Assembly (NCBI RefSeq): GCF_000730385.1
Contig: NZ_CP008849.1
Coordinates: forward strand, 620,001 to 684,000
DNA from: Alteromonas australica
Lineage (GTDB): Bacteria > Pseudomonadota > Gammaproteobacteria > Enterobacterales > Alteromonadaceae
DNA: 64,000 nucleotides
Direction of reading: 5' to 3'
The translations under genes were made by a program, and so were the position numbers. The first letter of the stretch is position 1. Each line of letters opens with the position of its first letter. The notes below the pieces were generated by a model that ran no database searches, had not been told where the DNA came from, and saw only the letters and a program-made list of their open reading frames with translations. Below, one piece after another: positions 1 to 64,000 of the stretch.

Positions 1-1027
1 CTTCTGTAGAGACCCCTAATATTTGCGCAGCTTCCTCAAAGCCAGGGGGCATGCCCTGTCCAGGGCCTCTTCGTGCATTCCCCTGAGACCCAATGCCGGT
101 GGATGATGTGGTTGAAAAGTTATTTTCAGCAACCACACCAGAAAGACAGGTAGGTAGATTAGGAAATTCAGTGGATGCGTGGTAATGATAGGTTTTACCT
201 AACCGTGTTTCACCCATGTGCCCGTGACATTTATCTAAGCCTTCAGGTTTCGAGCCATCTGCTTCAAGGCTACCAAACATGGGGAAGCCATCAAATGCAA
301 AGCCAAATGCAGCGGTAGCATCTTGCGCTAGTGCGCAGTTAACCGCGACACCTTCTGTTTTTTCTACAGTTGCTATGTCTGTCGAAGTAGCATGCCAGTG
401 ATACCAACCACCAGGGTCGATATGCCCCCCACATACATCTAGTGCAGGTAAGTGGCCGGTATCGAGTACCGAGGGGGCATCTGCGAATATAGGTACACCG
501 TCTAATGCCACCCCAACTTTTGCGACCGTGCCTAGAGAGAGGGCTTTTTCGGCCATTCTAGGCTCAATGGGTAATAGCATCGTAATGGTAACGTCTTTAT
601 CTGGCGTTGCCATTAGACAGGTATGATCGGCCTCCGGGGGTTGGCCTGAGCCTGGATCCGAAATAACAATGCGCCCATCTTTGTCATAAAAACGGTAGCC
701 CTGGTCAGCCAACATCTCAAAAAAATCGCGGTCAAGACGATAAAGACCCGCCTTTTCGCCATCCCAATCCCATATGCCTCCTTTTTCATCAATATTAGAA
801 GGGCAAAAGGGGCCAATCTCAAGACCTTCGGGCTGGTAGGCAACGGTGAATTTGTAACACTGCGCTGAACTTCCATCTTCCAAGTTACACTCAACAACAG
901 CCGGCTTTTCAACAAACGCAGACGGTGTAAATTTTGTTGGATCTACATGGGCGCTAACGAGCATTGGTATCGTTGCCATACTTAAAATAGGCAACAGGAT
1001 TAACCGGCCGACTGGTCGCTGGGACAT
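1..1027 (-). CDS. YHYH-domain exported protein (3' end outside window)
   Basis: An open frame of about 342 codons runs leftward from an ATG at 1027 and is cut by the window edge. The first 26 or so residues form a signal peptide (MSQRPVGRLILLPILSMATI, ending near LVSA), so the protein is exported. The YHYH signature appears as GKTYHYHAS near residue 276, preceded by a related GGWYHWHAT segment and several paired cysteines. YHYH proteins are a little-studied family of secreted proteins, possibly metal binding; no reaction is established. No attC site is visible beside it, so it probably flanks the integron. Family call is confident, function is not known. Confidence 0.8.
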   Translation of the reverse strand, partial: MSQRPVGRLILLPILSMATIPMLVSAHVDPTKFTPSAFVEKPAVVECNLEDGSSAQCYKFTVAYQPEGLEIGPFCPSNIDEKGGIWDWDGEKAGLYRLDRDFFEMLADQGYRFYDKDGRIVISDPGSGQPPEADHTCLMATPDKDVTITMLLPIEPRMAEKALSLGTVAKVGVALDGVPIFADAPSVLDTGHLPALDVCGGHIDPGGWYHWHATSTDIATVEKTEGVAVNCALAQDATAAFGFAFDGFPMFGSLEADGSKPEGLDKCHGHMGETRLGKTYHYHASTEFPNLPTCLSGVVAENNFSTTSSTGIGSQGNARRGPGQGMPPGFEEAAQILGVSTE

Positions 1028-1142
1028 ACTTAAACCCTTGGAGTTAAAAAACGTTTAAAGATTGACGATGTAATGGATAAGCATAAAGGTATTACTATAA
1101 ACATTGTGATGAACAGGGTAAAAGGATTATCTGCGAACTACC

Positions 1143-1802
1143 TTATGGTGCGTTACGTTGCGAGGGATTACGCTTAAAATCTTTTACTAGCTGGTGAGGG
1201 TTCACCTGGTCTCGATGTTCTTTTGCAGCCTGCGCCCACCAAATCATTTGGTTGATGGTTCTACCAAAGTAATCAAACCACGCCTCTTGCTTTTCACCTG
1301 CTTTTACTGAACCATCCGCCTCGAAAATATCTTGCGCCTTCGGCACATGTATCATGGCAGACACAGGCAGGCAGCCAAGTTCCGAAAGAAAAGTTCGCAT
1401 TCCAACTGCAGCTCGCATCCCGCCCCATTGCCCTGCTGAGTAGGTCACAATGGCACTGGGTTTGTAGGAATACAAAGAGCTGCCAAAATGGTTGAGTAAA
1501 TTGGCTAAGGCTGGGCTCATGGAATGGTTGTATTCTGGGCTTATCATGACAAATCCATCAGCGGCTTCTATTTTTTCAGCTAATTGATTAAGTGCCGAAG
1601 GCGCTTTCCCTTCAGGGTAAGCAAAGTGAGGTTTGAAAACAGGGCTGGGCGAAAAATCCATAGCATCTACCAACTCAACGTCATGCTCGCCGTAACGGCG
1701 TTGTAAACAGGTTACCAGTGCATCTGACACTCTAGCCCCTAATCTGGCCGGGCTAGGCGGCGTACTATCTCGCACCGTGCCCAAAAAAACTAGAAATTTC
1801 AT
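1143..1802 (-). CDS. NAD(P)H-dependent FMN reductase family protein
   Basis: This 219-residue flavodoxin-fold protein should bind FMN and reduce it, or quinones or similar acceptors, with NAD(P)H in the cytosol. The phosphate-binding loop is seen near the N-terminus (FLGTVRDSTPPSPARLG) and the family signature SPEYNHSMSPALANLLNHF lies near residue 100. The start at 1802 is chosen because GGAG sits 9 bases upstream; the open frame continues 12 codons further up without a good ribosome site. It is separated from the YHYH gene by 115 bp. No attC is seen on either side, so it may be flanking chromosome rather than a cassette. Confidence 0.85.
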   Translation of the reverse strand: MKFLVFLGTVRDSTPPSPARLGARVSDALVTCLQRRYGEHDVELVDAMDFSPSPVFKPHFAYPEGKAPSALNQLAEKIEAADGFVMISPEYNHSMSPALANLLNHFGSSLYSYKPSAIVTYSAGQWGGMRAAVGMRTFLSELGCLPVSAMIHVPKAQDIFEADGSVKAGEKQEAWFDYFGRTINQMIWWAQAAKEHRDQVNPHQLVKDFKRNPSQRNAP

Positions 1803-1944
1803 TGTAAACTCCGTGAAAGGGTAAGGTGTCATACCCATTGTTCATTTTCGTTTAGTTTTTCACTTATCATGTGTCGCCGCTACGTCTTGCGCCGCATATC
1901 TTTGCTTGTTCGCGATGCCCCAGGAGAAAATGTTTACGATAGCG

Positions 1945-2475
1945 TTATAGTGGGCGTGTTGCACCCAAAGACGGTTTAATCTTCGCAAATATATGATTGT
2001 TATAAAAGCGCCCGTTTTTATAAATGGCATTTTCCAATACCGCTTCCTGATTGAAGTCAGACTTTAACAAAAGCTGCATTGAGGCTTCGTTATCTGAAAA
2101 TACCGAGGCGAATACACGGACAATGTCAGTATTAGAAAAGACGAAATTTGTAATTCTCTGAATGGCACAAGAAGCAATGCCTTGTCGCCAATATTCTCTT
2201 GCAAGCCAGTATCCTATTTCGCCCGACCTGTTGTATTCGAATTCACCTCTATTAACGCCAATACAGCCAACCAAACAATTATCTACCGTAATTGCTTTAA
2301 TAAGCTCACCTTTACTCCCTTCATTTACCCACCATACAGCATCGTCAGTGGTATACGGAGAAGGGATTTTTGTGGATAAAAAGCGTGTCACAGAATCATC
2401 GTTGAGAATGCGCTTCATACTTTCTACGTCACTATCTAAGAAATCTCGCAGCAAAACCGCGTTATGCTTTCCCAT
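1945..2475 (-). CDS. GNAT family N-acetyltransferase (RimJ/RimL-like), likely cassette gene
   Basis: The 176-residue product looks like the RimJ/RimL branch of GNAT acetyltransferases, which move an acetyl group from acetyl-CoA to an amine on a protein, peptide or antibiotic. The motif EIGYWLAREYWRQGIA (about residues 86-101) fits the region before the acetyl-CoA pyrophosphate loop, and SDNEASMQLLLKSDF fits the C-terminal motif of the fold. The last residues (PSLGATRPL) read into a CTATAAC sequence resembling an attC arm, as in clear cassettes to the right, but no second arm can be recognised. The acceptor substrate cannot be inferred. Confidence 0.8.
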   Translation of the reverse strand: MGKHNAVLLRDFLDSDVESMKRILNDDSVTRFLSTKIPSPYTTDDAVWWVNEGSKGELIKAITVDNCLVGCIGVNRGEFEYNRSGEIGYWLAREYWRQGIASCAIQRITNFVFSNTDIVRVFASVFSDNEASMQLLLKSDFNQEAVLENAIYKNGRFYNNHIFAKIKPSLGATRPL

Positions 2476-2517
2476 ACATCAAAGCTCTCTTATCATTGTC
2501 TTTTTGATTTAGGAAAA

Positions 2518-2754
2518 CTATTTATTGCTGCATGAACAACCGACGCTACCATCGTCGCTTTTCCACTGAGAATAGTGGCGATAGTCGCTTGGATTATTTC
2601 GATTGTGAATGCTGCAACTGGTTTTAATTTGATTACACGACGCGGCATTTCGTCCGATATCACTTTGAGTGACATTTTCCAAAAGATGATGGGTTACATC
2701 GTTAACAGAACAACTAGCAAGTAAAAGTGTTGTCGAAATGATAAATATTTTCAT
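2518..2754 (-). CDS. Small cysteine-rich lipoprotein, hypothetical
   Basis: The 78-residue product has a lipoprotein signal peptide with lipobox LLASC, so it should be attached by Cys15 to a membrane. The mature part is polar and has six further cysteines, including a C-terminal GCSC. An AAGGA ribosome site lies 8 bases upstream of the ATG. The gene lies 42 bp after the next gene's start, with no attC between them. No family is recognised and no function is proposed. A putative cassette gene at the decayed end of the array. Confidence 0.6.
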   Translation of the reverse strand: MKIFIISTTLLLASCSVNDVTHHLLENVTQSDIGRNAASCNQIKTSCSIHNRNNPSDYRHYSQWKSDDGSVGCSCSNK

Positions 2755-2792
2755 ACATGTCCTTTGTATATAGAGGCGTATTGAAAAGACGC

Positions 2793-3305
2793 CTATTCAT
2801 ATGTCACTGCCAGAAACAGCTTTGGCTTTTGTTTGTTGGCAGACGGTGTAATACTAGCTGATACACTAACTAACTTCCATTGCCCGCTGCGTTTAGACCA
2901 GACCTGTGTACCCCCACCTGAAAAAGTATAGGTAGCGCCACTTTTTAGCAATACAGATTGCGAAAACTCGTTGACCAAAATCGCAGTGAAATCATCAATG
3001 ATCGACACCTTAACGTTTGGGAATTCCAGAGAGTTAAGCTTTTGTATTGCGCTAAAGCCAGTGTTTATCACTGGAACCAGCTCATCCATAGAGTTCCAGT
3101 TTGTTCCGTCACTATTCAAACCGACAAACTTGTCTGCATCAAAATGTTGAAAATAAGCTTCTGTATCCAGCCTCTTTGATGCTTCTACGAGACTTTGAAA
3201 CGAGTTCAATACTTCTTCCTCTAAATCACTGTGGTTTGGGTTGGCCTGTGCCAAACAACACAGTGATAAAGCAAAAATAACCATAACAACTTTACTTTTA
3301 AACAA
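2793..3305 (-). CDS. Exported NTF2-like (SnoaL/DUF4440 type) protein
   Basis: The 170-residue product has a cleavable signal peptide (MFKSKVVMVIFALSLCC, cleavage near AQA) followed by an NTF2-like cone-fold domain: the VLNSFQSLVEASKRLDTEAY helix and the GGTQVWSKRSGQWKLVSV strand are typical of DUF4440-type proteins. Such proteins may bind small molecules or be non-enzymatic; the role is unknown. The start is TTG at 3305, preferred over the ATG seven codons later because AAGGA lies upstream and the signal peptide needs the lysines. A short inverted repeat (AGGCGT/ACGCCT, 2774..2794) overlaps the stop codon. Confidence 0.7.
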   Translation of the reverse strand: MFKSKVVMVIFALSLCCLAQANPNHSDLEEEVLNSFQSLVEASKRLDTEAYFQHFDADKFVGLNSDGTNWNSMDELVPVINTGFSAIQKLNSLEFPNVKVSIIDDFTAILVNEFSQSVLLKSGATYTFSGGGTQVWSKRSGQWKLVSVSASITPSANKQKPKLFLAVTYE

Positions 3306-3332
3306 TCATTAATTCCTTTTTTCTTTGATATT

Positions 3333-3515
3333 TCACAGCCCACCAAAGGGCGTAGCTACAGAGGGGCGTAATGCTAAGTCGTTTTGAATGGCATTGGGTG
3401 ACTGTGTTGCAGTCCATAATGAAAGGTATTTCTTAGCAAACTCAGATAAATCGGTCTCTGCGAGAGAGACAAAAGACCAGAGTAAAGTAAAAGAAGCAAG
3501 CATCCATCTTTTCAT
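3333..3515 (-). pseudogene. Stub of an exported NTF2-like protein
   Basis: A good ribosome site (AGAGGTGAT) precedes the ATG at 3515. The 60-codon frame encodes a signal peptide (MKRWMLASFTLLWSFVSLAE) and then about 25 residues (DLSEFAKKYLSLWTATQSPN) that look like the first helix of an NTF2-like protein. The frame then ends in ALRPSVATPFGGL, which does not look like continuation of the fold. Full-length relatives are normally around 150 residues, so this is read as a 5' fragment left after a deletion. It is a different lineage from the intact NTF2-like gene just to its left. Confidence 0.5.
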
Positions 3516-3539
3516 AATCACCTCTGTTGTTAAAATTAG

Positions 3540-3595
3540 GTTTAACGCAGCGTTCTTCGTTACCCCGTAACGGGCGACTTCATTTTTTGTTAGGT
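3540..3595 (-). repeat. attC site, short type (56 bp)
   Basis: On the - strand the site starts with ACCTAAC (matching RYYYAAC) and ends with GTTAAAC (matching GTTRRRY). The stop codon of the acetyltransferase gene to its right (TAA) lies inside the first arm. This is the leftmost site with both arms intact. Confidence 0.75.
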
Positions 3596-4084
3596 ATGAA
3601 GTTTCAATTGCCAATACCCAACATCTAACCATTCATCAAATTTAAAGCCTACTTTGGAAAAATGAGCAACTTTTTCCATACCCATTTTTTCGTGTAGACC
3701 AACACTCGCTGGATTAGGTAAGGCTATGCCCCCAATTACATTGTTGATCCCTTTCAGTTTAAGTTTGTTAAACAGTGCTTTATACAAAATGGAACCTACA
3801 CCTTTTCCTTCTGTTCCATTTGCAAGGTAGATAGTTGACTCTACGGAAAACCGATAAGCACTTCTTTCTTTCCATTTAGTGGCATAAGCGTATCCAACCA
3901 CTGCTTCATCGACTACAGCGACAAGCCATGGCAAATCTGAGTCTACGACTTTTTTAAGCCTTATCGACATCTCTTTTTCTGAAACCTTGCGCTCTTCAAA
4001 AGTTGTGCGTGTATTTACAACATAAAAATTGTAGATGTCGGCAATTTCTGATGCATCTTCTAATGCGGCATCTCTAATAATCAT
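3590..4084 (-). CDS. GNAT acetyltransferase, phosphinothricin-acetyltransferase-like
   Basis: The 164-residue protein resembles the PAT/Bar branch of GNAT enzymes: the N-terminus MIIRDAALEDASEIADIYNF followed by TRTTFEE and the acetyl-CoA loop region EGKGVGSILYKALF match that group, and PNPASVGLHEKMGM matches the C-terminal motif. It would acetylate a small amine using acetyl-CoA. The start at 4084 has AAGGAA upstream; the frame is open 18 codons further but with no ribosome site. The stop codon lies in the arm of the attC at 3540..3595, which is typical of a cassette gene. Its exact substrate is unknown. Confidence 0.85.
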   Translation of the reverse strand: MIIRDAALEDASEIADIYNFYVVNTRTTFEERKVSEKEMSIRLKKVVDSDLPWLVAVVDEAVVGYAYATKWKERSAYRFSVESTIYLANGTEGKGVGSILYKALFNKLKLKGINNVIGGIALPNPASVGLHEKMGMEKVAHFSKVGFKFDEWLDVGYWQLKLHT

Positions 4085-4162
4085 CAACAATTCCTTGTGG
4101 TTGTAACTGCGCTTAGTATCTGACTTTAAGCTAAGCAAACCTATAACCCTATTTCCCCGCGT

Positions 4163-4681
4163 TTAAAACTCTTGGCGCGAAAACGCCTTTAACTCGTAGT
4201 GGTCCGCGTGAGCGTTTTGTAAGGTATATTCACCTACTACCTTGATTTGTGATATATCGGTAACCCTAATGTGCGTTTGGTAATAATATTTGCCAGTAGG
4301 CTTTCCCTGAGAAATGAAGTTGATTCTTATCCTTTTAGCCTCACCGGCTACAGCAATTGTTTTCCCAACAAAATATTCCTGTGGAGGAACACTATATCTT
4401 TGAATGAATAAAGGCGTAACACGAGGATGAATTGCTATGGTGACTGCACGTTGGTCACGGTAGTCTAATTCAGAGTTGAGATAAATAAATGGGCCTTGGT
4501 TACCTGCCGCTTTGATTTCTAAAATAAAATCTCCCTGCACACCACTAGGCGCTGATTCTGCGGCACTTCTGATAATTTCCATAGTGTCAGAGTGAACGAT
4601 ATCTGTTTTTAACGAAGAAACAGGCTGTTTTGCAGCACAGCCGGCTAAGACTAAAACGATACTTAATAAAACGATTTTCAT
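4163..4681 (-). CDS. Lipoprotein of unknown function
   Basis: The 172-residue product has a lipoprotein signal peptide with lipobox VLAGC (Cys15). The mature part is rich in beta strands, with FIYLNSELDYRDQRAV and KPTGKYYYQTHIRVTDISQI suggesting a compact OB-like or beta-barrel domain. This is a shape impression only; no named family is recognised. The gene starts 20 bp to the left of a clear attC (4701..4801), so it begins a cassette; its own attC at about 4095..4162 would be degenerate, with only a GCTTAG/CTAAGC stem visible. Confidence 0.65.
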   Translation of the reverse strand: MKIVLLSIVLVLAGCAAKQPVSSLKTDIVHSDTMEIIRSAAESAPSGVQGDFILEIKAAGNQGPFIYLNSELDYRDQRAVTIAIHPRVTPLFIQRYSVPPQEYFVGKTIAVAGEAKRIRINFISQGKPTGKYYYQTHIRVTDISQIKVVGEYTLQNAHADHYELKAFSRQEF

Positions 4682-4700
4682 TTTGAATTTCCTTATAAAT

Positions 4701-4801
4701 GCCTAAATTTTCAATAACGGGCGCATAAATATTCTCGTTATAATTAGCCACGAATGAGCGCAAGCCAAGCATTTTGCGTCCGTTTGAATGACTTGCTAGG
4801 C
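4701..4801 (-). repeat. attC site, long type (101 bp), slightly degenerate
   Basis: On the - strand the outer arms are GCCTAGC and TTTAGGC, each one base from the expected RYYYAAC/GTTRRRY forms, with the inner GCGCCCGTTATTGAAA block shared with the site at 7321. The mismatches may weaken IntI cutting. Confidence 0.65.
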
Positions 4802-4974
4802 AATTTTGCTAACTTGACGTTCATCTTCAACCAAAGTTAGCTTTAATTTAAGAGGTGGCTCCTTGCTCTACTCTAGAATCGACTGGGTTAAAAGTTCTAT
4901 ATCCACCACTATATGCTCCCTTTGTTGTTCTGTATTAATTATGCGTGCAATTCTTCAAAGTAATGGATATCCAT
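4796..4974 (-). pseudogene. Decayed small ORF between DUF2164 gene and its attC
   Basis: Directly after the DUF2164 gene an ATG at 4974 opens MDIHYFEELHA then stops. Shifting by one base gives IINTEQQREHIVVDIELL and, past one in-frame TAG, SKEPPLKLKLTLVEDERQ, ending inside the attC arm. Read together it could be a 55 to 60 residue gene broken by one frameshift and one stop. The evidence is only the protein-like composition and the position where a cassette gene should end. Confidence 0.3.
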
Positions 4975-4990
4975 AGCTTCTTCAATATGC

Positions 4991-5236
4991 CTAACGAACT
5001 TCCTTTTCGATAGCATAGAGGTCATCATCAATGGTTTGAACACGTTCTTCGAAAATCAATCTCGCATCATGCAACCCGCGATTGTAATAATACGCCCCTA
5101 ACTCTTTAGAAACGAAATCTAAAAGAAACTCTGCATCAAATTGCCCCAATTCTTGAGCCAACGATTTTTCAAAATAAGATTGAAGTTTAACTACCATTGC
5201 TTCTTTTTCTTGATTCGTGAATTTAATATCAGACAT
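4991..5236 (-). CDS. DUF2164 family protein
   Basis: The 81-residue product matches DUF2164 through the phrases FTNQEKEAMVVKLQSYFEK, ELGQFDAEFLLDFVSKELG and YYYNRGLHDAR, the last two being the hallmark of the family. It is mainly helical, cytosolic, and of unknown function; length is normal for the family. It is the first gene of the cassette that ends at the attC 4701..4801 and starts 30 bp after the attC 5266..5365. Confidence 0.85.
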   Translation of the reverse strand: MSDIKFTNQEKEAMVVKLQSYFEKSLAQELGQFDAEFLLDFVSKELGAYYYNRGLHDARLIFEERVQTIDDDLYAIEKEVR

Positions 5237-5265
5237 TTACAAATAGGTTCCTAGGCATCTATTGT

Positions 5266-5365
5266 TTCTAACAACGGGCGCAGACAGGTGTGCAATAATG
5301 GCGAAGACGCCCCGCGTGTATGCGTCCGACGAAGAGAGGGAGTGATTTTTTGCACTTTGTTGGGC
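5266..5365 (-). repeat. attC site, long type (100 bp)
   Basis: On the - strand the site runs from GCCCAAC (5359..5365) to GTTAGAA (5266..5272). The centre carries the GGGGCGTCTTCGCC and CGGACGCATACACGC blocks common to the array's long sites, and GCGCCC near the 3' arm. Confidence 0.75.
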
Positions 5366-5374
5366 TTGTGCATA

Positions 5375-5788
5375 TTATTTCCTCGCTCTGCTTGGTTCGA
5401 AACTATCATATCTTGGTAGCTCTGCATCGATATTATCCCAGTTAGCCCTGGATGAATAAAAATTGTGAGATATCGGTCTTTCTTCGATGTCTGTGTCTAG
5501 AATACCAAGACGAATTCTAAGTTTTGTTGGGTTATCCGTGTTTGAGCTAAAAATCGGAGAGGCGCACACAGAGCAGAAATGCCTTAACTTCCCTTCTTTG
5601 AACTTGAAGTGGGTAAGCTTTTTTTCCGGATCTAAGACGCTGAAATCTTCTGTCTTTATGAATCCATTTGTAGCGTATGCCGTGCCACTATTTTTACGAC
5701 ACAGTGAACAGTGACAGTGAATAATGCTATCAATTGAACCCTTGAGTTCAACTTTAATTGCACCACATAAACAAGAGCCCTTGTACAT
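5375..5788 (-). CDS. GFA family zinc-binding protein
   Basis: The 137-residue product belongs to the GFA (glutathione-dependent formaldehyde-activating enzyme-like, CENP-V) family. Zinc-binding cysteines are seen in order: CLCGAI at the N-terminus, HCHCSLCRK near residue 24 and HFCSVCASPIF near residue 71, as in the family. Many GFA proteins have no proven enzymatic role, and the formaldehyde role is disputed. The start at 5788 gives the normal family N-terminus (MYKGSCLCGA); the longer open frame would add 36 residues that are unlike the family and run into the neighbouring attC. Confidence 0.88.
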   Translation of the reverse strand: MYKGSCLCGAIKVELKGSIDSIIHCHCSLCRKNSGTAYATNGFIKTEDFSVLDPEKKLTHFKFKEGKLRHFCSVCASPIFSSNTDNPTKLRIRLGILDTDIEERPISHNFYSSRANWDNIDAELPRYDSFEPSRARK

Positions 5789-5824
5789 CAATAAATCCTT
5801 TATATTATTTCCAAGCAAAGACGT

Positions 5825-5930
5825 GCCTAACTTGTAAACAAGGGGCTCAAACGCGCAAGCTATAATGCGAAGATGCCCCGCGCGTATGCGCCCCAAGAAC
5901 GCAGTAAGTATCTTGGTTGGGTTGTTATAT
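5825..5930 (-). repeat. attC site, long type (106 bp)
   Basis: On the - strand it starts at the ATATAAC that includes the stop codon of the acetyltransferase at 5925 and ends in a perfect GTTAGGC. The centre has GGGGCGCATACGCGCGGGGC, a variant of the block found in the other long sites. Confidence 0.78.
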
Positions 5931-6362
5931 TCCTTTGCGTACCATGTGTATTAGTGGGAAAGGGTTGCCTTGACCGTCTAGCTCAGACCTCCCCACTTTT
6001 TTGAAACCTACTTTTTCATAGAACCCTATAGCATTTGGGTTTTGCTCGTTGACATCAACTTTTGATGCATTCAAATTATCTACTGCATGTTTTACTAAAT
6101 TACGACCAATACCTTCACCAAAATGCTGTGGTTTAATAAAGAGCATTTCAATATTTGAATCTGCAACACCTATAAAGCCGCTTATTTCTTCACCTTGCTT
6201 AGTGCAGCGGAGCGCTACCGCATCAAAATAATGCTGAAGAATAAGAGGCTTTAGTTCAAGAATACTTTCCTCTGGTAAAAAGTCATGAGTTGCACGAACT
6301 GACGCCTCCCAGATTTCGATAAGCTCTTGGTAATTATCCTTTGTGACTTCTAATACGTCCAT
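5925..6362 (-). CDS. GNAT family N-acetyltransferase
   Basis: The 145-residue protein is a compact GNAT enzyme. The acetyl-CoA binding loop is seen as FGEGIGRNLVKHA (about residues 81-93) after the IEMLFIKPQH strand, and QNPNAIGFYEKVGFKKV is the typical C-terminal motif. It should acetylate an unknown small molecule or peptide. AAGGA lies 7 bases before the ATG. The stop codon is inside the attC arm, so this is a single-gene cassette, the third intact GNAT gene of the array. Confidence 0.88.
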   Translation of the reverse strand: MDVLEVTKDNYQELIEIWEASVRATHDFLPEESILELKPLILQHYFDAVALRCTKQGEEISGFIGVADSNIEMLFIKPQHFGEGIGRNLVKHAVDNLNASKVDVNEQNPNAIGFYEKVGFKKVGRSELDGQGNPFPLIHMVRKGI

Positions 6363-6377
6363 TGAGGCTTCCTTGGA

Positions 6378-6450
6378 ATATAACGTCTAAATAACGCCGC
6401 GCTCTGCGGAAAATTTATCTGGCAGCAGGGGCTTGGGCGATTTGTTAGCC
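6378..6450 (-). repeat. attC site, short type (73 bp)
   Basis: On the - strand it starts with GGCTAAC, which includes the stop codon of the ParE remnant, and ends with GTTATAT; the inner segment GCGCGGCGTTATTTAGAC resembles the 3' half of the long sites. Confidence 0.65.
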
Positions 6451-6558
6451 GCGGTCGTGCCAATACTCAGGTTTTCGTTGGTTATGCATAAAAGCTACCA
6501 CACTAATTTCCCTATTTTCGATAACTTTATAAATAATAGAATATGGGAATATGCTTAA
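6445..6558 (-). pseudogene. C-terminal remnant of a ParE/RelE-type toxin
   Basis: The - strand frame ending at the TAA in the attC arm reads FPYSIIYKVIENREISVVAF then MHNQRKPEYWHDRG. That is the standard C-terminal strand pair and tail of ParE/RelE-fold toxins (compare the usual FPYSIIYRV and HxxRxPxYW). The upstream part, about 60 residues, is missing: the frame runs rightward straight into the attC of the next cassette, and no start or antitoxin gene is present. A deletion between two cassettes explains this. The fragment should be inactive. Confidence 0.72.
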
Positions 6559-6559
6559 G

Positions 6560-6657
6560 CAAAGCGCCTCGTTAAGAGGCAAAAAATTGTTAGCTAAAAT
6601 TAGCGACGAAAGAGCAAAAGCCAACGGCTTTTTGTCCTTTTAAACCACTCGTTAGCT
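6560..6657 (-). repeat. attC site, long type, damaged 3' arm
   Basis: On the - strand the first arm AGCTAAC (6651..6657) includes the stop codon of the gene at 6652. A GAAAGAGCAAAAGCC-type stem and TAATTTTAGC follow. The expected GTTRRRY arm is replaced by GCTTTGC after CTTAACGAGGCG, at the point where the ParE remnant begins, so the site was probably altered by the same deletion. Confidence 0.55.
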
Positions 6658-6846
6658 GTCGGTTCTGCTATTGGACTTTAACTTTTTAGCAATTAGGTCA
6701 ACAAGTAGAAAAGCTATTCCTGCAAAAACACCAAATACTATTGCTTCATTTTGTTTTGATATATACCCCGAAAAGACATATAGAAACAAAGCGCCTGCTA
6801 CACCAACAAACGCTCCGATAACAATAGATTTCAATAATGATTCCAT
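6652..6846 (-). CDS. Small two-helix membrane protein, unknown
   Basis: The 64-residue product has two predicted transmembrane helices (about residues 7-26, IVIGAFVGVAGALFLYVF, and 37-54, AIVFGVFAGIAFLLVDLI) separated by a short polar turn, and a basic tail KKLKSNSR. It should sit in the inner membrane. AGGAG is placed 10 bases before the ATG at 6846. The stop codon lies in the attC arm. No family is recognised; holin-like or small stress membrane peptides are possible but unsupported. Confidence 0.6.
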   Translation of the reverse strand: MESLLKSIVIGAFVGVAGALFLYVFSGYISKQNEAIVFGVFAGIAFLLVDLIAKKLKSNSRTDS

Positions 6847-6866
6847 GTATTGATTCTCCTTTAGAC

Positions 6867-6981
6867 TGCTAACACCCAACTTTGGGGCACAAATACATGG
6901 GCTAAAATAGCGAGTGAAGCGAGGGAGCCCACGTGTATGCGTCCAGCGAACGGAGGGAAAGAGTTTATTGAGTTGTTAGGC
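6867..6981 (-). repeat. attC site, long type (115 bp)
   Basis: On the - strand it runs from GCCTAAC (6975..6981) to GTTAGCA (6867..6873). It includes GCTGGACGCATACACGTGGG and CTATTTTAGCCCATG, which pair as the central stem. Confidence 0.78.
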
Positions 6982-7005
6982 CGTGCTGATAAGTTAGTCA
7001 TGCTA

Positions 7006-7305
7006 TTAATAAAACTCCGTAAATCTCTCTGAGAAACCATTGATCTGCTTAGCTTCTAGAAGGCCATCTGATTTCATTAATGCAAGTTGTAGCATAGCTT
7101 TGGACTTTGCATTGTAATTGAATATGTTCGCTATACGTTTGTCACTATTTTCCATCAACTTATACAGGTAAAGATATTTTGCATGAGCTGAAAGTTCGGG
7201 ATTATCGATTCCTTTACGCACATCGTCAAAAACTTGCTGGCAGCATTTATCTAATGCATCTGCCTTAACTCGTTTGAAGTGATTCCAATCTGCCTCTGAA
7301 ATCAT
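7006..7305 (-). CDS. Hypothetical cassette protein, mostly helical
   Basis: The 99-residue product is soluble, charged and looks all-helical (start MISEADWNHFKRVKADALDK, later AHAKYLYLYKLMENSDKR and a C-terminal MLQLALMKSDGLL). It has two adjacent cysteines near residue 21. No signal peptide or membrane helix is seen. No named family is recognised. It lies alone between the attC sites 6867..6981 and 7321..7424 and is a single-gene cassette. No function is proposed. Confidence 0.6.
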   Translation of the reverse strand: MISEADWNHFKRVKADALDKCCQQVFDDVRKGIDNPELSAHAKYLYLYKLMENSDKRIANIFNYNAKSKAMLQLALMKSDGLLEAKQINGFSERFTEFY

Positions 7306-7320
7306 GTTTTACCTCTTTAG

Positions 7321-7424
7321 GCCTAACTTTTCAATAACGGGCGCAGACATGTGGGACATAATGGCGAAGCCGCCCCGCGTATAGGCGTCCCAGCTAACGA
7401 AGTGAGTGACTTAATTTTTTATAT
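7321..7424 (-). repeat. attC site, long type (104 bp), weak first arm
   Basis: The 3' arm is a perfect GTTAGGC on the - strand (7321..7327) with GCGCCCGTTATTGAAA before it. The central block GGGACGCCTATACGCGGGGC matches other sites. The 5' arm is AT-rich (GAATATAAA) and only loosely fits RYYYAAC. Confidence 0.68.
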
Positions 7425-8147
7425 TCACTTTACTTCAAGATCAAATACAACATCTACGGAGGCGGAAAAAACGATATTTTTTTGAAGATATCGACCTGAT
7501 TCAAACTCTTCTGCTTCAATTCGTGACCCAGTGACTTCTACCCTTTCTATATTGTCATTAAAACCATATCTATTACGTTGATTTTGGTTAGCAGAATTTA
7601 TGCTATAGACTTTGCCTAATCTGGCATCAAATGCTGAGGCCATAGTTCGCCCTTTTCTTTTTGCATTCTCGACTGCATTTGCAAAAACTTCTTCTTTTAA
7701 TGCTTCCTTACGAGAAGATTGAAACTCAATATTTTGAATTTCATTCACCTTTGCCTCTAGTGCAAAGTTTAATAATTCGTTGAGATGTTGAATTTTATGG
7801 AGGGTTACTTTGATAGTGCGGCTCGCAATGTATCCGTCTAATACTTTCTTATCTTCCTCCGTATAATAATAGTTTGGACTTGTAACAATACTTGACGCAC
7901 TAACATTCTTTTCATCAATTTCAAATCTATTTAGCCCATTTAGAAAGTCATTAATTCTCTTATCAACATCTTTCTTAGCCGCTAAGCTTGAATCATTTTT
8001 TGATTCTGTTTCAAAAGTGAGTACCGCCAGATCTGGCGCGGCAGTTATTTGAGCTTTACCTTCTACAACAATATGCCTGTCATTTGGTACGCTTGCAGAA
8101 AGATTAAAAGGGTAAATAAGAATCAGGATTATAGGTAAAAACTTCAT
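7425..8147 (-). CDS. SIMPL-domain (DUF541, YggE-like) exported protein
   Basis: The 240-residue product has a signal peptide (MKFLPIILILIYPFNLSA) and a SIMPL/DUF541 domain like that of E. coli YggE, which has been linked to oxidative stress defence; family members are periplasmic or membrane bound and the biochemical role is unclear. Family features include VVEGKAQITAAPDLAVLTF at the domain start, then VSASSIVTSPNYYY and AVENAKRKGRTMASAFDARLG. The start at 8147 follows a perfect AGGAGG; the upstream 18 codons of open frame belong to the attC. It is a single-gene cassette, and large for one. Confidence 0.85.
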   Translation of the reverse strand: MKFLPIILILIYPFNLSASVPNDRHIVVEGKAQITAAPDLAVLTFETESKNDSSLAAKKDVDKRINDFLNGLNRFEIDEKNVSASSIVTSPNYYYTEEDKKVLDGYIASRTIKVTLHKIQHLNELLNFALEAKVNEIQNIEFQSSRKEALKEEVFANAVENAKRKGRTMASAFDARLGKVYSINSANQNQRNRYGFNDNIERVEVTGSRIEAEEFESGRYLQKNIVFSASVDVVFDLEVK

Positions 8148-8162
8148 GTGACCTCCTTGTGA

Positions 8163-8270
8163 ATATAACTTTAAGCTAAAGGGCGCAGGCACGTAGGGCA
8201 TAATGGCGAAGCCGCCCTGCGTGTATGCGTCCCAGCGAACGAAGTGAGTGGGTTTATTGAATTGCTATAT
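8163..8270 (-). repeat. attC site, long type (108 bp)
   Basis: On the - strand it runs from ATATAGC (8264..8270) to GTTATAT (8163..8169). The central stem arms ACGTAGGGC and GCCCTGCGT enclose a GGC-GAA-GCC hairpin, nearly identical to the site at 11799..11907. Confidence 0.75.
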
Positions 8271-8276
8271 CGCCGT

Positions 8277-8690
8277 TCACCAATATTTCTTCGTATCAAT
8301 ATAGTGCTTCATGTTAGAAAAGATGTAAGCTAGAAGAAAAAATGCCGGCGTCGCAATTACGTCGGGTTTTATGAACCAAGTTAGTAGGCCCAAAAGCACC
8401 GTCGTCATTTCTAACATAATAATTTGCTTTCTTGCTTTTACTCCCCAAAACGAAAACCTGACCCATAACGGCTCTTTTTTCCATTCATTAGATGTTTTGT
8501 CTATCACGATAATTTCCTCTTGAAGTTTAGAAATGTCAATTTCAAACACAGAGGCAAGGGCTTTAAGAGATTCTATGCTGGCCTTGTTTCCACTTTCTAT
8601 TCGTTGAATAGTTCTCGTACTCAAGCCGCTTAACGTGGCAAGTTGTTCTTGTGACCAGTTTCGTTTTTCTCTAAGACGTTTGACTATCAT
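8277..8690 (-). CDS. XRE-type HTH protein fused to a two-helix membrane domain
   Basis: The 137-residue product starts with an XRE/Cro helix-turn-helix (about residues 1-58: KRNWSQEQLATLSGLSTRTI then QRIESGNKASIESLKALA). After a linker, two membrane helices follow (about 92-108 and 112-130, MTTVLLGLLTWFI and ATPAFFLLAYIF) in the style of 2TM domains attached to HTH regulators. It is probably a DNA-binding regulator held at the inner membrane. Target genes are unknown; no operator pattern was found next to it. AGGAG lies 7 bases before the ATG. It is a single-gene cassette with a 100-bp leader. Confidence 0.8.
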   Translation of the reverse strand: MIVKRLREKRNWSQEQLATLSGLSTRTIQRIESGNKASIESLKALASVFEIDISKLQEEIIVIDKTSNEWKKEPLWVRFSFWGVKARKQIIMLEMTTVLLGLLTWFIKPDVIATPAFFLLAYIFSNMKHYIDTKKYW

Positions 8691-8790
8691 TTGGGCTCCT
8701 TACCAATGCGAGAGGAAACTATCCATGTTTTAATCGATTGTCGGTTACGAAATCCACACGACAGTGGGGCGACAGACGATGTTTACAGCG

Positions 8791-8871
8791 ATACAACTTT
8801 GACTTAAGGCGCGCCATGTCATTGGCCCAGTGAGCCCGCTTTTTGGCGAACGACTTAAGCGTTTGTTATGC
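8791..8871 (-). repeat. attC site (81 bp) of the first toxin-antitoxin cassette
   Basis: On the - strand the 5' arm is GCATAAC followed by AAACGCTTAAGTCG, close to Vibrio repeat style; the 3' end is CGCGCCTTAAGTCAAAGTTGTAT, where GTTGTAT is a one-off GTTRRRY. The CTTAAGTC sequences in both halves pair. Confidence 0.62.
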
Positions 8872-8875
8872 ACTA

Positions 8876-8919
8876 TTGACTTACAGTGCTCAAATACCAT
8901 AATTAGGTATATATTGGTA
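8876..8919 (+). promoter_or_regulatory. Promoter and operator of parD-parE cassette
   Basis: TTGACT (8876..8881) and CATAAT (8898..8903) are spaced by 16 bp. An interrupted inverted repeat TACCAtaat...tatTGGTA (8895..8919) covers the -10 and start region, suggesting autorepression by the RHH antitoxin. Starts 5 bp past the attC, so the cassette carries its own promoter. Confidence 0.6.
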
Positions 8920-8933
8920 CTTGGAGAAAACAA

Positions 8934-9176
8934 ATGGCTAAAAATACCAGCATTACCCTTGGTGACCATTTTGATGGCTTTATTGCTCGCCAAATTCAAA
9001 CTGGTCGATATGGTTCAGCGAGCGAAGTAATTCGGTCTGCTCTTCGCTTGCTAGAAACACAGGAGACCAAATTAAACACTTTGCGTCAATTACTTGTAGC
9101 AGGTGAAGAAAGCGGCGAGGCTGAATACGACCTTGAGAACTTGATATCAGAACTAGATGGTGAATTAAAAGAGTGA
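8934..9176 (+). CDS. parD: Type II antitoxin, ParD family
   Basis: The 80-residue protein is a ParD-like antitoxin with an N-terminal ribbon-helix-helix DNA-binding domain (NTSITLGDHFDGFIARQI then YGSASEVIRSALRLLE) and a C-terminal acidic toxin-binding tail (EAEYDLENLISELDGELKE). It should neutralise the ParE toxin encoded next and repress their shared promoter. GGAGAAAAC precedes the ATG. It runs against the direction of the other cassette genes, which is possible because it has its own promoter. Confidence 0.88.
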   Translation: MAKNTSITLGDHFDGFIARQIQTGRYGSASEVIRSALRLLETQETKLNTLRQLLVAGEESGEAEYDLENLISELDGELKE

Positions 9177-9475
9177 AACCATTTAAGTTAACTGTACTCG
9201 CAAAATCCGATTTAAAAGATATCGCGTTATTTACGCAACGGAAATGGGGGAGGGAACAGCGTAATGTGTACCTAAAACAGTTCGACGATTCATTTTGGAT
9301 GTTGTCTGAAAATCCTGTTATCGGTAAAAGCTGCGACGAAATAAGAGACGGATACAGAAAGTTTCCGCAAGGTAGTCACGTTATTTTCTACAAGCAAACT
9401 GGTAGCCAGGAAATTCTGATTATAAGAATTCTTCATAAAAGTATGGATGTAAACCCTTTACGCTTTGGCGCATAA
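9173..9475 (+). CDS. parE: Type II toxin, ParE family
   Basis: The 100-residue product matches ParE toxins, which in studied cases act on DNA gyrase: LTVLAKSDLKDIALFTQRKW forms the N-terminal helices, and FPQGSHVIFYKQ with ILIIRILHKSMD is the usual C-terminal sheet. The start is GTG at 9173, overlapping the antitoxin stop by four bases (GTGA), so translation is coupled. The stop codon falls inside the 3' arm of the attC of the neighbouring cassette (9470..9476), leaving almost no spare DNA at the cassette junction. Confidence 0.88.
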   Translation: MKPFKLTVLAKSDLKDIALFTQRKWGREQRNVYLKQFDDSFWMLSENPVIGKSCDEIRDGYRKFPQGSHVIFYKQTGSQEILIIRILHKSMDVNPLRFGA

Positions 9476-9517
9476 CGCCGCATTCAGCGGCTTGTCCGCT
9501 GCAATGCTTTGTTAGCC
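9470..9517 (-). repeat. attC site, very short type (48 bp)
   Basis: On the - strand it runs GGCTAAC...GTTATGC. Internal GCAGCGGACAAGCCGCTG forms a simple stem (CAGCGG/CCGCTG). The amidohydrolase frame reads through the 5' arm and stops inside the site. Confidence 0.75.
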
Positions 9518-10965
9518 ATAGTATCTGCAGCAAAATCTGTTCGATCAAAAACTTCCCCATGTAAGATGACTTGGTGGATATTGCTCCAAGCGTCCACGGT
9601 AGTTAAAGGGTTTTGTTTTAGTAAAAGTAAATTTGCAACCTTGCCAACTTCAACCGTTCCGTAATCTTCATCAATATTAAATTGTCGCGCATTATTAATG
9701 GTTGCAGCTGCAAGTATTGCAACTAAAGATACTCCGGCGTCTGCCATTGCTTTCATCTCAAGGAAAGTTGTTAAACCAGGCTGGTTGGAAAAACTAGGAC
9801 TTCCCGGAAAATCAGAACCTAATAACAGCGGATAGCCTGCCTCGGTGAGGGTTTGTAGAATTTTGTTACCTTTCCCCATCCGATCTTTTAAAAAGATTCG
9901 AGCAATAACCTCGTCGGGTAGTTCGTCAAATCCTGCGCGTAATTCTTCTTTAAACCATTGTGCCGAAGGTTGCTTATACCACTCAAGTAATTCTTTGGGC
10001 GTGACCTTACTAAATTCAGGAATACCATGTGAGTTATGCAACATGAGTTCACCTAGTCCGGCAATTACCCTTTGGGTTGGCATGTAACCAATGCTTTTGC
10101 TCATTAACTGGTTAATCACGCCATGCATTGGTTTGGATACTTCAGTTTCACGCCAAAACTCCCCCCAATTCCAAAGCCCGTGTGCAATTACATCTACCTC
10201 TGCATCAATAGCTCTTTGATACATATCCAATGCATTGGCATGCGCTACAAGAGGTAGTTTATGTGGTAATGCAGATTTTCGAATACGTTTCAGGGTATCG
10301 TCAGACAACAACGGCCACTGACTTTCATCCCCATAGCCATCTTCAAAGTATACTTTTATGCAAGATGCGCCGGATTCAGCAATACGTTTAACAATTTGCT
10401 CAGGAGAGTTCAGTGCTGTTTCAGCAACGTCCTGTTCAACAATATAGGAAAACATGGATTTCGAAAGCTCATCATTTTTCTCTACCAAAGGAAACGTTGA
10501 GCGTGCGGTGATGACTTCACAACGATAGTAATCAGGATGTACTTTAGAAGAAGTGAATTTTGTCCATTCAAGCCCAGGATTTGGGTCGACAACCTGCGTG
10601 ATACCGTAATACAAAAAGCTATAGGGTTGTTGTTTATAGTAATCTTCAGCAAGTGCGCCATTCTTTTGTGCCACAGGCTCCACGCCAAACCCCATACCAG
10701 GAATAGATGAAACATGAACATGGCTATCCATGATTCCGGGTGCTAGATATAAAGTAGTTCCGTCTATGACCTGAGTATCAACTGTTTTTTTAATATTAGA
10801 TGACGATACCGTTTTTATCCGTCCATCAGCAATAAGAACATGCGCCTTTTGTAATGGCCTCTGAAGGTGCGATGATACGACGGTCACATTTTCAATCAGC
10901 ACACTCTCTTTTGCGAAAGTAGGATAATGTAGAAACAGAATCGCAATGAGGATATGTTTACGCAT
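9484..10965 (-). CDS. Exported amidohydrolase family protein, cassette gene
   Basis: The 493-residue protein has a signal peptide (MRKHILIAILFLHYPTFA) and an amidohydrolase TIM barrel: the metal-binding HxH motif is SHVHVS after LAPGIMD (about residue 81), PLVAHANALDMY holds a barrel-strand histidine, and LLGSDFPGSP holds the late aspartate. The domain end fits imidazolonepropionase-like members (GTVEVGKVANLLLLKQNPL). It probably hydrolyses a cyclic amide or peptide-like bond in the periplasm; substrate unknown. Its last residues (ANKALQRTSR) are encoded by the attC, seen widely in cassette genes. AAGGAAAG precedes the ATG. It is the largest cassette here. Confidence 0.87.
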   Translation of the reverse strand: MRKHILIAILFLHYPTFAKESVLIENVTVVSSHLQRPLQKAHVLIADGRIKTVSSSNIKKTVDTQVIDGTTLYLAPGIMDSHVHVSSIPGMGFGVEPVAQKNGALAEDYYKQQPYSFLYYGITQVVDPNPGLEWTKFTSSKVHPDYYRCEVITARSTFPLVEKNDELSKSMFSYIVEQDVAETALNSPEQIVKRIAESGASCIKVYFEDGYGDESQWPLLSDDTLKRIRKSALPHKLPLVAHANALDMYQRAIDAEVDVIAHGLWNWGEFWRETEVSKPMHGVINQLMSKSIGYMPTQRVIAGLGELMLHNSHGIPEFSKVTPKELLEWYKQPSAQWFKEELRAGFDELPDEVIARIFLKDRMGKGNKILQTLTEAGYPLLLGSDFPGSPSFSNQPGLTTFLEMKAMADAGVSLVAILAAATINNARQFNIDEDYGTVEVGKVANLLLLKQNPLTTVDAWSNIHQVILHGEVFDRTDFAADTMANKALQRTSR

Positions 10966-10988
10966 AACTTTCCTTGTTGTTGTGATCT

Positions 10989-11065
10989 GGCTAACACCCG
11001 CATTACGGGCAAAAACACGTAGGCTACAATACCAAGCGAAGCGAGTGTTAATGCTTTTGTTATAT
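10989..11065 (-). repeat. attC site (77 bp) of the second toxin-antitoxin cassette
   Basis: On the - strand it runs from ATATAAC (11059..11065) to GTTAGCC (10989..10995), with GCTTCGCTTGG in the centre and TGCCCGTAATGCGGGTGTTAG at the 3' end. Confidence 0.72.
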
Positions 11066-11070
11066 GCAAT

Positions 11071-11104
11071 TTGCTACATCTGTAGCGCATTGCTACAATG
11101 TAAC
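11071..11104 (+). promoter_or_regulatory. Promoter with two operator palindromes for the second TA cassette
   Basis: TTGCTA (11071..11076) and TACAAT (11094..11099) are spaced by 17 bp. A perfect palindrome GCTACA-TC-TGTAGC (11073..11086) covers the -35 side, and a near repeat GCTACA-A-TGTAAC (11092..11104) covers the -10. This is the layout of an autoregulated toxin-antitoxin promoter. Confidence 0.68.
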
Positions 11105-11127
11105 GGCTAACTATTGGGAGACATATT

Positions 11128-11349
11128 ATGGCAACCGCGAGCGTAAGACTAGACCAAGATCTAGTTGAGAAAGCTACCATTATGGGCAAAGCACTAAACC
11201 GAACGATGCCAAAACAGATTGAGCATTGGGCAAAGATAGGTGAAATGATGGAAGATAATCCCGATTTGCCATACGAATTTGTGAAACAGGCAATTATTTC
11301 TAAAGCTGAAAAAGAGGCTGGAAAATTGGAGCCTTACGATTTTGGCTAA
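11128..11349 (+). CDS. Type II antitoxin, ParD-like
   Basis: The 73-residue product fits the ParD-like antitoxin family: a short RHH-type start (TASVRLDQDLVEKATIMGKA then LNRTMPKQIEHWAKIGEMM) and a C-terminal tail with ISKAEKEAGKLEPYDFG. It should bind the two operators upstream and neutralise the toxin that follows. GGGAG lies 8 bases before the ATG. It is inverted relative to the array and is unrelated in sequence to the first ParD cassette. Confidence 0.82.
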   Translation: MATASVRLDQDLVEKATIMGKALNRTMPKQIEHWAKIGEMMEDNPDLPYEFVKQAIISKAEKEAGKLEPYDFG

Positions 11350-11632
11350 GATTACCAATGTTTTACAGACAGCTAATTTTAAGAGAGCAGTAAAGAAGTT
11401 ACATCAGAATCAGAAAAAAGACTTGGATAAAGCCGTTAAGGAACTAATGGCCGATCCTCCTCTAGGTGAGCAGAAAAAAGGCGACCTAGCCTTTCTTCGC
11501 GTGTACAAATTCAAGATGGTCAAGCAGTTAACCTTACTAGGTTACAGCTACGAGGATGGCACTGTAATACTTGAATTGATAGCTCTTGGTTCTCATGAAA
11601 ATTTTTACCGCGATGTTAAAAAGTTGTTCTGA
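11342..11632 (+). CDS. Type II toxin, RelE/ParE superfamily
   Basis: The 96-residue product has a RelE/ParE-like toxin architecture: TANFKRAVKKLHQNQKKDLD at the N-terminal helices, DPPLGEQKKGDLAFLRVYKF through the central sheet, and a final LIALGSHENFYRDVKKLF. RelE-type toxins cut mRNA on the ribosome while ParE-type poison gyrase; which applies here cannot be told. The start is TTG at 11342, overlapping the antitoxin end by eight bases, so translation is coupled. The gene ends 8 bp before the neighbouring attC. Confidence 0.82.
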   Translation: MAKITNVLQTANFKRAVKKLHQNQKKDLDKAVKELMADPPLGEQKKGDLAFLRVYKFKMVKQLTLLGYSYEDGTVILELIALGSHENFYRDVKKLF

Positions 11633-11640
11633 CCAATTGC

Positions 11641-11711
11641 GTATAACACTAAGCTAAGGGGCAAAAGCACAATGCGAGAATAGCGAAGCCGCATTGTGTT
11701 TTTGTCCCAGC
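11641..11711 (-). repeat. attC remnant lacking its 5' arm
   Basis: The 3' half is normal (GCCCCTTAGCTTAGTGTTATAC on the - strand ends at 11641) and the central stem CACAATGCGG/CGCATTGTG is intact, but the RYYYAAC arm is absent; the sequence joins the coding sequence of a GNAT fragment. It is probably a deletion product and could not fold into a complete site. Confidence 0.65.
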
Positions 11712-11777
11712 GCGATATAAATCAAAAACTTTTGAGGCAGCTTCAATTTTAGTTTTATCAGCCCTATAAATTTCCAT
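11649..11777 (-). pseudogene. N-terminal fragment of a GNAT acetyltransferase fused to an attC
   Basis: An ATG at 11777 behind GGAAA starts MEIYRADKTKIEAASKVFDL then YR, which looks like the first strand and helix of GNAT proteins (compare EIREA...AAPLFDAYR). After residue 22 the reading frame runs into attC sequence (AGTKTQCGFAILALC) and stops at 11649. The remaining 120 or so residues expected of a GNAT enzyme are missing. The fragment supports loss of DNA spanning the gene end and attC 5' arm. Confidence 0.6.
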
Positions 11778-11798
11778 TTTACTGTAATTTCCTTTTAG

Positions 11799-11907
11799 GT
11801 ATAACACTAAGCTTTGGGGCGCAGGCACGTAGGGCATAATGGCGAAGCCGCCCTGCGTGTATGCGTCCCAGCCCGCGAAGCGGGCGTGCTTGATTTTTTT
11901 GTTATGT
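11799..11907 (-). repeat. attC site, long type (109 bp)
   Basis: On the - strand it runs from ACATAAC (11901..11907) to GTTATAC (11799..11805), with GCTTCGCGGGCTGGGACGCA and the ACGTAGGGC/GCCCTGCGT stem. The best-preserved example of the array's long type. Confidence 0.82.
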
Positions 11908-11916
11908 GCAATTGCT

Positions 11917-12135
11917 TCAAACATCAAATTGCTCTTTTACTACTGTTTTGTCTATTTTGGAGAGAACTGGCTGACCTCCTCCATGTAACGCACCATCTGG
12001 GTAACTTTTAATCCAGTAACAGCCATTCTCTTTTTCTATATACAGACTGTCCCAACCGCTTTTACTAACAGCGACCTTTTTACACTTGGTACTGACAAAA
12101 TCTTCAATCTCTATTTGCGAAGAGATGACATCCAT
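11917..12135 (-). CDS. Imm27-like immunity protein
   Basis: The 72-residue product resembles immunity protein 27, a family found with polymorphic toxins: the block SGWDSLYIEKENGCYWIKSY then PDGALHGGGQPVL matches the family's GWxxLYxxxxxGRYWELxYP and MHGGGPPxL. It should bind and block a toxin effector in the cytosol. No matching toxin gene is next to it; the second cassette of the array holds it alone. The start at 12135 gives a complete domain; codons upstream belong to attC sequence. An orphan immunity gene would protect against attack by kin bacteria. Confidence 0.72.
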   Translation of the reverse strand: MDVISSQIEIEDFVSTKCKKVAVSKSGWDSLYIEKENGCYWIKSYPDGALHGGGQPVLSKIDKTVVKEQFDV

Positions 12136-12150
12136 ATTTAACAACCTTGC

Positions 12151-12266
12151 ACATAACACCCCACTAAGGGGCGATAACACATGGGCTAAAATTAGGAACG
12201 AAGTGACGCAGCCCATGTGTTAGCGTCCCAGCGAGCGAAGCGAGAGCCTTGAGTGGTTTGTTATGT
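12151..12266 (-). repeat. attC site, long type (116 bp), first in the array
   Basis: On the - strand it runs from ACATAAC (12260..12266) to GTTATGT (12151..12157). GCACATAAC and GTTATGTGC extend the complementarity of the arms. The centre pairs CTAACACATGGGCT with AGCCCATGTGTTA, a long stem. Confidence 0.83.
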
Positions 12267-12644
12267 GCCACTGACTGATTTAGCCACAACAAACCCACTG
12301 AAACCGATGGCTGACTCGATATACCAGCCCTTGTAACCATTACTATCAAGATAATTTACTGTAGTTTCAATATCGCCTTTCCATATATCGACGCCGTAAT
12401 ATAGATTCCATTTTTGGAGATTTTCCTTTTCTTCTTCGAAAAGAGAACTAAGCGGTATGTTTTCAATGTCAGTGATAATCGAATGCGCAGTATGCACAAA
12501 GTGATATATCGCAACTTCTGTGAAGGTGATTTCCGAAAAATCAGTTTCTTTACCTGGATAGCCAAATCCTAAAAATAATTTTACAGTTTTCCCATGGTCG
12601 GCAACTTCGTATTTTTGAAGATGATAATCGTGAAATTTCAACAT
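12261..12644 (-). CDS. Hypothetical protein in the first cassette
   Basis: The 127-residue product is acidic and soluble, with no signal peptide or membrane helix. It mixes helices and strands (KLFLGFGYPGKETDF, IYHFVHTAHSIITDIENIPL, YGVDIWKGDIETTVNYLDSN, GWYIESAIGFSGFVV). No family is recognised with confidence; the size and acidity are like immunity or inhibitor proteins, which is only an impression. AAGGAAG lies 10 bases before the ATG at 12644. Its stop codon overlaps the attC. Being next to attI, it should be the most recently inserted and the best expressed from the integron promoter. Confidence 0.62.
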   Translation of the reverse strand: MLKFHDYHLQKYEVADHGKTVKLFLGFGYPGKETDFSEITFTEVAIYHFVHTAHSIITDIENIPLSSLFEEEKENLQKWNLYYGVDIWKGDIETTVNYLDSNGYKGWYIESAIGFSGFVVAKSVSGT

Positions 12645-12665
12645 AGTCAGTTGAGCTTCCTTGGC

Positions 12666-12740
12666 ACATAACAACTTAATGTACGGAAAAAATCCTTTAT
12701 GCAACGTGGATAAAATCCGCATATAACTTTAATAATTTAC
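12666..12740 (-). other. attI-like insertion site and first cassette junction
   Basis: The junction TTAAGTTGTTATGTGCC (- strand, read from 12682 to 12666) contains the crossover sequence GTTATGT identical to the 3' arm of the attC at 12151. The stretch to its right up to intI has no gene and is AT-rich. The exact right limit of attI cannot be set by eye. The cassette promoter Pc should be in 12700..12880 on the - strand, but no convincing -35/-10 pair was found. Confidence 0.6.
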
Positions 12741-12797
12741 TCACTTTCGCATGTAATGTCATTTACATCAATATCCTATACTTTGTATCTGAAAACA

Positions 12798-12813
12798 CTG
12801 TACTGAAGTACGG
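12798..12813 (+). promoter_or_regulatory. Degenerate LexA-like box between attI and intI
   Basis: CTGTACTGAAGTACGG matches CTG-N10-CAG except for CGG in place of CAG; its core GTACT-GA-AGTAC is a perfect palindrome. It could be a weak second LexA site or the operator of another regulator. Confidence 0.35.
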
Positions 12814-12856
12814 AAAGTTTCCTTTTTATTTTACGGCGCACTAAAAAGTCGTAATG

Positions 12857-12872
12857 CTGTGCTTATATACAG
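12857..12872 (+). promoter_or_regulatory. LexA (SOS) box upstream of intI
   Basis: CTGTGCTTATATACAG fits the gammaproteobacterial consensus CTGT-N8-ACAG exactly and lies 17 bp before the intI start codon, where it would cover the promoter or start site. Integron integrases in Vibrio and mobile integrons are known to be SOS-controlled in this way. Confidence 0.8.
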
Positions 12873-12889
12873 ATAAAAAGTACTAACAA

Positions 12890-13858
12890 ATGAAATCAAT
12901 GTTTATGCAAATGGTGGTTGAGCATATGCGTAATCGTCGCTATGCCAAACGCACGATAGAGCTTTATAGCAAATGGATAATTAGCTTTATTCGCTTCAAT
13001 GATAATAGGCATCCATCAGAGATGGGAGATAAAGACGTAGAGTTATTTCTGTCTTATTTGGTGAACAAGAAAAATGTCGCTCCCGCAACACAAGCGAGTG
13101 CGCTTAATGCATTGGCGTTTCTTTATCGCGATATATTGGAATGTCCATTGTCGTTAGAGTTAGACTTTGTTTCAAGTCGAAGGCAGGCCAAGTTACCTGT
13201 CGTACTAACGCAAGACGAGGTAGTTGCGCTATTTGAACAAATTCCTGCCAACCTAAAACTCCCTATATCCCTACTATATGGCAGTGGTTTGCGTTTAATG
13301 GAGGCCGTAAGGCTACGTGTTAAAGATATTGATTTCGACTACAACGCCATTCGTATATGGGATGGTAAAGGCGGAAAGCATCGTATCGTTACACTTGCGG
13401 CAGAATTGAAGCCGGGTCTTACTCGGCAAATAGCCATGGTGGAAAATTACCTATCAGCTGATTTAGAAAACCCGAAATATGCGGGCGTTTATTTGCCGCA
13501 TAGACTGCGGGTGAAATACAAAAATGCGCCAAGAGAATTAGGCTGGCATTATTTATTTCCGTCTTCTCGGTTATCTATAGATCCGGAGGATAAGAAAGTA
13601 CGCCGGCATCATATTGATGAATCGAGTATTCAGAAGGCCATACGAAATACGGCAAAAGCTTGCGACATTAAAAAGAAAGTGACGCCTCATACATTGCGCC
13701 ATTCTTTTGCAACGCATTTGCTACAAGCGGGCGCCGACATAAGAACTGTGCAAACACAGCTTGGTCACTCAGATGTGAAAACTACACAAATTTACACTCA
13801 CGTGCTTCAGCAAGGCGCTCAGGGTGTGGTAAGTCCTTTATCTCGCGTATTAAAGTAA
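12890..13858 (+). CDS. intI: Integron integrase (tyrosine recombinase)
   Basis: The 322-residue protein joins attC and attI sites using folded single strands. The tyrosine recombinase residues are all visible: Arg in YGSGLRLMEAVRLRV (about 138), His-x-x-Arg in TPHTLRHSFATHLL (about 266-269), His in LGHSDVKTTQ (about 292) and the nucleophile Tyr in IYTHVL (about 301). The extra segment special to IntI proteins is present (GVYLPHRLRVKYKNAPRELG and the following WHYLFPSSRL, about 198-227). Length fits complete, functional IntI (usually 320-340). It diverges from the cassettes and carries a LexA box upstream. Confidence 0.95.
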   Translation: MKSMFMQMVVEHMRNRRYAKRTIELYSKWIISFIRFNDNRHPSEMGDKDVELFLSYLVNKKNVAPATQASALNALAFLYRDILECPLSLELDFVSSRRQAKLPVVLTQDEVVALFEQIPANLKLPISLLYGSGLRLMEAVRLRVKDIDFDYNAIRIWDGKGGKHRIVTLAAELKPGLTRQIAMVENYLSADLENPKYAGVYLPHRLRVKYKNAPRELGWHYLFPSSRLSIDPEDKKVRRHHIDESSIQKAIRNTAKACDIKKKVTPHTLRHSFATHLLQAGADIRTVQTQLGHSDVKTTQIYTHVLQQGAQGVVSPLSRVLK

Positions 13859-13884
13859 TGTGCACATCAAGTTAACGTCAATAA

Positions 13885-13906
13885 AAAAGGGCCCGAAGGC
13901 CCTTTT
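13885..13906. terminator. Bidirectional terminator between intI and fadA
   Basis: A GGGCC-CGAA-GGCCC hairpin is flanked by A6 on the left and T4 on the right, so it can stop transcription from both convergent genes. Confidence 0.8.
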
Positions 13907-13964
13907 CAATACTTAGCTATTTAAGCGCTCAGTTAAGCGCTAATTCAAATGCTTCATCAAACGC

Positions 13965-15146
<1,182 letters not shown>

Positions 15147-17297
15147 TTATGCGAAATAGGATTTACCAGCAGCGGCCATTTCACGAACGCCATCTGAAAT
15201 CTGGTAAATTGGACCAAGTTCAGCGTACTTGTCTGCCATCGCAACAAAGTTCGCCAAGCCAATGGTTTCAATCCAACGGAAAATACCACCGCGGAATGGA
15301 GGGAAACCTAAGCCGTAAAGTAGCGCCATGTCAGCTTCAGCTGCGCTATCTACAATGCCTTCTTCTAGGCAGCGAATTGCTTCGTTTGCCATAGGGATCA
15401 TTAGGCGTGCAATAATGTCGTCAGCTTCAAAGTCTGTCTTTTCAGCTACGTGTGGCGCCATGAGTGCGTAGGCTTCTTCAGCAGGTGTTTTAGACGGCTT
15501 GCCGCGCTTATCAACACCGTAGTTGTAGAAACCTTTACCGTTTTTCTGACCTAAACGCTCTTCTTTATAGAATAAGGTTACTGGGTCGTTATCTAGGCGC
15601 GCCATACGCTCTGGAATACCCGCGGCCATTACGTCAGCTGCGTGATCGCCAGTGTCGATACCTACAACGTCCATAAGGTACGCAGGGCCCATCGGCCAGC
15701 CAAAGATTTTTTCCATAACTTTATCAACCGCTACAAAGTCAGCGCCGTCGATAAGTAGCTTACTGAAGCCCGCAAAATACGGGAACAATACGCGGTTTAC
15801 TAAGAACCCAGGGCAGTCGTTAACCACAATAGGGGTTTTGCCCATTTTAAGCGTGGCAGCCACTACCGCATTAATGGTTTCTTCCGAGGTTTTTTCCCCG
15901 CGAATAATTTCAACGAGTGGCATGCGGTGCACTGGGTTGAAGAAGTGCATACCGCAGAAACGCTCTGGCTTGTCTAGGCTTTCTGCTAGCTGGTTGATAG
16001 AGATAGTCGAGGTGTTTGAGCAGATAATAGCGTCGTCAGCGACATTCTCTTCAACCTCTTTAAGTACAATACCTTTCACTTTTGGGTTTTCTACCACCGC
16101 TTCAATAACAAGGTCTGCATCTTTAAGTGTACTGTACTCGAGGGTAGGTGTGATTGCGTTAAGCGTCTGCGCCATTTTGGTCGCATCAACTTTACCGCGC
16201 TTCATACCTTTACCAAGTATTTTCGCCGCTTCTGAAAGACCAAGATCTAGTGCACCTTGATTAATGTCTTTCATAATAACTGGTGTGCCTTTCACGGCGC
16301 TTTGGTATGCAATACCGCCGCCCATGATACCAGCACCGAGTACGGCGTTAAGCTTAGACTGCTTAGTGGCTGCTTTCGCTTGCTTCTTACCTTTGCTCTT
16401 AACAAGCTGGTCGGCAAGGAAAATACCTATTTGGGCTTTCGCCGCGTCGGTTTTCGCCAGTTCTACAAAGCCTTTATTTTCAAGCTTAAGCGCACCTTCA
16501 CGGTCTAGTACAGAGGCTTTTTGCACTGTCTCCACCATTTTGTGCGGTGCTGGGTAATGTTTGCCTGCTTGTGCAAACACCATAGCTTGAGCAGTAGAGA
16601 AGCTCATCATGGCTTCGTTTTTGTTTAGCTGTAGTGGGGCTTTCTTAACCGCACGTCGTGCTTGCCAGTCAAACTTACCGTCAACGGCGTCTTTCACCAT
16701 TGATAGTGCACCTTCCACTAACGTTTCTGGTGCTACTACTGCGTCAACTGCGCCTTCAGCAAGGGCTTTCGCGCCTTTTCTGTCACGTCCAGTGGTCATC
16801 CATTCTAGGGCATTATCTGCGCCAATGAGACGAGGTAAGCGAACGGTACCGCCAAAACCAGGCATCAGGCCTAGCTTAACTTCTGGTAAACCAATGGAAG
16901 CTGTGGTGTCTGCAATACGCATGTCACATGCCAATGCCATCTCACAACCGCCGCCCAATGCAAAGCCGTTAACGGCAGCAATGGTAGGGAATGGTAAGTC
17001 TTCAAAGCGATCGAATACCTGTGAAGTATTAGCAACCCACTGTAGTACCTCTTCGTCGTCCATGGCGAAAAGGCCCGTGAACTCGGTGATATCAGCACCT
17101 ACAATAAATGCAGATTTTGCGCTGCGTACTACTAAGCCTTTTACGTCGCCCTTAGCTAGCAGAGCTTGTGTTGCTTCGTCAAGTTCAGTTACCGTTTGGC
17201 GGTCGAACTTGTTCACTGAACCTTCGGCGTCGAATACCAGCTCAGCAAAGCCGTCATCTAACAGGCTGACGGAAAGACTTTTGCCTGTGTATATCAT
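15147..17297 (-). CDS. fadB: Fatty acid oxidation complex alpha subunit FadB
   Basis: The 716-residue protein combines enoyl-CoA hydratase and 3-hydroxyacyl-CoA dehydrogenase. The crotonase part carries [19 protein letters not shown] (oxyanion hole and Glu119 region) and [17 protein letters not shown] (Glu139 region). The NAD-binding fold begins at [16 protein letters not shown] (about 318), and [14 protein letters not shown] contains the dehydrogenase His. The start at 17297 gives AAGGAG 6 bases upstream and the usual MIYTGK N-terminus; an ATG six codons earlier is less well placed. It is the promoter-proximal gene of fadBA. Confidence 0.97.
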
Positions 17298-17427
17298 TAT
17301 CATCTCCTTCGGCATTGGCCAGGATGTTAGTGAGTTAATTCAACAAGTACGTAGGGTCGTAATTAACTACTAACGCGTTAGTGTGGCTAGATTCTTTACA
17401 AAACCACACAAAATTTCAACAAAAAAT

Positions 17428-17441
17428 CAAACAAGCGTTTC
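17428..17441. promoter_or_regulatory. Possible PsrA operator upstream of fadBA
   Basis: CAAACAAGCGTTTC fits the PsrA pattern (G/C)AAAC-N2..4-GTTT(G/C) with four spacer bases, 130 bp before the fadB start. PsrA is the fatty acid degradation repressor predicted in Alteromonadales and Pseudomonas. Short, so chance is possible. Confidence 0.45.
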
Positions 17442-17522
17442 AATCTGTCTAAGGTAGTGGTCGGATGACTTAAATTCAAGGGTTAAGTTTGAATTCACGC
17501 TTCATTTCAATATCAGTGCTTG

Positions 17523-17528
17523 TATAAT
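17523..17528 (+). promoter_or_regulatory. slt: -10 element of slt promoter
   Basis: A perfect TATAAT lies on the + strand; the -35 17 bp upstream is weak (CTTCAT). Transcription would start near 17535, giving a leader of about 195 nt before the GTG start. Confidence 0.4.
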
Positions 17529-17730
17529 GAGCGTTATTGGCGAAAAGCGCCAATCCAGCATAAGAATAATCCACAATCACAACGTTAATGTTTATGAACA
17601 GCATATAACGCGCTGGCACAACAACTTCCGTGGCAAGGAGCCACACCGTTTTATCGGTTTTAATCGCATACTCATCAACACAACACCTTTATGTGTGTGT
17701 TTGAATGCATCACAGGGTAGGAGTTCAATT

Positions 17731-19785
17731 GTGTCTTTAAATATCACATTTCAACGTTTCGGCTTAGCCCATTGCCGCACCAGTTACTTAGGTTCTTTGT
17801 CTTTTCGTTTGTTAACGATATTGCTAATGCTCGCGTGTGGTGAAACATCAGTATTTGCTCAAGCGCTCCCACAAGACACTTTCGAAGCACAACGTGAACG
17901 CTTTTTAGAGGTTGAAAAAAACTTAAGAACCATGCCTTCACGAAGTTTAGATAAGCTAGATCGCGATATTCACGCCCTCGCTACATACCCCTTGTATCCG
18001 TATTTACTAAGGCTGAAATTAGAGCGCACGCTTTCGTTAAAAAATAAGCGGGCCATCGAATCTTTCTTAGAAGACTATAGTGGGCAACCTGCAAGCTATG
18101 GGTTGCGGTATAGATGGTTAAACTACCTAGCATCAAAAGGGCACAATAGCGCCTTTATGGACAGCTATCGAAAAGGAATGGGCGCCAAGCTCACCTGCAA
18201 AGCCTTAGGTTACCAGTTAGCAAGTAGCGATAATCCGAAGGCGTTGCTTAACGATGTAGATGCACTGTGGTATCACGGAAAGTCGCAGCCAGACGAATGC
18301 GACCCTTTATTTTATCAATGGCGTAAAAATGGTTTGATGACGCCTGAAAAAGTGATTGCGCGCATTGAGATTGCAGCTAAGGAAGGAAATAGGCGTATAA
18401 TTCCCTATCTTAAGCGTCAACTCCCAGATAACGAAACCTATATTGCCGATGCATGGTTGGCGGTCACGCGTGACGTGGCGGCAGTCAACCGCAGCCGCCA
18501 CTTCCCCCTTAAGCAACCTGATAGGGAATCTACCATTCTTACTTGGGCTATTGAGAAGCTGGCGTGGAGAAACCCAAAGCAAGCAGTGAAGGCCTATGAA
18601 AAGTATGTGCCACAGGGTGTTTTTTCAACGCCTCAGTTACACATTATTCAGCGCGCTATAGCATTAAGTTTCACCCTCGACAGAATGCCTGAAGCCGGTC
18701 AGTGGTTACTTATTGCTGATGTAAAGGGAGCAAATGAAGACGTCAAGTTATGGCACGTAGCCTACCTACTGCGTGAACAGCGATGGCAAGATGTATTAGA
18801 TGTGATTGCATCAGCTAAACCTGAATTGCAACAAGATGAAAATTATCGGTATTGGCGAGCCAGAGCGTTAGAAGCGCTAGGGAATACAATGCAAGCAACG
18901 GTGTTATATCAGCAGTTGTCTGAAGAGCGTCATTATTATGGTTTTATGGCTAGCGCACGTATAGGTAAGACCCCCAGTTTATCCAATAAACCTGTACCCC
19001 GTGACAATAGTGCTATCGAAAAGCTAGCGAGAATACCCGCCACATTGAGGGCATTGGAATTTTACCGCTTAGGCCGCAAGAATGAAGCACGTAGAGAGTG
19101 GCGTTACCTTATTAATGCACTACCGGACCCACAAGTTACCCACGCCGGAGTGTTGGCGTATGAGTGGGGCTTGTACGACCAAGCCATCATTAGTTTTGCT
19201 AAAAGTGGCTATTGGGACGACGTAGAAAGACGTTTCCCATTAGCATTTCAATCTTACTTTAAGGAGCAAGGTGAAACCTACGAGGTGCCCGACGCATTAG
19301 CCATGGCTATCGCGCGCAGAGAAAGCTCGTTCATGACAGATGCAGTATCGCCTGTAGGCGCCACTGGTTTAATGCAGTTGATGCCGGGTACTGCCCAATA
19401 CATTGCCAAGCAAAAAGTCAGTCGAAACACCTTATTTAACGCCAAACACAATGTAGAGTTTGGCGTGCAGTATTTAAGGTATCTCATGGATAAATTAGAC
19501 AACAACCCCGTATTAGTCACCGCGTCGTATAACGCGGGTTGGCGCAAAGTGTTAGAGTGGTTGCCTGAAAATGCGTCACTGCCAGTGGATATTTGGATTG
19601 AAAATATTCCATACCGGGAAACGCGGCACTACGTAAAAGCGGTAATGGCTTATCAGCACATCTACGAACAGCAGCTGGGGTCAAACAAAAATATTTTTCC
19701 GCAACTTACCCAAGATGTTATTCCTTCTACCGAGTCCATTACTACGCATCCGGTTACTGGCACATTACAGTTAGCCCCTCATTAG
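17731..19785 (+). CDS. slt: Soluble lytic murein transglycosylase
   Basis: The 684-residue exported enzyme cleaves peptidoglycan glycan strands to 1,6-anhydro products. The N-terminal part after the signal peptide (LSFRLLTILLMLACGETSVF) is the helical superhelix of Slt70. The C-terminal SLT domain shows ALAMAIARRESSFMTDAVSP, with the catalytic Glu, then VGATGLMQLMPGTAQYIA and VTASYNAGWRKVLEW. The start is a GTG at 17731 because GGAG lies 9 bases upstream; the frame is open 68 more codons without a signal peptide-like start. E. coli Slt has 645 residues. Confidence 0.93.
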   Translation: MSLNITFQRFGLAHCRTSYLGSLSFRLLTILLMLACGETSVFAQALPQDTFEAQRERFLEVEKNLRTMPSRSLDKLDRDIHALATYPLYPYLLRLKLERTLSLKNKRAIESFLEDYSGQPASYGLRYRWLNYLASKGHNSAFMDSYRKGMGAKLTCKALGYQLASSDNPKALLNDVDALWYHGKSQPDECDPLFYQWRKNGLMTPEKVIARIEIAAKEGNRRIIPYLKRQLPDNETYIADAWLAVTRDVAAVNRSRHFPLKQPDRESTILTWAIEKLAWRNPKQAVKAYEKYVPQGVFSTPQLHIIQRAIALSFTLDRMPEAGQWLLIADVKGANEDVKLWHVAYLLREQRWQDVLDVIASAKPELQQDENYRYWRARALEALGNTMQATVLYQQLSEERHYYGFMASARIGKTPSLSNKPVPRDNSAIEKLARIPATLRALEFYRLGRKNEARREWRYLINALPDPQVTHAGVLAYEWGLYDQAIISFAKSGYWDDVERRFPLAFQSYFKEQGETYEVPDALAMAIARRESSFMTDAVSPVGATGLMQLMPGTAQYIAKQKVSRNTLFNAKHNVEFGVQYLRYLMDKLDNNPVLVTASYNAGWRKVLEWLPENASLPVDIWIENIPYRETRHYVKAVMAYQHIYEQQLGSNKNIFPQLTQDVIPSTESITTHPVTGTLQLAPH

Positions 19786-19876
19786 TGGTTATTTAGATTT
19801 ACACGTGTGCTCACCGAGGCTGGGGCAGGAGGTAACTCTGCGCTTATCTTCATGTTACACTTTAGGATAACGTTAA

Positions 19877-21217
<1,341 letters not shown>

Positions 21218-21253
21218 CTGAAGGTTTAATTCGTTTAAGAATAAGTCATTTGA

Positions 21254-21277
21254 AGAGCAGCATAAGCTGCTCTTTTT
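21254..21277 (+). terminator. Rho-independent terminator after pepQ
   Basis: AGAGCAGC-ATAA-GCTGCTCT hairpin followed by T4-G-T. Confidence 0.85.
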
Positions 21278-21326
21278 GTTTGAATGCTAACTCCGTACTT
21301 CACTTGCACATAAAAAGGGAACACGT

Positions 21327-22043
21327 ATGCAGGAGCCGAATATTCTTAGTTTATTGGTGGTAGCCTTTATCGCCGGGTTCGCCATGCCAGCGGGGGCAAT
21401 GTTAGCCACCTATCACGGCATTCAACCCAAGTGGCTAGAGAAAGAATTACGCCACGGTATTTTAGCCTTAGGGGCAGGCGCATTGATTTCTGCGGTGGGG
21501 TTAGTTCTGGTGCCTGAGGGAATTAAAGATGTGTCTGTGACGGGGGCGTTAATGTGTTTTATCGCTGGTGCATTAGCCTTTATGTCGTTAGACATTTATT
21601 TAGCAAAAAAGAAAACCGCAGGAAGCCAGTTAGCGGCCATGTTAAGCGATTTTGTGCCTGAGTCCATTGCGCTAGGCACAACTGCGGCATTAGGCGGCGG
21701 TACGTTACTTTTGGGCGTGCTGATTGCGGTGCAAAACTTGCCTGAAGGCTTTAACGCTTATCGAGAAATGTTGCCAAAAAATAAACAGCGTAGTACTAAG
21801 CTAATTGTCATCTTTGCATTGATGGCGCTGCTTGGGCCACTGTTTAGTTTGGTCGGGTTTTATTATTTGTCCCAATTCCCGGTCGTCATGAGTGGTATCA
21901 TGTTATTTGCTGCGGGGGGGATTTTATATTCGGTGTTTCAAGATATTGCCCCCCAAATTCGAATGGAAAACCACTGGCTGCCACCTCTTGGCGGCATCTT
22001 AGGGTTTTTAGTGGGCATTGTTGGGCATATGTTAGAGGGGTAA
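21327..22043 (+). CDS. ZIP-family metal transporter-like membrane protein
   Basis: The 238-residue inner membrane protein has about seven hydrophobic helices. The conserved ZIP helix-4/5 motifs are seen as DFVPESIALGTTAALGG and VLIAVQNLPEGFNAYREML, containing the metal-binding Asn-Leu-Pro-Glu-Gly. It should import zinc or another divalent metal. It lacks the long His-rich loop of many ZIPs. It stands between two terminator-like or gene-free stretches, so it is probably a single-gene unit. Confidence 0.8.
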   Translation: MQEPNILSLLVVAFIAGFAMPAGAMLATYHGIQPKWLEKELRHGILALGAGALISAVGLVLVPEGIKDVSVTGALMCFIAGALAFMSLDIYLAKKKTAGSQLAAMLSDFVPESIALGTTAALGGGTLLLGVLIAVQNLPEGFNAYREMLPKNKQRSTKLIVIFALMALLGPLFSLVGFYYLSQFPVVMSGIMLFAAGGILYSVFQDIAPQIRMENHWLPPLGGILGFLVGIVGHMLEG

Positions 22044-22120
22044 AAACGCTGGCGTGCAAAGCAAGGAAACTATCCCTTAATACACGCCGGTGTTAACGGT
22101 GCTAGTTTTAACAGTAAAGG

Positions 22121-23101
22121 TTAGCTGGTGCGCTCAACAGAAATGTAAGCTAATGAAACAAGCGCTTCTTTATAGGCGGAATCAGGAATAGCTTGCAAGC
22201 TGTCAATGGCCATTTGCACTTCTTTATTCGCACATTCTCGTGTGTAATCTAGCGCGCCCGTGGCCTCCATAATGCCCTGAATTCGCTGTAAATGGGGTAA
22301 GCCATTACTTTGCTCAATCGCCTCTTTGATCAACGCCTTGTCGTCCTCAGATTCGGCGTGCCACATGGCATACAATAAAGGTAAAGTGGGCTTACCCTCA
22401 GCAAGGTCATCACCGGCATTTTTACCCATGTCCTCGCTATCCGCCATATAATCTAATATATCGTCAGCTAACTGAAATGCCGTGCCTAAGTGCTTCCCGT
22501 ACTCTTGCATGGCCACTTCAACTGAGCTGGGTTGGTCAGTCAGTACAGCACTTAATTGCGTCGCGGCTTCAAATAAACGGGCAGTTTTGCCATAAATAAC
22601 ATCAAAGTAGCGGGCTTCGGTAGTACTAGCGTCATTACAGTTCATCAGCTGTAGCACTTCGCCTTCGGCAATTTGGTTGGTGGCTTCAGAAAGGATCTCC
22701 ATCACTCGCATACGTTTTAAACTCACCATCATCTGAAATGACCGAGTATATAAAAAGTCGCCTACAAGTACGGAAGCTTGATTTCCAAAGATAGCGTTAG
22801 CCGTTTCACGGCCTCTGCGCATTGTGGACTCATCTACCACGTCATCGTGCAGCAAGGTGGCCGTATGGATAAATTCAACAATCGCCGCAAGGGTGTGATG
22901 ATCGTCATTTTTAATGCCCATCGCACGTGCGCTTAACACAGTAAGAAGAGGGCGCAGACGTTTCCCGCCGCTATTAACGATGTAAAAACCAAGTTGATTG
23001 ATTAGCGCAACTTCAGAGTCGACCTGTTGTTGAATCAACTGGTTAACCGCTTGCATATCGTCATTTGATAACGCGCGGATTGAATTAATATCCATGGGCA
23101 T
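22121..23101 (-). CDS. ispB: Octaprenyl diphosphate synthase IspB
   Basis: The 326-residue enzyme extends farnesyl diphosphate with isopentenyl units to make the ubiquinone side chain. Both aspartate-rich motifs are present: LLHDDVVDESTMRRG (about 84-98) and FQLADDILDYMADS (about 208-221), with GGKRLRPLLTVLSA near the N-terminus. Length is like E. coli IspB (323). A second ATG two codons in would also fit and no strong ribosome site decides between them. It diverges from rplU across a long gene-free interval, as in many gammaproteobacteria. Confidence 0.95.
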   Translation of the reverse strand: MPMDINSIRALSNDDMQAVNQLIQQQVDSEVALINQLGFYIVNSGGKRLRPLLTVLSARAMGIKNDDHHTLAAIVEFIHTATLLHDDVVDESTMRRGRETANAIFGNQASVLVGDFLYTRSFQMMVSLKRMRVMEILSEATNQIAEGEVLQLMNCNDASTTEARYFDVIYGKTARLFEAATQLSAVLTDQPSSVEVAMQEYGKHLGTAFQLADDILDYMADSEDMGKNAGDDLAEGKPTLPLLYAMWHAESEDDKALIKEAIEQSNGLPHLQRIQGIMEATGALDYTRECANKEVQMAIDSLQAIPDSAYKEALVSLAYISVERTS

Positions 23102-23503
23102 TGATGTAAAAACTTATTTAATTTCTAGGGCAATAATTAGGGCAGATTGTACCTGAATGCTGTCTACTATCCACCAAATTGTCTTAAAAAATGACCGCTT
23201 AACGCATTTTGAATAAAAACATGAATAGGTAAGATCCCTTTATTTATGATTGACGATGCGTGTTAGTCAGCCATCCAACCCCATCGGTTTGTCTGTGTAA
23301 CCTAATGATTTGGCGGTTAGTAAACGCATGTTTTGCGCGCTCGTCTACTATTATAGGCGTTATTCAATAGAAATGTGTTAAGACAGGTGTTTTTCTCAAT
23401 TTTCTCGTGTTTTTCATGCTATTTGGACAAGGTAAAACTTACAACTTTAACCCGCCTTATGTTAACATTCCCGCCATATACATTTGTGGCATCTCTCTTT
23501 TTC

Positions 23504-23580
23504 GCTGTAAATGATCCCTGTGGGATCGGTATCGATCCTTAATAGGTGGCATTCACAGCTAAGAGGGCAAACGTGCCACC
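23504..23580 (+). other. Candidate structured RNA or leader element
   Basis: GCTGT-a-AATG (23504..23513) pairs with CATT-c-ACAGC (23550..23559). Inside, GATCCC-TGT-GGGATC (23513..23527) and GGATCG-GTAT-CGATCC (23523..23538) are two perfect hairpins that share bases and so exclude each other. GGTGGCA (23545..23551) can instead pair with TGCCACC (23574..23580), opening the outer stem. This looks like a switching fold or a binding site. Confidence 0.4.
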
Positions 23581-23792
23581 ATCACTATGCATATAAAGGG
23601 CAACATTTTGTTGCTACCTCGTTACGTTATACCAGTAATAGGTATGTGAGTGAGCACCATGAAACTAGCTAATTTCTCATTTGCTTACTCTCAACCTGAT
23701 TAACATTATGAGGTAGAGCTCTCGGTTTTCGTTGAATTCGAGATTAAATTGCAAAATGTTGGAAAAATAATCTATTTTTCTTAGAATCGGGG

Positions 23793-23821
23793 TTGTGGTT
23801 TGCGGATGTTTCACGTACAAT
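23793..23821 (+). promoter_or_regulatory. rplU promoter
   Basis: TTGTGG (-35) and TACAAT (-10) are spaced by exactly 17 bp; the start would be near 23829, giving a leader of about 45 nt before the rplU ATG. Confidence 0.65.
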
Positions 23822-23873
23822 TCGCGCCCTGTTTTTTGAATTGAAGCGTCAGTGACGCAGAGCGGAGTTAACT

Positions 23874-24185
23874 ATGTACGCGGTTTTCCAAAGTGGCGGT
23901 AAACAACACCGTGTGGCCGAAGGCCAAACCGTTCGTCTTGAAAAAATCGAAGTAGCCCCAGGCGAAACGGTTGAATTTGACAAAGTTTTAATGGTAAGCA
24001 ACGGTGACGATGTAAAAATCGGCACACCAATCGTTGCTGGTGGTAAGGTGACAGCTGAGGTTGTTACACACGGTCGTGGCGATAAAGTAACTATCGTTAA
24101 GTTCCGTCGTCGTAAGCACTCTCGTAAGCAAGCGGGTCACCGTCAGTGGTTCACAGAAGTGAAAATCACTGGTATCAACGCATAA
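23874..24185 (+). CDS. rplU: 50S ribosomal protein L21
   Basis: The 103-residue protein matches L21 over its whole length (start [20 protein letters not shown], signature [20 protein letters not shown] near the C-terminus). It binds 23S rRNA in the large subunit. GCGGAG lies before the ATG. It heads the rplU-rpmA(-obgE) cluster, with rpmA starting 15 bp later. Confidence 0.99.
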
Positions 24186-24200
24186 TAGGAGCACGAACAC

Positions 24201-24458
24201 ATGGCACATAAAAAAGCTGGTGGTAGTACCAAAAACGGTCGTGATTCAGAGAGTAAACGCCTAGGTGTTAAGCGCTTTGGTGGCGAATCTGTTCTTGCTG
24301 GTAACATCATTGTTCGTCAACGTGGTACTCGTTTCCACGCTGGTGACAACATGGGTATCGGTAAAGACCACACGTTGTTTGCACTAAAAGACGGTAAAGT
24401 TCAGTTCGATGTTAAAGGACCGAAGAACCGTAAATTTGTAAGCATCGTAGCTGAGTAA
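24201..24458 (+). CDS. rpmA: 50S ribosomal protein L27
   Basis: The 85-residue protein starts [20 protein letters not shown] and has the L27 signature [20 protein letters not shown]. Its N-terminal tail reaches towards the peptidyl transferase centre. Length is exactly that of E. coli L27. A strong terminator follows, so obgE is partly separate. Confidence 0.99.
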
Positions 24459-24491
24459 GCGCGAAAGCTTCTCGCCGAGCAGGCTTAGAAA

Positions 24492-24516
24492 AACCCCGCG
24501 CTAGCGGGGTTTTTTG
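24492..24516 (+). terminator. Rho-independent terminator after rpmA
   Basis: AACCCCGC-GCTA-GCGGGGTT hairpin followed by a run of T. Confidence 0.9.
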
Positions 24517-24637
24517 TTATCAGCAAGTGCATACGCTTTTATCTATTATACAACGAAGCGTATATGCACAAATTGGTGTAAACTTTAAGTTCGTATTTTT
24601 AAGTAATAACCCAAGGCAGAATTGCCCGGAGTGATAA

Positions 24638-25804
<1,167 letters not shown>

Positions 25805-25913
25805 GCTGATAAAAGGCGCATTCTTTGCGTTGCTAGCAAAATGGATTTGCAGTATATAACGTAAACGTCACTAAAAACACGAACCTGATTATTCAAGTTC
25901 GTGTTTTTTGCAT

Positions 25914-26207
25914 TTAGCGAGGGCGTTTTACATAATAGAGAACACGGCCGATAACACGTTGGCGGTTAAACCACCCCATCTTTTCGGTAGTTAACGAAGC
26001 CGCAGTGTTATCGCCGCTAAGGGAGAATTCGCCGTTAGGAATAATTTGGTGAACCCGTTTTATGAGGGTGCCAAAGTGTGGGCAATTAACCACGACTACT
26101 TGCCCTGACCGTAACGCTTTTTTCGGCCACGTAAGCACAACAGCAAAATCGCCATCCAATAGTGTCGGTTGCATGCTATCTCCTGAAACCCTCACAATTT
26201 TCAGCAT
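25914..26207 (-). CDS. sodX: Nickel-SOD maturation protease SodX (S26 family)
   Basis: The 97-residue protease removes the leader of Ni-SOD so that the N-terminal His can bind nickel. It has the S26/S24 catalytic pair: Ser in VRVSGDSMQPTLLDGD (about residue 9) and Lys in FGTLIKRVHQI (about residue 49), and ends with a FSLSGDN-type box (GDNTAASLTTEKMGWF). The start at 26207 overlaps the sodN stop by one base (TAATG), which shows coupling; the frame is open 15 codons earlier inside sodN. It is the last gene of the operon. No N-terminal membrane anchor is seen, unlike leader peptidases. Confidence 0.9.
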   Translation of the reverse strand: MLKIVRVSGDSMQPTLLDGDFAVVLTWPKKALRSGQVVVVNCPHFGTLIKRVHQIIPNGEFSLSGDNTAASLTTEKMGWFNRQRVIGRVLYYVKRPR

Positions 26208-26704
26208 TAAAGATCTGGATAAACCAAGGTTAATGAAGGAGGGTAAGGGCATACTGCCTTTTTCGTTTTAACCTTTTTAGTCACCCAGAATCGTTCGGCA
26301 AATTCATTCACTAACGTCAGTAAATCTTCACCTTTCTCTCGGCTCACATGTTGTTTACACGCTGAACCAGCAAGCATAATTTTATGCACCAATTCATTGG
26401 TATCAGGAAACTGTTCAAATTGAGGGGCCTTAAAATAATCGCCCCATATAACGCGTACTTCATGCTTTACTTTTTCGGCATGCGTTTCTTTTTCTGAAAT
26501 GAGGCGGCTCATCTGCGCTTGATCGGCAAAACTCAGGCTGTCTTTTTCCGCAAGTTCATTGAGCAAGTCAGTAAAGCGCACAACGCTGAGTGCTGCTAGT
26601 TGAGCCGTCATGGGATCATATATTTTACAAGGAATATCGCAGTGCGCACTGGCTGTGGTAAAGGGGTTAACTTTGTTTATAGAAGAAAGAATGTCGTAAA
26701 TCAT
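26207..26704 (-). CDS. sodN: Nickel-containing superoxide dismutase precursor
   Basis: The 165-residue precursor has a 20-residue leader (MIYDILSSINKVNPFTTASA) followed by the nickel hook HCDIPCKIYDP, where His, the first Cys and the second Cys become ligands after cleavage. The rest is the four-helix bundle of Ni-SOD (ALSVVRFTDLLNELAEKDSL, HKIMLAGSACKQHVSREKGE). It turns superoxide into oxygen and peroxide in the cytosol and needs no iron or manganese. GGAG lies before the ATG. It is followed directly by its protease, sodX. Confidence 0.96.
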   Translation of the reverse strand: MIYDILSSINKVNPFTTASAHCDIPCKIYDPMTAQLAALSVVRFTDLLNELAEKDSLSFADQAQMSRLISEKETHAEKVKHEVRVIWGDYFKAPQFEQFPDTNELVHKIMLAGSACKQHVSREKGEDLLTLVNEFAERFWVTKKVKTKKAVCPYPPSLTLVYPDL

Positions 26705-26713
26705 GGCGGGCTC

Positions 26714-26920
26714 CTAGTTTGATGTCGGCTTTTTGCGGTTGATGTATTTGTAAGCGCTATACGAACAGGCTGCAGCAACACTTGCTAGTGCTACGTAAAA
26801 CACGGTGTGCAATACGCCACTTGTCCAGTGTCCATGATCATGTCCCGCGTGCGCGAACGCGCTGGCACTGGCTAAAATAGACATTATTGCTATACACATA
26901 CGATGAATAAGTGTGTTCAT
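26714..26920 (-). CDS. Small His-rich membrane protein of the Ni-SOD operon
   Basis: The 68-residue product has a signal peptide or first helix (MCIAIMSILASASAFA), then HAGHDHGHW, and a second hydrophobic helix (about residues 36-52, LHTVFYVALASVAAACSY) ending in a basic tail. The four histidines exposed after cleavage could bind nickel or another metal on the periplasmic side. It lies 9 bp before sodN, so it is in the operon. Nickel handling is inferred from the histidines and the neighbour only. The start at 26920 has AAGGAACC upstream. Confidence 0.72.
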   Translation of the reverse strand: MNTLIHRMCIAIMSILASASAFAHAGHDHGHWTSGVLHTVFYVALASVAAACSYSAYKYINRKKPTSN

Positions 26921-26954
26921 AGTGGTTCCTTTAATACAAAGTGAATGATATCGG

Positions 26955-27455
26955 TCAATGCAATGCCTTCTTGATGTATTGCAAATTCGACCGGGTAGGG
27001 TGCTCACATTGCAAGGCTGCAAAGTGAGGGTAACGTTTTAAGAATACAAATCGTTGTTGACGGGCAATACTGCTACAACGCACGACGTGGGGATGCCGAG
27101 GTAATTGGCGTTCAATAGTGTCAATTAACCCTTCCACCTCTGTAATTGCGCCGTAGGCCAACGACAACTGCGTATTGCATGGAGCCGTTTCACTAGATAG
27201 GTATGCATCGGCAAGGTTGTGGTAACTGGTTAAAAGGGCGGTGAGTGACTCCTTTTTGGCTGGCGCCATACTCACTAAAACTTTCGCTGCCAGGATGGCT
27301 TGATGATATGTACCTATTGCCGAAAAAAGCCCCCCTTGTTCGTATTGCGTGTTACCTCCACGAATAAGCGTTTCCCAATGTGCAAAGTCTACCGTGTACT
27401 CGTCTTTTGGTTTTAGGGAGAGAGTGGTGCTGCGATAAATAGGGGAATTAGTCAT
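26955..27455 (-). CDS. Helical (TPR-like) protein of the Ni-SOD operon, unknown
   Basis: The 166-residue product is soluble and helical. Its central part, YEQGGLFSAIGTYHQAILAA then SYHNLADAYLSSETAP, has TPR-like spacing of small and aromatic residues. The C-terminal third has several Cys and His (PHVVRCSSIARQQ, CEHPTRS). It resembles the previous gene's product in layout (see the paired finding). It starts 15 bp after that gene and ends 35 bp before the His-rich gene. No named family is recognised. A role in redox or metal sensing is possible but not shown. Confidence 0.65.
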   Translation of the reverse strand: MTNSPIYRSTTLSLKPKDEYTVDFAHWETLIRGGNTQYEQGGLFSAIGTYHQAILAAKVLVSMAPAKKESLTALLTSYHNLADAYLSSETAPCNTQLSLAYGAITEVEGLIDTIERQLPRHPHVVRCSSIARQQRFVFLKRYPHFAALQCEHPTRSNLQYIKKALH

Positions 27456-27469
27456 CGGAGTGCTCTTGT

Positions 27470-27835
27470 CTAAAGGGTGAAATTGAAGGTAAGGGCGCGA
27501 GATGAAGTTCGATTAACCGCTGACAGTATGGCGTGTGTTCTATCAACAATGGCGTTTCGGTATAGCGGGAGTTTGACTTGAAAGTAAGCGTCTTCAAGGA
27601 GTTGGGAAAGCTGTGTAAGCTTTTTTATCATGGCGGGGTTTTCACCTCCGTCAATCTCTAGCAATATAACGGCGATATCAAATGCACAACCTAAATACGG
27701 AATAGCTTCGCTGGCTTGGTCGCACTGCATTAAGAGTGTGCCCTGCATTTCGTCTCTCGCCATTACGTGTAGTGCCTGATCAGGATTACCATATACCCAG
27801 TCTGCATGTTTCGGACATAAATAATTTATCTGCAT
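27470..27835 (-). CDS. Helical unknown protein, first gene of the Ni-SOD operon
   Basis: The 121-residue product starts MQINYLCPKHADW, with a Cys-Pro-x-His pair, and then has alpha helices with TPR-like spacing (LMQCDQASEAIPYLGCAFDI, KLTQLSQLLEDAYFQVKL). No signal peptide is seen, so it is cytosolic. A strong AGGAGG ribosome site precedes the ATG. The Fur-like box lies 47 bp upstream. No named family is recognised; the position argues that it is made with Ni-SOD under low iron. Confidence 0.68.
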   Translation of the reverse strand: MQINYLCPKHADWVYGNPDQALHVMARDEMQGTLLMQCDQASEAIPYLGCAFDIAVILLEIDGGENPAMIKKLTQLSQLLEDAYFQVKLPLYRNAIVDRTHAILSAVNRTSSRALTFNFTL

Positions 27836-27881
27836 GATTTGTCCCTCCTGTTTTTAACAATAGGCCATTAATAACATCAAT

Positions 27882-27906
27882 GCAAATGATAATAGTTGCT
27901 ATTTGC
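27882..27906 (-). promoter_or_regulatory. Probable Fur box of the Ni-SOD operon
   Basis: GCAAATGATAATAGTTGCTATTTGC is a 25-bp imperfect palindrome. Its left half AAATGATAAT is a perfect Fur half-site and the right half keeps 6 of 10 bases. It lies 47 bp upstream of the first gene of the operon. Note it also lies 134 bp upstream of folA, on the other side. Confidence 0.6.
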
Positions 27907-28039
27907 TTTTATCGTTATGGGTGTTCTTGCCTGCATGTTGCTGGTGGTGAAGATTAAGCCTTACAAGACGGTACACTCTTTTCAAATAACGGGCTAAGTT
28001 GAGGTATGATAGGGTTATTAACCATCTGGAAGTTGATGT

Positions 28040-28546
28040 ATGAAAATTGCAATGATTGCTGCAATGGCGCATGAACGCGTTATTGGGGCTGATAATGATA
28101 TGCCTTGGCACTTGCCCGCAGATTTGAAGCACTTTAAGCAAATTACCCTGGGCAAACCTGTCGTCATGGGAAGAAAAACCTATGCCTCTATTGGTAAAGC
28201 GCTACCTGGTAGGCCGAATATTGTTATATCAAGCAGTTCGTCACTGCAGTTAGCGGATGCAGACGTTGTTTCATCTTGCGATGATGCTATTGAAAAAGCG
28301 GCAACGTACCTTACAAGTCACGATGACGAAATCATGATTATTGGAGGGGGGACGCTCTATGAAGCGTTCTTAGCGAGGGCACAAACGCTGTATTTAACGG
28401 AAATTGATTTAGCCGTAGACGGGGATACTTACTTCCCTGATTATCATGCACGTGGTGAATGGGCATGTACATTCGAAGAAAGACACGATGCAGACGAAAA
28501 AAATCCTCATCGCTACCGGTTTTTAACCTTCAAAAAGAAGGGCTAA
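28040..28546 (+). CDS. folA: Dihydrofolate reductase
   Basis: The 168-residue enzyme reduces dihydrofolate with NADPH to supply folate for thymidylate and purine synthesis. Characteristic residues are in AMAHERVIGADNDMPWHLPA (substrate loop with Trp and Pro), DLKHFKQITLGKPVVMGRKT (folate and NADPH binding) and IIGGGTLYEAFL. Length is close to E. coli FolA (159). It runs opposite to the Ni-SOD operon. Its partner thymidylate synthase is at 59.9 kb of this window. Confidence 0.96.
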   Translation: MKIAMIAAMAHERVIGADNDMPWHLPADLKHFKQITLGKPVVMGRKTYASIGKALPGRPNIVISSSSSLQLADADVVSSCDDAIEKAATYLTSHDDEIMIIGGGTLYEAFLARAQTLYLTEIDLAVDGDTYFPDYHARGEWACTFEERHDADEKNPHRYRFLTFKKKG

Positions 28547-28547
28547 A

Positions 28548-28578
28548 AAATTGCCGATGTTGTAAGCATCGGCAATTT
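28548..28578. terminator. Terminator between folA and rpoS
   Basis: AAATTGCCGATG-TTGTAAG-CATCGGCAATTT hairpin followed by AATTTTC; it serves folA and, on the other strand, rpoS. Confidence 0.8.
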
Positions 28579-28631
28579 AATTTTCTTCTGTTTCACTATA
28601 CCCGTCTTACTTCGGCGGGTGTTCGAGTGTG

Positions 28632-29621
28632 TCAATCACCCATCTGGTCAAATAAGCTTTCTAACGAAAGGCCTTGATGACTCAGCATATCACGTAGACG
28701 TCTGAGCGCTTCTACTTGAATTTGACGTACACGTTCACGGGTTAATCCAATTTCAGCACCTACGTCTTCCAGGGTTGAAGGCTCATACCCCATAAGGCCA
28801 AAACGACGTGCTAAAACTTCGCGTTGCTTTGGATTAAGCTCTTGTAACCATGTCACTATATTCGCTTTGATATCCGAATCCTGTAGGTTTTCTTCAGGTC
28901 CGAATTCTTTCTCATCTGCAAGAATATCGAGTAATGCTTTGTCGTTTTCACCACCGATAGGGGTATCAACCGAGGTAATGCGCTCGTTTAATCGAAGCAT
29001 TTTGGTGACGTCTTCTACTGGCTTATCTAATGCTTCAGCAATTTCCTCAGCAGTAGGTTCATGATCTAACTTTTGTGATAATTCACGCGCTGCACGTAAA
29101 TAAACATTAAGTTCTTTAACAACATGAATAGGTAAGCGAATCGTGCGAGTTTGATTCATGATTGCACGTTCTATGGTCTGTCTAATCCACCAAGTTGCAT
29201 AGGTAGAAAATCTAAATCCACGTTCAGGATCAAACTTTTCAACAGCTCGGATTAGGCCCAAGTTACCTTCTTCAATAAGATCCAGTAAAGCCAATCCGCG
29301 ATTATTATAACGGCGAGCAATTTTCACCACTAGGCGAAGATTACTTACAATCATACGTTTACGAGAGGCTTCACAGCCTTTGAGAGCGCGGCGGGCAAAA
29401 TATACCTCTTCTTCTGCTGTTAGCAGAGGCGAGAAGCCTATTTCGCCTAAATACAACTGGGTTGCATCAAGGTTTTTAGGATGGTCATCCGAACTAATTA
29501 CAACGTCTTCAGTTTCGGGTGCATCGGTTAGTGTGTCGTCAGCTTTTAGGTCAGCTGGCATGTCAATAACGTTTATGTCATCTTGCGGTTTTGATTCGAC
29601 GGCTTTGTTTAATTGGCCCAT
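28632..29621 (-). CDS. rpoS: RNA polymerase sigma factor RpoS
   Basis: The 329-residue sigma factor directs transcription in stationary phase and stress. Regions 1.2 ([20 protein letters not shown]), 2 ([20 protein letters not shown]-like [19 protein letters not shown], then [19 protein letters not shown]), 3 and 4 ([20 protein letters not shown]) are complete. Length matches E. coli RpoS (330). It lies 71 bp after nlpD, and as in enterobacteria its main promoter is expected inside nlpD. Confidence 0.98.
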
Positions 29622-29692
29622 AATGAATCTCCTACTCTAAGGTTTACCTTATGACGTTTCTCCTTTATTCATTTTATTCTTATTCTTTATTG

Positions 29693-30586
29693 TTATTTTT
29701 GTGTTTTTGGCAGATAACGCATAGGGTCTAATGACTTACCGCGATACCTAACTTCAAAATGAAGTTTTACCGAATTTGTGCCGCTGTTTCCCATGGTGGC
29801 TATTTTTTGCCCCGCATACACCCATTCTCTTTCTTTCACTAAAATGGTGTCGTTGTATGCATAAGCGCTTAAAAATGTGTCGGTATGTTTAATAATAACC
29901 AAGTTACCGTAACCACGTAGCGCATTACCTGAGTAAACAACTTTGCCTGCTGCGGCAGCGAGAATATCGCTTCCTTTTGCCCCAGCAATGTCTATTCCTT
30001 TGTTACCTGACTCTGATTTGCTAAAGGTACCTACAATGTTTCCTTTAGCTGGCCAAACCCACTTTTTCACCTTATCCGGGAAATGGGTGGGCGCTGTCTT
30101 TTTGACGTTTTCTGCCGTCTTTTTGACGCTGGTAACGCTTTGTCGCTTAACAACTTTTTCACCTTCACCATACCCCTGTGGTATAGGAGGGTCAACTAAC
30201 CTTTTGTCTATGGTTTTGGTGGTCGGAGGTGTAGACTGAGTGGTCTGCTTGTCTGATTTTTTTGTAGATTTAGCTGATTTTGTTGGCTTTTTTTGTTGTG
30301 ATGCGGGAGCAGTGACGCGCAATTTTTGACCAGGATAAATTCGGAAAGGGGCGGATAAATTATTGAAATCTGCAAGATCGCGGTAATCATTTCCCGTATA
30401 CCATGCAATAGCAAACAACGTATCGCCAGGTTTCACCTCGTAGGTGGAGGCAGTAAAGCCACCGGACTCTTCTTCAAGTTGACTATTTAGCAGCACCACA
30501 GGGGCTGGTGCGGTGCGGCTACTGCAAGCTTGCAGTAGGGTAATTACGCTAGCAGCAATGAAAATAAACCATCCCTGTCTATTCAT
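29693..30586 (-). CDS. nlpD: Murein hydrolase activator NlpD (LysM + degenerate LytM)
   Basis: The 297-residue outer membrane lipoprotein (lipobox LLQAC, Cys21) activates amidase AmiC during cell division. A LysM peptidoglycan-binding domain (YEVKPGDTLFAIAWYTGNDY, about residues 50-95) is followed by a basic, Pro/Thr-rich linker and a C-terminal M23-type domain. In that domain the first metal His is missing (NKGIDIAGAKG), and the HxH motif is changed (SAYAYND), so it is not itself an enzyme, as in other NlpD. Follows yqaA by 1 bp; precedes rpoS. Confidence 0.95.
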   Translation of the reverse strand: MNRQGWFIFIAASVITLLQACSSRTAPAPVVLLNSQLEEESGGFTASTYEVKPGDTLFAIAWYTGNDYRDLADFNNLSAPFRIYPGQKLRVTAPASQQKKPTKSAKSTKKSDKQTTQSTPPTTKTIDKRLVDPPIPQGYGEGEKVVKRQSVTSVKKTAENVKKTAPTHFPDKVKKWVWPAKGNIVGTFSKSESGNKGIDIAGAKGSDILAAAAGKVVYSGNALRGYGNLVIIKHTDTFLSAYAYNDTILVKEREWVYAGQKIATMGNSGTNSVKLHFEVRYRGKSLDPMRYLPKTQK

Positions 30587-30587
30587 A

Positions 30588-31166
30588 TTACCGCAATACC
30601 AGATAGGCGACGATGGCGAGGATTACCGTGGCCCAGCCCAGTATTTCGACATATTGCCTCAGTTTGGCCTCCATGGCCGCGCCCCCCCATCGCATTAGCC
30701 CAGCAACCAAGAAGAAGCGTGCGCCTCTGCCTACCGCTGATGCGAGTAAAAAAGGGAAGAATGCCATGTTTAGCACACCAGCACTAATCGTAAATACTTT
30801 ATAGGGAATAGGAGAGAAGCCTGCGATAAATACAACCCAGACACCGTATTGTGCAAACCAGTCCATCGCTACGTCTAGTTTATGGCCGTACCCCCAACGT
30901 TCAATTAAGGGGGCAAGCCACACATCGAATGCTAGGTAACCTAAGAAGTATCCCGCAATGCCGCCCACAATGGACGCAAAGGTAGTAATAATGGCGAACC
31001 GCCATGCTTTATCAGGTTGCGATAGCGACATGGGAGCTAGCATGACATCAGGCGGAATAGGAAAGAAAACAGATTCTGCGAAACTTAAGCCACCCAAGTA
31101 CTTTTCCGCGTTGGGGTGTCGTGCCCAACGTAACGCCATGTCGTACAATGGCTCAAACAGTTTCAC
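30588..31166 (-). CDS. YqaA-family (DedA-like) membrane protein
   Basis: The 192-residue inner membrane protein has four to five hydrophobic helices with the VTT/DedA motif elements: [20 protein letters not shown] in the first re-entrant part and [18 protein letters not shown] in the second, with the Pro-Ile-Pro-Tyr-Lys signature of YqaA. Homologues are tied to membrane lipid or osmotic homeostasis without a firm biochemical role. It overlaps pcm by 4 bp (ATGA), so these genes are one operon. Confidence 0.88.
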
Positions 31167-31798
31167 ATTAGTTCTCCTGCAATTAAAGGAACAAACCTAA
31201 CGGCCTCTATTGTGGTGGTTTTTAATTCACCCTCCACCCTATCGATACACAACAACGATTGTTGTTCATTGCCAACAGGAATGATCAAGCGCCCACCTTC
31301 TTTTAATTGTTCACACAAATCTTGCGGTAAGCTACTGGCAGCAGCCGTCACGATAATGGCGTCAAATGGGCCTTTTGAGCTCCATCCTTTCCAACCATCG
31401 CCGTGTTTCATTGCAATATTATGTAAATCCAGCTGGTTCATTCGCCTTTTAGCGTGAAATTGCAGCGATTTTATCCGTTCTACGCTAAACACCTTGGCAA
31501 ACAGTTGCGCGAGAATAGCTGTTTGGTAACCCGAACCTGTGCCGATTTCTAACACTTTTTCAGGTTTATTGGGGCTATCTAACAGCAGTTCGGTCATTTT
31601 CGCCACAATATAGGGTTGTGAAATTGTTTGACCTTGACCAATAGGTAGCGCGGTATTTTGGTAAGCTTTATGTTTTAGGGCGTCGGGTAAAAATGCCTCC
31701 CTTGGCGTGCCTGCTATGGCATTGAGCACAGACTGCGAACGTATTCCTTCGTCATAAAGCAGCTGTGCCAGGGCATCCCCTTTTCTGGAAGCTCTCAT
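31163..31798 (-). CDS. pcm: Protein-L-isoaspartate O-methyltransferase
   Basis: The 211-residue enzyme repairs isoaspartyl residues in aged proteins using S-adenosylmethionine. Motif I is [19 protein letters not shown] (about residues 79-97), preceded by [20 protein letters not shown], and followed by [20 protein letters not shown]. Length is like E. coli Pcm (208). It follows surE and precedes yqaA, the usual order in stationary-phase survival clusters. Confidence 0.97.
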
Positions 31799-31873
31799 GA
31801 TGTTGCTTATTTTCCTTGTTATGCGCGGTGTTACAACGTGATATCGGCGCTTATTATTGTTTGTGTACTTTCG

Positions 31874-32617
31874 TTACTTTGCTAGCCACGCCTTCATATT
31901 ATCTAGGCTTTGGTAAGCGGTCATATCAACACTCAATGGGGTGACAGAACAATATCCTTCAGCAATAGCGTGAAAGTCTGTTCCCGGTCCTGCGTCTTGT
32001 TCTTTACCCGCTGGACCATACCAAAACACGGTTCTGCCGAAAGGGTCAGTGTCTTCAATCATGGGTTCAGCGCGGTGCCTTCTCCCTTGACGGGTCACTT
32101 CAATGCCTTTTAATTCTTCATAAGGAACATCAGGTACATTAACGTTTAATATTTGATTGGCTGGCAATGGATGTGTTTGTAACTTACGTATTATTTCTAA
32201 CACAACCTTTGCGGCGGTTTCAAAGTGCTTAGCTTCCTTTCCCACTAATGAGACTGCAATCGCCGGTAAGCCCATATAACGGCCTTCAGTGGCGGCGGCA
32301 ACGGTGCCTGAATACACCACGTCGTCCCCTAAATTTGCGCCATGATTGATGCCAGATACCACCAATTCAGGGTCATTTTCTAAAATGCGTGATAACCCTA
32401 AATGAACACAGTCAGACGGTGTACCGCTTACTGAGTAATATCCACTGTCCATTGTCTGAACGCGTAGTGGCTGATGCAGTGACAATGCATTACTCGCACC
32501 ACTGCAGTTTCGATCAGGGGCAACCACTGTCACGTCATGTTCACGGGCGACAATGTCATGCAATACGGCTAATCCTTTTGCAAAAACGCCATCATCATTA
32601 CTCATTAATATTTTCAT
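31874..32617 (-). CDS. surE: 5'-nucleotidase SurE
   Basis: The 247-residue protein removes phosphate from nucleoside monophosphates. The metal site is MKILMSNDDGVFAKGLAVLH at the N-terminus (Asp-Asp), with SGINHGANLGDDVVYSGTVA holding the Asn and Gly-rich loop. The start at 32617 is chosen since AAGAG is 5 bases upstream and it gives the usual MKIL N-terminus; a GTG two codons earlier is also possible. It follows truD by 8 bp and forms part of the rpoS cluster. Confidence 0.97.
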   Translation of the reverse strand: MKILMSNDDGVFAKGLAVLHDIVAREHDVTVVAPDRNCSGASNALSLHQPLRVQTMDSGYYSVSGTPSDCVHLGLSRILENDPELVVSGINHGANLGDDVVYSGTVAAATEGRYMGLPAIAVSLVGKEAKHFETAAKVVLEIIRKLQTHPLPANQILNVNVPDVPYEELKGIEVTRQGRRHRAEPMIEDTDPFGRTVFWYGPAGKEQDAGPGTDFHAIAEGYCSVTPLSVDMTAYQSLDNMKAWLAK

Positions 32618-32625
32618 AAACACTC

Positions 32626-33696
32626 TTAAATACTATGTACAGGCGCCACTGTCTCAATGCACTCTCGAAGTACTGATGTGGCAAAACAGCCACTTGGCAA
32701 CGAAAACGATAAGGTTAATGTATCACCCTTACTATGCCATTCAAGTTGTGAAGGCCAAATTTTTATTGCACGGCGTTCTTGTTCAAATCCGCACTGGGAT
32801 AAAAAGTCTACTACCTCAGGGTGCGTACTCGCTATCGCTTGCTCTTGAGATTTAGCTTTTCCAAGAGTGGCTAACTCGCCCGCCCCCCACAACGGCGCAG
32901 AAGGACAAATGTCTTTTTGTTGATAGCGCTGCTGGCTTTCTTTTGATTCGGCGTTTTCAATGAAAAAGCTGTTTGAGCCAGCGAGTACCATGGCATCACC
33001 ATCTTGCACCTTGTCAAAGTCACCCTGTGCAATTCGTGATGAAATCACCTCATTGAAAAACCAACTACGTAAGGCAGATAATGCCATTGAACGTTTATTT
33101 CTGTGGCGAATGGCTTCTCCGTTTATCATGCGTTCCGCCATGAGCAAATTGCCGCCTCGTTGGACGTCTCCCATTTCGTTTACGCGCATGACACCGAATC
33201 GCTGTTCACCATAGTAATTAGGCACACCATGTTCGGCAATCTCTGCTAAGCGAGACTCAATGGCTTCGGGATGAACAACTTGGCGAAGCGTGATGGTGAA
33301 TGCGTTGCCTTTTAACTGTCCTGTCCGTAGCTTCTTATTGTGCCTCACTTGTTTTAATACACGCACACCTTCCAGCTCAAAATCGCTAAAGTCAAAATCG
33401 GCTTTGCCTGGTGCGTGAATACCAAACCACTGCCGCGTTAACGCATATTTGTCTTTACGCCCAGCATAGGTTACCTGTCGCAATGGTAATTTTGTGAAAC
33501 GAGCTAATTGCTCCGCCACAAACGCGGTGTTGTTATTCACCTTTTCTACGTAAATAAACTGATGCTCACCTTCACCACAAGGCGTATAACCTAAGTCCTC
33601 TTCAACGACAAAATCGTCGGCTTGAAACTTAAAGATACCGGTGGATACCGGTTTGCTAAAATAATAATTCCAATGCTGTGTTTCTAATGGCTTCAT
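32626..33696 (-). CDS. truD: tRNA pseudouridine synthase TruD
   Basis: The 356-residue enzyme makes pseudouridine 13 in tRNA-Glu. The catalytic Asp is in [18 protein letters not shown] (about residue 81). The TRUD insertion domain is present ([20 protein letters not shown] and onward). Length equals E. coli TruD (349). It overlaps ispF by 4 bp. Confidence 0.97.
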
Positions 33697-34166
33697 GCTT
33701 TTTCCAATAGCACCACAGCGTGGGCTGCAATGCCTTCTTTTCTGCCGGTATAGCCCAGCTTTTCAGTGGTGGTGGCTTTAACGTTGATATCATCAAGGTC
33801 GCATTCACAATCTTGCGCAATATGTTCTCGCATTTGGCTAATGTGTGGCGCCATTTTAGGGGCTTGAGCCACTATAGTGGTGTCTGCATTAATCAACCTA
33901 AAACCTTTATTTTTTACAATGTTTACAACGTGGCGCAGCAGTACACGGCTATCTGCACCCGCATAGGCGTCGTCGGTATCAGGAAAATGCTTACCTATGT
34001 CACCCATAGCAGCTGCACCTAAGATAGCGTCACACAGGGCATGTAGCAACACATCACCATCAGAATGGGCGAGTAAGCCTTGCGCGTGTTCTATCTTCAC
34101 ACCGCCGACAGTAATGGGGCCTTCACCGCCAAATTTATGTACATCGAAGCCGTGTCCAATTCGCAT
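33693..34166 (-). CDS. ispF: 2-C-methyl-D-erythritol 2,4-cyclodiphosphate synthase
   Basis: The 157-residue trimeric enzyme of the MEP isoprenoid pathway makes the cyclic diphosphate. The zinc site is [11 protein letters not shown] (Asp, His) with [20 protein letters not shown] (third ligand), and the [11 protein letters not shown] loop and [15 protein letters not shown] end are intact. It overlaps ispD by one base and truD by four. Confidence 0.98.
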
Positions 34167-34876
34167 TATTCATTTACCTTATGTGTTTGTTTTATATAAA
34201 ACTCAGCCAGTGGGAGATCAGCGGGGTGGGTTATTTTTATATTGGCAGGGTTTCCGTTTATGAGTGCCACTTTACCGCCAGCATATTCTATGGCCGAGGC
34301 TTCATCTGTGATGGTGACGCTGTTAGAGAGCGCTTTGTTCAATGCCCGCAAAAGTACGCCTGTAGGAAATAGTTGCGGGGTCAGTGCATGCCACAAATTT
34401 TCTCGACTTTCCGTATGGGAAATGAGACTGGCTTGGCCGTGATCACAGGCACGTTTCATGGTATCTCTCACGGGTGAGGCCAATATGCCTCCCGTAGTAT
34501 TGCTGTTGTTCATTACGGCCAGCAGGGCGTCAATGTCTTGATGGGATACACAAGGGCGCGCTGCGTCATGAACTAACGCCCAACTTTCTTCTGGCAAGGT
34601 AGCTAAAGCATTTAACACCGAGTCGGCGCGGGTTTTACCGCCTTCCACCAAGTCTATATTGGCATTTGCTATTATTGGCAGCGAATGAATAAAGTCGTCA
34701 TCATGACTTATCGCAATGACTACTCGGCTCACCGATGGGTGGTTAAGTAAAAGTGTCACTGTATGTTCTAGAATGGTTTTACCCGCTAGGGATAAATATT
34801 GTTTGGGGCGGTCGGCTTGCATGCGGCTGCCAACGCCGGCTGCGGGAATAACCGCAACAACATGGGGGGATGTCAT
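34166..34876 (-). CDS. ispD: 2-C-methyl-D-erythritol 4-phosphate cytidylyltransferase
   Basis: The 236-residue enzyme joins CTP and MEP in the isoprenoid pathway. The CTP-binding loop is [20 protein letters not shown], then [10 protein letters not shown] and the final EDASAIEY-like [14 protein letters not shown]. The ATG at 34876 is favoured; a GTG at 34885 overlapping the ftsB stop (GTGA) would add three residues and would fit coupling. Product length is like E. coli IspD (236). Confidence 0.95.
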
Positions 34877-34881
34877 TATTC

Positions 34882-35172
34882 TCACTTACTATCAGCAGGT
34901 AGGATCCGGTAAAAAGTTTCACCTCGCTTTATTAACCCAAGCTCATTTCTAGCACGCTCTTCTATGGCTTCTAAGCCAATTTTTAGGTCATTAATATCAG
35001 CTTCTAACAACGCATTACGCTGAGCTAGGTTGGCGTTTTGCTCTGCCTGTGCTTGTACTTCTTGTTCACGATTTAAATAATCGGGAATACTGTTTTTGCC
35101 AAACCATAACCGGTATTGCAGTAACCCTAGCAAAACGAGAAGTACAACGGGGATCCATTTATCTTGCCACAC
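34882..35172 (-). CDS. ftsB: Cell division protein FtsB
   Basis: The 96-residue inner membrane protein has one N-terminal helix (VVLLVLLGLLQYRLWFG) and a leucine-zipper coiled coil (QEVQAQAEQNANLAQRNALL, about residues 35-75), ending RARNELGLIKRGETFYRIL, the FtsB signature. It joins FtsL and FtsQ in the divisome. It leads the ftsB-ispD-ispF-truD-surE-pcm-yqaA-nlpD operon. Confidence 0.96.
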   Translation of the reverse strand: MWQDKWIPVVLLVLLGLLQYRLWFGKNSIPDYLNREQEVQAQAEQNANLAQRNALLEADINDLKIGLEAIEERARNELGLIKRGETFYRILPADSK

Positions 35173-35208
35173 GAGAGCACCTGATATTGGGTTAGCGAAG
35201 AATAAGTA

Positions 35209-35226
35209 AGGGCGGCTAGCCGCCCT
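35209..35226 (-). terminator. Terminator after the TIGR03545 gene
   Basis: AGGGCGGC-TA-GCCGCCCT hairpin followed on the - strand by TACTTATTC. It separates the TIGR03545 gene from ftsB. Confidence 0.65.
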
Positions 35227-35273
35227 CTCATGTGTTGTATTATGCCGCGAAGCGGCGCTGAGTCAAAGGTGCT

Positions 35274-36989
35274 TTACTCCCCTTGACCGAATTTGCCCTT
35301 TAATTTATCAAATAGCTTGTTCTTCTGTTGCTCTACCACACTGTTTAATTGGGTTTGCAACAAGGCTTGCAATGCTTCGCTGTCGCCTTGGGCTGCACTC
35401 AGCATACTGTTCACGTCGACCAACTCACCAGATAAAAGCGACTGCTCGTTACTTATCATGCTGTTAAGTTTATTGTTAAGTTCGTCCAGTTTATCTTGCT
35501 GGGAGGCCGTTAACTGAGACAGTGCTGCTTGCGCAAGCTTGTTGTCTAAGTCTGACTTTATATTAAAGTTAGGGTTTGAAAGTGTACCATCAAGAAGCAT
35601 GGTCATACTTAGGCTGCTTAATGATTGGAGTGCATTGGCAATAGCGCTAGTGACATCACTGCTGCCGGTTGCTTCCATCACAAGGTCTTGCAAGTCAACA
35701 TCGCCGGTGCCGGTTAAGGTGTTGTCAGTCACCTTCATCGACCCTGTGGTGGTCATCAATGCCGAGGTTAAAACCGCGTCGAGCGTGTCGTTTCCACTAA
35801 AAGCCACATTCGACATATTGACGCCCGCTAAAGACCACACTTGGCTAGCATCGACTCCGCTACTATCTATCCAAAATTCACCGCTAGAGGTAAACGATTT
35901 TAGTAAGTCTCCTGCTGCTTCAATGCTAAAGGTGGTGGGGTTACCAAATACTTCGTGAACATTGGTGATGTTATTCCATTTGCTGGTGATAGCCTCGTTT
36001 TGCCAAAGTACAGAGACATTGGCTTCTTTCACTAAAATAGAGGGAATTTCGGTAGGCGCTTCACTTTTTTCTTCCCCTTGAATAAGGGGCATGACAATTT
36101 GCATCGCCGACATCAAGTACTCTGTGTATTCCGCCGCTTTATCGCCAAACACAAAATAGGTAACTTGTGACAGTGCGGCTTGATCGCCAGCAATCACGCC
36201 TTTAAGCAAAGCATAATCTTCTTGAGGCGCTGATTTAAGCGCGCTAATGGCTTCCGTTAACTCACGCTTTGCGTTTGAGGCTTTGCTAGTAAAGTCGGCA
36301 ATGCGCGCGCGGTCGGCAGACATTTCTTCTTTTAACTGGCCAAACGCTGACTTAGCCTGAAGCAACGCTTGAGGGTCCTGGTAGTTAGTTTCTTTCAGCT
36401 GCGTGACTTGTGTTTTGTAGTAGTCGATTCGCGATTTATCAGGCAAATTACCATAATCTGTCTTGAGGCCTTCACCATAGGTTTCATAGGCAGCTTTGGC
36501 GTTCTCGATAGCGGCAGTGGTTTTCAATGGATTCCGTTCAAGGAGTTCGTCCACACTAGGAACGGCTTCTTGTGCTTTACTTTTTATTTCGTCAAAGGAC
36601 AGTGAACGCTCAGGTACACGATATACTTCGCCAGTGGAGGCGCGCTCCGTATCAAATTGCACATCTAATAAATTGAGTTCATTAACAATAACTTCATCGT
36701 CAAGCAGGGGAGCTAAAGCCACATCGGCGTTCGCCTCTCCAACCAGAACTTGGTTGTGTGTGGGTTTGGTGGGGTTGGTTAGTGCAATCCCTTTTAAGGT
36801 GACAGTGGTAGGAAATAATGAGTGATCAAACTCTGCAATATTAACTTCCGCCCCATAGGATTCACCCAGTTTAGACTCTAAAACTAATTTAATAATGGTG
36901 TTGGCGAATAAAAAATACACCAAGAAAAGCACCACAAAAAAGCCGACCACCCACAGTAATATCGACTTGCCTTTAGCCTTGCTACTCAT
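35274..36989 (-). CDS. TIGR03545 family membrane-anchored protein
   Basis: The 571-residue product has one N-terminal membrane helix (ILLWVVGFFVVLFLVYFLFA) and a large periplasmic part. The start of that part (GESYGAEVNIAEFDHSLFPT, then TVTLKGIALTNP) looks like the AsmA-like lipid-transport fold, and the middle holds long coiled coil (about residues 150-250) and a C-terminal QLTASQQDKLDELNNKLNSM segment. It fits the TIGR03545 uncharacterised family, found next to ftsB in marine gammaproteobacteria. A role in lipid movement or envelope upkeep is an inference. Confidence 0.82.
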   Translation of the reverse strand: MSSKAKGKSILLWVVGFFVVLFLVYFLFANTIIKLVLESKLGESYGAEVNIAEFDHSLFPTTVTLKGIALTNPTKPTHNQVLVGEANADVALAPLLDDEVIVNELNLLDVQFDTERASTGEVYRVPERSLSFDEIKSKAQEAVPSVDELLERNPLKTTAAIENAKAAYETYGEGLKTDYGNLPDKSRIDYYKTQVTQLKETNYQDPQALLQAKSAFGQLKEEMSADRARIADFTSKASNAKRELTEAISALKSAPQEDYALLKGVIAGDQAALSQVTYFVFGDKAAEYTEYLMSAMQIVMPLIQGEEKSEAPTEIPSILVKEANVSVLWQNEAITSKWNNITNVHEVFGNPTTFSIEAAGDLLKSFTSSGEFWIDSSGVDASQVWSLAGVNMSNVAFSGNDTLDAVLTSALMTTTGSMKVTDNTLTGTGDVDLQDLVMEATGSSDVTSAIANALQSLSSLSMTMLLDGTLSNPNFNIKSDLDNKLAQAALSQLTASQQDKLDELNNKLNSMISNEQSLLSGELVDVNSMLSAAQGDSEALQALLQTQLNSVVEQQKNKLFDKLKGKFGQGE

Positions 36990-37077
36990 TTTCCACTCCT
37001 TGATTTTGCTTAGCCTGCGTTTTCGTGATTCAGTGTAAATCAGTCATACGCAGACTTCCATACATACTAAGTAGCAG

Positions 37078-38700
37078 TTAGAGTTTAAATTTATTCGCAA
37101 TATCCATTATCGCTACACAGCTTTCTTTCAGCGCTAAACTCGCTTTTGCGAGGTCATCAGCGGTTCGTAAGCTGCTATCGGCTGCCCCTGAAAGCGCGTT
37201 TATACGTATGTTCGCTTCATTGGCTGCTTCAGCTTGTTGCTCAGTGGCTCGGGCAATTTCACTGCTCATGCCTGAAATGTCGGTCATTAATCTGTCAGCC
37301 TCTTTTAGACTTTGATTGGCCTGCGTTGCATTTTCCACCGTTTTAACCGATGCCGATTGGCTAACATGCACCGCGTCAACGGCACTTTTGGCATTACTTT
37401 GCAGCTTTTCTATCATCGCTTGTATTTCATCGGTACTTTGACCTGTTCGACTAGCAAGGGTACGCACTTCGTCTGCCACCACCGCAAACCCTCTTCCTTG
37501 TTCACCCGCACGGGCAGCTTCAATGGCAGCATTAAGGGCCAGTAAGTTTGTTTGCTCTGCAATGCCACGTATCACATCAAGTACAGCGCCAATGCTTTGT
37601 GATTGTTCGGCTAATGCCGTCACCACGCTACTAACACTTTCAATGTCAGAGGTGAGTGAACGAATGTCGGTCACTGTGTGCTCCACAACCGTAGCACCAT
37701 CTTGGACATTCGTACGCGCGCTAACGGTACTTTTTTCAGCAGCGTCAGCGTTGTTGCTCACGTCGTGAATTTGGGTCGTCATTTGCTCCATGGCCGCCGC
37801 CACTTGCAACATGTTTTCGTTTTGATCGTGCGCTTGAGCGTTGCTGTCGTCACTCACGCTTTTTACTTTCTCGGCTTGTTCAGTGAGGGCGGCAATGTTG
37901 TCTCTAATGCCTATAAGCGATTGGCGCATTTTGTCTGTGTACTGATTAAAGTAGCGTGCCAGACGCGTTATTTCATCTTGCCCTTTTTCGGGTAGCGAGC
38001 GAGTTAAATCGCCCTCACCACTGGCGATATCTTTCATGCGCTCTGCGATTTCCTGCACAGGCTTAACAATGCTGCCTCCTATGATGTAAATCAGCAGAAT
38101 CACCAACGCCACACTGATCACGCAAAAAATAATAATGATGTTTCTTAAATGCGCATATTCTTCTTCTAAATGCGTTAAATAAATGCCTGAGCCTATTGTC
38201 CACCCCCAAGGCTTGAAGGCCTTGACGTAAGAAATTTTATCCGTAGGCGTATCTTCGCCGGGTAGCGGCCAGACGTAATCCACAAAGCCTTCGCCCTTCT
38301 GCTTGGCTGTTTGTGCCATTTCAACAAAAAACGCTTTGCCATTCCCGTCTTTAAAGGTGCGAAGATCTCTGCCATCTAATGCCGGCTTTATAGGGTGCAT
38401 CACCATGCTAGGTGTTGCATCTTGAATCCAGTAATAATTACTGTTGTCATAACGCAGCGCTTTGACTGCTTCTAACGCTTGTGACTTTGCTTGTTGCGCA
38501 TCGATATCCGTTCTATCTGCATAATGGCCTAATAATGTATGAACCACCTCAACGAGGTGTTTGTTTTCTTCATAAGATTTGTCTTTTAAGGCTTGATAGT
38601 GTCGATTTAATACAACCCCAGTGAGAAGCAAAAAGAGCAGCCCAATAAGCACGGCAATAATGCCTAGTCGTTGAATCAAACTAAAGTTTCTTAACCACAT
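37078..38700 (-). CDS. Methyl-accepting chemotaxis protein with single Cache domain
   Basis: The 540-residue chemoreceptor has a first membrane helix ([20 protein letters not shown]), a periplasmic sCache domain ([36 protein letters not shown], about residues 55-180), a second helix ([20 protein letters not shown]), a HAMP domain and a cytoplasmic signalling hairpin with [20 protein letters not shown]. Ligand is unknown; sCache receptors often sense small organic acids. The start at 38700 (ATG) is favoured over the GTG three codons upstream. It is a single gene. Confidence 0.94.
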
Positions 38701-39133
38701 AATTAACACCCATTTTTTTCGTTTTATAAGTGTAGTCTTAATCTCGTATTTAAAAAGAGATAAAACATTTTATTAACATTTAGTGTGCGCCTTTTTTTGT
38801 GTGAAGGTAATAAGACGATAGACTTACTTTGCCCAGTGATAAGAAAGCGTAAACCTGTGGAAGCTGACGGGGAATTAGCGGTATTTAAAGAGATTGTCTT
38901 GGGTGGTAGAAAAAGTTGACAGCAGAGGCTTTTCACATAGGAAGTTTGTGCTAGTATCCGCGCAAATTAAAAGGTACCGTGATCTTCATCCTTTAGTCTA
39001 AAGTTTAAAGAACACAGGCGAATAAAAGCAAAGTGAAAGCTTTGCTAGCAAAACAGCGTGTTTCGCGATGAAAGAACCAAAGGTTTTCTTGACGAAACGC
39101 TTTTATTACAGCTATTTCTACGAAAGGGTTGCA
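38701..39133. other. Gene-free region before putA
   Basis: No gene is seen in 433 bp. A possible promoter (TTTTCA, 16 bp, TAGTAT at 38952..38957) is on the + strand, which would give a leader of about 175 nt before the putA start. No palindromic operator was found by eye. Confidence 0.4.
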
Positions 39134-42100
39134 ATGCTCACTAACGACACACTTCATACAACATCTCCTCTGCGCCAGCGCATTCGTGACTACTATCGCA
39201 TTAGCGAGTCAGTGGCCGTGGATCAAATTCTTCCTATTGCCGAAGTAAACCCTCGGGCGCGAAGTCGAGCTTGGGAACGAGCCAGAAAAATGGTGCTGCA
39301 AATTCGCCGTGAGCAAGAAGGGCACGGTGGTGTTGACGCGCTGTTGAATGAGTACTCATTGTCTACCGCCGAAGGGGTGGTATTGATGTGTTTGGCCGAA
39401 GCACTATTGCGTGTGCCAGACCGCGAAACACAAGATGAGTTAATTCGAGACAAATTGTCCAAAGGTCAGTGGACGCCGCATTTGGGGAATTCTGATTCAC
39501 TATTTGTTAACGCATCTGCCTGGGGGCTCTTATTCACCGGCAACATGGTGAACTATGCAGATAAGCGTAAGCAAGAACAGTTTGGGTTGTTGAAAAAAAC
39601 CTTGGGCCGCTTGGGTGAACCCGTTATTCGCCGTGCCATGAATATTGCCATGCGGGTGATGGGGCGTCAGTTTGTCATGGGTGAAACCATTGAAGATGCG
39701 GTAGACAGAGCCAAAGACAAAGAAACCAAGGGTTACGTTTACTCATACGATATGTTGGGTGAAGGTGCTCGTACTATGGGTGACGCCGACCGGTACTATG
39801 ATGCCTACGTAAAAGCCATAAAGGTGATTGGGAAAGCGGCGAATGGTCGCGGGCCGAAACGCTCGCCAGGTATTTCCGTTAAATTATCGGCGATTCATCC
39901 ACGCTTTGAGTTCTCTCATCGTGAACGCGCCATGGAGGAAATTCCACCGCGCCTTAAAGCCTTATGTCTTATGGCGAAAGAATACGATATTGGCCTTACC
40001 GTGGATGCGGAAGAAGCCGACCGTCTTGAGTTATCTCTGGACATTATTGAAGCCGTCTTTCGCGATAATGAGCTAAACGGTTGGACCGGCTTTGGCCTTG
40101 CCGTGCAGGCATACCAAAAACGCGCCATTCATGTTATCGAGCACCTGCGAGATTTAACCTTAGAGGTGGGCCGACCATTAATGGTTCGCTTGGTGAAAGG
40201 CGCGTATTGGGATACTGAGATAAAAATGACCCAGCAAGCAGGGTTAGAGGAATTCCCGGTGTTTACCCGCAAGTCATCCACTGATGTATCTTATCACGCG
40301 TGTGCCAACCGACTGCTTGAATATCGCGATACTATTTATCCGCAATTTGCTACCCATAATGCGTATACCGCTTCAGTCATTGTTGAATTAGCAGGGGATG
40401 ACAAAGAAGGATTTGAGTTCCAGTGTTTACACGGCATGGGCGACACCCTCTACGATCAAGTGGTGACAGAAGACAAAATTCAGTGCCGAGTTTATGCCCC
40501 CGTGGGAGAGCATGAAGACCTCTTGGCCTATTTGGTTCGACGTTTACTGGAAAATGGGGCGAATTCATCATTTGTTAATGCCATTGTTGATGATGAAAAA
40601 CCGGTTGAAGCACTACTGGAAGACCCGGTAGAAAAAACCCAACGTTTGAAGGTTCGTTATAACAAGTTGATTAAAACGCCCCGTGGTCTGTATGCACCAG
40701 AGCGCGACAACTCAAGAGGACTGGACCTTACCGATACCAATGCGGTCACTGCCCTTAAACACGAACTAGAACGCTGGCAAGAGTACTACAAAGTGACCGA
40801 CTGCGTGCCTGAAGGTGCCACGCCGGTGTTAAACCCAACCGATAAAAATGATGTGGTGGGCTATCACTATTACGCCAAGCCAGATGATATGCGTCAAGCT
40901 CTTGATGAAGCGCAATCTGGCTTTGAAGCTTGGTCTAAAAGGGATGTGGCCGAGCGAGCAGAAATCTTAAATCGTACCGCCGATGCCTTAGAGCGTCACA
41001 TGGCAGAGCTTATTGCCATTTGTATGCGTGAAGCGGGCAAGGTTGCACAAGACAGCATAGATGAAGTGCGTGAAGCTGTAGATTTCTGTCGCTACTATGC
41101 GGTGCGTGCTCAGGAAATAGCAGAAGATCAGCGTTTGCTACCTCGCGGGGTGGTGTTGTGTATTAGTCCGTGGAACTTCCCATTAGCCATATTCTTAGGC
41201 CAGGTGTCAGCTGCGTTAGTCACAGGCAACACGGTTATTGCAAAACCTGCAGAGCAAACAAGCATGATTGCCCAGCGGGCGGTGGACATTATGCACTCGG
41301 TGGGTTTACCGGAAGATGCGCTTAAATTGATTATTTCTCCCGGAAAAGAAGTGGGCGAAACCTTGTTACCTGATGAGCGTATTAAAGCGGTTATGTTTAC
41401 CGGCTCTACGCAAACCGGCACCTTAATTTCTCAGGTGTTGGCAGAGCGTGGCGGGGAGCAAGTCCCGTTGATTGCCGAAACCGGCGGGCAAAACTGTATG
41501 ATTGTTGATTCAACAGCGCTGCCTGAACAAGTGGTTGATGACGTTATTCATTCTGGTTTCCAAAGCGCGGGTCAACGCTGTTCCGCGTTGCGTGTTTTGT
41601 TTGTTCAAGAAGATATTGCTGATGATCTCACCGAAATGCTCATTGGTGCAATGAAAGAGCTGACGGTGGGTGACCCGACTCAATTGGCCACCGATGTGGG
41701 CCCGGTAATTGATGAAAAAGCATTGAAGAGCCTGACCGATCACCAAGCCTTTATGGAAGACAAAGGCACCTTGCTCTACCGCAATGAAATGCCAGCTGGT
41801 GCAGAGAAGGGCACCTTCTTTGCGCCAACGCTTTATCAAATTGACAACATACAGGTACTTGAAAAAGAGGTGTTTGGCCCTGTTGTTCATATTATTCGCT
41901 TCAAGTCGAAAGAGCTCGACAATGTGCTTGAGCAAATTAACGGCACAGGTTATGGACTGACCATGGGAATTCATTCTCGTATTGAAGAGCGCGCTAATGA
42001 ATTAGCCGCGAAAAGCCGTGCGGGTAATGTGTATATTAACCGCAATATGATTGGTGCCATTGTGGGTGTGCAACCATTCGGTGGACGAGGCCTTTCTGGC

Positions 42101-42931
42101 ACTGGGCCGAAAGCGGGTGGCCCTAATTATCTGCCACGCTTAATGATGGAGCGAGCGACACCTAAGCCGTCACATATTGATGATATCGATACTACCGATA
42201 CGGCACTTGTAGGTGATGAAAAGATTGCTGAGCGGGCGCACATCATGATGGACAGAGCTAAATCGGTAGAAGCTCAATGGCGTCATACCGCACTAAATGA
42301 TCGCATTTCAATGGTGCGTCAGTTGCTTGCTAAGATAGCCAAGGTCGATATTGTTGATGAGTTGGCAGACGATTTAAATCGTACCCTTGCCACAGCCCGT
42401 CAACAACTTACCAGTGTAGAGCGTAGGTTAGCAAAACCACAGACATTACCCGGTCCAACAGGTGAGTCGAATAAGCTATATCTAGAGCCCCGAGGTATAT
42501 TGGTATGTTTTGCCGACAAAGAAGTCACGTTTGAATATTGGTTACTTTCTATTGTGACGGCGCTTTCTACAGGGAACCCTGTGGTGTCGGTAGTATCGGA
42601 AATCTTCTACGACGAAGCGGTGGAAATTCAGAACAAGTTTGAAGCCACTGGCGCACCGAAAGGGCTGTTCCAAGTCGCTCGTCTAGCTCATCTAGATACG
42701 TTATTAATGGACGAAGACTTGTCTGGGGTAGTGGTGGACTCTAGCACGGAAAGAACGGCGCGTATCACGGCAATGTTGTCTTCCCGTGAAGGCGCCATTT
42801 TACCTGTTATTACTGCTGAATATAACGACAATCTTATTCAGCGATTAATGACCGAGAAAACCATCAGTATTGATACTACTGCATCCGGTGGTAATACATC
42901 ATTGATGACCCTAGTCGAAGACGATGAATAA
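39134..42931 (+). CDS. putA: Bifunctional proline dehydrogenase / P5C dehydrogenase PutA
   Basis: The 1265-residue enzyme oxidises proline to glutamate. The FAD-linked proline dehydrogenase barrel occupies about residues 150-500 (PGISVKLSAIHPRFEF, RLVKGAYWDTEIK). The aldehyde dehydrogenase part shows GGQNCMIVDSTALPEQVVDD with AET before it, and the active Cys in FQSAGQRCSALRVLF. A C-terminal pseudo-dehydrogenase domain follows. The N-terminus (MLTNDTLHTTSPLRQ) has no RHH DNA-binding domain, so it is probably not an autorepressor like E. coli PutA. The start at 39134 has AAGGG upstream. Confidence 0.96.
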   Translation: MLTNDTLHTTSPLRQRIRDYYRISESVAVDQILPIAEVNPRARSRAWERARKMVLQIRREQEGHGGVDALLNEYSLSTAEGVVLMCLAEALLRVPDRETQDELIRDKLSKGQWTPHLGNSDSLFVNASAWGLLFTGNMVNYADKRKQEQFGLLKKTLGRLGEPVIRRAMNIAMRVMGRQFVMGETIEDAVDRAKDKETKGYVYSYDMLGEGARTMGDADRYYDAYVKAIKVIGKAANGRGPKRSPGISVKLSAIHPRFEFSHRERAMEEIPPRLKALCLMAKEYDIGLTVDAEEADRLELSLDIIEAVFRDNELNGWTGFGLAVQAYQKRAIHVIEHLRDLTLEVGRPLMVRLVKGAYWDTEIKMTQQAGLEEFPVFTRKSSTDVSYHACANRLLEYRDTIYPQFATHNAYTASVIVELAGDDKEGFEFQCLHGMGDTLYDQVVTEDKIQCRVYAPVGEHEDLLAYLVRRLLENGANSSFVNAIVDDEKPVEALLEDPVEKTQRLKVRYNKLIKTPRGLYAPERDNSRGLDLTDTNAVTALKHELERWQEYYKVTDCVPEGATPVLNPTDKNDVVGYHYYAKPDDMRQALDEAQSGFEAWSKRDVAERAEILNRTADALERHMAELIAICMREAGKVAQDSIDEVREAVDFCRYYAVRAQEIAEDQRLLPRGVVLCISPWNFPLAIFLGQVSAALVTGNTVIAKPAEQTSMIAQRAVDIMHSVGLPEDALKLIISPGKEVGETLLPDERIKAVMFTGSTQTGTLISQVLAERGGEQVPLIAETGGQNCMIVDSTALPEQVVDDVIHSGFQSAGQRCSALRVLFVQEDIADDLTEMLIGAMKELTVGDPTQLATDVGPVIDEKALKSLTDHQAFMEDKGTLLYRNEMPAGAEKGTFFAPTLYQIDNIQVLEKEVFGPVVHIIRFKSKELDNVLEQINGTGYGLTMGIHSRIEERANELAAKSRAGNVYINRNMIGAIVGVQPFGGRGLSGTGPKAGGPNYLPRLMMERATPKPSHIDDIDTTDTALVGDEKIAERAHIMMDRAKSVEAQWRHTALNDRISMVRQLLAKIAKVDIVDELADDLNRTLATARQQLTSVERRLAKPQTLPGPTGESNKLYLEPRGILVCFADKEVTFEYWLLSIVTALSTGNPVVSVVSEIFYDEAVEIQNKFEATGAPKGLFQVARLAHLDTLLMDEDLSGVVVDSSTERTARITAMLSSREGAILPVITAEYNDNLIQRLMTEKTISIDTTASGGNTSLMTLVEDDE

Positions 42932-42961
42932 TCTCCATTAGCGTTGTGTACGCCGCTAAAT

Positions 42962-42993
42962 AAAAAATACCAGCCTTTGTGCTGGTATTTTTT
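42962..42993 (+). terminator. Terminator after putA
   Basis: AAAAAATACCAGC-CTTTGT-GCTGGTATTTTTTT: a perfect hairpin with A- and T-tracts. Confidence 0.88.
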
Positions 42994-43092
42994 TGCCTTA
43001 ACCCTTCCTTAACCTTGGCTTTGAAATAATACCTCCATATAAGCGGCATTGTTTGTCGCGGTGCACCGATAAGGGCAGTATGGGAAAGGTAA

Positions 43093-44484
43093 ATGATTAA
43101 AACGAAACAAACAGCATGCGCCATAGCACTGAGTTTGCTATTAGGTGCATGTGCCAATGTGGGTGACAAATCACTTAGCGAATCTGCAAAGACAATCACC
43201 GGCAATAAAGTGGCTTGGCAGCCTCTTACCCGTGATGACAAAACGCCTGCCGCGGCAATTACCGCAAGCAAGCTTACCGATCTCATTGATGTGTCTGGCA
43301 TAGAGCACCTGTCTGACTTCATTGATGAAGCGCTAAGTCACAACCCCAGTTTGCAGCAAACACTGATTACTCTGCGACAAGCGCAGGTGGCCATTAAAAG
43401 TACTGAGTCTCAAGACAATCTTAATATAGACGCCAGCTTAAGTGGCGCTAAAGGTGAGCAATCTGACACGAGTTTTACCGGTAGCTTATCGGTTAGCTGG
43501 GAGCTAGATTTATGGCAGAAAATTGCTGATGGTGTCACCGCGGCTAACTTAGATGCTGCGAGCGCGCGGGCGAGTTATCAGTCGGCCAGAGATAGCTTAG
43601 CTGCCAGTGTAATTCGAAGCTATATAGAGGTTATCACTCAACAGAATCTGCTTGCGATTGAACGTCAGCGCCTGCAAGTATTAGAGAACCAAGAAGCCAT
43701 AATTTTAACCCGTTACAGAACAGGGTTAGGAGATTTGGATGATTTGGATACCGCAAGAACGAGCAGTGCAAGTACCCGTGCTACCATTGCTCAGTACGAA
43801 TACGCTTTAGCGGCATCCAAGCGCACACTAGCGGTGTTGCTGGGTCGCCAAGAGCAGTCGCTACCTGAATTGCATTCAAATGTGTCCTATCCAGACGTAC
43901 TTGTACCTTTAACGTCTGTTCCCGATCAAGACTTGGCACGACGCCCCGACCTGCAAGCCGCTTACTTTACGATCAAAGCTTCAGAATACAATGTCGATGT
44001 CGCTTACAAAGCCTTGTTACCTAGCATTAATCTATCTGCGGCATTAACCGACACAGCGAGCTCTGCTTCTGACGCCTTATTCACGAACCCTTTGTGGAGT
44101 TTGTTAGGCCAGATTACCGCGCCACTTTTTCAGGGGGGGGAATTAAGAGCGCAAGTAGATACGGCCGAGCTAAATGCATTGACTGCGTGGTGGCAATACA
44201 AAGAAACCCTACTTAATGCGGTTCAAGAAACCCAAGATGCCATAGACAACGAGCGTACCCTAACGGCACGTATTCGCTTTACTGCAGAGGCAATTGACAA
44301 TGCGCAAAGAAGTGTCCAGAGCACCTCTGGTGATTACCGTCAGGGGCTCGCTGACATTCTTGACTTGCTGTCTGTTTACAACACCCGCTTTGATTTGCAA
44401 GCGCAACAGGTTGAGTTGCGTGCATCACAACTTCAAAATCGTATCGACTTAGGCCTTGCTTTGGGCCTTGGAGTGTCTCAATGA
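43093..44484 (+). CDS. TolC/OprM-type outer membrane efflux lipoprotein
   Basis: The 463-residue lipoprotein (lipobox LLLGAC, Cys19) is the outer membrane channel of the pump encoded here. It shows two OEP repeats with long coiled coils (NPSLQQTLITLRQAQVAIKS; ARRPDLQAAYFTIKASEYNV) and the typical VSWELDLWQKI and LLGQITAPLFQGGELRAQ strands of the barrel. Overlap with the next gene by 4 bp (ATGA) shows one operon. Confidence 0.9.
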   Translation: MIKTKQTACAIALSLLLGACANVGDKSLSESAKTITGNKVAWQPLTRDDKTPAAAITASKLTDLIDVSGIEHLSDFIDEALSHNPSLQQTLITLRQAQVAIKSTESQDNLNIDASLSGAKGEQSDTSFTGSLSVSWELDLWQKIADGVTAANLDAASARASYQSARDSLAASVIRSYIEVITQQNLLAIERQRLQVLENQEAIILTRYRTGLGDLDDLDTARTSSASTRATIAQYEYALAASKRTLAVLLGRQEQSLPELHSNVSYPDVLVPLTSVPDQDLARRPDLQAAYFTIKASEYNVDVAYKALLPSINLSAALTDTASSASDALFTNPLWSLLGQITAPLFQGGELRAQVDTAELNALTAWWQYKETLLNAVQETQDAIDNERTLTARIRFTAEAIDNAQRSVQSTSGDYRQGLADILDLLSVYNTRFDLQAQQVELRASQLQNRIDLGLALGLGVSQ

Positions 44485-45836
44485 AAAACAAGAAAGTTAT
44501 CGTTACCCTTTTAGCGGCAGCCTGCATTGCGTTGGCTATTGTTTATACCATGATGAACATGGGCGGTGGACGCCAAGGGATGCCATCTAGTGCCGGAAAT
44601 AAAGCCCAAGCCAATAGTGTGCCTGTAGATAAACAGGTAAATGAAAAACCAGATACGCCTCGCGGAATGAATAAAAATGCTGCGTTTGCGCCAGCCCAAG
44701 GTGAAAGGCCTGCAAATGGAATGCGTGGCGTGGGCCCAAGGGCCGGAATGCGAAAAAGCAATGCCACAGAAACGAGTAACAGTAACTTGGCTCAGGTGGG
44801 GGTTTTCGCAGTACAAACCTCGTCCTATAAAGCGTCGGTAAAAGGGTACGGCGAAGTGATGCCTATAGATGCGCTCACCTTGGTGGCGCAAGTCAGTGGC
44901 CGTATTACTCAGCTTTCCGATACATTTCAAACCGGTGCTGTAGTGAAAAAAGGTGAGGTATTAGCCTTTATTGATGATACCGATTATGTCGAAGCATTAA
45001 GTAGCGCTAAAACTGATTATGAAAGTGCCGTGGTGGCTTTGGAAGAAGAGCGTTTACAAGGTGTTCAAGCATTAGATGAATGGCAGCGTTCTGGCTTAGA
45101 AGGCGAACCCGCGTCAGCGCTAGTGTTGCGACAACCTCAATTAAAAGCGGCGCAAGCAAGTTTAGATGAGGCTAAGCAGGTACTGGAAACAGCGAAGCGA
45201 GATTTGGCATTCACTGAGATAACGGCACCTTTTGATGCGCTCGTGGTGACCCGGGATGTTTCTTTGGGGAGCTATGTTCAGTCTGGTGAAACGGTTGCTA
45301 CATTGTATTCGCTAAACACAGCTGAAATTGCCGTTGCACTATCGCCAAGTCAATGGGCACAACTGCCCAATTTTACTGCCGGTGAATCTTTAGATTGGCC
45401 TGTAACGATTGCCGATTCAGCTACCGACAATCATTGGACAGCCGTGGTCTCACGGGCTGAATTACATCAAGACGCCAGTACGCGCCAGCGTAATGCTGTG
45501 GTTACCGTAAACGACCCTTTGATGCAGCCTGTACCGTTAACATTTGGCAGTTTTGTTAGTGCAGAAATTGAAGGTCGCACGCTGGACAATGTGTGGAAAA
45601 TTCCGGCGTCTTCGGTATCCCAAAAACAAGAAGTGTGGTTGGTTGAACCCGATACTGGGTTATTGAAAAAATTTACCCCTGAGGTGTTGTTTGAACGGGA
45701 TGGGTTTGCCTTTATTACGCCGTACAACAATGCATTACGGGCACTAGTTGTGGCTCGGCCGTTAAACAGCTATTTAGAAAATACTGCCGTGGCCCCTGTG
45801 GTTGAAGGACGTACGGGAGGGGTAGGTCATGACTAA
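44481..45836 (+). CDS. RND periplasmic adaptor (membrane fusion protein) with Met-rich linker
   Basis: The 451-residue adaptor has an N-terminal membrane helix (KVIVTLLAAACIALAIVY), then a low-complexity linker rich in Met, Gly, Asn and Pro (about residues 28-90), then a standard lipoyl/beta-barrel adaptor body (PIDALTLVAQVSGRITQLSD, TAKRDLAFTEITAPFDALVV). It links the pump to the outer membrane channel. The linker is longer than in usual adaptors. It overlaps the next gene by 8 bp. Confidence 0.9.
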   Translation: MKNKKVIVTLLAAACIALAIVYTMMNMGGGRQGMPSSAGNKAQANSVPVDKQVNEKPDTPRGMNKNAAFAPAQGERPANGMRGVGPRAGMRKSNATETSNSNLAQVGVFAVQTSSYKASVKGYGEVMPIDALTLVAQVSGRITQLSDTFQTGAVVKKGEVLAFIDDTDYVEALSSAKTDYESAVVALEEERLQGVQALDEWQRSGLEGEPASALVLRQPQLKAAQASLDEAKQVLETAKRDLAFTEITAPFDALVVTRDVSLGSYVQSGETVATLYSLNTAEIAVALSPSQWAQLPNFTAGESLDWPVTIADSATDNHWTAVVSRAELHQDASTRQRNAVVTVNDPLMQPVPLTFGSFVSAEIEGRTLDNVWKIPASSVSQKQEVWLVEPDTGLLKKFTPEVLFERDGFAFITPYNNALRALVVARPLNSYLENTAVAPVVEGRTGGVGHD

Positions 45837-48800
45837 TCACAAAGGGATTATTGCCTGGTTTGCGCAAAACTCTGTGGCAGCAAACCTCTTAATGGTGAGT
45901 TTGATCATTTTGGGTTTGGTCTCAATGGGGGATATTCGAAAAGAAGCATTCCCTAGTATGGAACCCAGATTTGTCACTATCTCTATGACCTATGAAAGTG
46001 GTGATGCTGAGCAAGCAGAAGAGGGGATTGCCATCAAAATAGAGAATGCGCTAGAAGCCATTCCGGGTATTAAACGCATTACCTCCACCTCAAATGCAAA
46101 CGGTGCAAGCGTACAGGTAGAAAAGGAAACCGAGTACGACCTTGATGTGCTTTTCGACGATATAAAAACTGAAGTAGACAGTATCTCTAATTTTCCCTCG
46201 GATGCTGAAAACCCTGTTATTGATAAGGCGCGCAGACAGGAACATGCTATTTGGGTACAGCTTTACGGTGATGCAGACCATGCAACGTTGCAATACCTAG
46301 GTGAGAAATTAGAGCGGGACTTATTGGCGACGGAGGCGATTCGGGAAGTCAGCGCAGGTAGCTTTATCGATCCTATGATGTCGATAGAAATTGACGAGGC
46401 AAAACTTCAAGCCTATGGGTTGACGCTTTCAGACGTGGCAAACGCCATTAATGAAGAATCTAATACCGCACTTACTACCAGTTTACGAAACAAAGAAAAG
46501 GTGATTCGGTTAAAAGCGTCTGAACAGGCTTACTATGCGAAAGACTTTGCCAGTATACCGCTTTTTACCAGCAGTAATGGGGTTATCCTAACAGTAGGTG
46601 ATGTAGCGAAGGTTACCGACATGTTCGCCGACGATAGCTATAATTTATCACGCTATAATGGGCAAAATGGTTATGGTATCCAAGTGCTCATGGATGAGTA
46701 TGGCGACGTCACCAAAATGGTTGAACAAGCTCATCGAGTGGTGGATGAATGGCACGAAAAAGGGCTGTTGCCACAAGGGATTGAAATTGAAACCTGGTAC
46801 GATAAAAGTACGCTTATCACGGAGCGTTTAACCCTACTTACTAATAACGCCCTAATGGGGATTGCACTGGTGTTTGTGACACTTGCGCTGTTTTTGAACC
46901 TTCGAGTGGCATTTTGGGTCGCGGCGGGATTACCGTTTATTTTCTTCGGCACCCTGTACTTCATGACAGACTCATATACCAATATGACGTTGAACGAAAT
47001 GACCACTTTCGGCTTTATTATGGCATTGGGGATAGTGGTTGACGATGCGGTTGTGGTGGGGGAAAGTGTCTACGCCACCCGTAAACAGTACGGTGATACT
47101 TTACAAAATACCATTGCGGGAACGCACAAAGTGGCTATTCCTACTTTGTTTGGGGTGCTCACCACAGTGGCAACCTTCTTTGCGCTTTCTAATGTTTCTG
47201 GTGGTTTAGGCACCTTGTATTCCCAGTTCGGCACCATTGTTACCTTGTGTTTACTGCTATCAGTGGTGGAGTCAAAACTCATATTGCCTGCTCACTTGGC
47301 GCACCTACCAACCAAAACCACACCTAAAAAGGGCATTGCGGGGCTGTGGAATAAGGTACAAGGAAAAGCGGATGCTGGATTGCAATGGTTTAACTACCGG
47401 TTGTATCAGCCTCTTTTAAAGGTCACGGTAACTTACCGCTATGCCGCTGTGCTGTTTTTTATTGCACTATTTGTTGTTGTCATGAGTTTGCCATTAACCG
47501 GCGCGGTGCGAGTGAGCTTTTTCCCTAGCATGCAAGGGGACACCGTCACCGCTAACTTATCTCTTTACAGTGACGCAAGCTTTGGGCAAAACGAGCGCAA
47601 TTTATTGTTGCTAGAGCAAAATGCATTAGAAGCTGACCGTCAACTCATTGCTGAAAAAGGCGCAGAGGGCTCTGGCATCAGCAGCTTACAAGTCACCGCC
47701 AGTGGTGATCAAAGTGGCACCATTACGATTTCGCTAGATGAATCTCAGCCTTATTCGTTAGATGAACTCTCGGCACGATGGAATGCGTTAACCGGCACCT
47801 TGGAGGGGGTGAAAAGCCTGAAAATTCGCTCCCGCAGAGAAATGGTAGATGGCTTTAAAGTGGAGCTTAAAAGCATTAACGAAGATACGCTTATTGCGGC
47901 GAACACAGCTTTTCAGGAAGTACTTGAAGACATTGATGGGGTGTATGCCATTGAAAGCTCGCTAACGCCTGGCGAAGCGATGATGCGTTTTGAGATTACG
48001 CCTCAAGGGCGAGCGCTGGGGATGGACACGCAAAGCTTGTCGCAACAGTTACTAAAAGCGTTTGGTGGTGAAATTGTACAGCGTTACCTGCGCGATAAAA
48101 ACGAAGTAAAAGTGAGGGTGCGGTACCCTGAAGAAGACCGCATGAACCCCTCTGACGTTATGAATACGCAAGTGCGCTTAGATGATGGAACTGTGGTGCC
48201 TTTGAGTGTGGTGGCCACCGTTTTTCAAGATGTTCAGCAAAAGCAAGTGGTCCGTATAGATGGATTGCGCGCCCTAACAGTAAGCGCCTCGGTAGATAGT
48301 GACATCATCACGTCAACAGAGTTGGTTAATTACTTAAACGAGAGCTTTGTACCTCAGTTAGAAAAGCAGTATCAAGACTTATCGCTGTATTTTGCTGGGG
48401 AAGCTGAGCAGCAGGCGGAAACCCAAAGTTCGATGCAAAGCGTTTTTATCCTCGCATTGCTGTCTATATTTGCTTTGCTGGCCATACCGCTTAAATCGTA
48501 TATCCAACCTTTGATTATTATGACGGCCATTCCGTTTGGTATTGTGGGCGCTATTATTGGGCACTGGTCGAACGGTTTAATGCTTAGTCTATTATCACTT
48601 AATGGTATCTTAGCGCTAAGCGGCGTTGTGGTGAACGACAGCTTGTTGTTAGTGTCGCGGTTTAACGCATTACGCCGAGAGGGTATGGCACTAGAAAATG
48701 CAGTGATTGAGGCCTGTACCAGTCGACTACGGGCGGTATTGCTCACCTCAATTACCACCTTTGTGGGTTTGTATCCAATATTGGGTGAAACGTCGATTCA

Positions 48801-48960
48801 AGCACAGTTTCTCATTCCGGCGGCAGCTTCTTTGGGGTATGGTATTTTGTTTGCTACGGCGATCACGCTTTTATTAATTCCCGCATTGCTGCTAATTTAT
48901 GAAGATGTTGCGGGCATAGGCGCGCGCGCGAAGAAAAGCGTATTGAGAGTGACGGGGTAG
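45829..48960 (+). CDS. RND-family efflux permease (HAE1-like)
   Basis: The 1043-residue pump has twelve membrane helices and two large periplasmic loops. The first half carries the RND signature GEALTAGIVVDDAV-like segment MALGIVVDDAVVVGESV, whose Asp pair drives proton coupling, and the second half LNGILALSGVVVNDSLLLVS. Substrates are unknown; amphipathic drugs or host and plant compounds are common. It is co-transcribed with its partners and with a sensor system. Confidence 0.93.
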   Translation: MTNHKGIIAWFAQNSVAANLLMVSLIILGLVSMGDIRKEAFPSMEPRFVTISMTYESGDAEQAEEGIAIKIENALEAIPGIKRITSTSNANGASVQVEKETEYDLDVLFDDIKTEVDSISNFPSDAENPVIDKARRQEHAIWVQLYGDADHATLQYLGEKLERDLLATEAIREVSAGSFIDPMMSIEIDEAKLQAYGLTLSDVANAINEESNTALTTSLRNKEKVIRLKASEQAYYAKDFASIPLFTSSNGVILTVGDVAKVTDMFADDSYNLSRYNGQNGYGIQVLMDEYGDVTKMVEQAHRVVDEWHEKGLLPQGIEIETWYDKSTLITERLTLLTNNALMGIALVFVTLALFLNLRVAFWVAAGLPFIFFGTLYFMTDSYTNMTLNEMTTFGFIMALGIVVDDAVVVGESVYATRKQYGDTLQNTIAGTHKVAIPTLFGVLTTVATFFALSNVSGGLGTLYSQFGTIVTLCLLLSVVESKLILPAHLAHLPTKTTPKKGIAGLWNKVQGKADAGLQWFNYRLYQPLLKVTVTYRYAAVLFFIALFVVVMSLPLTGAVRVSFFPSMQGDTVTANLSLYSDASFGQNERNLLLLEQNALEADRQLIAEKGAEGSGISSLQVTASGDQSGTITISLDESQPYSLDELSARWNALTGTLEGVKSLKIRSRREMVDGFKVELKSINEDTLIAANTAFQEVLEDIDGVYAIESSLTPGEAMMRFEITPQGRALGMDTQSLSQQLLKAFGGEIVQRYLRDKNEVKVRVRYPEEDRMNPSDVMNTQVRLDDGTVVPLSVVATVFQDVQQKQVVRIDGLRALTVSASVDSDIITSTELVNYLNESFVPQLEKQYQDLSLYFAGEAEQQAETQSSMQSVFILALLSIFALLAIPLKSYIQPLIIMTAIPFGIVGAIIGHWSNGLMLSLLSLNGILALSGVVVNDSLLLVSRFNALRREGMALENAVIEACTSRLRAVLLTSITTFVGLYPILGETSIQAQFLIPAAASLGYGILFATAITLLLIPALLLIYEDVAGIGARAKKSVLRVTG

Positions 48961-48968
48961 TAGAAAGA

Positions 48969-49649
48969 ATGATTCGAGTATTATTAGTTGAAGATGACTT
49001 AGGCTTAGCTGGGAATATACTCGACTATCTAGAGCTTGAAGATATGGTGTGTGACCATGCGGCAAATGGCATGGCTGCACTGCACTTTCAGCAAACTCAC
49101 CGTTATCAGGTCATTATTCTTGATATTAATTTGCCGCAAATGAATGGCCTTAGTGTGTGTGAGCATATTCGAAACGAAGGTGATGATACGCCGATTATTA
49201 TGCTTACTGCACGCGACAAGTTGGAAGACAAGCTGGTGGGGTTTGAAAAGGGCGCTGACGATTACCTCATAAAACCTTTCGCCATGGCCGAACTGGTGGC
49301 GCGAGTGAGTGCTTTGGCGAATAGACGCTCAAGCCAAGTGAATCAGTTAACCTTTGGGAATGTGATTTTAACGGTAAATCCAGAGGTAGCCATGGCAAAT
49401 GGTGAGGCAATTAAACTTAGCCCTACAACTTATAGGTTGCTAAAGCATTTAGTCCGCGCAGGGGGAGAGTGCGTGTCTCGTGCTACCTTGGTTGAAGCCG
49501 TATGGGGGGAAGATGCACCGGAAAGCAACGCGCTAAAAGTCCATATCCATCATTTGCGCAAAGCACTAACGCAAGCAAACGCTAACGTGCAGTTACTCTC
49601 ACGGCCTAATAGCGGGTTTTACTTGTCTACGGAGCCTGCCCATGGTTGA
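48969..49649 (+). CDS. OmpR-family response regulator
   Basis: The 226-residue regulator has a receiver domain (acidic pair VEDD, phosphorylated Asp in VIILDINLPQMNG at about residue 51, and Lys in LIKPFAMAEL) and an OmpR-type winged helix (LSPTTYRLLKHLVRAGGECV, PESNALKVHIHHLRKAL). It probably controls the RND pump operon that it closes. Starts 8 bp after the permease gene. Confidence 0.94.
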   Translation: MIRVLLVEDDLGLAGNILDYLELEDMVCDHAANGMAALHFQQTHRYQVIILDINLPQMNGLSVCEHIRNEGDDTPIIMLTARDKLEDKLVGFEKGADDYLIKPFAMAELVARVSALANRRSSQVNQLTFGNVILTVNPEVAMANGEAIKLSPTTYRLLKHLVRAGGECVSRATLVEAVWGEDAPESNALKVHIHHLRKALTQANANVQLLSRPNSGFYLSTEPAHG

Positions 49650-50943
49650 AGGGTTAAGACTGAGTCTACGCAAGTATGTTATTTTAACCTTACTGGCAGT
49701 GGCCAGTGTGATTTTTGCCCTGTTTTCTATTCAGTCTGCGGATAACTTTCTAGACGGCATGGATGGCATGCTAAGAAGCAGTATGGTGAGAGCCGCAAAG
49801 AATGTCGTTGTTGAGCCAGGCGCCCCTACACAAGTACTAGACTTCTATATTGCTGCAACGTATGACGATTTACCCGACACGGTAAAACAGAGCTTTAGTG
49901 AAGCCACCTTAATGCCGTTCATCTTGCACAAAGATATTGATAAGCCCGATATGTTTTCCCGCCCTCGTTCTGCTAATTTTTTGGTCGTGGTTCCGCTAGA
50001 AGACCGCGGTGAGGTGTTTGTATCTCAAAGTTTTCGTGCTCCCCCTACACCGAATAAAAGGTCGTTTCGAATAGGTCATGAGCTTTATAGTATTCTTGTG
50101 GGTGTGGCAGCGTTAATGGCTTTTGCTATTGCACTTTTTCTACTGCTACGGTCTGTTTCTCGACCGGTAGAGTCGCTACAACAATGGGCCGCAGGATTGG
50201 ATGAAGCTCAGCTAGACGCACCTATTCCTAATTTCCGTTACAAAGAGCTAAACGCCCTTGCTGCTATTATTCACAAAAGCCTGCAAAGCGTGAAGCAGAC
50301 ATTAGAGCGAGAGCGAGAGTTTGTGAACCATGCCAGTCATGAACTCAGAACCCCTATCGCGGTAGTAAGAAGCAGTGTGGAGCTTTTATGCCGCGTAGTG
50401 GATGTGGAAAACAGTAAAGGCAGGAATGCAGTATCGCGTATTGATAATGCCTCTAAGACCATGGCTGACTTAACCGAAACTTTGTTGTGGTTAGGCAGAG
50501 AAGAAACCACCGGGTTAGTTGAACATCAAGTGGATGTCGCCGAGATGGTGAAAGGGTTAGCTGACGATCTAATGTACTTGCTACAAGGGAAGTCGGTGTC
50601 ACTTTCTCTTAACTTAGACCCATGTACGCTCATGCTGCCGGAGACTGCCGCGCAAATTGTTATTGGCAATATTATTCGTAATGCCTTTCAACATACCTAT
50701 CAAGGAAAGGTCAATATACGTCTTAAAGGCAAGCAACTTGTCGTCACCAACGTCGAGGAAAGTGCCTTGGCAGCGCCTCGTTTAGACGATACAGGAAGTG
50801 GTGTTGAAGAGGGCTTTGGGATTGGTCTTAAACTGATTGAAAAGCTTTCAATCAAGCTTAACTGGGCGTATCGACCTGAGTTTACTGAAAAAGGGTATTC
50901 GGTTACGTTAACCATTCGTTCATTGACGACACCACAGGTATAG
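49642..50943 (+). CDS. Sensor histidine kinase partner of the efflux regulator
   Basis: The 433-residue kinase has two membrane helices (VILTLLAVASVIFALFSI and ILVGVAALMAFAIALFLL) around a 100-residue periplasmic sensor region, then a HAMP-like linker. The H-box is VNHASHELRTPIAVVRSSVE (about residue 233), N-box VIGNIIRNAFQHTYQG, and G-boxes DTGSGVEEGFGIGLKLIEKL. It overlaps the regulator gene by 8 bp, giving coupled translation. The signal is unknown. Confidence 0.93.
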   Translation: MVEGLRLSLRKYVILTLLAVASVIFALFSIQSADNFLDGMDGMLRSSMVRAAKNVVVEPGAPTQVLDFYIAATYDDLPDTVKQSFSEATLMPFILHKDIDKPDMFSRPRSANFLVVVPLEDRGEVFVSQSFRAPPTPNKRSFRIGHELYSILVGVAALMAFAIALFLLLRSVSRPVESLQQWAAGLDEAQLDAPIPNFRYKELNALAAIIHKSLQSVKQTLEREREFVNHASHELRTPIAVVRSSVELLCRVVDVENSKGRNAVSRIDNASKTMADLTETLLWLGREETTGLVEHQVDVAEMVKGLADDLMYLLQGKSVSLSLNLDPCTLMLPETAAQIVIGNIIRNAFQHTYQGKVNIRLKGKQLVVTNVEESALAAPRLDDTGSGVEEGFGIGLKLIEKLSIKLNWAYRPEFTEKGYSVTLTIRSLTTPQV

Positions 50944-50953
50944 CCTGTGGTTT
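50931..50953 (+). terminator. Terminator at the end of the efflux operon
   Basis: ACCACAGG-TATAG-CCTGTGGT hairpin followed by TTT. It overlaps the kinase stop codon. A second GC-rich hairpin, CGCGGGC-ATGA-GCCCGCG (50991..51008), lies just to the right and could stop the opposite gene. Confidence 0.72.
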
Positions 50954-51019
50954 TAAGGTCATGCACGCCACTATTTCAACGTCATACGCACGCGGGCATG
51001 AGCCCGCGCCATCATTAAA

Positions 51020-51625
51020 TTACATCCACTCTTTACTGCGATTGCGTTTTTTGGGTAGGTAGGTGAGAAACACGCCCAGTAAAATCCCCGCACCCGCGAC
51101 CATGCCGCCACGTGTGAACCAGGTGACCATTTCATCTTTATCTGCACTTTCAACCTTAGCGGTAAGTCGAGTGACTTTTTCAGCCTGTGTCTGTGTTTCA
51201 GTACTCAGCTGCGCTACTTGTTGACGTGCGTCATTAAGTTGTTGGCGTAAACGTGCATTTTCCTGGGAAGCGGCCTGTAGAGCAGCTTGACTGTCAGCCA
51301 GTTGCTCGCTAATGATAGGCAACTGCTCAGATTGAGACATAGTGGTGGTGACAAACTTAGATTCTACCCAGCCCGTTCTGTCTTGGTTATCTTTTATCTG
51401 AGTGTAGTCAGTTTCATTATCGCGACTTAATACAGTGACGGGGGTGCCTGCCTCTACCGATCCTAAAATACGATAGTTTCGGCTAGGGCCTGTATGCATA
51501 AAAATAAACAGGTCGTCACGAATATAATGTGAAGAAGATGCGTCTTGTGTTGGTGTATTGTCCTGCAAGGCGAACGCTTGGCATGAGCATACAAACAGGG
51601 CAACAAATAACCACTTTCGAATCAT
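51020..51625 (-). CDS. YgiM-like SH3-domain, coiled-coil membrane protein (TIGR04211)
   Basis: The 201-residue product has a signal peptide (MIRKWLFVALFVCSCQAFA), a bacterial SH3 domain (YIRDDLFIFMHTGPSRNYRI, TQIKDNQDRTGWVESKFV), a coiled coil (about residues 115-165) and one C-terminal membrane helix (GMVAGAGILLGVFLTYL). This order matches the TIGR04211/YgiM family, anchored in the inner membrane facing the periplasm; function unknown. The start at 51625 gives a clean signal peptide. It diverges from ygiF, as in enterobacteria. Confidence 0.9.
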   Translation of the reverse strand: MIRKWLFVALFVCSCQAFALQDNTPTQDASSSHYIRDDLFIFMHTGPSRNYRILGSVEAGTPVTVLSRDNETDYTQIKDNQDRTGWVESKFVTTTMSQSEQLPIISEQLADSQAALQAASQENARLRQQLNDARQQVAQLSTETQTQAEKVTRLTAKVESADKDEMVTWFTRGGMVAGAGILLGVFLTYLPKKRNRSKEWM

Positions 51626-51891
51626 AGGTAGTCCAAATACTCGTTGAAAACATGGAGATGGTATTGGTTGACCGACATAAAGGCAAGTTTGTTCCACTTT
51701 TGTCTAATTTTAATCGTACGCATAAGGTATGATGGCGATGGCTGCTTGCTGTTTCATCGCGTTAAAAGCACATAAGAACAAAGCACTATCGATGCACATT
51801 AGTACCGCTTGATCTTCGTGCAGGGCTAGACAGCGCACAGCAAGGGTTGGTATAAGTTTACAACATAATAAAAAGGTCACAGCGCGTCGAT

Positions 51892-53397
51892 ATGTCTGAA
51901 ATAGAACTAAAATTTGTCACGCAACACGATGCCCATCAAGCGTTTAAAGAGCGGGTGCTTCCGCTTTTCGAACGTCATCACGTTAAGGTGTTATCCCATG
52001 AAGAATTGCGCTTAGAGAACGACTACTACGATACCGAGCAGCAACATTTTCAACAAGCGAAAATGGGGTTTCGCGTACGTGGCAATAACGGCACTTACGA
52101 GCAAACGCTAAAGACAAATGGAAAAGTAAGCGGTGGTTTGCATCAGCGAGCTGAATACAACATACCTTTAGCAAATCCATCCCCTGATCTCACTTTGTTT
52201 GAGTCCGATGTTTGGCCCAACGATTGGCAAATTCAGTCGATGAATAGCCAGCTGGTGAGCCAATTTAGCACCCACTTTACCCGCCACGCCTATGTCGTGG
52301 AAGTGAATCATAGTACCGTAGAAGTGGTGCTAGATTGCGGAGAGGCGGCAACCACTAAAGCAAGCTCACCCATCAACGAAATTGAATTGGAATTGCAAAA
52401 AGGCGATATCGATAGCTTGTTTGTACTGGCTGCCTATATCAACAACGCCATGAACGTGCGACTTAGTGATGTCTCAAAAGCGGCTCAAGGTTACCAATTA
52501 CTCCATGGATTAACTGCTAAAATTAGGCCCTTGCCCAATTTTCTCGCACTTTCCACCGAAACTACCACCGAAGAAGCGTTTTGCAGTGCAATTCAAGTGG
52601 CCCTTGCCCATTGGCAGCACCACGAGCATATGTTTATAGAAAGTGGGTCAATTAAAATGTTGGCTGAAGTGGCGAAAAGTGTGCGCTTGTTATTACAAAG
52701 TGTCTCTTTATATCTGCCCGTGCTTCAGTGCCCTCAGTTATTGTCGCTGCACAAAAGGCTCACCGCCTATGCGCAACAATGGGGTTGGCAAGATGATTTG
52801 CAGAGTTTGCGTTATTTGCTGTCGAAAAAGAGCTTGTTCCATAAAACCCTGAGTAAGCACCCCGCTATTGTCAGTTACTTACAAGGCAGAAAAGCCGGTT
52901 TATTACATGCGCACGACCCTGCCCGTTTATTTTTCGATTCACCCGCCACCGAAATCAAGTTGCAAGCCATTGATGTCATCAATGCGTTGCCATGGCGTCA
53001 AGAGGCGACGGGTTACCAATTACCTGTACTTGATCATGCGAAGGGATGGTTGTCTCAAGGTTGGCAAACGGTGCAGCAGAGTATGCCTGTGAATAAACCG
53101 ATGGCACCGGCTAATTATTCCGCAGTAGAAATGCTATTGCGCCAAACCTTGTGGAGTGGTTTTTTACTCGGTGACTTGTTTGTGGAAGAGCGTGGAAACT
53201 TCCGCGCACCCTGGCTTGACTTACTCACAGGTATCGATGAATTAAATGCCTTACTCATGTTAAAGCGTGCGGTACAAGATGCCGAATTAGAAAGCCAAGC
53301 AGAACTAAGCAAATGGACCAGTGAAAAACTAAGTACCTTAATTAAAGTCATGGAGCGCACGCGCGCGGTAGCCATGCAAAAAGATATTTACTGGTAA
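51892..53397 (+). CDS. ygiF: CYTH-domain inorganic triphosphatase (YgiF-like)
   Basis: The 501-residue protein has an N-terminal CYTH tunnel domain (MSEIELKFVTQHDAHQAF, showing the ExExK motif, through about residue 205) and a C-terminal helical domain with CHAD-like character. E. coli YgiF splits inorganic triphosphate. Conserved charged residues for metal and substrate appear in RLENDYYDTEQQHF and VNHSTVEVVLDCGEA. Length is like E. coli YgiF (433) with a longer tail. Following genes are read in the same direction. Confidence 0.9.
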   Translation: MSEIELKFVTQHDAHQAFKERVLPLFERHHVKVLSHEELRLENDYYDTEQQHFQQAKMGFRVRGNNGTYEQTLKTNGKVSGGLHQRAEYNIPLANPSPDLTLFESDVWPNDWQIQSMNSQLVSQFSTHFTRHAYVVEVNHSTVEVVLDCGEAATTKASSPINEIELELQKGDIDSLFVLAAYINNAMNVRLSDVSKAAQGYQLLHGLTAKIRPLPNFLALSTETTTEEAFCSAIQVALAHWQHHEHMFIESGSIKMLAEVAKSVRLLLQSVSLYLPVLQCPQLLSLHKRLTAYAQQWGWQDDLQSLRYLLSKKSLFHKTLSKHPAIVSYLQGRKAGLLHAHDPARLFFDSPATEIKLQAIDVINALPWRQEATGYQLPVLDHAKGWLSQGWQTVQQSMPVNKPMAPANYSAVEMLLRQTLWSGFLLGDLFVEERGNFRAPWLDLLTGIDELNALLMLKRAVQDAELESQAELSKWTSEKLSTLIKVMERTRAVAMQKDIYW

Positions 53398-53432
53398 ATC
53401 CGTAGCATCACGTTAACAAGGATGTGGTTAAG

Positions 53433-54509
53433 ATGAGTTCAGCACCGATATTTGATTACCTACTTTATGCCTTACTTGCAGGGTATGGCGTGGTAGTGAT
53501 ACGTTTTTTGTACCGCAGCAAACACCTTGCACAAACCAAGTGGCTAGCGTTAGCAATGGTGAGTTGGCCACTGTTTATGCTAGATGAATGGATTCGCCTG
53601 TGGCAACTTGACGCCTTTTTACCCCTGTACGGTTTAGGGGATGTTTTCGCCGTTATGTTAATGTCTGCTTGCTACCGCATGATTAAACCTATGTTACTGG
53701 CTCACCCAACACGACGCCGTCGGCTTTGGATTCCTTTGGCGATAACCGCGCTAAGTCAATGTGCCATTCTCCTTATACCTGCCAGTGAGAAAGCCCTTTG
53801 GCTTGGCGCTGCGCCAAGCGGCGCACCGTTGAACTTATGGCCCGCCTATCTGCCAGCCTTACTGACAGGGTTCAGTGTTTTGTTATTGGGTATTTTTATT
53901 ACCGAGCAGGTACAAATGTATCACCATCACTTACCTGAACAGGTTGTGGATGTCCGTGAATTCCGTATAAAAGGCGTCACTGGGGCGTCGGGAGCAACAG
54001 TTGGTGTGGCTTTTACTAGTATTCTGATGGTGACGGCAGCAACCTTTGGGTTTTTCGCTTTGCCATTTTGGCAAAGTTTGCATCATGTTATTATTGGCCT
54101 GTCTTTACTGGCAATTTTATATGCGCTGACACGGCAGGTTAGCACTTCGCCTTCCCCTTTAGATTATCAGCGATTGGATATTGGAGAGGCTAAACCAGCA
54201 GAAATGCGCGAAGTCATCAGCCGTGCAGAACGTGCCGTGATCAAAACCAAAGCTTACAAGCAACTCGGGCTAACATTAAAAAGCTTTAGTCACGATGCCG
54301 GAGTAGACCCTACCACGTTGGCTATTGCACTTCAGTTGGAACAGAAAAAGAATTTTCGCAGTTTTATTTATCAATATCGATTAGATTACGCTAAAAAAGT
54401 GTTGTTACGAAGTGATGCTAATATTTCCAGTGTTGCCAAACGTTTAGGGTTGAACTCTGAAAAGTTTCTTGGTGATGTTTTGGTTAAACACTTTCAAAGT
54501 CACCCCTAA
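53433..54509 (+). CDS. Membrane-bound AraC-type regulator
   Basis: The 358-residue product has about seven hydrophobic helices in its first 240 residues (YLLYALLAGYGVVVIRFLY, ILMVTAATFGFFALPFW) and a C-terminal AraC helix-turn-helix (KSFSHDAGVDPTTLAIALQL then YRLDYAKKVLLRSDANISSV and AKRLGLNSEKFLG). It should be an inner membrane sensor acting directly on DNA; ligand and targets unknown. The ATG at 53433 is chosen; a GTG three codons before it is closer to AAGGA. Its stop codon is 2 bp from the mutH stop. Confidence 0.85.
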   Translation: MSSAPIFDYLLYALLAGYGVVVIRFLYRSKHLAQTKWLALAMVSWPLFMLDEWIRLWQLDAFLPLYGLGDVFAVMLMSACYRMIKPMLLAHPTRRRRLWIPLAITALSQCAILLIPASEKALWLGAAPSGAPLNLWPAYLPALLTGFSVLLLGIFITEQVQMYHHHLPEQVVDVREFRIKGVTGASGATVGVAFTSILMVTAATFGFFALPFWQSLHHVIIGLSLLAILYALTRQVSTSPSPLDYQRLDIGEAKPAEMREVISRAERAVIKTKAYKQLGLTLKSFSHDAGVDPTTLAIALQLEQKKNFRSFIYQYRLDYAKKVLLRSDANISSVAKRLGLNSEKFLGDVLVKHFQSHP

Positions 54510-54518
54510 AACTAGGGG
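54503..54518. terminator. Hairpin holding both stop codons of convergent genes
   Basis: CCCCTA-AAAC-TAGGGG contains the TAA of the AraC gene and the TAG of mutH. No T-tract follows, so termination strength is uncertain. Confidence 0.4.
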
Positions 54519-55192
54519 CTTGAAAACGCGTTAATCAATATATTGTGAGTAAAGGTTTTGCGTAAATAAAATCCTCTTGGGCGAGTCTTAATTCGTTCGC
54601 CCTCAGGGCCTAATGCGTCAGTGAGAACTTTGCCATTTGCCGCTTTAGGACGAATATGCAAGGCCACCCCTTGCCGTGAGGTCATCGATTCTACATTTCC
54701 GGTGAAAATATGTTCAGTCAGTTCTTCCCAGTCCCGCTGAAGAAGAGTGTCTTCCTGGAGGCTAGGCTGCCACATAAATCCGGTTGCAACGCGCCGCTCA
54801 GCTAAGGGTATTCGCCTATCTCCTTCAATAGGGAGCCATAGCACCTGCTGTAATTTATTTCGTACATTACTGGTTTCCCACGTGATGCCTGGTGGCATTA
54901 GCAAAGGAGCAAAGCACACATAGGTGGTTTCCAGCGGCCGAAAATCGCTATCAATTGGAATGGTTTTTAATTCGATACCCAACTCTGGGAAATCTTGTTG
55001 CGGTTTTGACCCAGCACTCGCTCCTAACCAACGTTCTATAAGCATGCCTGGCCAGCCCTTATGTCGCTGTAAGTCTTTAGGTATGGCGACTTCAGCCAAT
55101 GTAGCAAGTTCGCCTAAACTTAAGCCTGCAATCGCGTAACAACGCTCAAGTAGGGCTTCTGCTGAGGAAGGCGGGGTAGAAGGTGGTTGCAT
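54512..55192 (-). CDS. mutH: DNA mismatch repair endonuclease MutH
   Basis: The 226-residue nuclease nicks the unmethylated strand at GATC sites after mismatch detection. Catalytic residues lie in ALLERCYAIAGLSLGELATL (N-terminal), DFPELGIELKTIPI (Asp-x7-Glu-x-Lys, about residues 70-80) and the later FMWQPSLQEDTLLQRDWEEL. The start at 55192 gives family length (E. coli 229); the open frame reaches 69 codons further into the rppH region with no similarity. Presence of MutH implies Dam-methylated DNA. Confidence 0.96.
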   Translation of the reverse strand: MQPPSTPPSSAEALLERCYAIAGLSLGELATLAEVAIPKDLQRHKGWPGMLIERWLGASAGSKPQQDFPELGIELKTIPIDSDFRPLETTYVCFAPLLMPPGITWETSNVRNKLQQVLWLPIEGDRRIPLAERRVATGFMWQPSLQEDTLLQRDWEELTEHIFTGNVESMTSRQGVALHIRPKAANGKVLTDALGPEGERIKTRPRGFYLRKTFTHNILINAFSSP

Positions 55193-55306
55193 ATTGGGCT
55201 CGATAATTTGGTGACGAAATGCAGGTATTTCGATTAATGCTTTGAATGCTGTATATATTATGGAAGAATGCAAGAATATAAAAGTATAGTGTGCCCGGGA
55301 GTCTAT

Positions 55307-55849
55307 GTGATAGATGCCGATGGATTCCGTGCGAATGTGGGCATAGTGATTTGCAACAAAATGGGTCAAATATTTTGGGCAAGACGTTATGGTCAACATT
55401 CATGGCAGTTCCCTCAAGGCGGAATTGATGAAGGGGAATCTGCTGAACAGGCTATGTTCCGAGAGCTACACGAAGAAGTGGGACTGACATCGAAAGATGT
55501 CACCATTTTAAGTGTGACTCGAAACTGGCTGAGATACAAACTGCCAAAGCGGTTAATCCGCCAAGGGAGTAATCCGGTCTGTATAGGCCAAAAACAAAAA
55601 TGGTTCCTGCTACAGTTAGACTGTAACGAGCGGGATGTAAATGTATTGAAAACAGGGCATCCAGAATTTGATGACTGGCGATGGGTCAGTTATTGGTATC
55701 CCATCAGAAACGTGGTGTCGTTTAAACGTGACGTCTACCGTCGGGTGATGAAAGAATTTGCGCCCGTGGTAATGTCGGCACAACAGCGGCCACAGCAGCG
55801 CCAGCATTCAGCAACTCAACGACGTGGAAAAAAGCGTAGGCGAGGATAG
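55307..55849 (+). CDS. rppH: RNA pyrophosphohydrolase RppH
   Basis: The 180-residue Nudix enzyme removes pyrophosphate from 5' ends of mRNA, which starts RNA decay. The Nudix box is [20 protein letters not shown] followed by VGL, with [20 protein letters not shown] before it. The start is GTG at 55307 because GGGAG is 6 bases upstream and this gives the family N-terminus ([11 protein letters not shown]); the frame is open for 13 codons more. The tail is rich in Gln and Arg ([20 protein letters not shown]). ptsP starts 15 bp later. Confidence 0.95.
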
Positions 55850-55864
55850 GTGAAGGAGTATTAG

Positions 55865-58183
55865 GTGTCGTCTCAGGGTAATTCAGGTGCAATGCTAACC
55901 ACATTAAAACGTATTGTGCAGGAAATGAATCGTATTCCTGCACTGGATACTGCGCTTTTTCGCCTAGCTAGCCAAGTCAAGCAAACCTTGAAAGTGGATT
56001 CTTGCTCGATTTATCTTGCCGATTACGATGCCCAAGTGTTCACCTTAAAAGCGACCGATGGCTTGCACCCCGATGCCGTAGAGTTGGTGAGAATTGGCTT
56101 TTCTGAAGGCCTTATTGGGCTAGTAGGGCAGCGAGAAGAGCCGCTTAATATTGTCAATGCCCATAGCCACCCTCGTTTTAAACACTACCCAGAAGTTAAA
56201 GAAGAAAGTTATAACGCCTTTTTAGGCACGCCCATTATTCATCAGCGTAAGGTACTGGGCGTTATTACGTTGCAACAAAGTGAAATGCGCCGCTTCAGTG
56301 AAGACGAAGAGGCCTTTTTAGTGACGTTGGCGGCACAGTTGGCTCTTGAGATCACCAATGCCGATATTCGAGGGGCACTGAATAATACGTCAAGCGTTGA
56401 AGCCATTGTGCAGCAAAAGAACGTGCGAGGTATTGCTGGCTCCCCTGGGTTGGCCATAGGTTTTGGTTTTTCCCCCGATAAATCGATAAACCTCAAAAAC
56501 TACGTTATCAAGCGAACTCGCTCGCCATCTCAAGAAATTCAGCGTTATCGCTCAGGGGTTGAAATTACTCGCCAGCATGTTGATAGCCTGTCTTTGCGCT
56601 TGGACGACGGCATACCTGACGACGTTAAGTCTATATTTCAGCTGTATCATCAATTGCTTGATGCCAATAGTTTAGGTCGCGAAGTTGAGGAAAAAATTCG
56701 CGAGGGTTGGGATGCGGGCTCCTCTCTTAAAATGGTTGTGGACAGTTATGCGGCGCGCTTCCAAGCTATGGAAGACCCGTACATGCAAGAGCGCGCCATT
56801 GATATTGTTGACTTATCTGACCGTATTTTAGTCAACATCCTTAGTGAAGCGAATGGCCAAAAAGTAGAAGAAAAACGCCCCACCCGCGATAGCATCTTGG
56901 TGGCTGAAGAAGTCTCTGCCACCATGTTAGCGGAATTTCCTCGGGAGACCTTGAAAGGCATTATTTCCATTCGAGGTTCTAATAACTCTCACGCGGCTAT
57001 TTTAGCGAGAGCCATGGGCGTACCCGCGGTCATGGGCTGTCAAAATGTGTCTCCGTCGTTACTCGAAGGCAAAGAAATACTGCTAGATGGTTACGCCGGT
57101 GAGGTGATTGTTTCGCCCGAGAGAAACATTAAGGCTGAGTTTAGCCAACTTATTGAAGAAGAGTCGGCCATTACCGAACGCATAGACGCTGAGGCCGGGC
57201 AGCCCTGCGAGAGCGTAGATGGTTGTCGAATGGAGCTTTACATTAACGCAGGTCTCTCTGCGGATGTAGAGGCCAACGCTGACTTTATCGGTTCAGGTAT
57301 CGGCTTGTACCGTACTGAAATTCCTTTTATGTTACGAGAGCGCTTTCCCTCTGAACAAGAGCAGGTAGCGCTTTACCGTCAGGTTCTTGAATCGGCTCCT
57401 AACTTGCCCATTACCATGCGAACATTGGACGTGGGCGGGGACAAGCCTTTGCCCTATTTCCCTATTAATGAAGAAAACCCTTTTTTGGGCTGGCGAGGAA
57501 TTCGTTTAACCCTCGATCATCCTGAAATATTTCTTGTCCAAGTTCGGGCTATGTTGCGCGCAAGCGTAGGATTAACCAATCTTCAAATTATGCTTCCCAT
57601 GATTTCAACGGTCAGTGAAGTTAAAGAAGCAAAACGATTAGTGAACCAAGCTTACTTTGAGATTTGTGACGAAGTATGTGAAAACGGCCACGGATTGCAG
57701 CGCCCAAAACTCGGGATAATGTTGGAGGTGCCTTCAGTCCTGTATCAACTTTCTCAGTTGGCTCAACATGTTGATTTCTTCTCTGTGGGGAGCAACGATT
57801 TGACGCAGTATTTGCTCGCGGTGGATAGAAACAATACCCGCGTGGCTAGTCTATACAACAGTTACCACCCCGCGGTCCTTGCAGCCCTTAATAATATTGT
57901 TAAGCAAGCGAACGATAATGAAATACCAGTCACTATTTGCGGTGAAATTGCTGGCGAGCCAGCGGGTGCGATTCTCTTAATGGGAATGGGATATCGCCGC
58001 TTAAGTATGAACGCGTTTAATTTACGTAAAATAAACTGGCTAATACGAAAGGTCACCTTAGAAGAGAGCAAACATTTACTCTCGCAGGCGTTGAATTCCG
58101 TTAGTCATGAAGAAGTGTTCGGACATCTGAATGATTATCTGGAAACGAAAGGGTTAGGTGGGTTAATCAGAGCGGGAGCGTAA
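55865..58183 (+). CDS. ptsP: Phosphoenolpyruvate-protein phosphotransferase PtsP (EI-Ntr)
   Basis: The 772-residue protein starts the nitrogen-related phosphotransfer chain. A GAF domain comes first (VDSCSIYLADYDAQVFTLKA, about residues 15-165), then the EI swivelling domain with the active His in IRGSNNSHAAILARAMGVPA, and the PEP-binding domain (GIGLYRTEIPFMLRERFPSE, SVGSNDLTQYLLAVDRNNTR, CGEIAGEPAGAILLMG). The start is GTG at 55865, 7 bases after AAGGAG; E. coli PtsP has 748 residues. It lies in one operon with rppH. Confidence 0.97.
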   Translation: MSSQGNSGAMLTTLKRIVQEMNRIPALDTALFRLASQVKQTLKVDSCSIYLADYDAQVFTLKATDGLHPDAVELVRIGFSEGLIGLVGQREEPLNIVNAHSHPRFKHYPEVKEESYNAFLGTPIIHQRKVLGVITLQQSEMRRFSEDEEAFLVTLAAQLALEITNADIRGALNNTSSVEAIVQQKNVRGIAGSPGLAIGFGFSPDKSINLKNYVIKRTRSPSQEIQRYRSGVEITRQHVDSLSLRLDDGIPDDVKSIFQLYHQLLDANSLGREVEEKIREGWDAGSSLKMVVDSYAARFQAMEDPYMQERAIDIVDLSDRILVNILSEANGQKVEEKRPTRDSILVAEEVSATMLAEFPRETLKGIISIRGSNNSHAAILARAMGVPAVMGCQNVSPSLLEGKEILLDGYAGEVIVSPERNIKAEFSQLIEEESAITERIDAEAGQPCESVDGCRMELYINAGLSADVEANADFIGSGIGLYRTEIPFMLRERFPSEQEQVALYRQVLESAPNLPITMRTLDVGGDKPLPYFPINEENPFLGWRGIRLTLDHPEIFLVQVRAMLRASVGLTNLQIMLPMISTVSEVKEAKRLVNQAYFEICDEVCENGHGLQRPKLGIMLEVPSVLYQLSQLAQHVDFFSVGSNDLTQYLLAVDRNNTRVASLYNSYHPAVLAALNNIVKQANDNEIPVTICGEIAGEPAGAILLMGMGYRRLSMNAFNLRKINWLIRKVTLEESKHLLSQALNSVSHEEVFGHLNDYLETKGLGGLIRAGA

Positions 58184-58306
58184 TTTGCCTCCTTGTAGAT
58201 ATCTTCAACAGATTGTATTCACAGTCGCATGTAGACTAAAGTATAAAGTCGGGTGCAGTCAGCTGAGATTATGGTAGGCTTGTTAATCGCTAGATAGAGG
58301 GAAGCG

Positions 58307-59113
58307 ATGGAACCCGTTTCAATTATATTTATTAGCTGTTTGGTGCTAGGGCTTGTCGTTGGCTTACTTGCGGGCATGTTAGGTATTGGCGGCGGATTGA
58401 TTATTGTGCCTATTTTGTCCTACCTGCTCATTCATTTTGCCGGTATGACCATAGACAATGTCATGCCTGTGGCTGTGGCTACATCGCTTTCAACCATCAT
58501 TTTTACGGGGCTTTCCTCGGCATCAGCGCATTACCGACTAGGAAATATGAACGGTACCATTGTGGGCTATACCGGCTTAGGTATCGCTATGGGTGCAGTA
58601 ATTGGCGCGCAGTTAGCAAGTTATATGTCAGGGGCATGGTTAAAAAATATTTTTGCTGCGTTTGTTATTGTCATCGCATTGCAAATGTTGTTTGGTAAAC
58701 AGAAGGCATCAGGGAATAACGCCTCGCCTATTATGCTTGCCTCCATTGGGGCTGTCACTGGCGTGGTATGCGCGTTAATGGGCATAGGTGGCGGAGCGCT
58801 GTTAGTTCCTGCGTTAGTTTGGTTTAATATCGATATTCGCCGCGCTATTGGTTGCGCCGCGTTCGGCGGACTAATCGTCGCTATTTTTGGTACAGTGAGT
58901 TTTGTTATTGCCGGTTGGAATGTGCCTGACTTGCCGCCTGGCAGTGTAGGATATGTATTTGTACCCGCTACCTTAGGCATAGTGGCTACCTCGGTATTTA
59001 CTGCCTCTATTGGGGCAAAGGTGGGGCAAAAAGTGAACACAAAGGTGTTAAAGGCCATTTTGGCATGTCTGCTGGTAGTGGTAAGTATTAAAATGATTGC
59101 AGGATTAGAATAA
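58307..59113 (+). CDS. TauE/SafE (TSUP) family membrane exporter
   Basis: The 268-residue inner membrane protein has eight helices and the repeated Gly-Ile-Gly-Gly-Gly motifs of the TSUP family ([17 protein letters not shown] and [20 protein letters not shown]). Relatives export sulfite, sulfoacetate or similar anions; which applies here is unknown. It starts 123 bp after ptsP and 5 bp before lgt. GAGGGAAG precedes the ATG. Confidence 0.9.
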
Positions 59114-59118
59114 AACGT

Positions 59119-59931
59119 ATGGTTGAAAGTGGTTATTTGGTTTTTCCGAGTATTGACCCCGTCATTTTTAGTGTTGGGCCAGTAAGCGTACGCTGGTATG
59201 GCATGATGTATCTTGTCGGCTTTATCGCCGCCTATTTACTTGCACAAAAGCGTCTATCGCAAACAAATTGGAATCGTGACCAATTAAGTGATTTGCTGTT
59301 TTGGAGTTTTGTCGGGGTTATCCTTGGCGGGCGGTTAGGCTATGTATTCTTTTACCAGTTTGGCATGTTCTTAGATAATCCGTTGTACCTATTTAAAATA
59401 TGGGCCGGTGGAATGTCCTTCCACGGCGGTTTACTCGGGGTGCTTACCGCCTTATTTTGGCAGGCAAAAAAAATGCAAACTACATTTTTGCAACTCGGGG
59501 ACTTCGTTGCGCCCTTAGTGCCTATAGGGTTAGGTGCAGGGCGAATTGGTAACTTTTTAAATGCCGAGTTGTGGGGCAGAACCACAGATGTGCCTTGGGC
59601 CATCATTTTCCCTAATGCGGGCAGTGTGCCACGCCACCCATCGCAGCTTTATGAGTTTGCCCTTGAAGGAGTGGTGCTATTTGTTATTTTATGGCTGTTT
59701 TCTGCGAAAAAACGACCTGTAGGGGCCACGAGCGGCTTATTCCTTTTAGGGTATGGCAGTTTTAGATTCTTCGTAGAATATTTCAGAGAGCCTGATGCAC
59801 ATATTGGTTTGTACCAATTAGGTCTTAGTCAGGGGCAACTACTTTGTTTACCAATGATTGCGTTAGGGTTAGCGCTGATCATTCGCGCTTATACGCGCTC
59901 ATCCACGCAAGTTGAACAAACGAAAACATAA
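59119..59931 (+). CDS. lgt: Prolipoprotein diacylglyceryl transferase
   Basis: The 270-residue inner membrane enzyme adds diacylglycerol to lipoprotein cysteines, needed for the lipoproteins seen in this window. Signature segments are [33 protein letters not shown] and [18 protein letters not shown], with seven helices. It lacks about 20 residues in the loop after GRTTD compared with E. coli Lgt (291), which is normal in many relatives. Confidence 0.97.
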
Positions 59932-59939
59932 GAAAAATA

Positions 59940-60773
59940 ATGAAAGAATACCTTAAGCTAATGCGCCACGTTCGTGACAACGGCGTGAAAAAAGAAGACA
60001 GAACAGGCACCGGCACCTTGAGTGTTTTTGGTTATCAAATGCGCTTTAATTTGCAAGAGGGGTTCCCCCTTGTTACCACCAAAAAGTGCCATTTAAAGTC
60101 TATTATTCACGAGCTTTTGTGGTTTTTAAAAGGCGAAACAAACATCGCCTACCTTAAGGAAAATGGCGTCAGCATTTGGGACGAGTGGGCCACAGATGAA
60201 GGTGAATTAGGGCCTGTTTATGGTCATCAGTGGCGCAGTTGGGATCGCGGAGACGGCACCTCTGTGGACCAAATTGCAGAGCTTATTGAACAAATTAAAA
60301 CCAACCCAGATTCCCGTCGTTTAATCGTGAGCGGTTGGAACCCAGCTGTTTTACCCGATACCGATTATTCTCCGAAAGAAAATGCGGCAATGGGTAAACA
60401 AGCTTTGCCGCCTTGCCATACGCTGTTTCAGTTTTATGTGTTAGAAGGTAAATTAAGTTGCCAGTTATATCAGCGAAGCGGGGATATTTTCCTTGGCGTT
60501 CCCTTTAATATTGCCAGCTATGCTCTTCTTACCATGATGGTCGCGCAGGTGTGCAATTTAGAGCCCGGCGAGTTTATTCATACCTTAGGTGATGCTCACC
60601 TGTACAGTAATCACTTAGAGCAGGTGGAGCTACAGTTAAGCCGTACACCGTTTACGCCGCCGACAATGAAAATAAACCCAGATGTAAATGATATTTTTGG
60701 CTTTAGTTTCGACGATTTCACCTTAGAGAACTACCAATCTCATCCACCTATAAAAGCCCCAGTAGCAATCTAA
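59940..60773 (+). CDS. thyA: Thymidylate synthase ThyA, with a small insertion
   Basis: The 277-residue enzyme makes dTMP from dUMP. The catalytic Cys is in [14 protein letters not shown] (about residue 159), and the dUMP and folate sites are in [51 protein letters not shown] and [15 protein letters not shown] stretch of about 13 residues ([15 protein letters not shown]) sits just before the active Cys and makes it longer than E. coli ThyA (264). It starts 8 bp after lgt. Confidence 0.97.
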
Positions 60774-60782
60774 GGAAAGAAT

Positions 60783-61808
60783 GTGACTACCCAAGTTCTA
60801 ATTTGCGATGACTCGGGCTTTGCCCGACGACAAATGGCACGAAGTATTCCGGATGGGTGGGATGTAGATATCGCATTTGCTGAAAATGGTCAGCAGGCTA
60901 TCGATCTTATTCGCGAGGGTAAAGGCGATGTCCTGTTTCTCGACTTGAATATGCCGGTCATGGATGGCTATGAAACGATGGCCTATATCCGCCAAAACGA
61001 CCTTCCCTGTTTAGTCATCGTGGTATCCGGTGATGTGCAGGCACAAGCGAGAAGTAAAATGCTCAGCTTAGGTGCTATCGACTTTATTCGTAAGCCCATC
61101 GACAACGAAAAATTATCAGATATTTTAAATGCCTATGGTATTTATAGTGGCGATAAACAGGCCAGCGATCGTCACGCGGCACCGGCAAGCGTCGACAACC
61201 TTACCCTTGAAGATCAGTTTGACGCCTATCGCGAAATGGTGAATATCGCTATGGGGCGTGCCGGAGAGAATTTAGCCGAGCTCTTCGGGGAGTTTATTGA
61301 TTTACCTATTCCCAATGTGAATTTACTTGAGAGCAATGAACTGTCGATGGCCATTGCAGAAATTAACAGTAAAGACAGTGTGTCAGCGGTTTCTAAAGGC
61401 TTTGTTAGTGCCGGGGTGGGGGGTGAAGCGCTGGTCATATTCAACGACACTAACTCACAAAATATTGTTCAATTATTGAAGTATGAAAACTATCAATCAT
61501 CGGGCAATGTGGAGTTAGAGGCACTGATGGATGTATCTAACATCCTTATAGGCGCGTGTCTTAATGGATTATCAGAGCAGTTAAACCTGTCTTTTAGCCA
61601 TACACATCCAGTTTTACTGGGACAACATCAAGGTCTCTCCGCCCTGTTAAGTGACAACGTTAAACAGTGGGGAAAGGTGATGGCCATTGAAATTGGTTAC
61701 GCCATTAAATCGAGAAATATTGCTTTTGACTTATTGTTATTGTTTCCCGATGCAGCCATGAATGAAATATACGCGCGGCTAGTAGAAACAAACAGGGATG
61801 TAAACTGA
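60783..61808 (+). CDS. Receiver domain fused to a CheC-like phosphatase domain
   Basis: The 341-residue protein has a response regulator receiver (acidic pair ICDDSG, phosphorylated Asp in VLFLDLNMPVMDGYE at about residue 56, Lys in FIRKPIDNEKL) and then a CheC/CheX-like domain (KGFVSAGVGGEALVIFNDTN, LEALMDVSNILIGACLNGLS), which in CheC proteins removes phosphate from CheY. It may dephosphorylate its own or another receiver. The start is GTG at 60783 after AAGGAAAG. Its stop overlaps the next start (TGATG). Confidence 0.88.
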   Translation: MTTQVLICDDSGFARRQMARSIPDGWDVDIAFAENGQQAIDLIREGKGDVLFLDLNMPVMDGYETMAYIRQNDLPCLVIVVSGDVQAQARSKMLSLGAIDFIRKPIDNEKLSDILNAYGIYSGDKQASDRHAAPASVDNLTLEDQFDAYREMVNIAMGRAGENLAELFGEFIDLPIPNVNLLESNELSMAIAEINSKDSVSAVSKGFVSAGVGGEALVIFNDTNSQNIVQLLKYENYQSSGNVELEALMDVSNILIGACLNGLSEQLNLSFSHTHPVLLGQHQGLSALLSDNVKQWGKVMAIEIGYAIKSRNIAFDLLLLFPDAAMNEIYARLVETNRDVN

Positions 61809-62761
61809 TGGACGCCTTCGCCTTAAAACAGAGTATTACCAACGAGCTTATAAATGCCATTGATGTAGGTGTAGTGGTGCTCGACAGTGACTTTTGTGTC
61901 GAGGTGTGGAACCAGTTCATGGAAAATCATGCGTCAATTAAGCCAGCAGATATTGTTGGCCAGTCCTTATTTAGTCACTTTCCGGAAATTGATGAAGGGT
62001 GGCTTAGGCAAAAGTCGGTTCCTATTTTCAACTTACGTAGCCCTGTCTTTATTATTTGGGAGCAGCGTCAGTATTTATTTAAATTTGGCGCAAACCGCCC
62101 AGTCACTTGTGGCGCTCACCACATGTATCAAAATGTCACCATGTTTCCGATTATCGGCGACAATGGCGAAGTATCGCGTTTTTGTATCATGGTGTATGAC
62201 GTTACCGATCAAGCATTAAGTAAATTAGGCATGAGCCGTCTGAACGACGAGCTTAAAGTCGCCAGTCGCATTGACGGTTTAACAGGGCTTTTTAATCGGC
62301 GCTATTGGCAAGAGCGTTTCGAGCAAGCCTACAAATTAGCGAAACGAAGAGAAAAACCTAGCACGGCACTCATGTTAGACATTGACCACTTCAAAAAAGT
62401 CAATGATACCTATGGGCATCAAGCCGGAGATAGCGTTATTCAAAGCTTGGCACATTTAATTAAGCGATGCGTCAGAGAAACCGATTTGGCGGGGAGATAC
62501 GGTGGAGAAGAATTTGCCGTTATTTTGACAGACTCAGCGGTGGATAATGCTGTTACGGTCGCCGAGCGCCTAAGACGTCTGGCTGAGCATTCACAGGTTG
62601 AGCACGAAGGTCAAATTATCAAATTCAATATAAGCGTGGGGTTAGCAGAGTTTTCTCCCTTGTGCGATTCGCCTATGGAGTGGCTTGAGCGAGCCGATCA
62701 GGCCTTATACCAAGCCAAGCAAACCGGCCGAAATAAATATTGCGTGTGGCAAGAGCAGTAA
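61808..62761 (+). CDS. PAS-GGDEF diguanylate cyclase
   Basis: The 317-residue protein has an N-terminal PAS-like sensor (ELINAIDVGVVVLDSDFCVE, about residues 10-140) and a GGDEF domain with active site RYGGEEFAVIL (about residue 235). It should make cyclic di-GMP, which controls motility and attachment. An upstream RxxD inhibitory site is not obvious at the usual place. It is translationally coupled to the receiver-CheC gene, so the two probably act together. Confidence 0.92.
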   Translation: MDAFALKQSITNELINAIDVGVVVLDSDFCVEVWNQFMENHASIKPADIVGQSLFSHFPEIDEGWLRQKSVPIFNLRSPVFIIWEQRQYLFKFGANRPVTCGAHHMYQNVTMFPIIGDNGEVSRFCIMVYDVTDQALSKLGMSRLNDELKVASRIDGLTGLFNRRYWQERFEQAYKLAKRREKPSTALMLDIDHFKKVNDTYGHQAGDSVIQSLAHLIKRCVRETDLAGRYGGEEFAVILTDSAVDNAVTVAERLRRLAEHSQVEHEGQIIKFNISVGLAEFSPLCDSPMEWLERADQALYQAKQTGRNKYCVWQEQ

Positions 62762-62819
62762 CCTTAGGTTATGCCTGTTAGCCTTGCGACGGTAGTGGCG
62801 ACACGTCATGCAATACAGG

Positions 62820-64000
62820 TTAATGCTCTGATTGATATAAAAAAGACAGCCTAAGTGTATTTTTCAATTCTTGGAAGGTAACCGGCTTCACTAAATGATA
62901 CCGAATACCCGCTTTTAAGCTTAGTTCCTTGTCGCTTTTATGGGCATTGGCCGTGAGCGCAATAATGGGAATACTTGGGTGCTGTTCTCTTATTATACGC
63001 GCCACTTCAAGCCCATTGATGTCTGGCAGGTTAATATCTAACAGTACAGCATCAAATGCGCCTTCTCTCGCCGCAATGATAGCTTCTTCCCCAGAGCGCA
63101 CGGTGGTGGGGATATGGCCCATGCACAGCATCATATTTTCAACCATTTCAGCATTTATCGCCTCATCCTCTATCACTAATACCCTAGCATGAGAGAAGCT
63201 TTGTAATGTTTTTCCTCGTGGATTCGCTAAATGGTGAAGACAATCTACAATTCTATTCTTATCAATTGGCTTCACAAAAGACTGCCATACTTCAACGTTA
63301 TGGTTGGCGATAATATTGGCAATATCCGGTGTTGCTGATAACACAATAATTGGTGGAGTACGGTCACCATAAATGGCAGTGAGGGTGTTGATGAGCTCGA
63401 TGCCGTTAATGCCAGGCATATATAAATCGACAAACACCCCCGAAAATTGCAGTACCTCGTCATGTAAATTGAGTAAGTCAGAACCGGATGCAAAGCATCG
63501 CGTTCTATAGCCTTCTGCATTAATGAGGTTTTGAATATGAATGCGGGATATTTCTAAATCATCCACAATCGCAAAGCGGGCAGTGCCACAAACATGTTGC
63601 TCAGGAACATCGTCGTTAATGGGGCTGATGGGTATATTAAGGGTAAATTCACTTCCTAGCCCTTGTTCACTGTTTACTTCTAAGCTTCCATTCAGTGCGT
63701 CGAGCGACTTCTTCACTATCGACAACCCAATTCCTGCACCTGGGTAGCGTTGATTATAGGGTTGGCTCCCACGGTAAAAGCGTTCAAAGATTCGCGCTTG
63801 TTCCCCATCGCCAATGCCAATGCCTGAATCTACCACTTTTACCACAAGGTAGACTTTTTTGTCCTTCACTTTAGTCGTGATATTGGTATCTATAATACCG
63901 TTGGAGGTAAATTTAACGGCGTTATCTAGAATATTTTTTAATATATTGGCAATTAAGGTGGGGTCGCCGTCAATGTAGTGGGGCACGCTATGACTACAGT
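62820..64000 (-). CDS. Hybrid sensor histidine kinase, C-terminal part (5' end outside window)
   Basis: The open frame of about 393 codons enters from beyond the right edge. It has the kinase ATPase domain (N-box LKNILDNAVKFTSNG, VVDSGIGIGDGEQARIFERF, YPGAGIGLSIVKKSLDAL) and two receiver domains: the first with Asp in GVFVDLYMPGINGIELI and Lys in SFVKPIDKNRIV, the second with Asp in AVLLDINLPDINGLEV and Lys in HLVKPVTFQEL. The sensor and H-box lie outside the window. It faces the receiver-CheC/GGDEF pair and may feed into the same signalling. Confidence 0.92.
   Translation of the reverse strand, partial: CSHSVPHYIDGDPTLIANILKNILDNAVKFTSNGIIDTNITTKVKDKKVYLVVKVVDSGIGIGDGEQARIFERFYRGSQPYNQRYPGAGIGLSIVKKSLDALNGSLEVNSEQGLGSEFTLNIPISPINDDVPEQHVCGTARFAIVDDLEISRIHIQNLINAEGYRTRCFASGSDLLNLHDEVLQFSGVFVDLYMPGINGIELINTLTAIYGDRTPPIIVLSATPDIANIIANHNVEVWQSFVKPIDKNRIVDCLHHLANPRGKTLQSFSHARVLVIEDEAINAEMVENMMLCMGHIPTTVRSGEEAIIAAREGAFDAVLLDINLPDINGLEVARIIREQHPSIPIIALTANAHKSDKELSLKAGIRYHLVKPVTFQELKNTLRLSFLYQSEH

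Follow-up and report, generated by a model that had tools for sequence, protein, structure and literature searches.

The superintegron of Vibrio cholerae holds well over a hundred cassettes, and the term is used for arrays of more than about 20 cassettes. In Xanthomonas an integron with a single conserved neighbor gene, ilvD, occurs genus-wide, and its intI is reported to be vertically inherited with rare exceptions (PMC12444791). The usual form of an integron has 'typically one initial attachment site close to the integrase' (PMC9024848). The available part of that source uses the term CALIN for attC clusters without an integrase (IntegronFinder 2.0), and notes that outside class 1 attI is poorly characterized and escapes detection by that program. 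Co-evolution of IntI and attC has been proposed (PMC8352920). The closest described system is in Alteromonas itself. The available part of PMC4119200 (2014) reports an integron, attC sites, three attC regions, toxin-antitoxin cassettes and transcription in A. australica and A. macleodii. The integron in its islands fGI-2/fGI3 is very probably the same locus as the one analyzed here, although the coordinates given there (634953-650653, row 'H17-DE170') do not match. The view taken in the preliminary description of this DNA, that such integrons are much less described in Alteromonas-like bacteria than in Vibrio, is thus half true, as that paper already covers the two species.

We have analyzed 64,000 nucleotides of the A. 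australica chromosome (the window), and its features are summarized in Table 1. The sedentary chromosomal integron said to lie beside fadBA is present, with an integron-type tyrosine recombinase gene and a directional array of attC sites. The intI gene gives the only TIGR02249 match above the cut-off in a profile search of the whole genome. Its product contains PF00589 and PF13495 and aligns over its full length with the V. cholerae IntI (PDB 2A3V; phmmer E 3e-124, residues 2-320), and as in the V. cholerae superintegron intI is opposed to the cassettes. The attC sites are hairpins that point one way, attI lies by intI, the chromosomal place is fixed, with no mobility genes among the ORFs scanned, and the cassette content is variable. 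With 10-15 sites beside intI the array is far from the size of that superintegron, and its chromosomal position and conserved flanks contrast with the transposon or plasmid association of mobile integrons. We refer to this locus as the hub.

Table 1. Features of the hub, in window positions, and of the attI copies elsewhere in the genome, in genome positions
Feature	Position	Strand	Evidence
fadA, conserved right flank	13965-15128	-	Convergent with intI
intI, integron integrase, 322 aa	12890-13858	+	TIGR02249 465.7 bits, cut-off 265
LexA-like box CTGT-N8-ACAG	12857-12872		Upstream of intI, read from the letters
attI: core ACATAAC/GTTATGT (12666-12672) and conserved leader to 12833	12666-12833		Homology breaks and copies
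Cassette 1 ORF	12261-12722		No Pfam match
attC, cassette 1	12151-12266	-	R2 99.4 bits
Cassette 2 ORF, Imm27-like	11917-12216		PF15590
attC, cassette 2	11799-11907	-	R2 100.5 bits
attC, R'' box degenerate by hand reading	11641-11738	-	R2 55.2 bits
ParD-like/ParE-like toxin-antitoxin cassette, opposing the array	11128-11632	+	PF11903, PF15781
attC	10962-11065	-	R2 20.3 bits, E 0.007
Amidohydrolase cassette	9484-10965	-	PF01979
Short attC-like site, hand-read only	9470-9517	-	R2 9.3 bits, not above control
ParD/ParE toxin-antitoxin cassette, opposing the array	8934-9475	+	PF03693, PF05016
Suggestive attC	8791-8871	-	R2 13.4 bits, control maximum 11.1
HTH protein cassette	8277-8690	-	PF01381
attC	8163-8270	-	R2 113.3 bits
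SIMPL-domain protein cassette	7425-8201	-	PF04402
attC, R'' box degenerate	7321-7424	-	R2 87.3 bits
Cassette ORF	7006-7305	-	No Pfam match; 91-93% copies in two loci
attC	6867-6981	-	R2 77.3 bits
Divergent attC	6560-6673	-	R2 25.1 bits, E 4e-4
Suggestive attC	6378-6450	-	R2 13.6 bits
GNAT cassette	5925-6362	-	PF13673
attC	5825-5930	-	R2 67.3 bits
GFA-family cassette	5375-5896	-	PF04828
attC, R' box degenerate by hand reading	5266-5365	-	R2 40.6 bits
DUF2164 cassette	4991-5236	-	PF09932
Degenerate attC-like site, hand-read only	4701-4801	-	R2 10.9 bits, not above control
GNAT and lipoprotein-like ORFs	3590-4681	-	Pfam match for GNAT
Suggestive attC, leftmost of array	3540-3595	-	R2 12.7 bits
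attI copy, heads 12-site cluster	2094756-2094920		89%, E 3e-58
attI copy, heads 3-site cluster	1379266-1379456		70%, E 4e-13
attI copy, heads 42-site cluster	1283472-1283638		70%, E 2e-9

The attC sites were scored with two covariance models. R1, built from six window sites, detects eight sites on the minus strand of the window (E <= 4.5e-8), six of which are its own training set. R2, built from 150 sites and searched over 1-14000 with filters off, recovers all eight and adds those at 6560-6673 and 10962-11065; three more sites score 12.7-13.6 bits. The best R2 score across the remaining 50 kb of the window, 11.1 bits, served as control, and the two sites read by hand fall below it. Two minus-strand matches above the control (9820-9871, 13.9 bits; 8945-9056, 12.0 bits) lie within genes and were judged false. 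On the plus strand, the matches of 14.1-18.5 bits at 11816-11869, 12168-12229 and 8181-8231 mirror strong sites. Scanning by rule for R boxes and a stem proved too unspecific and was superseded by the models: at one threshold it gave 12 hits on the array minus strand, 14 on the wrong strand and 4.75 in shuffles, and the two strands of the remaining 50 kb gave 26 and 27. Neither the window nor three distal-array stretches matched Rfam at gathering thresholds.

The central block singled out in the preliminary description, ACGTAGGGC...GCCCTGCGT, is the stem of the attC. Over the 150 sites it covaries, with 491 cells altered on both sides where shuffling gives a mean of 185.6, and with 18 of 24 stem pairs against 15.5 in shuffles. 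Across 19 sources, all 167 matches that reach E <= 1e-6 have a single orientation within each array, and weak mirror-image matches turn up once the E limits are loosened. The main type in this genome is 104-116 bp long, compared with the 55-87 bp given in PMC4119200.

The hub array thus has ten attC sites supported by the models, three suggestive and two read by hand, giving about 10-15 cassettes between about 3540 and 12266; the 17-20 proposed before is too many. Sites with degenerate core boxes are probably weak or dead. Between the GNAT and lipoprotein-like ORFs at the left end R2 finds no attC above control. Of ten small cassette proteins submitted to PADLOC the HTH protein alone gave matches. 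The toxin-antitoxin cassette nearest intI has copies 91-98% identical in seven loci of six genomes (two loci being on one contig), and the ParD/ParE cassette has copies of about 90% identity in three loci. Cassette content differs among relatives, with nine of 14 window segments lacking a copy in the compared loci of other genomes. The attC models do score sites, and with most segments lacking copies the gene order gave no sign of being conserved, so that neither of the refuting outcomes set at the outset came about.

Comparison of genomes indicates that the address of the hub, between fadBA and a transporter cluster, is kept in most Alteromonas. fadA had been proposed as a conserved flank, and rightly so: it is convergent with intI at a distance of 58-114 bases in 23 of 35 congeners. 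The integron is sited away from fadA in eight of the 35, and one locus (L047) has intI at fadA yet no attC within 10 kb. The other end needs correction. The genes from 1945 to 3539 lie left of the leftmost attC and may not be cassettes, and the YHYH gene that was taken for the outer flank is beyond the array in none of eight closed congeners (FMN reductase in one). The conserved outer flank is 1.8 kb to the left of the window, where homologs of three genes sit beyond the array in six of the eight, with none in G004 and G009.

Homology to three relatives breaks at the core of the hub attI, which we have not met in print. The A. profundi locus L038 is homologous from 12668, at 98.5% up to 15267 (the end of the compared stretch), and homology begins at 12663 in G001 and 12669 in G010. 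Between attI and intI is what we take, from the LexA consensus, to be a LexA-like box; it is found in 15 of 18 named loci with a close IntI (L038-L055). For a candidate Pc promoter, six promoter-like sites were predicted where 3.6 were expected, which does not exceed chance.

Close relatives carry different integrases at fadA, only 57-58% identical to each other, which alternate under an unchanged attC family. The types differ within the closest-relative pairs L043/L160 and L039/L168 of the fadA tree, and this occurs at the same position, with the alignment placing the homology break after the intI stop. Alteromonas intI alternates in place, unlike that of Xanthomonas; genus-wide occurrence beside one conserved gene is common to both. 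PMC4119200 likewise has an intI tree at odds with the species tree. A mosaic intI with a crossover inside the gene was considered, as blastn homology starts at 13673 in four genomes. It was rejected since the C-terminus is 62-93% identical in other integrases too, with type B not above them, and since the break falls after the stop. The attC family accompanies four integrase lineages in Alteromonas, the fourth found in two genomes, one with a stop in intI, as well as integrase-free arrays of the same genome. By these comparisons it is not tied to this integrase. The lineage-specific family of the preliminary description is therefore specific to the taxon and bound to no single integrase. None of 12 Vibrio loci gave an R1 match at E <= 0.05; the array side is short in several of them.

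The genome has at least 67 attC sites at E < 0.004, with 150 of 482 candidates scored. Apart from the hub there are three integrase-free clusters of at least three sites and two single sites, whereas a third attC region is absent from H17T in PMC4119200; part of the large distal array coincides with an H17 island listed there at 1298.6-1318.0 kb. Together with a dndC gene at 94-96 kb, which falls in the phosphorothioation island that the paper lists for H17 only at 79.7-110.6 kb, this makes the genome probably that of A. australica H17T. At the head of each of the three clusters is an attI copy that follows the orientation of the array, and the homology of each copy ends at window position 12832-12833. 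Stretches around the copies gave no match to IntI at E <= 1. No attI match was obtained in the compared stretches for the single sites at 1536 kb and 2354 kb. These satellites fit the definition of CALIN, and differ from it in having attI at the head and homology breaks there. The genome thus has one intI above the cut-off and four copies of attI, departing from one attI per integrase, and we regard it as a variant that is still a sedentary chromosomal integron. Gene-less cassettes in multiple copies, with a hairpin that covaries, are present elsewhere in the genome, and the satellites hold gene-less cassettes that are repeated and have high-scoring attC sites. Further integrase-free attC regions, toxin-antitoxin cassettes and strain-variable cassettes are shared with the description in PMC4119200. 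The available part of that paper makes no mention of fadA, of any LexA box, of attI at the regions without an integrase, of breaks at attI or of several integrases sharing one attC family.

We compared 30 attI loci, of which 16 have IntI and 14 (one from this genome) do not. Twelve of the 14 orphans have attC within the flank, in every case toward the array and correctly oriented; none was seen at L227 or L235, the latter with only 0.3 kb on the array side. In many cases the match of an orphan to the window attI is short, at 57-89 bases, or has an identity of about 70%. One orphan attI is common to G013, G017, G020, G024, G028 and G035, all without intI there. Its homology, 79-91% along about 1.56 kb, ends at -13 to +1 of the core for all 15 pairs. 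Because the neighboring DNA is so similar, the absence of intI there probably predates the split of these genomes. Breaks near the core at an attI without intI suggest an integrase acting in trans.

We think it likely that this locus is the hub of a sedentary Alteromonas integron with satellites fed in trans, a hub integrase swapped in place and a genus-wide pool of cassettes and attC. The integrase-free arrays might instead be relics, old integrons without intI in which uptake has ended and attI is left over, the hub alone being alive. Degradation of integrons has been proposed as the origin of integrase-less attC clusters (PMC9024848), two of this genome's three orphan attI copies share only 70% identity with the hub attI, and insertions are commoner beside the integrase (PMC4119200). 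Yet in the six congeners homology still ends at the core in every pair although the absence of intI there is probably ancestral, and the satellites contain the repeated gene-less cassettes with high-scoring attC; we find the relic explanation doubtful. That the whole system has decayed, genomes differing by homologous recombination of entire islands, seems distinctly improbable. Several window sites do have degenerate core boxes, and G009 has three broken or partial integrase matches, but the breaks are located at the attI core in hub and satellites alike, intI is intact and the LexA-like box is conserved.

The two integrase types at fadA could also derive from an ancient duplication with differential loss, given that G012 and G018 each carry two full-length intI and that G004 and G032 carry one full-length and one partial or broken copy. 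Alternation among the closest relatives of the fadA tree, at one position and with homology breaking beyond the intI stop, makes this improbable compared with replacement in place. Carriage by a transposon or conjugative element would fit the finding of one gene-less cassette on two A. macleodii plasmids; it is extremely improbable for a locus with the same chromosomal address, no more than 114 bases from fadA, in 23 of 35 congeners, and with no transposase among 20 ORFs scanned with Pfam.

On the reading with trans-fed satellites, IntI would likely be SOS-induced via the LexA-like box, and would recombine attI at 12666-12672 with attC in the form of a folded strand. Cassettes would enter beside intI and be read leftward on the minus strand, and the two opposite-facing toxin-antitoxin cassettes may have their own promoters. 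The three intI-less arrays headed by attI would then most likely be satellites fed by the integrase in trans. At the hub, intI would have been replaced by a divergent intI several times, perhaps by homologous recombination, with cassettes and attC family belonging to the genus-wide pool.

The hub alone adds little to what has been published. The additions are the satellites and the alternation of integrases. We have not met in print attI-headed integrase-free clusters, integrase alternation at fadA under a constant attC family, or multi-copy gene-less cassettes. On balance we favor a network in which one integrase feeds several attI-headed arrays, the hub integrase being exchangeable while satellites, cassettes and attC family stay. 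The satellites may answer why integrase-free attC arrays persist and vary, as they would have their own entry site and a remote integrase. Alternation of integrases at one address offers a natural experiment on whether integrase or host shapes attC. If the network exists, the likeness of attC sites within a taxon would reflect the cassette pool of the host instead of co-evolution with one integrase, which runs against the proposal of PMC8352920.

The window contains a genuine integron, an element that has been published previously for Alteromonas australica. The integrase open reading frame (12890-13858) scores 465.7 bits against the integron integrase model (cut-off 265), the sole match above cut-off in the closed genome of 4,308,833 bases (G000; window = 620001-684000), and its product aligns with the V. 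cholerae integrase (PDB 2A3V) over residues 2-320. The gene points toward fadA and away from the cassettes, as in the classical integron layout. A CTGT-N8-ACAG box, which from its consensus we take to be a LexA-binding site, starts 33 bases 5' of the start codon. It occurs at comparable distance in 15 of 18 named loci with close integrases (L038-L055), and is absent from L045, L046 and L048.

A covariance model built from six hand-picked window attC sites (R1) matched eight sites there, six being its own training set. A second model (R2) drew on 19 sources (18 stretches of the genus or of G000, and one Bowmanella locus), using the top 150 of their 167 matches; it recovered these eight and added 6560-6673 and 10962-11065. 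Three further sites are suggestive by R2, and two read by hand score no better than a control stretch. Core boxes are degenerate at several window sites. In the 150-site R2 alignment 88% of the hairpin cells are paired, and 491 are altered on both sides compared with 185.6 in shuffles, a count biased toward the model that produced the alignment; slid versions of the pairing score far lower. The attC hairpin is strongly supported by covariation. The integron of the preliminary description stands, but its boundaries, its roughly 17-20 cassettes and its outer flank with a YHYH gene have had to be corrected.

All 35 congeners have an integrase match above cut-off, that of G009 carrying a stop. The gene is convergent with fadA at 58-114 bases in 23 of the 35, lies within 3 kb in three more (G006, G022 and G027), and is elsewhere in eight (G002, G009, G012, G015, G023, G026, G031 and G033); contig ends prevent a placement for G016. 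Distances were compared in 33 genomes, with G009 and G023 placed from separate searches. The fadA-adjacent stretches of the eight contain no attC at E ≤ 0.001. Beyond the array, three genes have homologs in six of eight closed genomes fetched: one for an Nramp-like transporter (28.2 bits, slightly below the cut-off of 29.8), one for a solute-binding protein and one further gene. G026 has no integron there, and fadA is ~3 kb from the Nramp-like gene. The three integrase matches of G009 (L164, L165 and L166) comprise one interrupted by a stop and two partial ones, of which one has two stops and the other none.

Homology between relatives breaks at the attI. The A. profundi locus (L038) follows the window at 98.5% identity from 12668 onward, across intI and fadA and up to where the compared stretch ends; leftward, over 1.6 kb, the only matches are attC copies. 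Homology stops at 12663 in G001 and 12669 in G010. Nine of 14 window segments have no copy covering half the segment in the other genomes' loci compared, and the most widely shared are toxin-antitoxin cassettes. Pfam matches include GNAT acetyltransferases, GFA, SIMPL, DUF2164, an HTH protein, an amidohydrolase, an Imm27-like protein and two ParD/ParE-type pairs. Both pairs (8934-9475 and 11128-11632) are oriented against the array; their copies in G013, G019, G024 and G028 have the same sense relative to their own arrays.

The integrase itself alternates at this address. In a tree of 103 rows the genes beside fadA divide into lineages A (including the window) and B. Other Alteromonas integrases belong to lineage C, common to Pseudoalteromonas and others, or the distant lineage D (two rows), and no row of either was flagged as adjoining fadA. 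Placed on a tree of 29 fadA rows, the nine type-B rows require at least four changes on well-supported branches, and six on the whole tree. Two pairs of sister rows are mixed in type: L160 (B) with L043 (A), and L168 (B) with L039 (A). Per 60-base step the first pair is 92-100% identical in fadA and 52-75% through intI, with the break placed past the intI stop; the second is 88-100% and 50-82%. Conflict between intI and species trees has been described (PMC4119200).

The attC family is shared across integrase lineages in Alteromonas. Among Alteromonas loci whose array side spans at least 1.5 kb, R1 reached 75 bits or more at 15 of 16; in other hosts it did so at three of 37 (L078 Pseudoalteromonas, L095 Bowmanella and L113, a MAG); 27 of 80 named loci were excluded, their array side being too short. 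Within lineage C the counts were 5/5 for Alteromonas versus 2/14 for other hosts (p = 0.002, not strict since the rows are related by kinship), and 4/5 versus 1/14 at 90 bits. The sole Alteromonas locus below 75 bits is L047. That locus, from Alteromonas sp. LOR, has a type-A intI adjoining fadA, and a search of 10 kb found no attC there; the same strain has a second intI of lineage C with attC sites (L109). Closed type-B genomes gave 102-121 bits genome-wide, and the lineage D locus with a broken intI (L164) has an R2 site of 112 bits, 1.2 kb from intI. An Alteromonadales attC model is available, and IntI-attC co-evolution has been proposed (PMC8352920). The open-access literature, searched mostly without full text, yielded no account of attI-headed satellites with breaks at attI, integrase alternation or a shared attC family.

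In G000 as a whole R1 found at least 67 attC sites (E < 0.004), with 150 of 482 candidates scored. The attI stretch of the window, from the core to ~12833 and excluding the LexA-like box and intI, is repeated three times, each copy heading one of three clusters in the orientation of its array. One cassette-sized stretch lies between attI and the first scored attC at 2094756 and 1283638, and ~1 kb at 1379290. The stretches holding these copies gave no IntI match at E ≤ 1.

Coordinates of attC clusters, attI copies and gene-less cassettes in G000
Feature	Position	Strand	Remarks
attC cluster, window			8 sites, R1
attC cluster	1284-1318 kb	+	42 sites, R1
attC cluster	2083-2094 kb	-	12 sites, R1
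attC cluster	1376-1378 kb	-	3 sites, R1
Single attC sites	1536 kb and 2354 kb		R1
attI core beside intI	12666-12672 (window)		homology to three relatives breaks at or near it
attI copy	2094756-2094920		89% identity to window attI
attI copy	1379266-1379456		70% identity to window attI
attI copy	1283472-1283638		70% identity to window attI
~314-base gene-less cassette	1286225-1286538	+	L150:7226-7539
~314-base gene-less cassette, other copies	1299559, 1305672, 1306557, 2093107, 2094022, 2094442

A gene-less cassette of ~314 bases has seven copies in G000, all outside the window. Sixteen of the 35 congeners have it (up to at least 11 copies each), as do two A. macleodii plasmids; 24 genomes from other genera lack it, and it has no Rfam match. 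Over 34 copies the longest ATG open reading frame has a median of 40 aa (maximum 72), and a promoter-like element close to the 3' end is kept in all 34, by a pattern defined post hoc. Its hairpin covaries (6 of 19 pairs altered on both sides; 36 cells versus 14.0 in shuffles), with pair types not above shuffles. Vibrio is known to have gene-less promoter cassettes (PMC11014356); our literature search found none in Alteromonas. A second multi-copy family (L150:17345-17647, G000 1296344-1296646; 18 copies aligned) has a median longest frame of 29 aa and little covariation (2 of 62 pairs). The distal arrays also contain IS110-family transposase genes (L151:8367-9737, G000 1307366-1308736, and L153:7361-8311), the former element being >99% identical at four places in G013.

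Of 60 genomes searched, 21 have the attI stretch (G000 and 20 of the 35 congeners), at 45 places; the 24 genomes outside the genus have none. Thirty places were fetched; IntI adjoins 16, and 14 are orphans. Twelve of the orphans have attC in the flank, all 29 matches lying on the array side and correctly oriented. The type-B close relatives G013, G019, G024, G028 and G034 have no match to the window attI at fadA (E ≤ 1e-4), and each has one or two orphan copies elsewhere. Two stretches near attC, G013 2094205-2094306 and G019 2426900-2427002, resemble the upstream region of a type-B intI (~72% identity), and are perhaps orphan attI copies of the type-B kind.

Homology ends at 0 and +1 of the core in the orphan pairs L227/L229 and L234/L236. 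One orphan address is common to six of the 14, in G013, G024 and G028 (type B) and G017, G020 and G035 (type A). The DNA past attI is 79-91% identical over ~1.56 kb that contains no intI, and in 15 of 15 pairs homology ends between -13 and +1 of the core position. Such a stop at the core, at the edge of shared, intI-free DNA, means that the cassettes at this attI have changed after the genomes diverged, when intI was probably already missing there.
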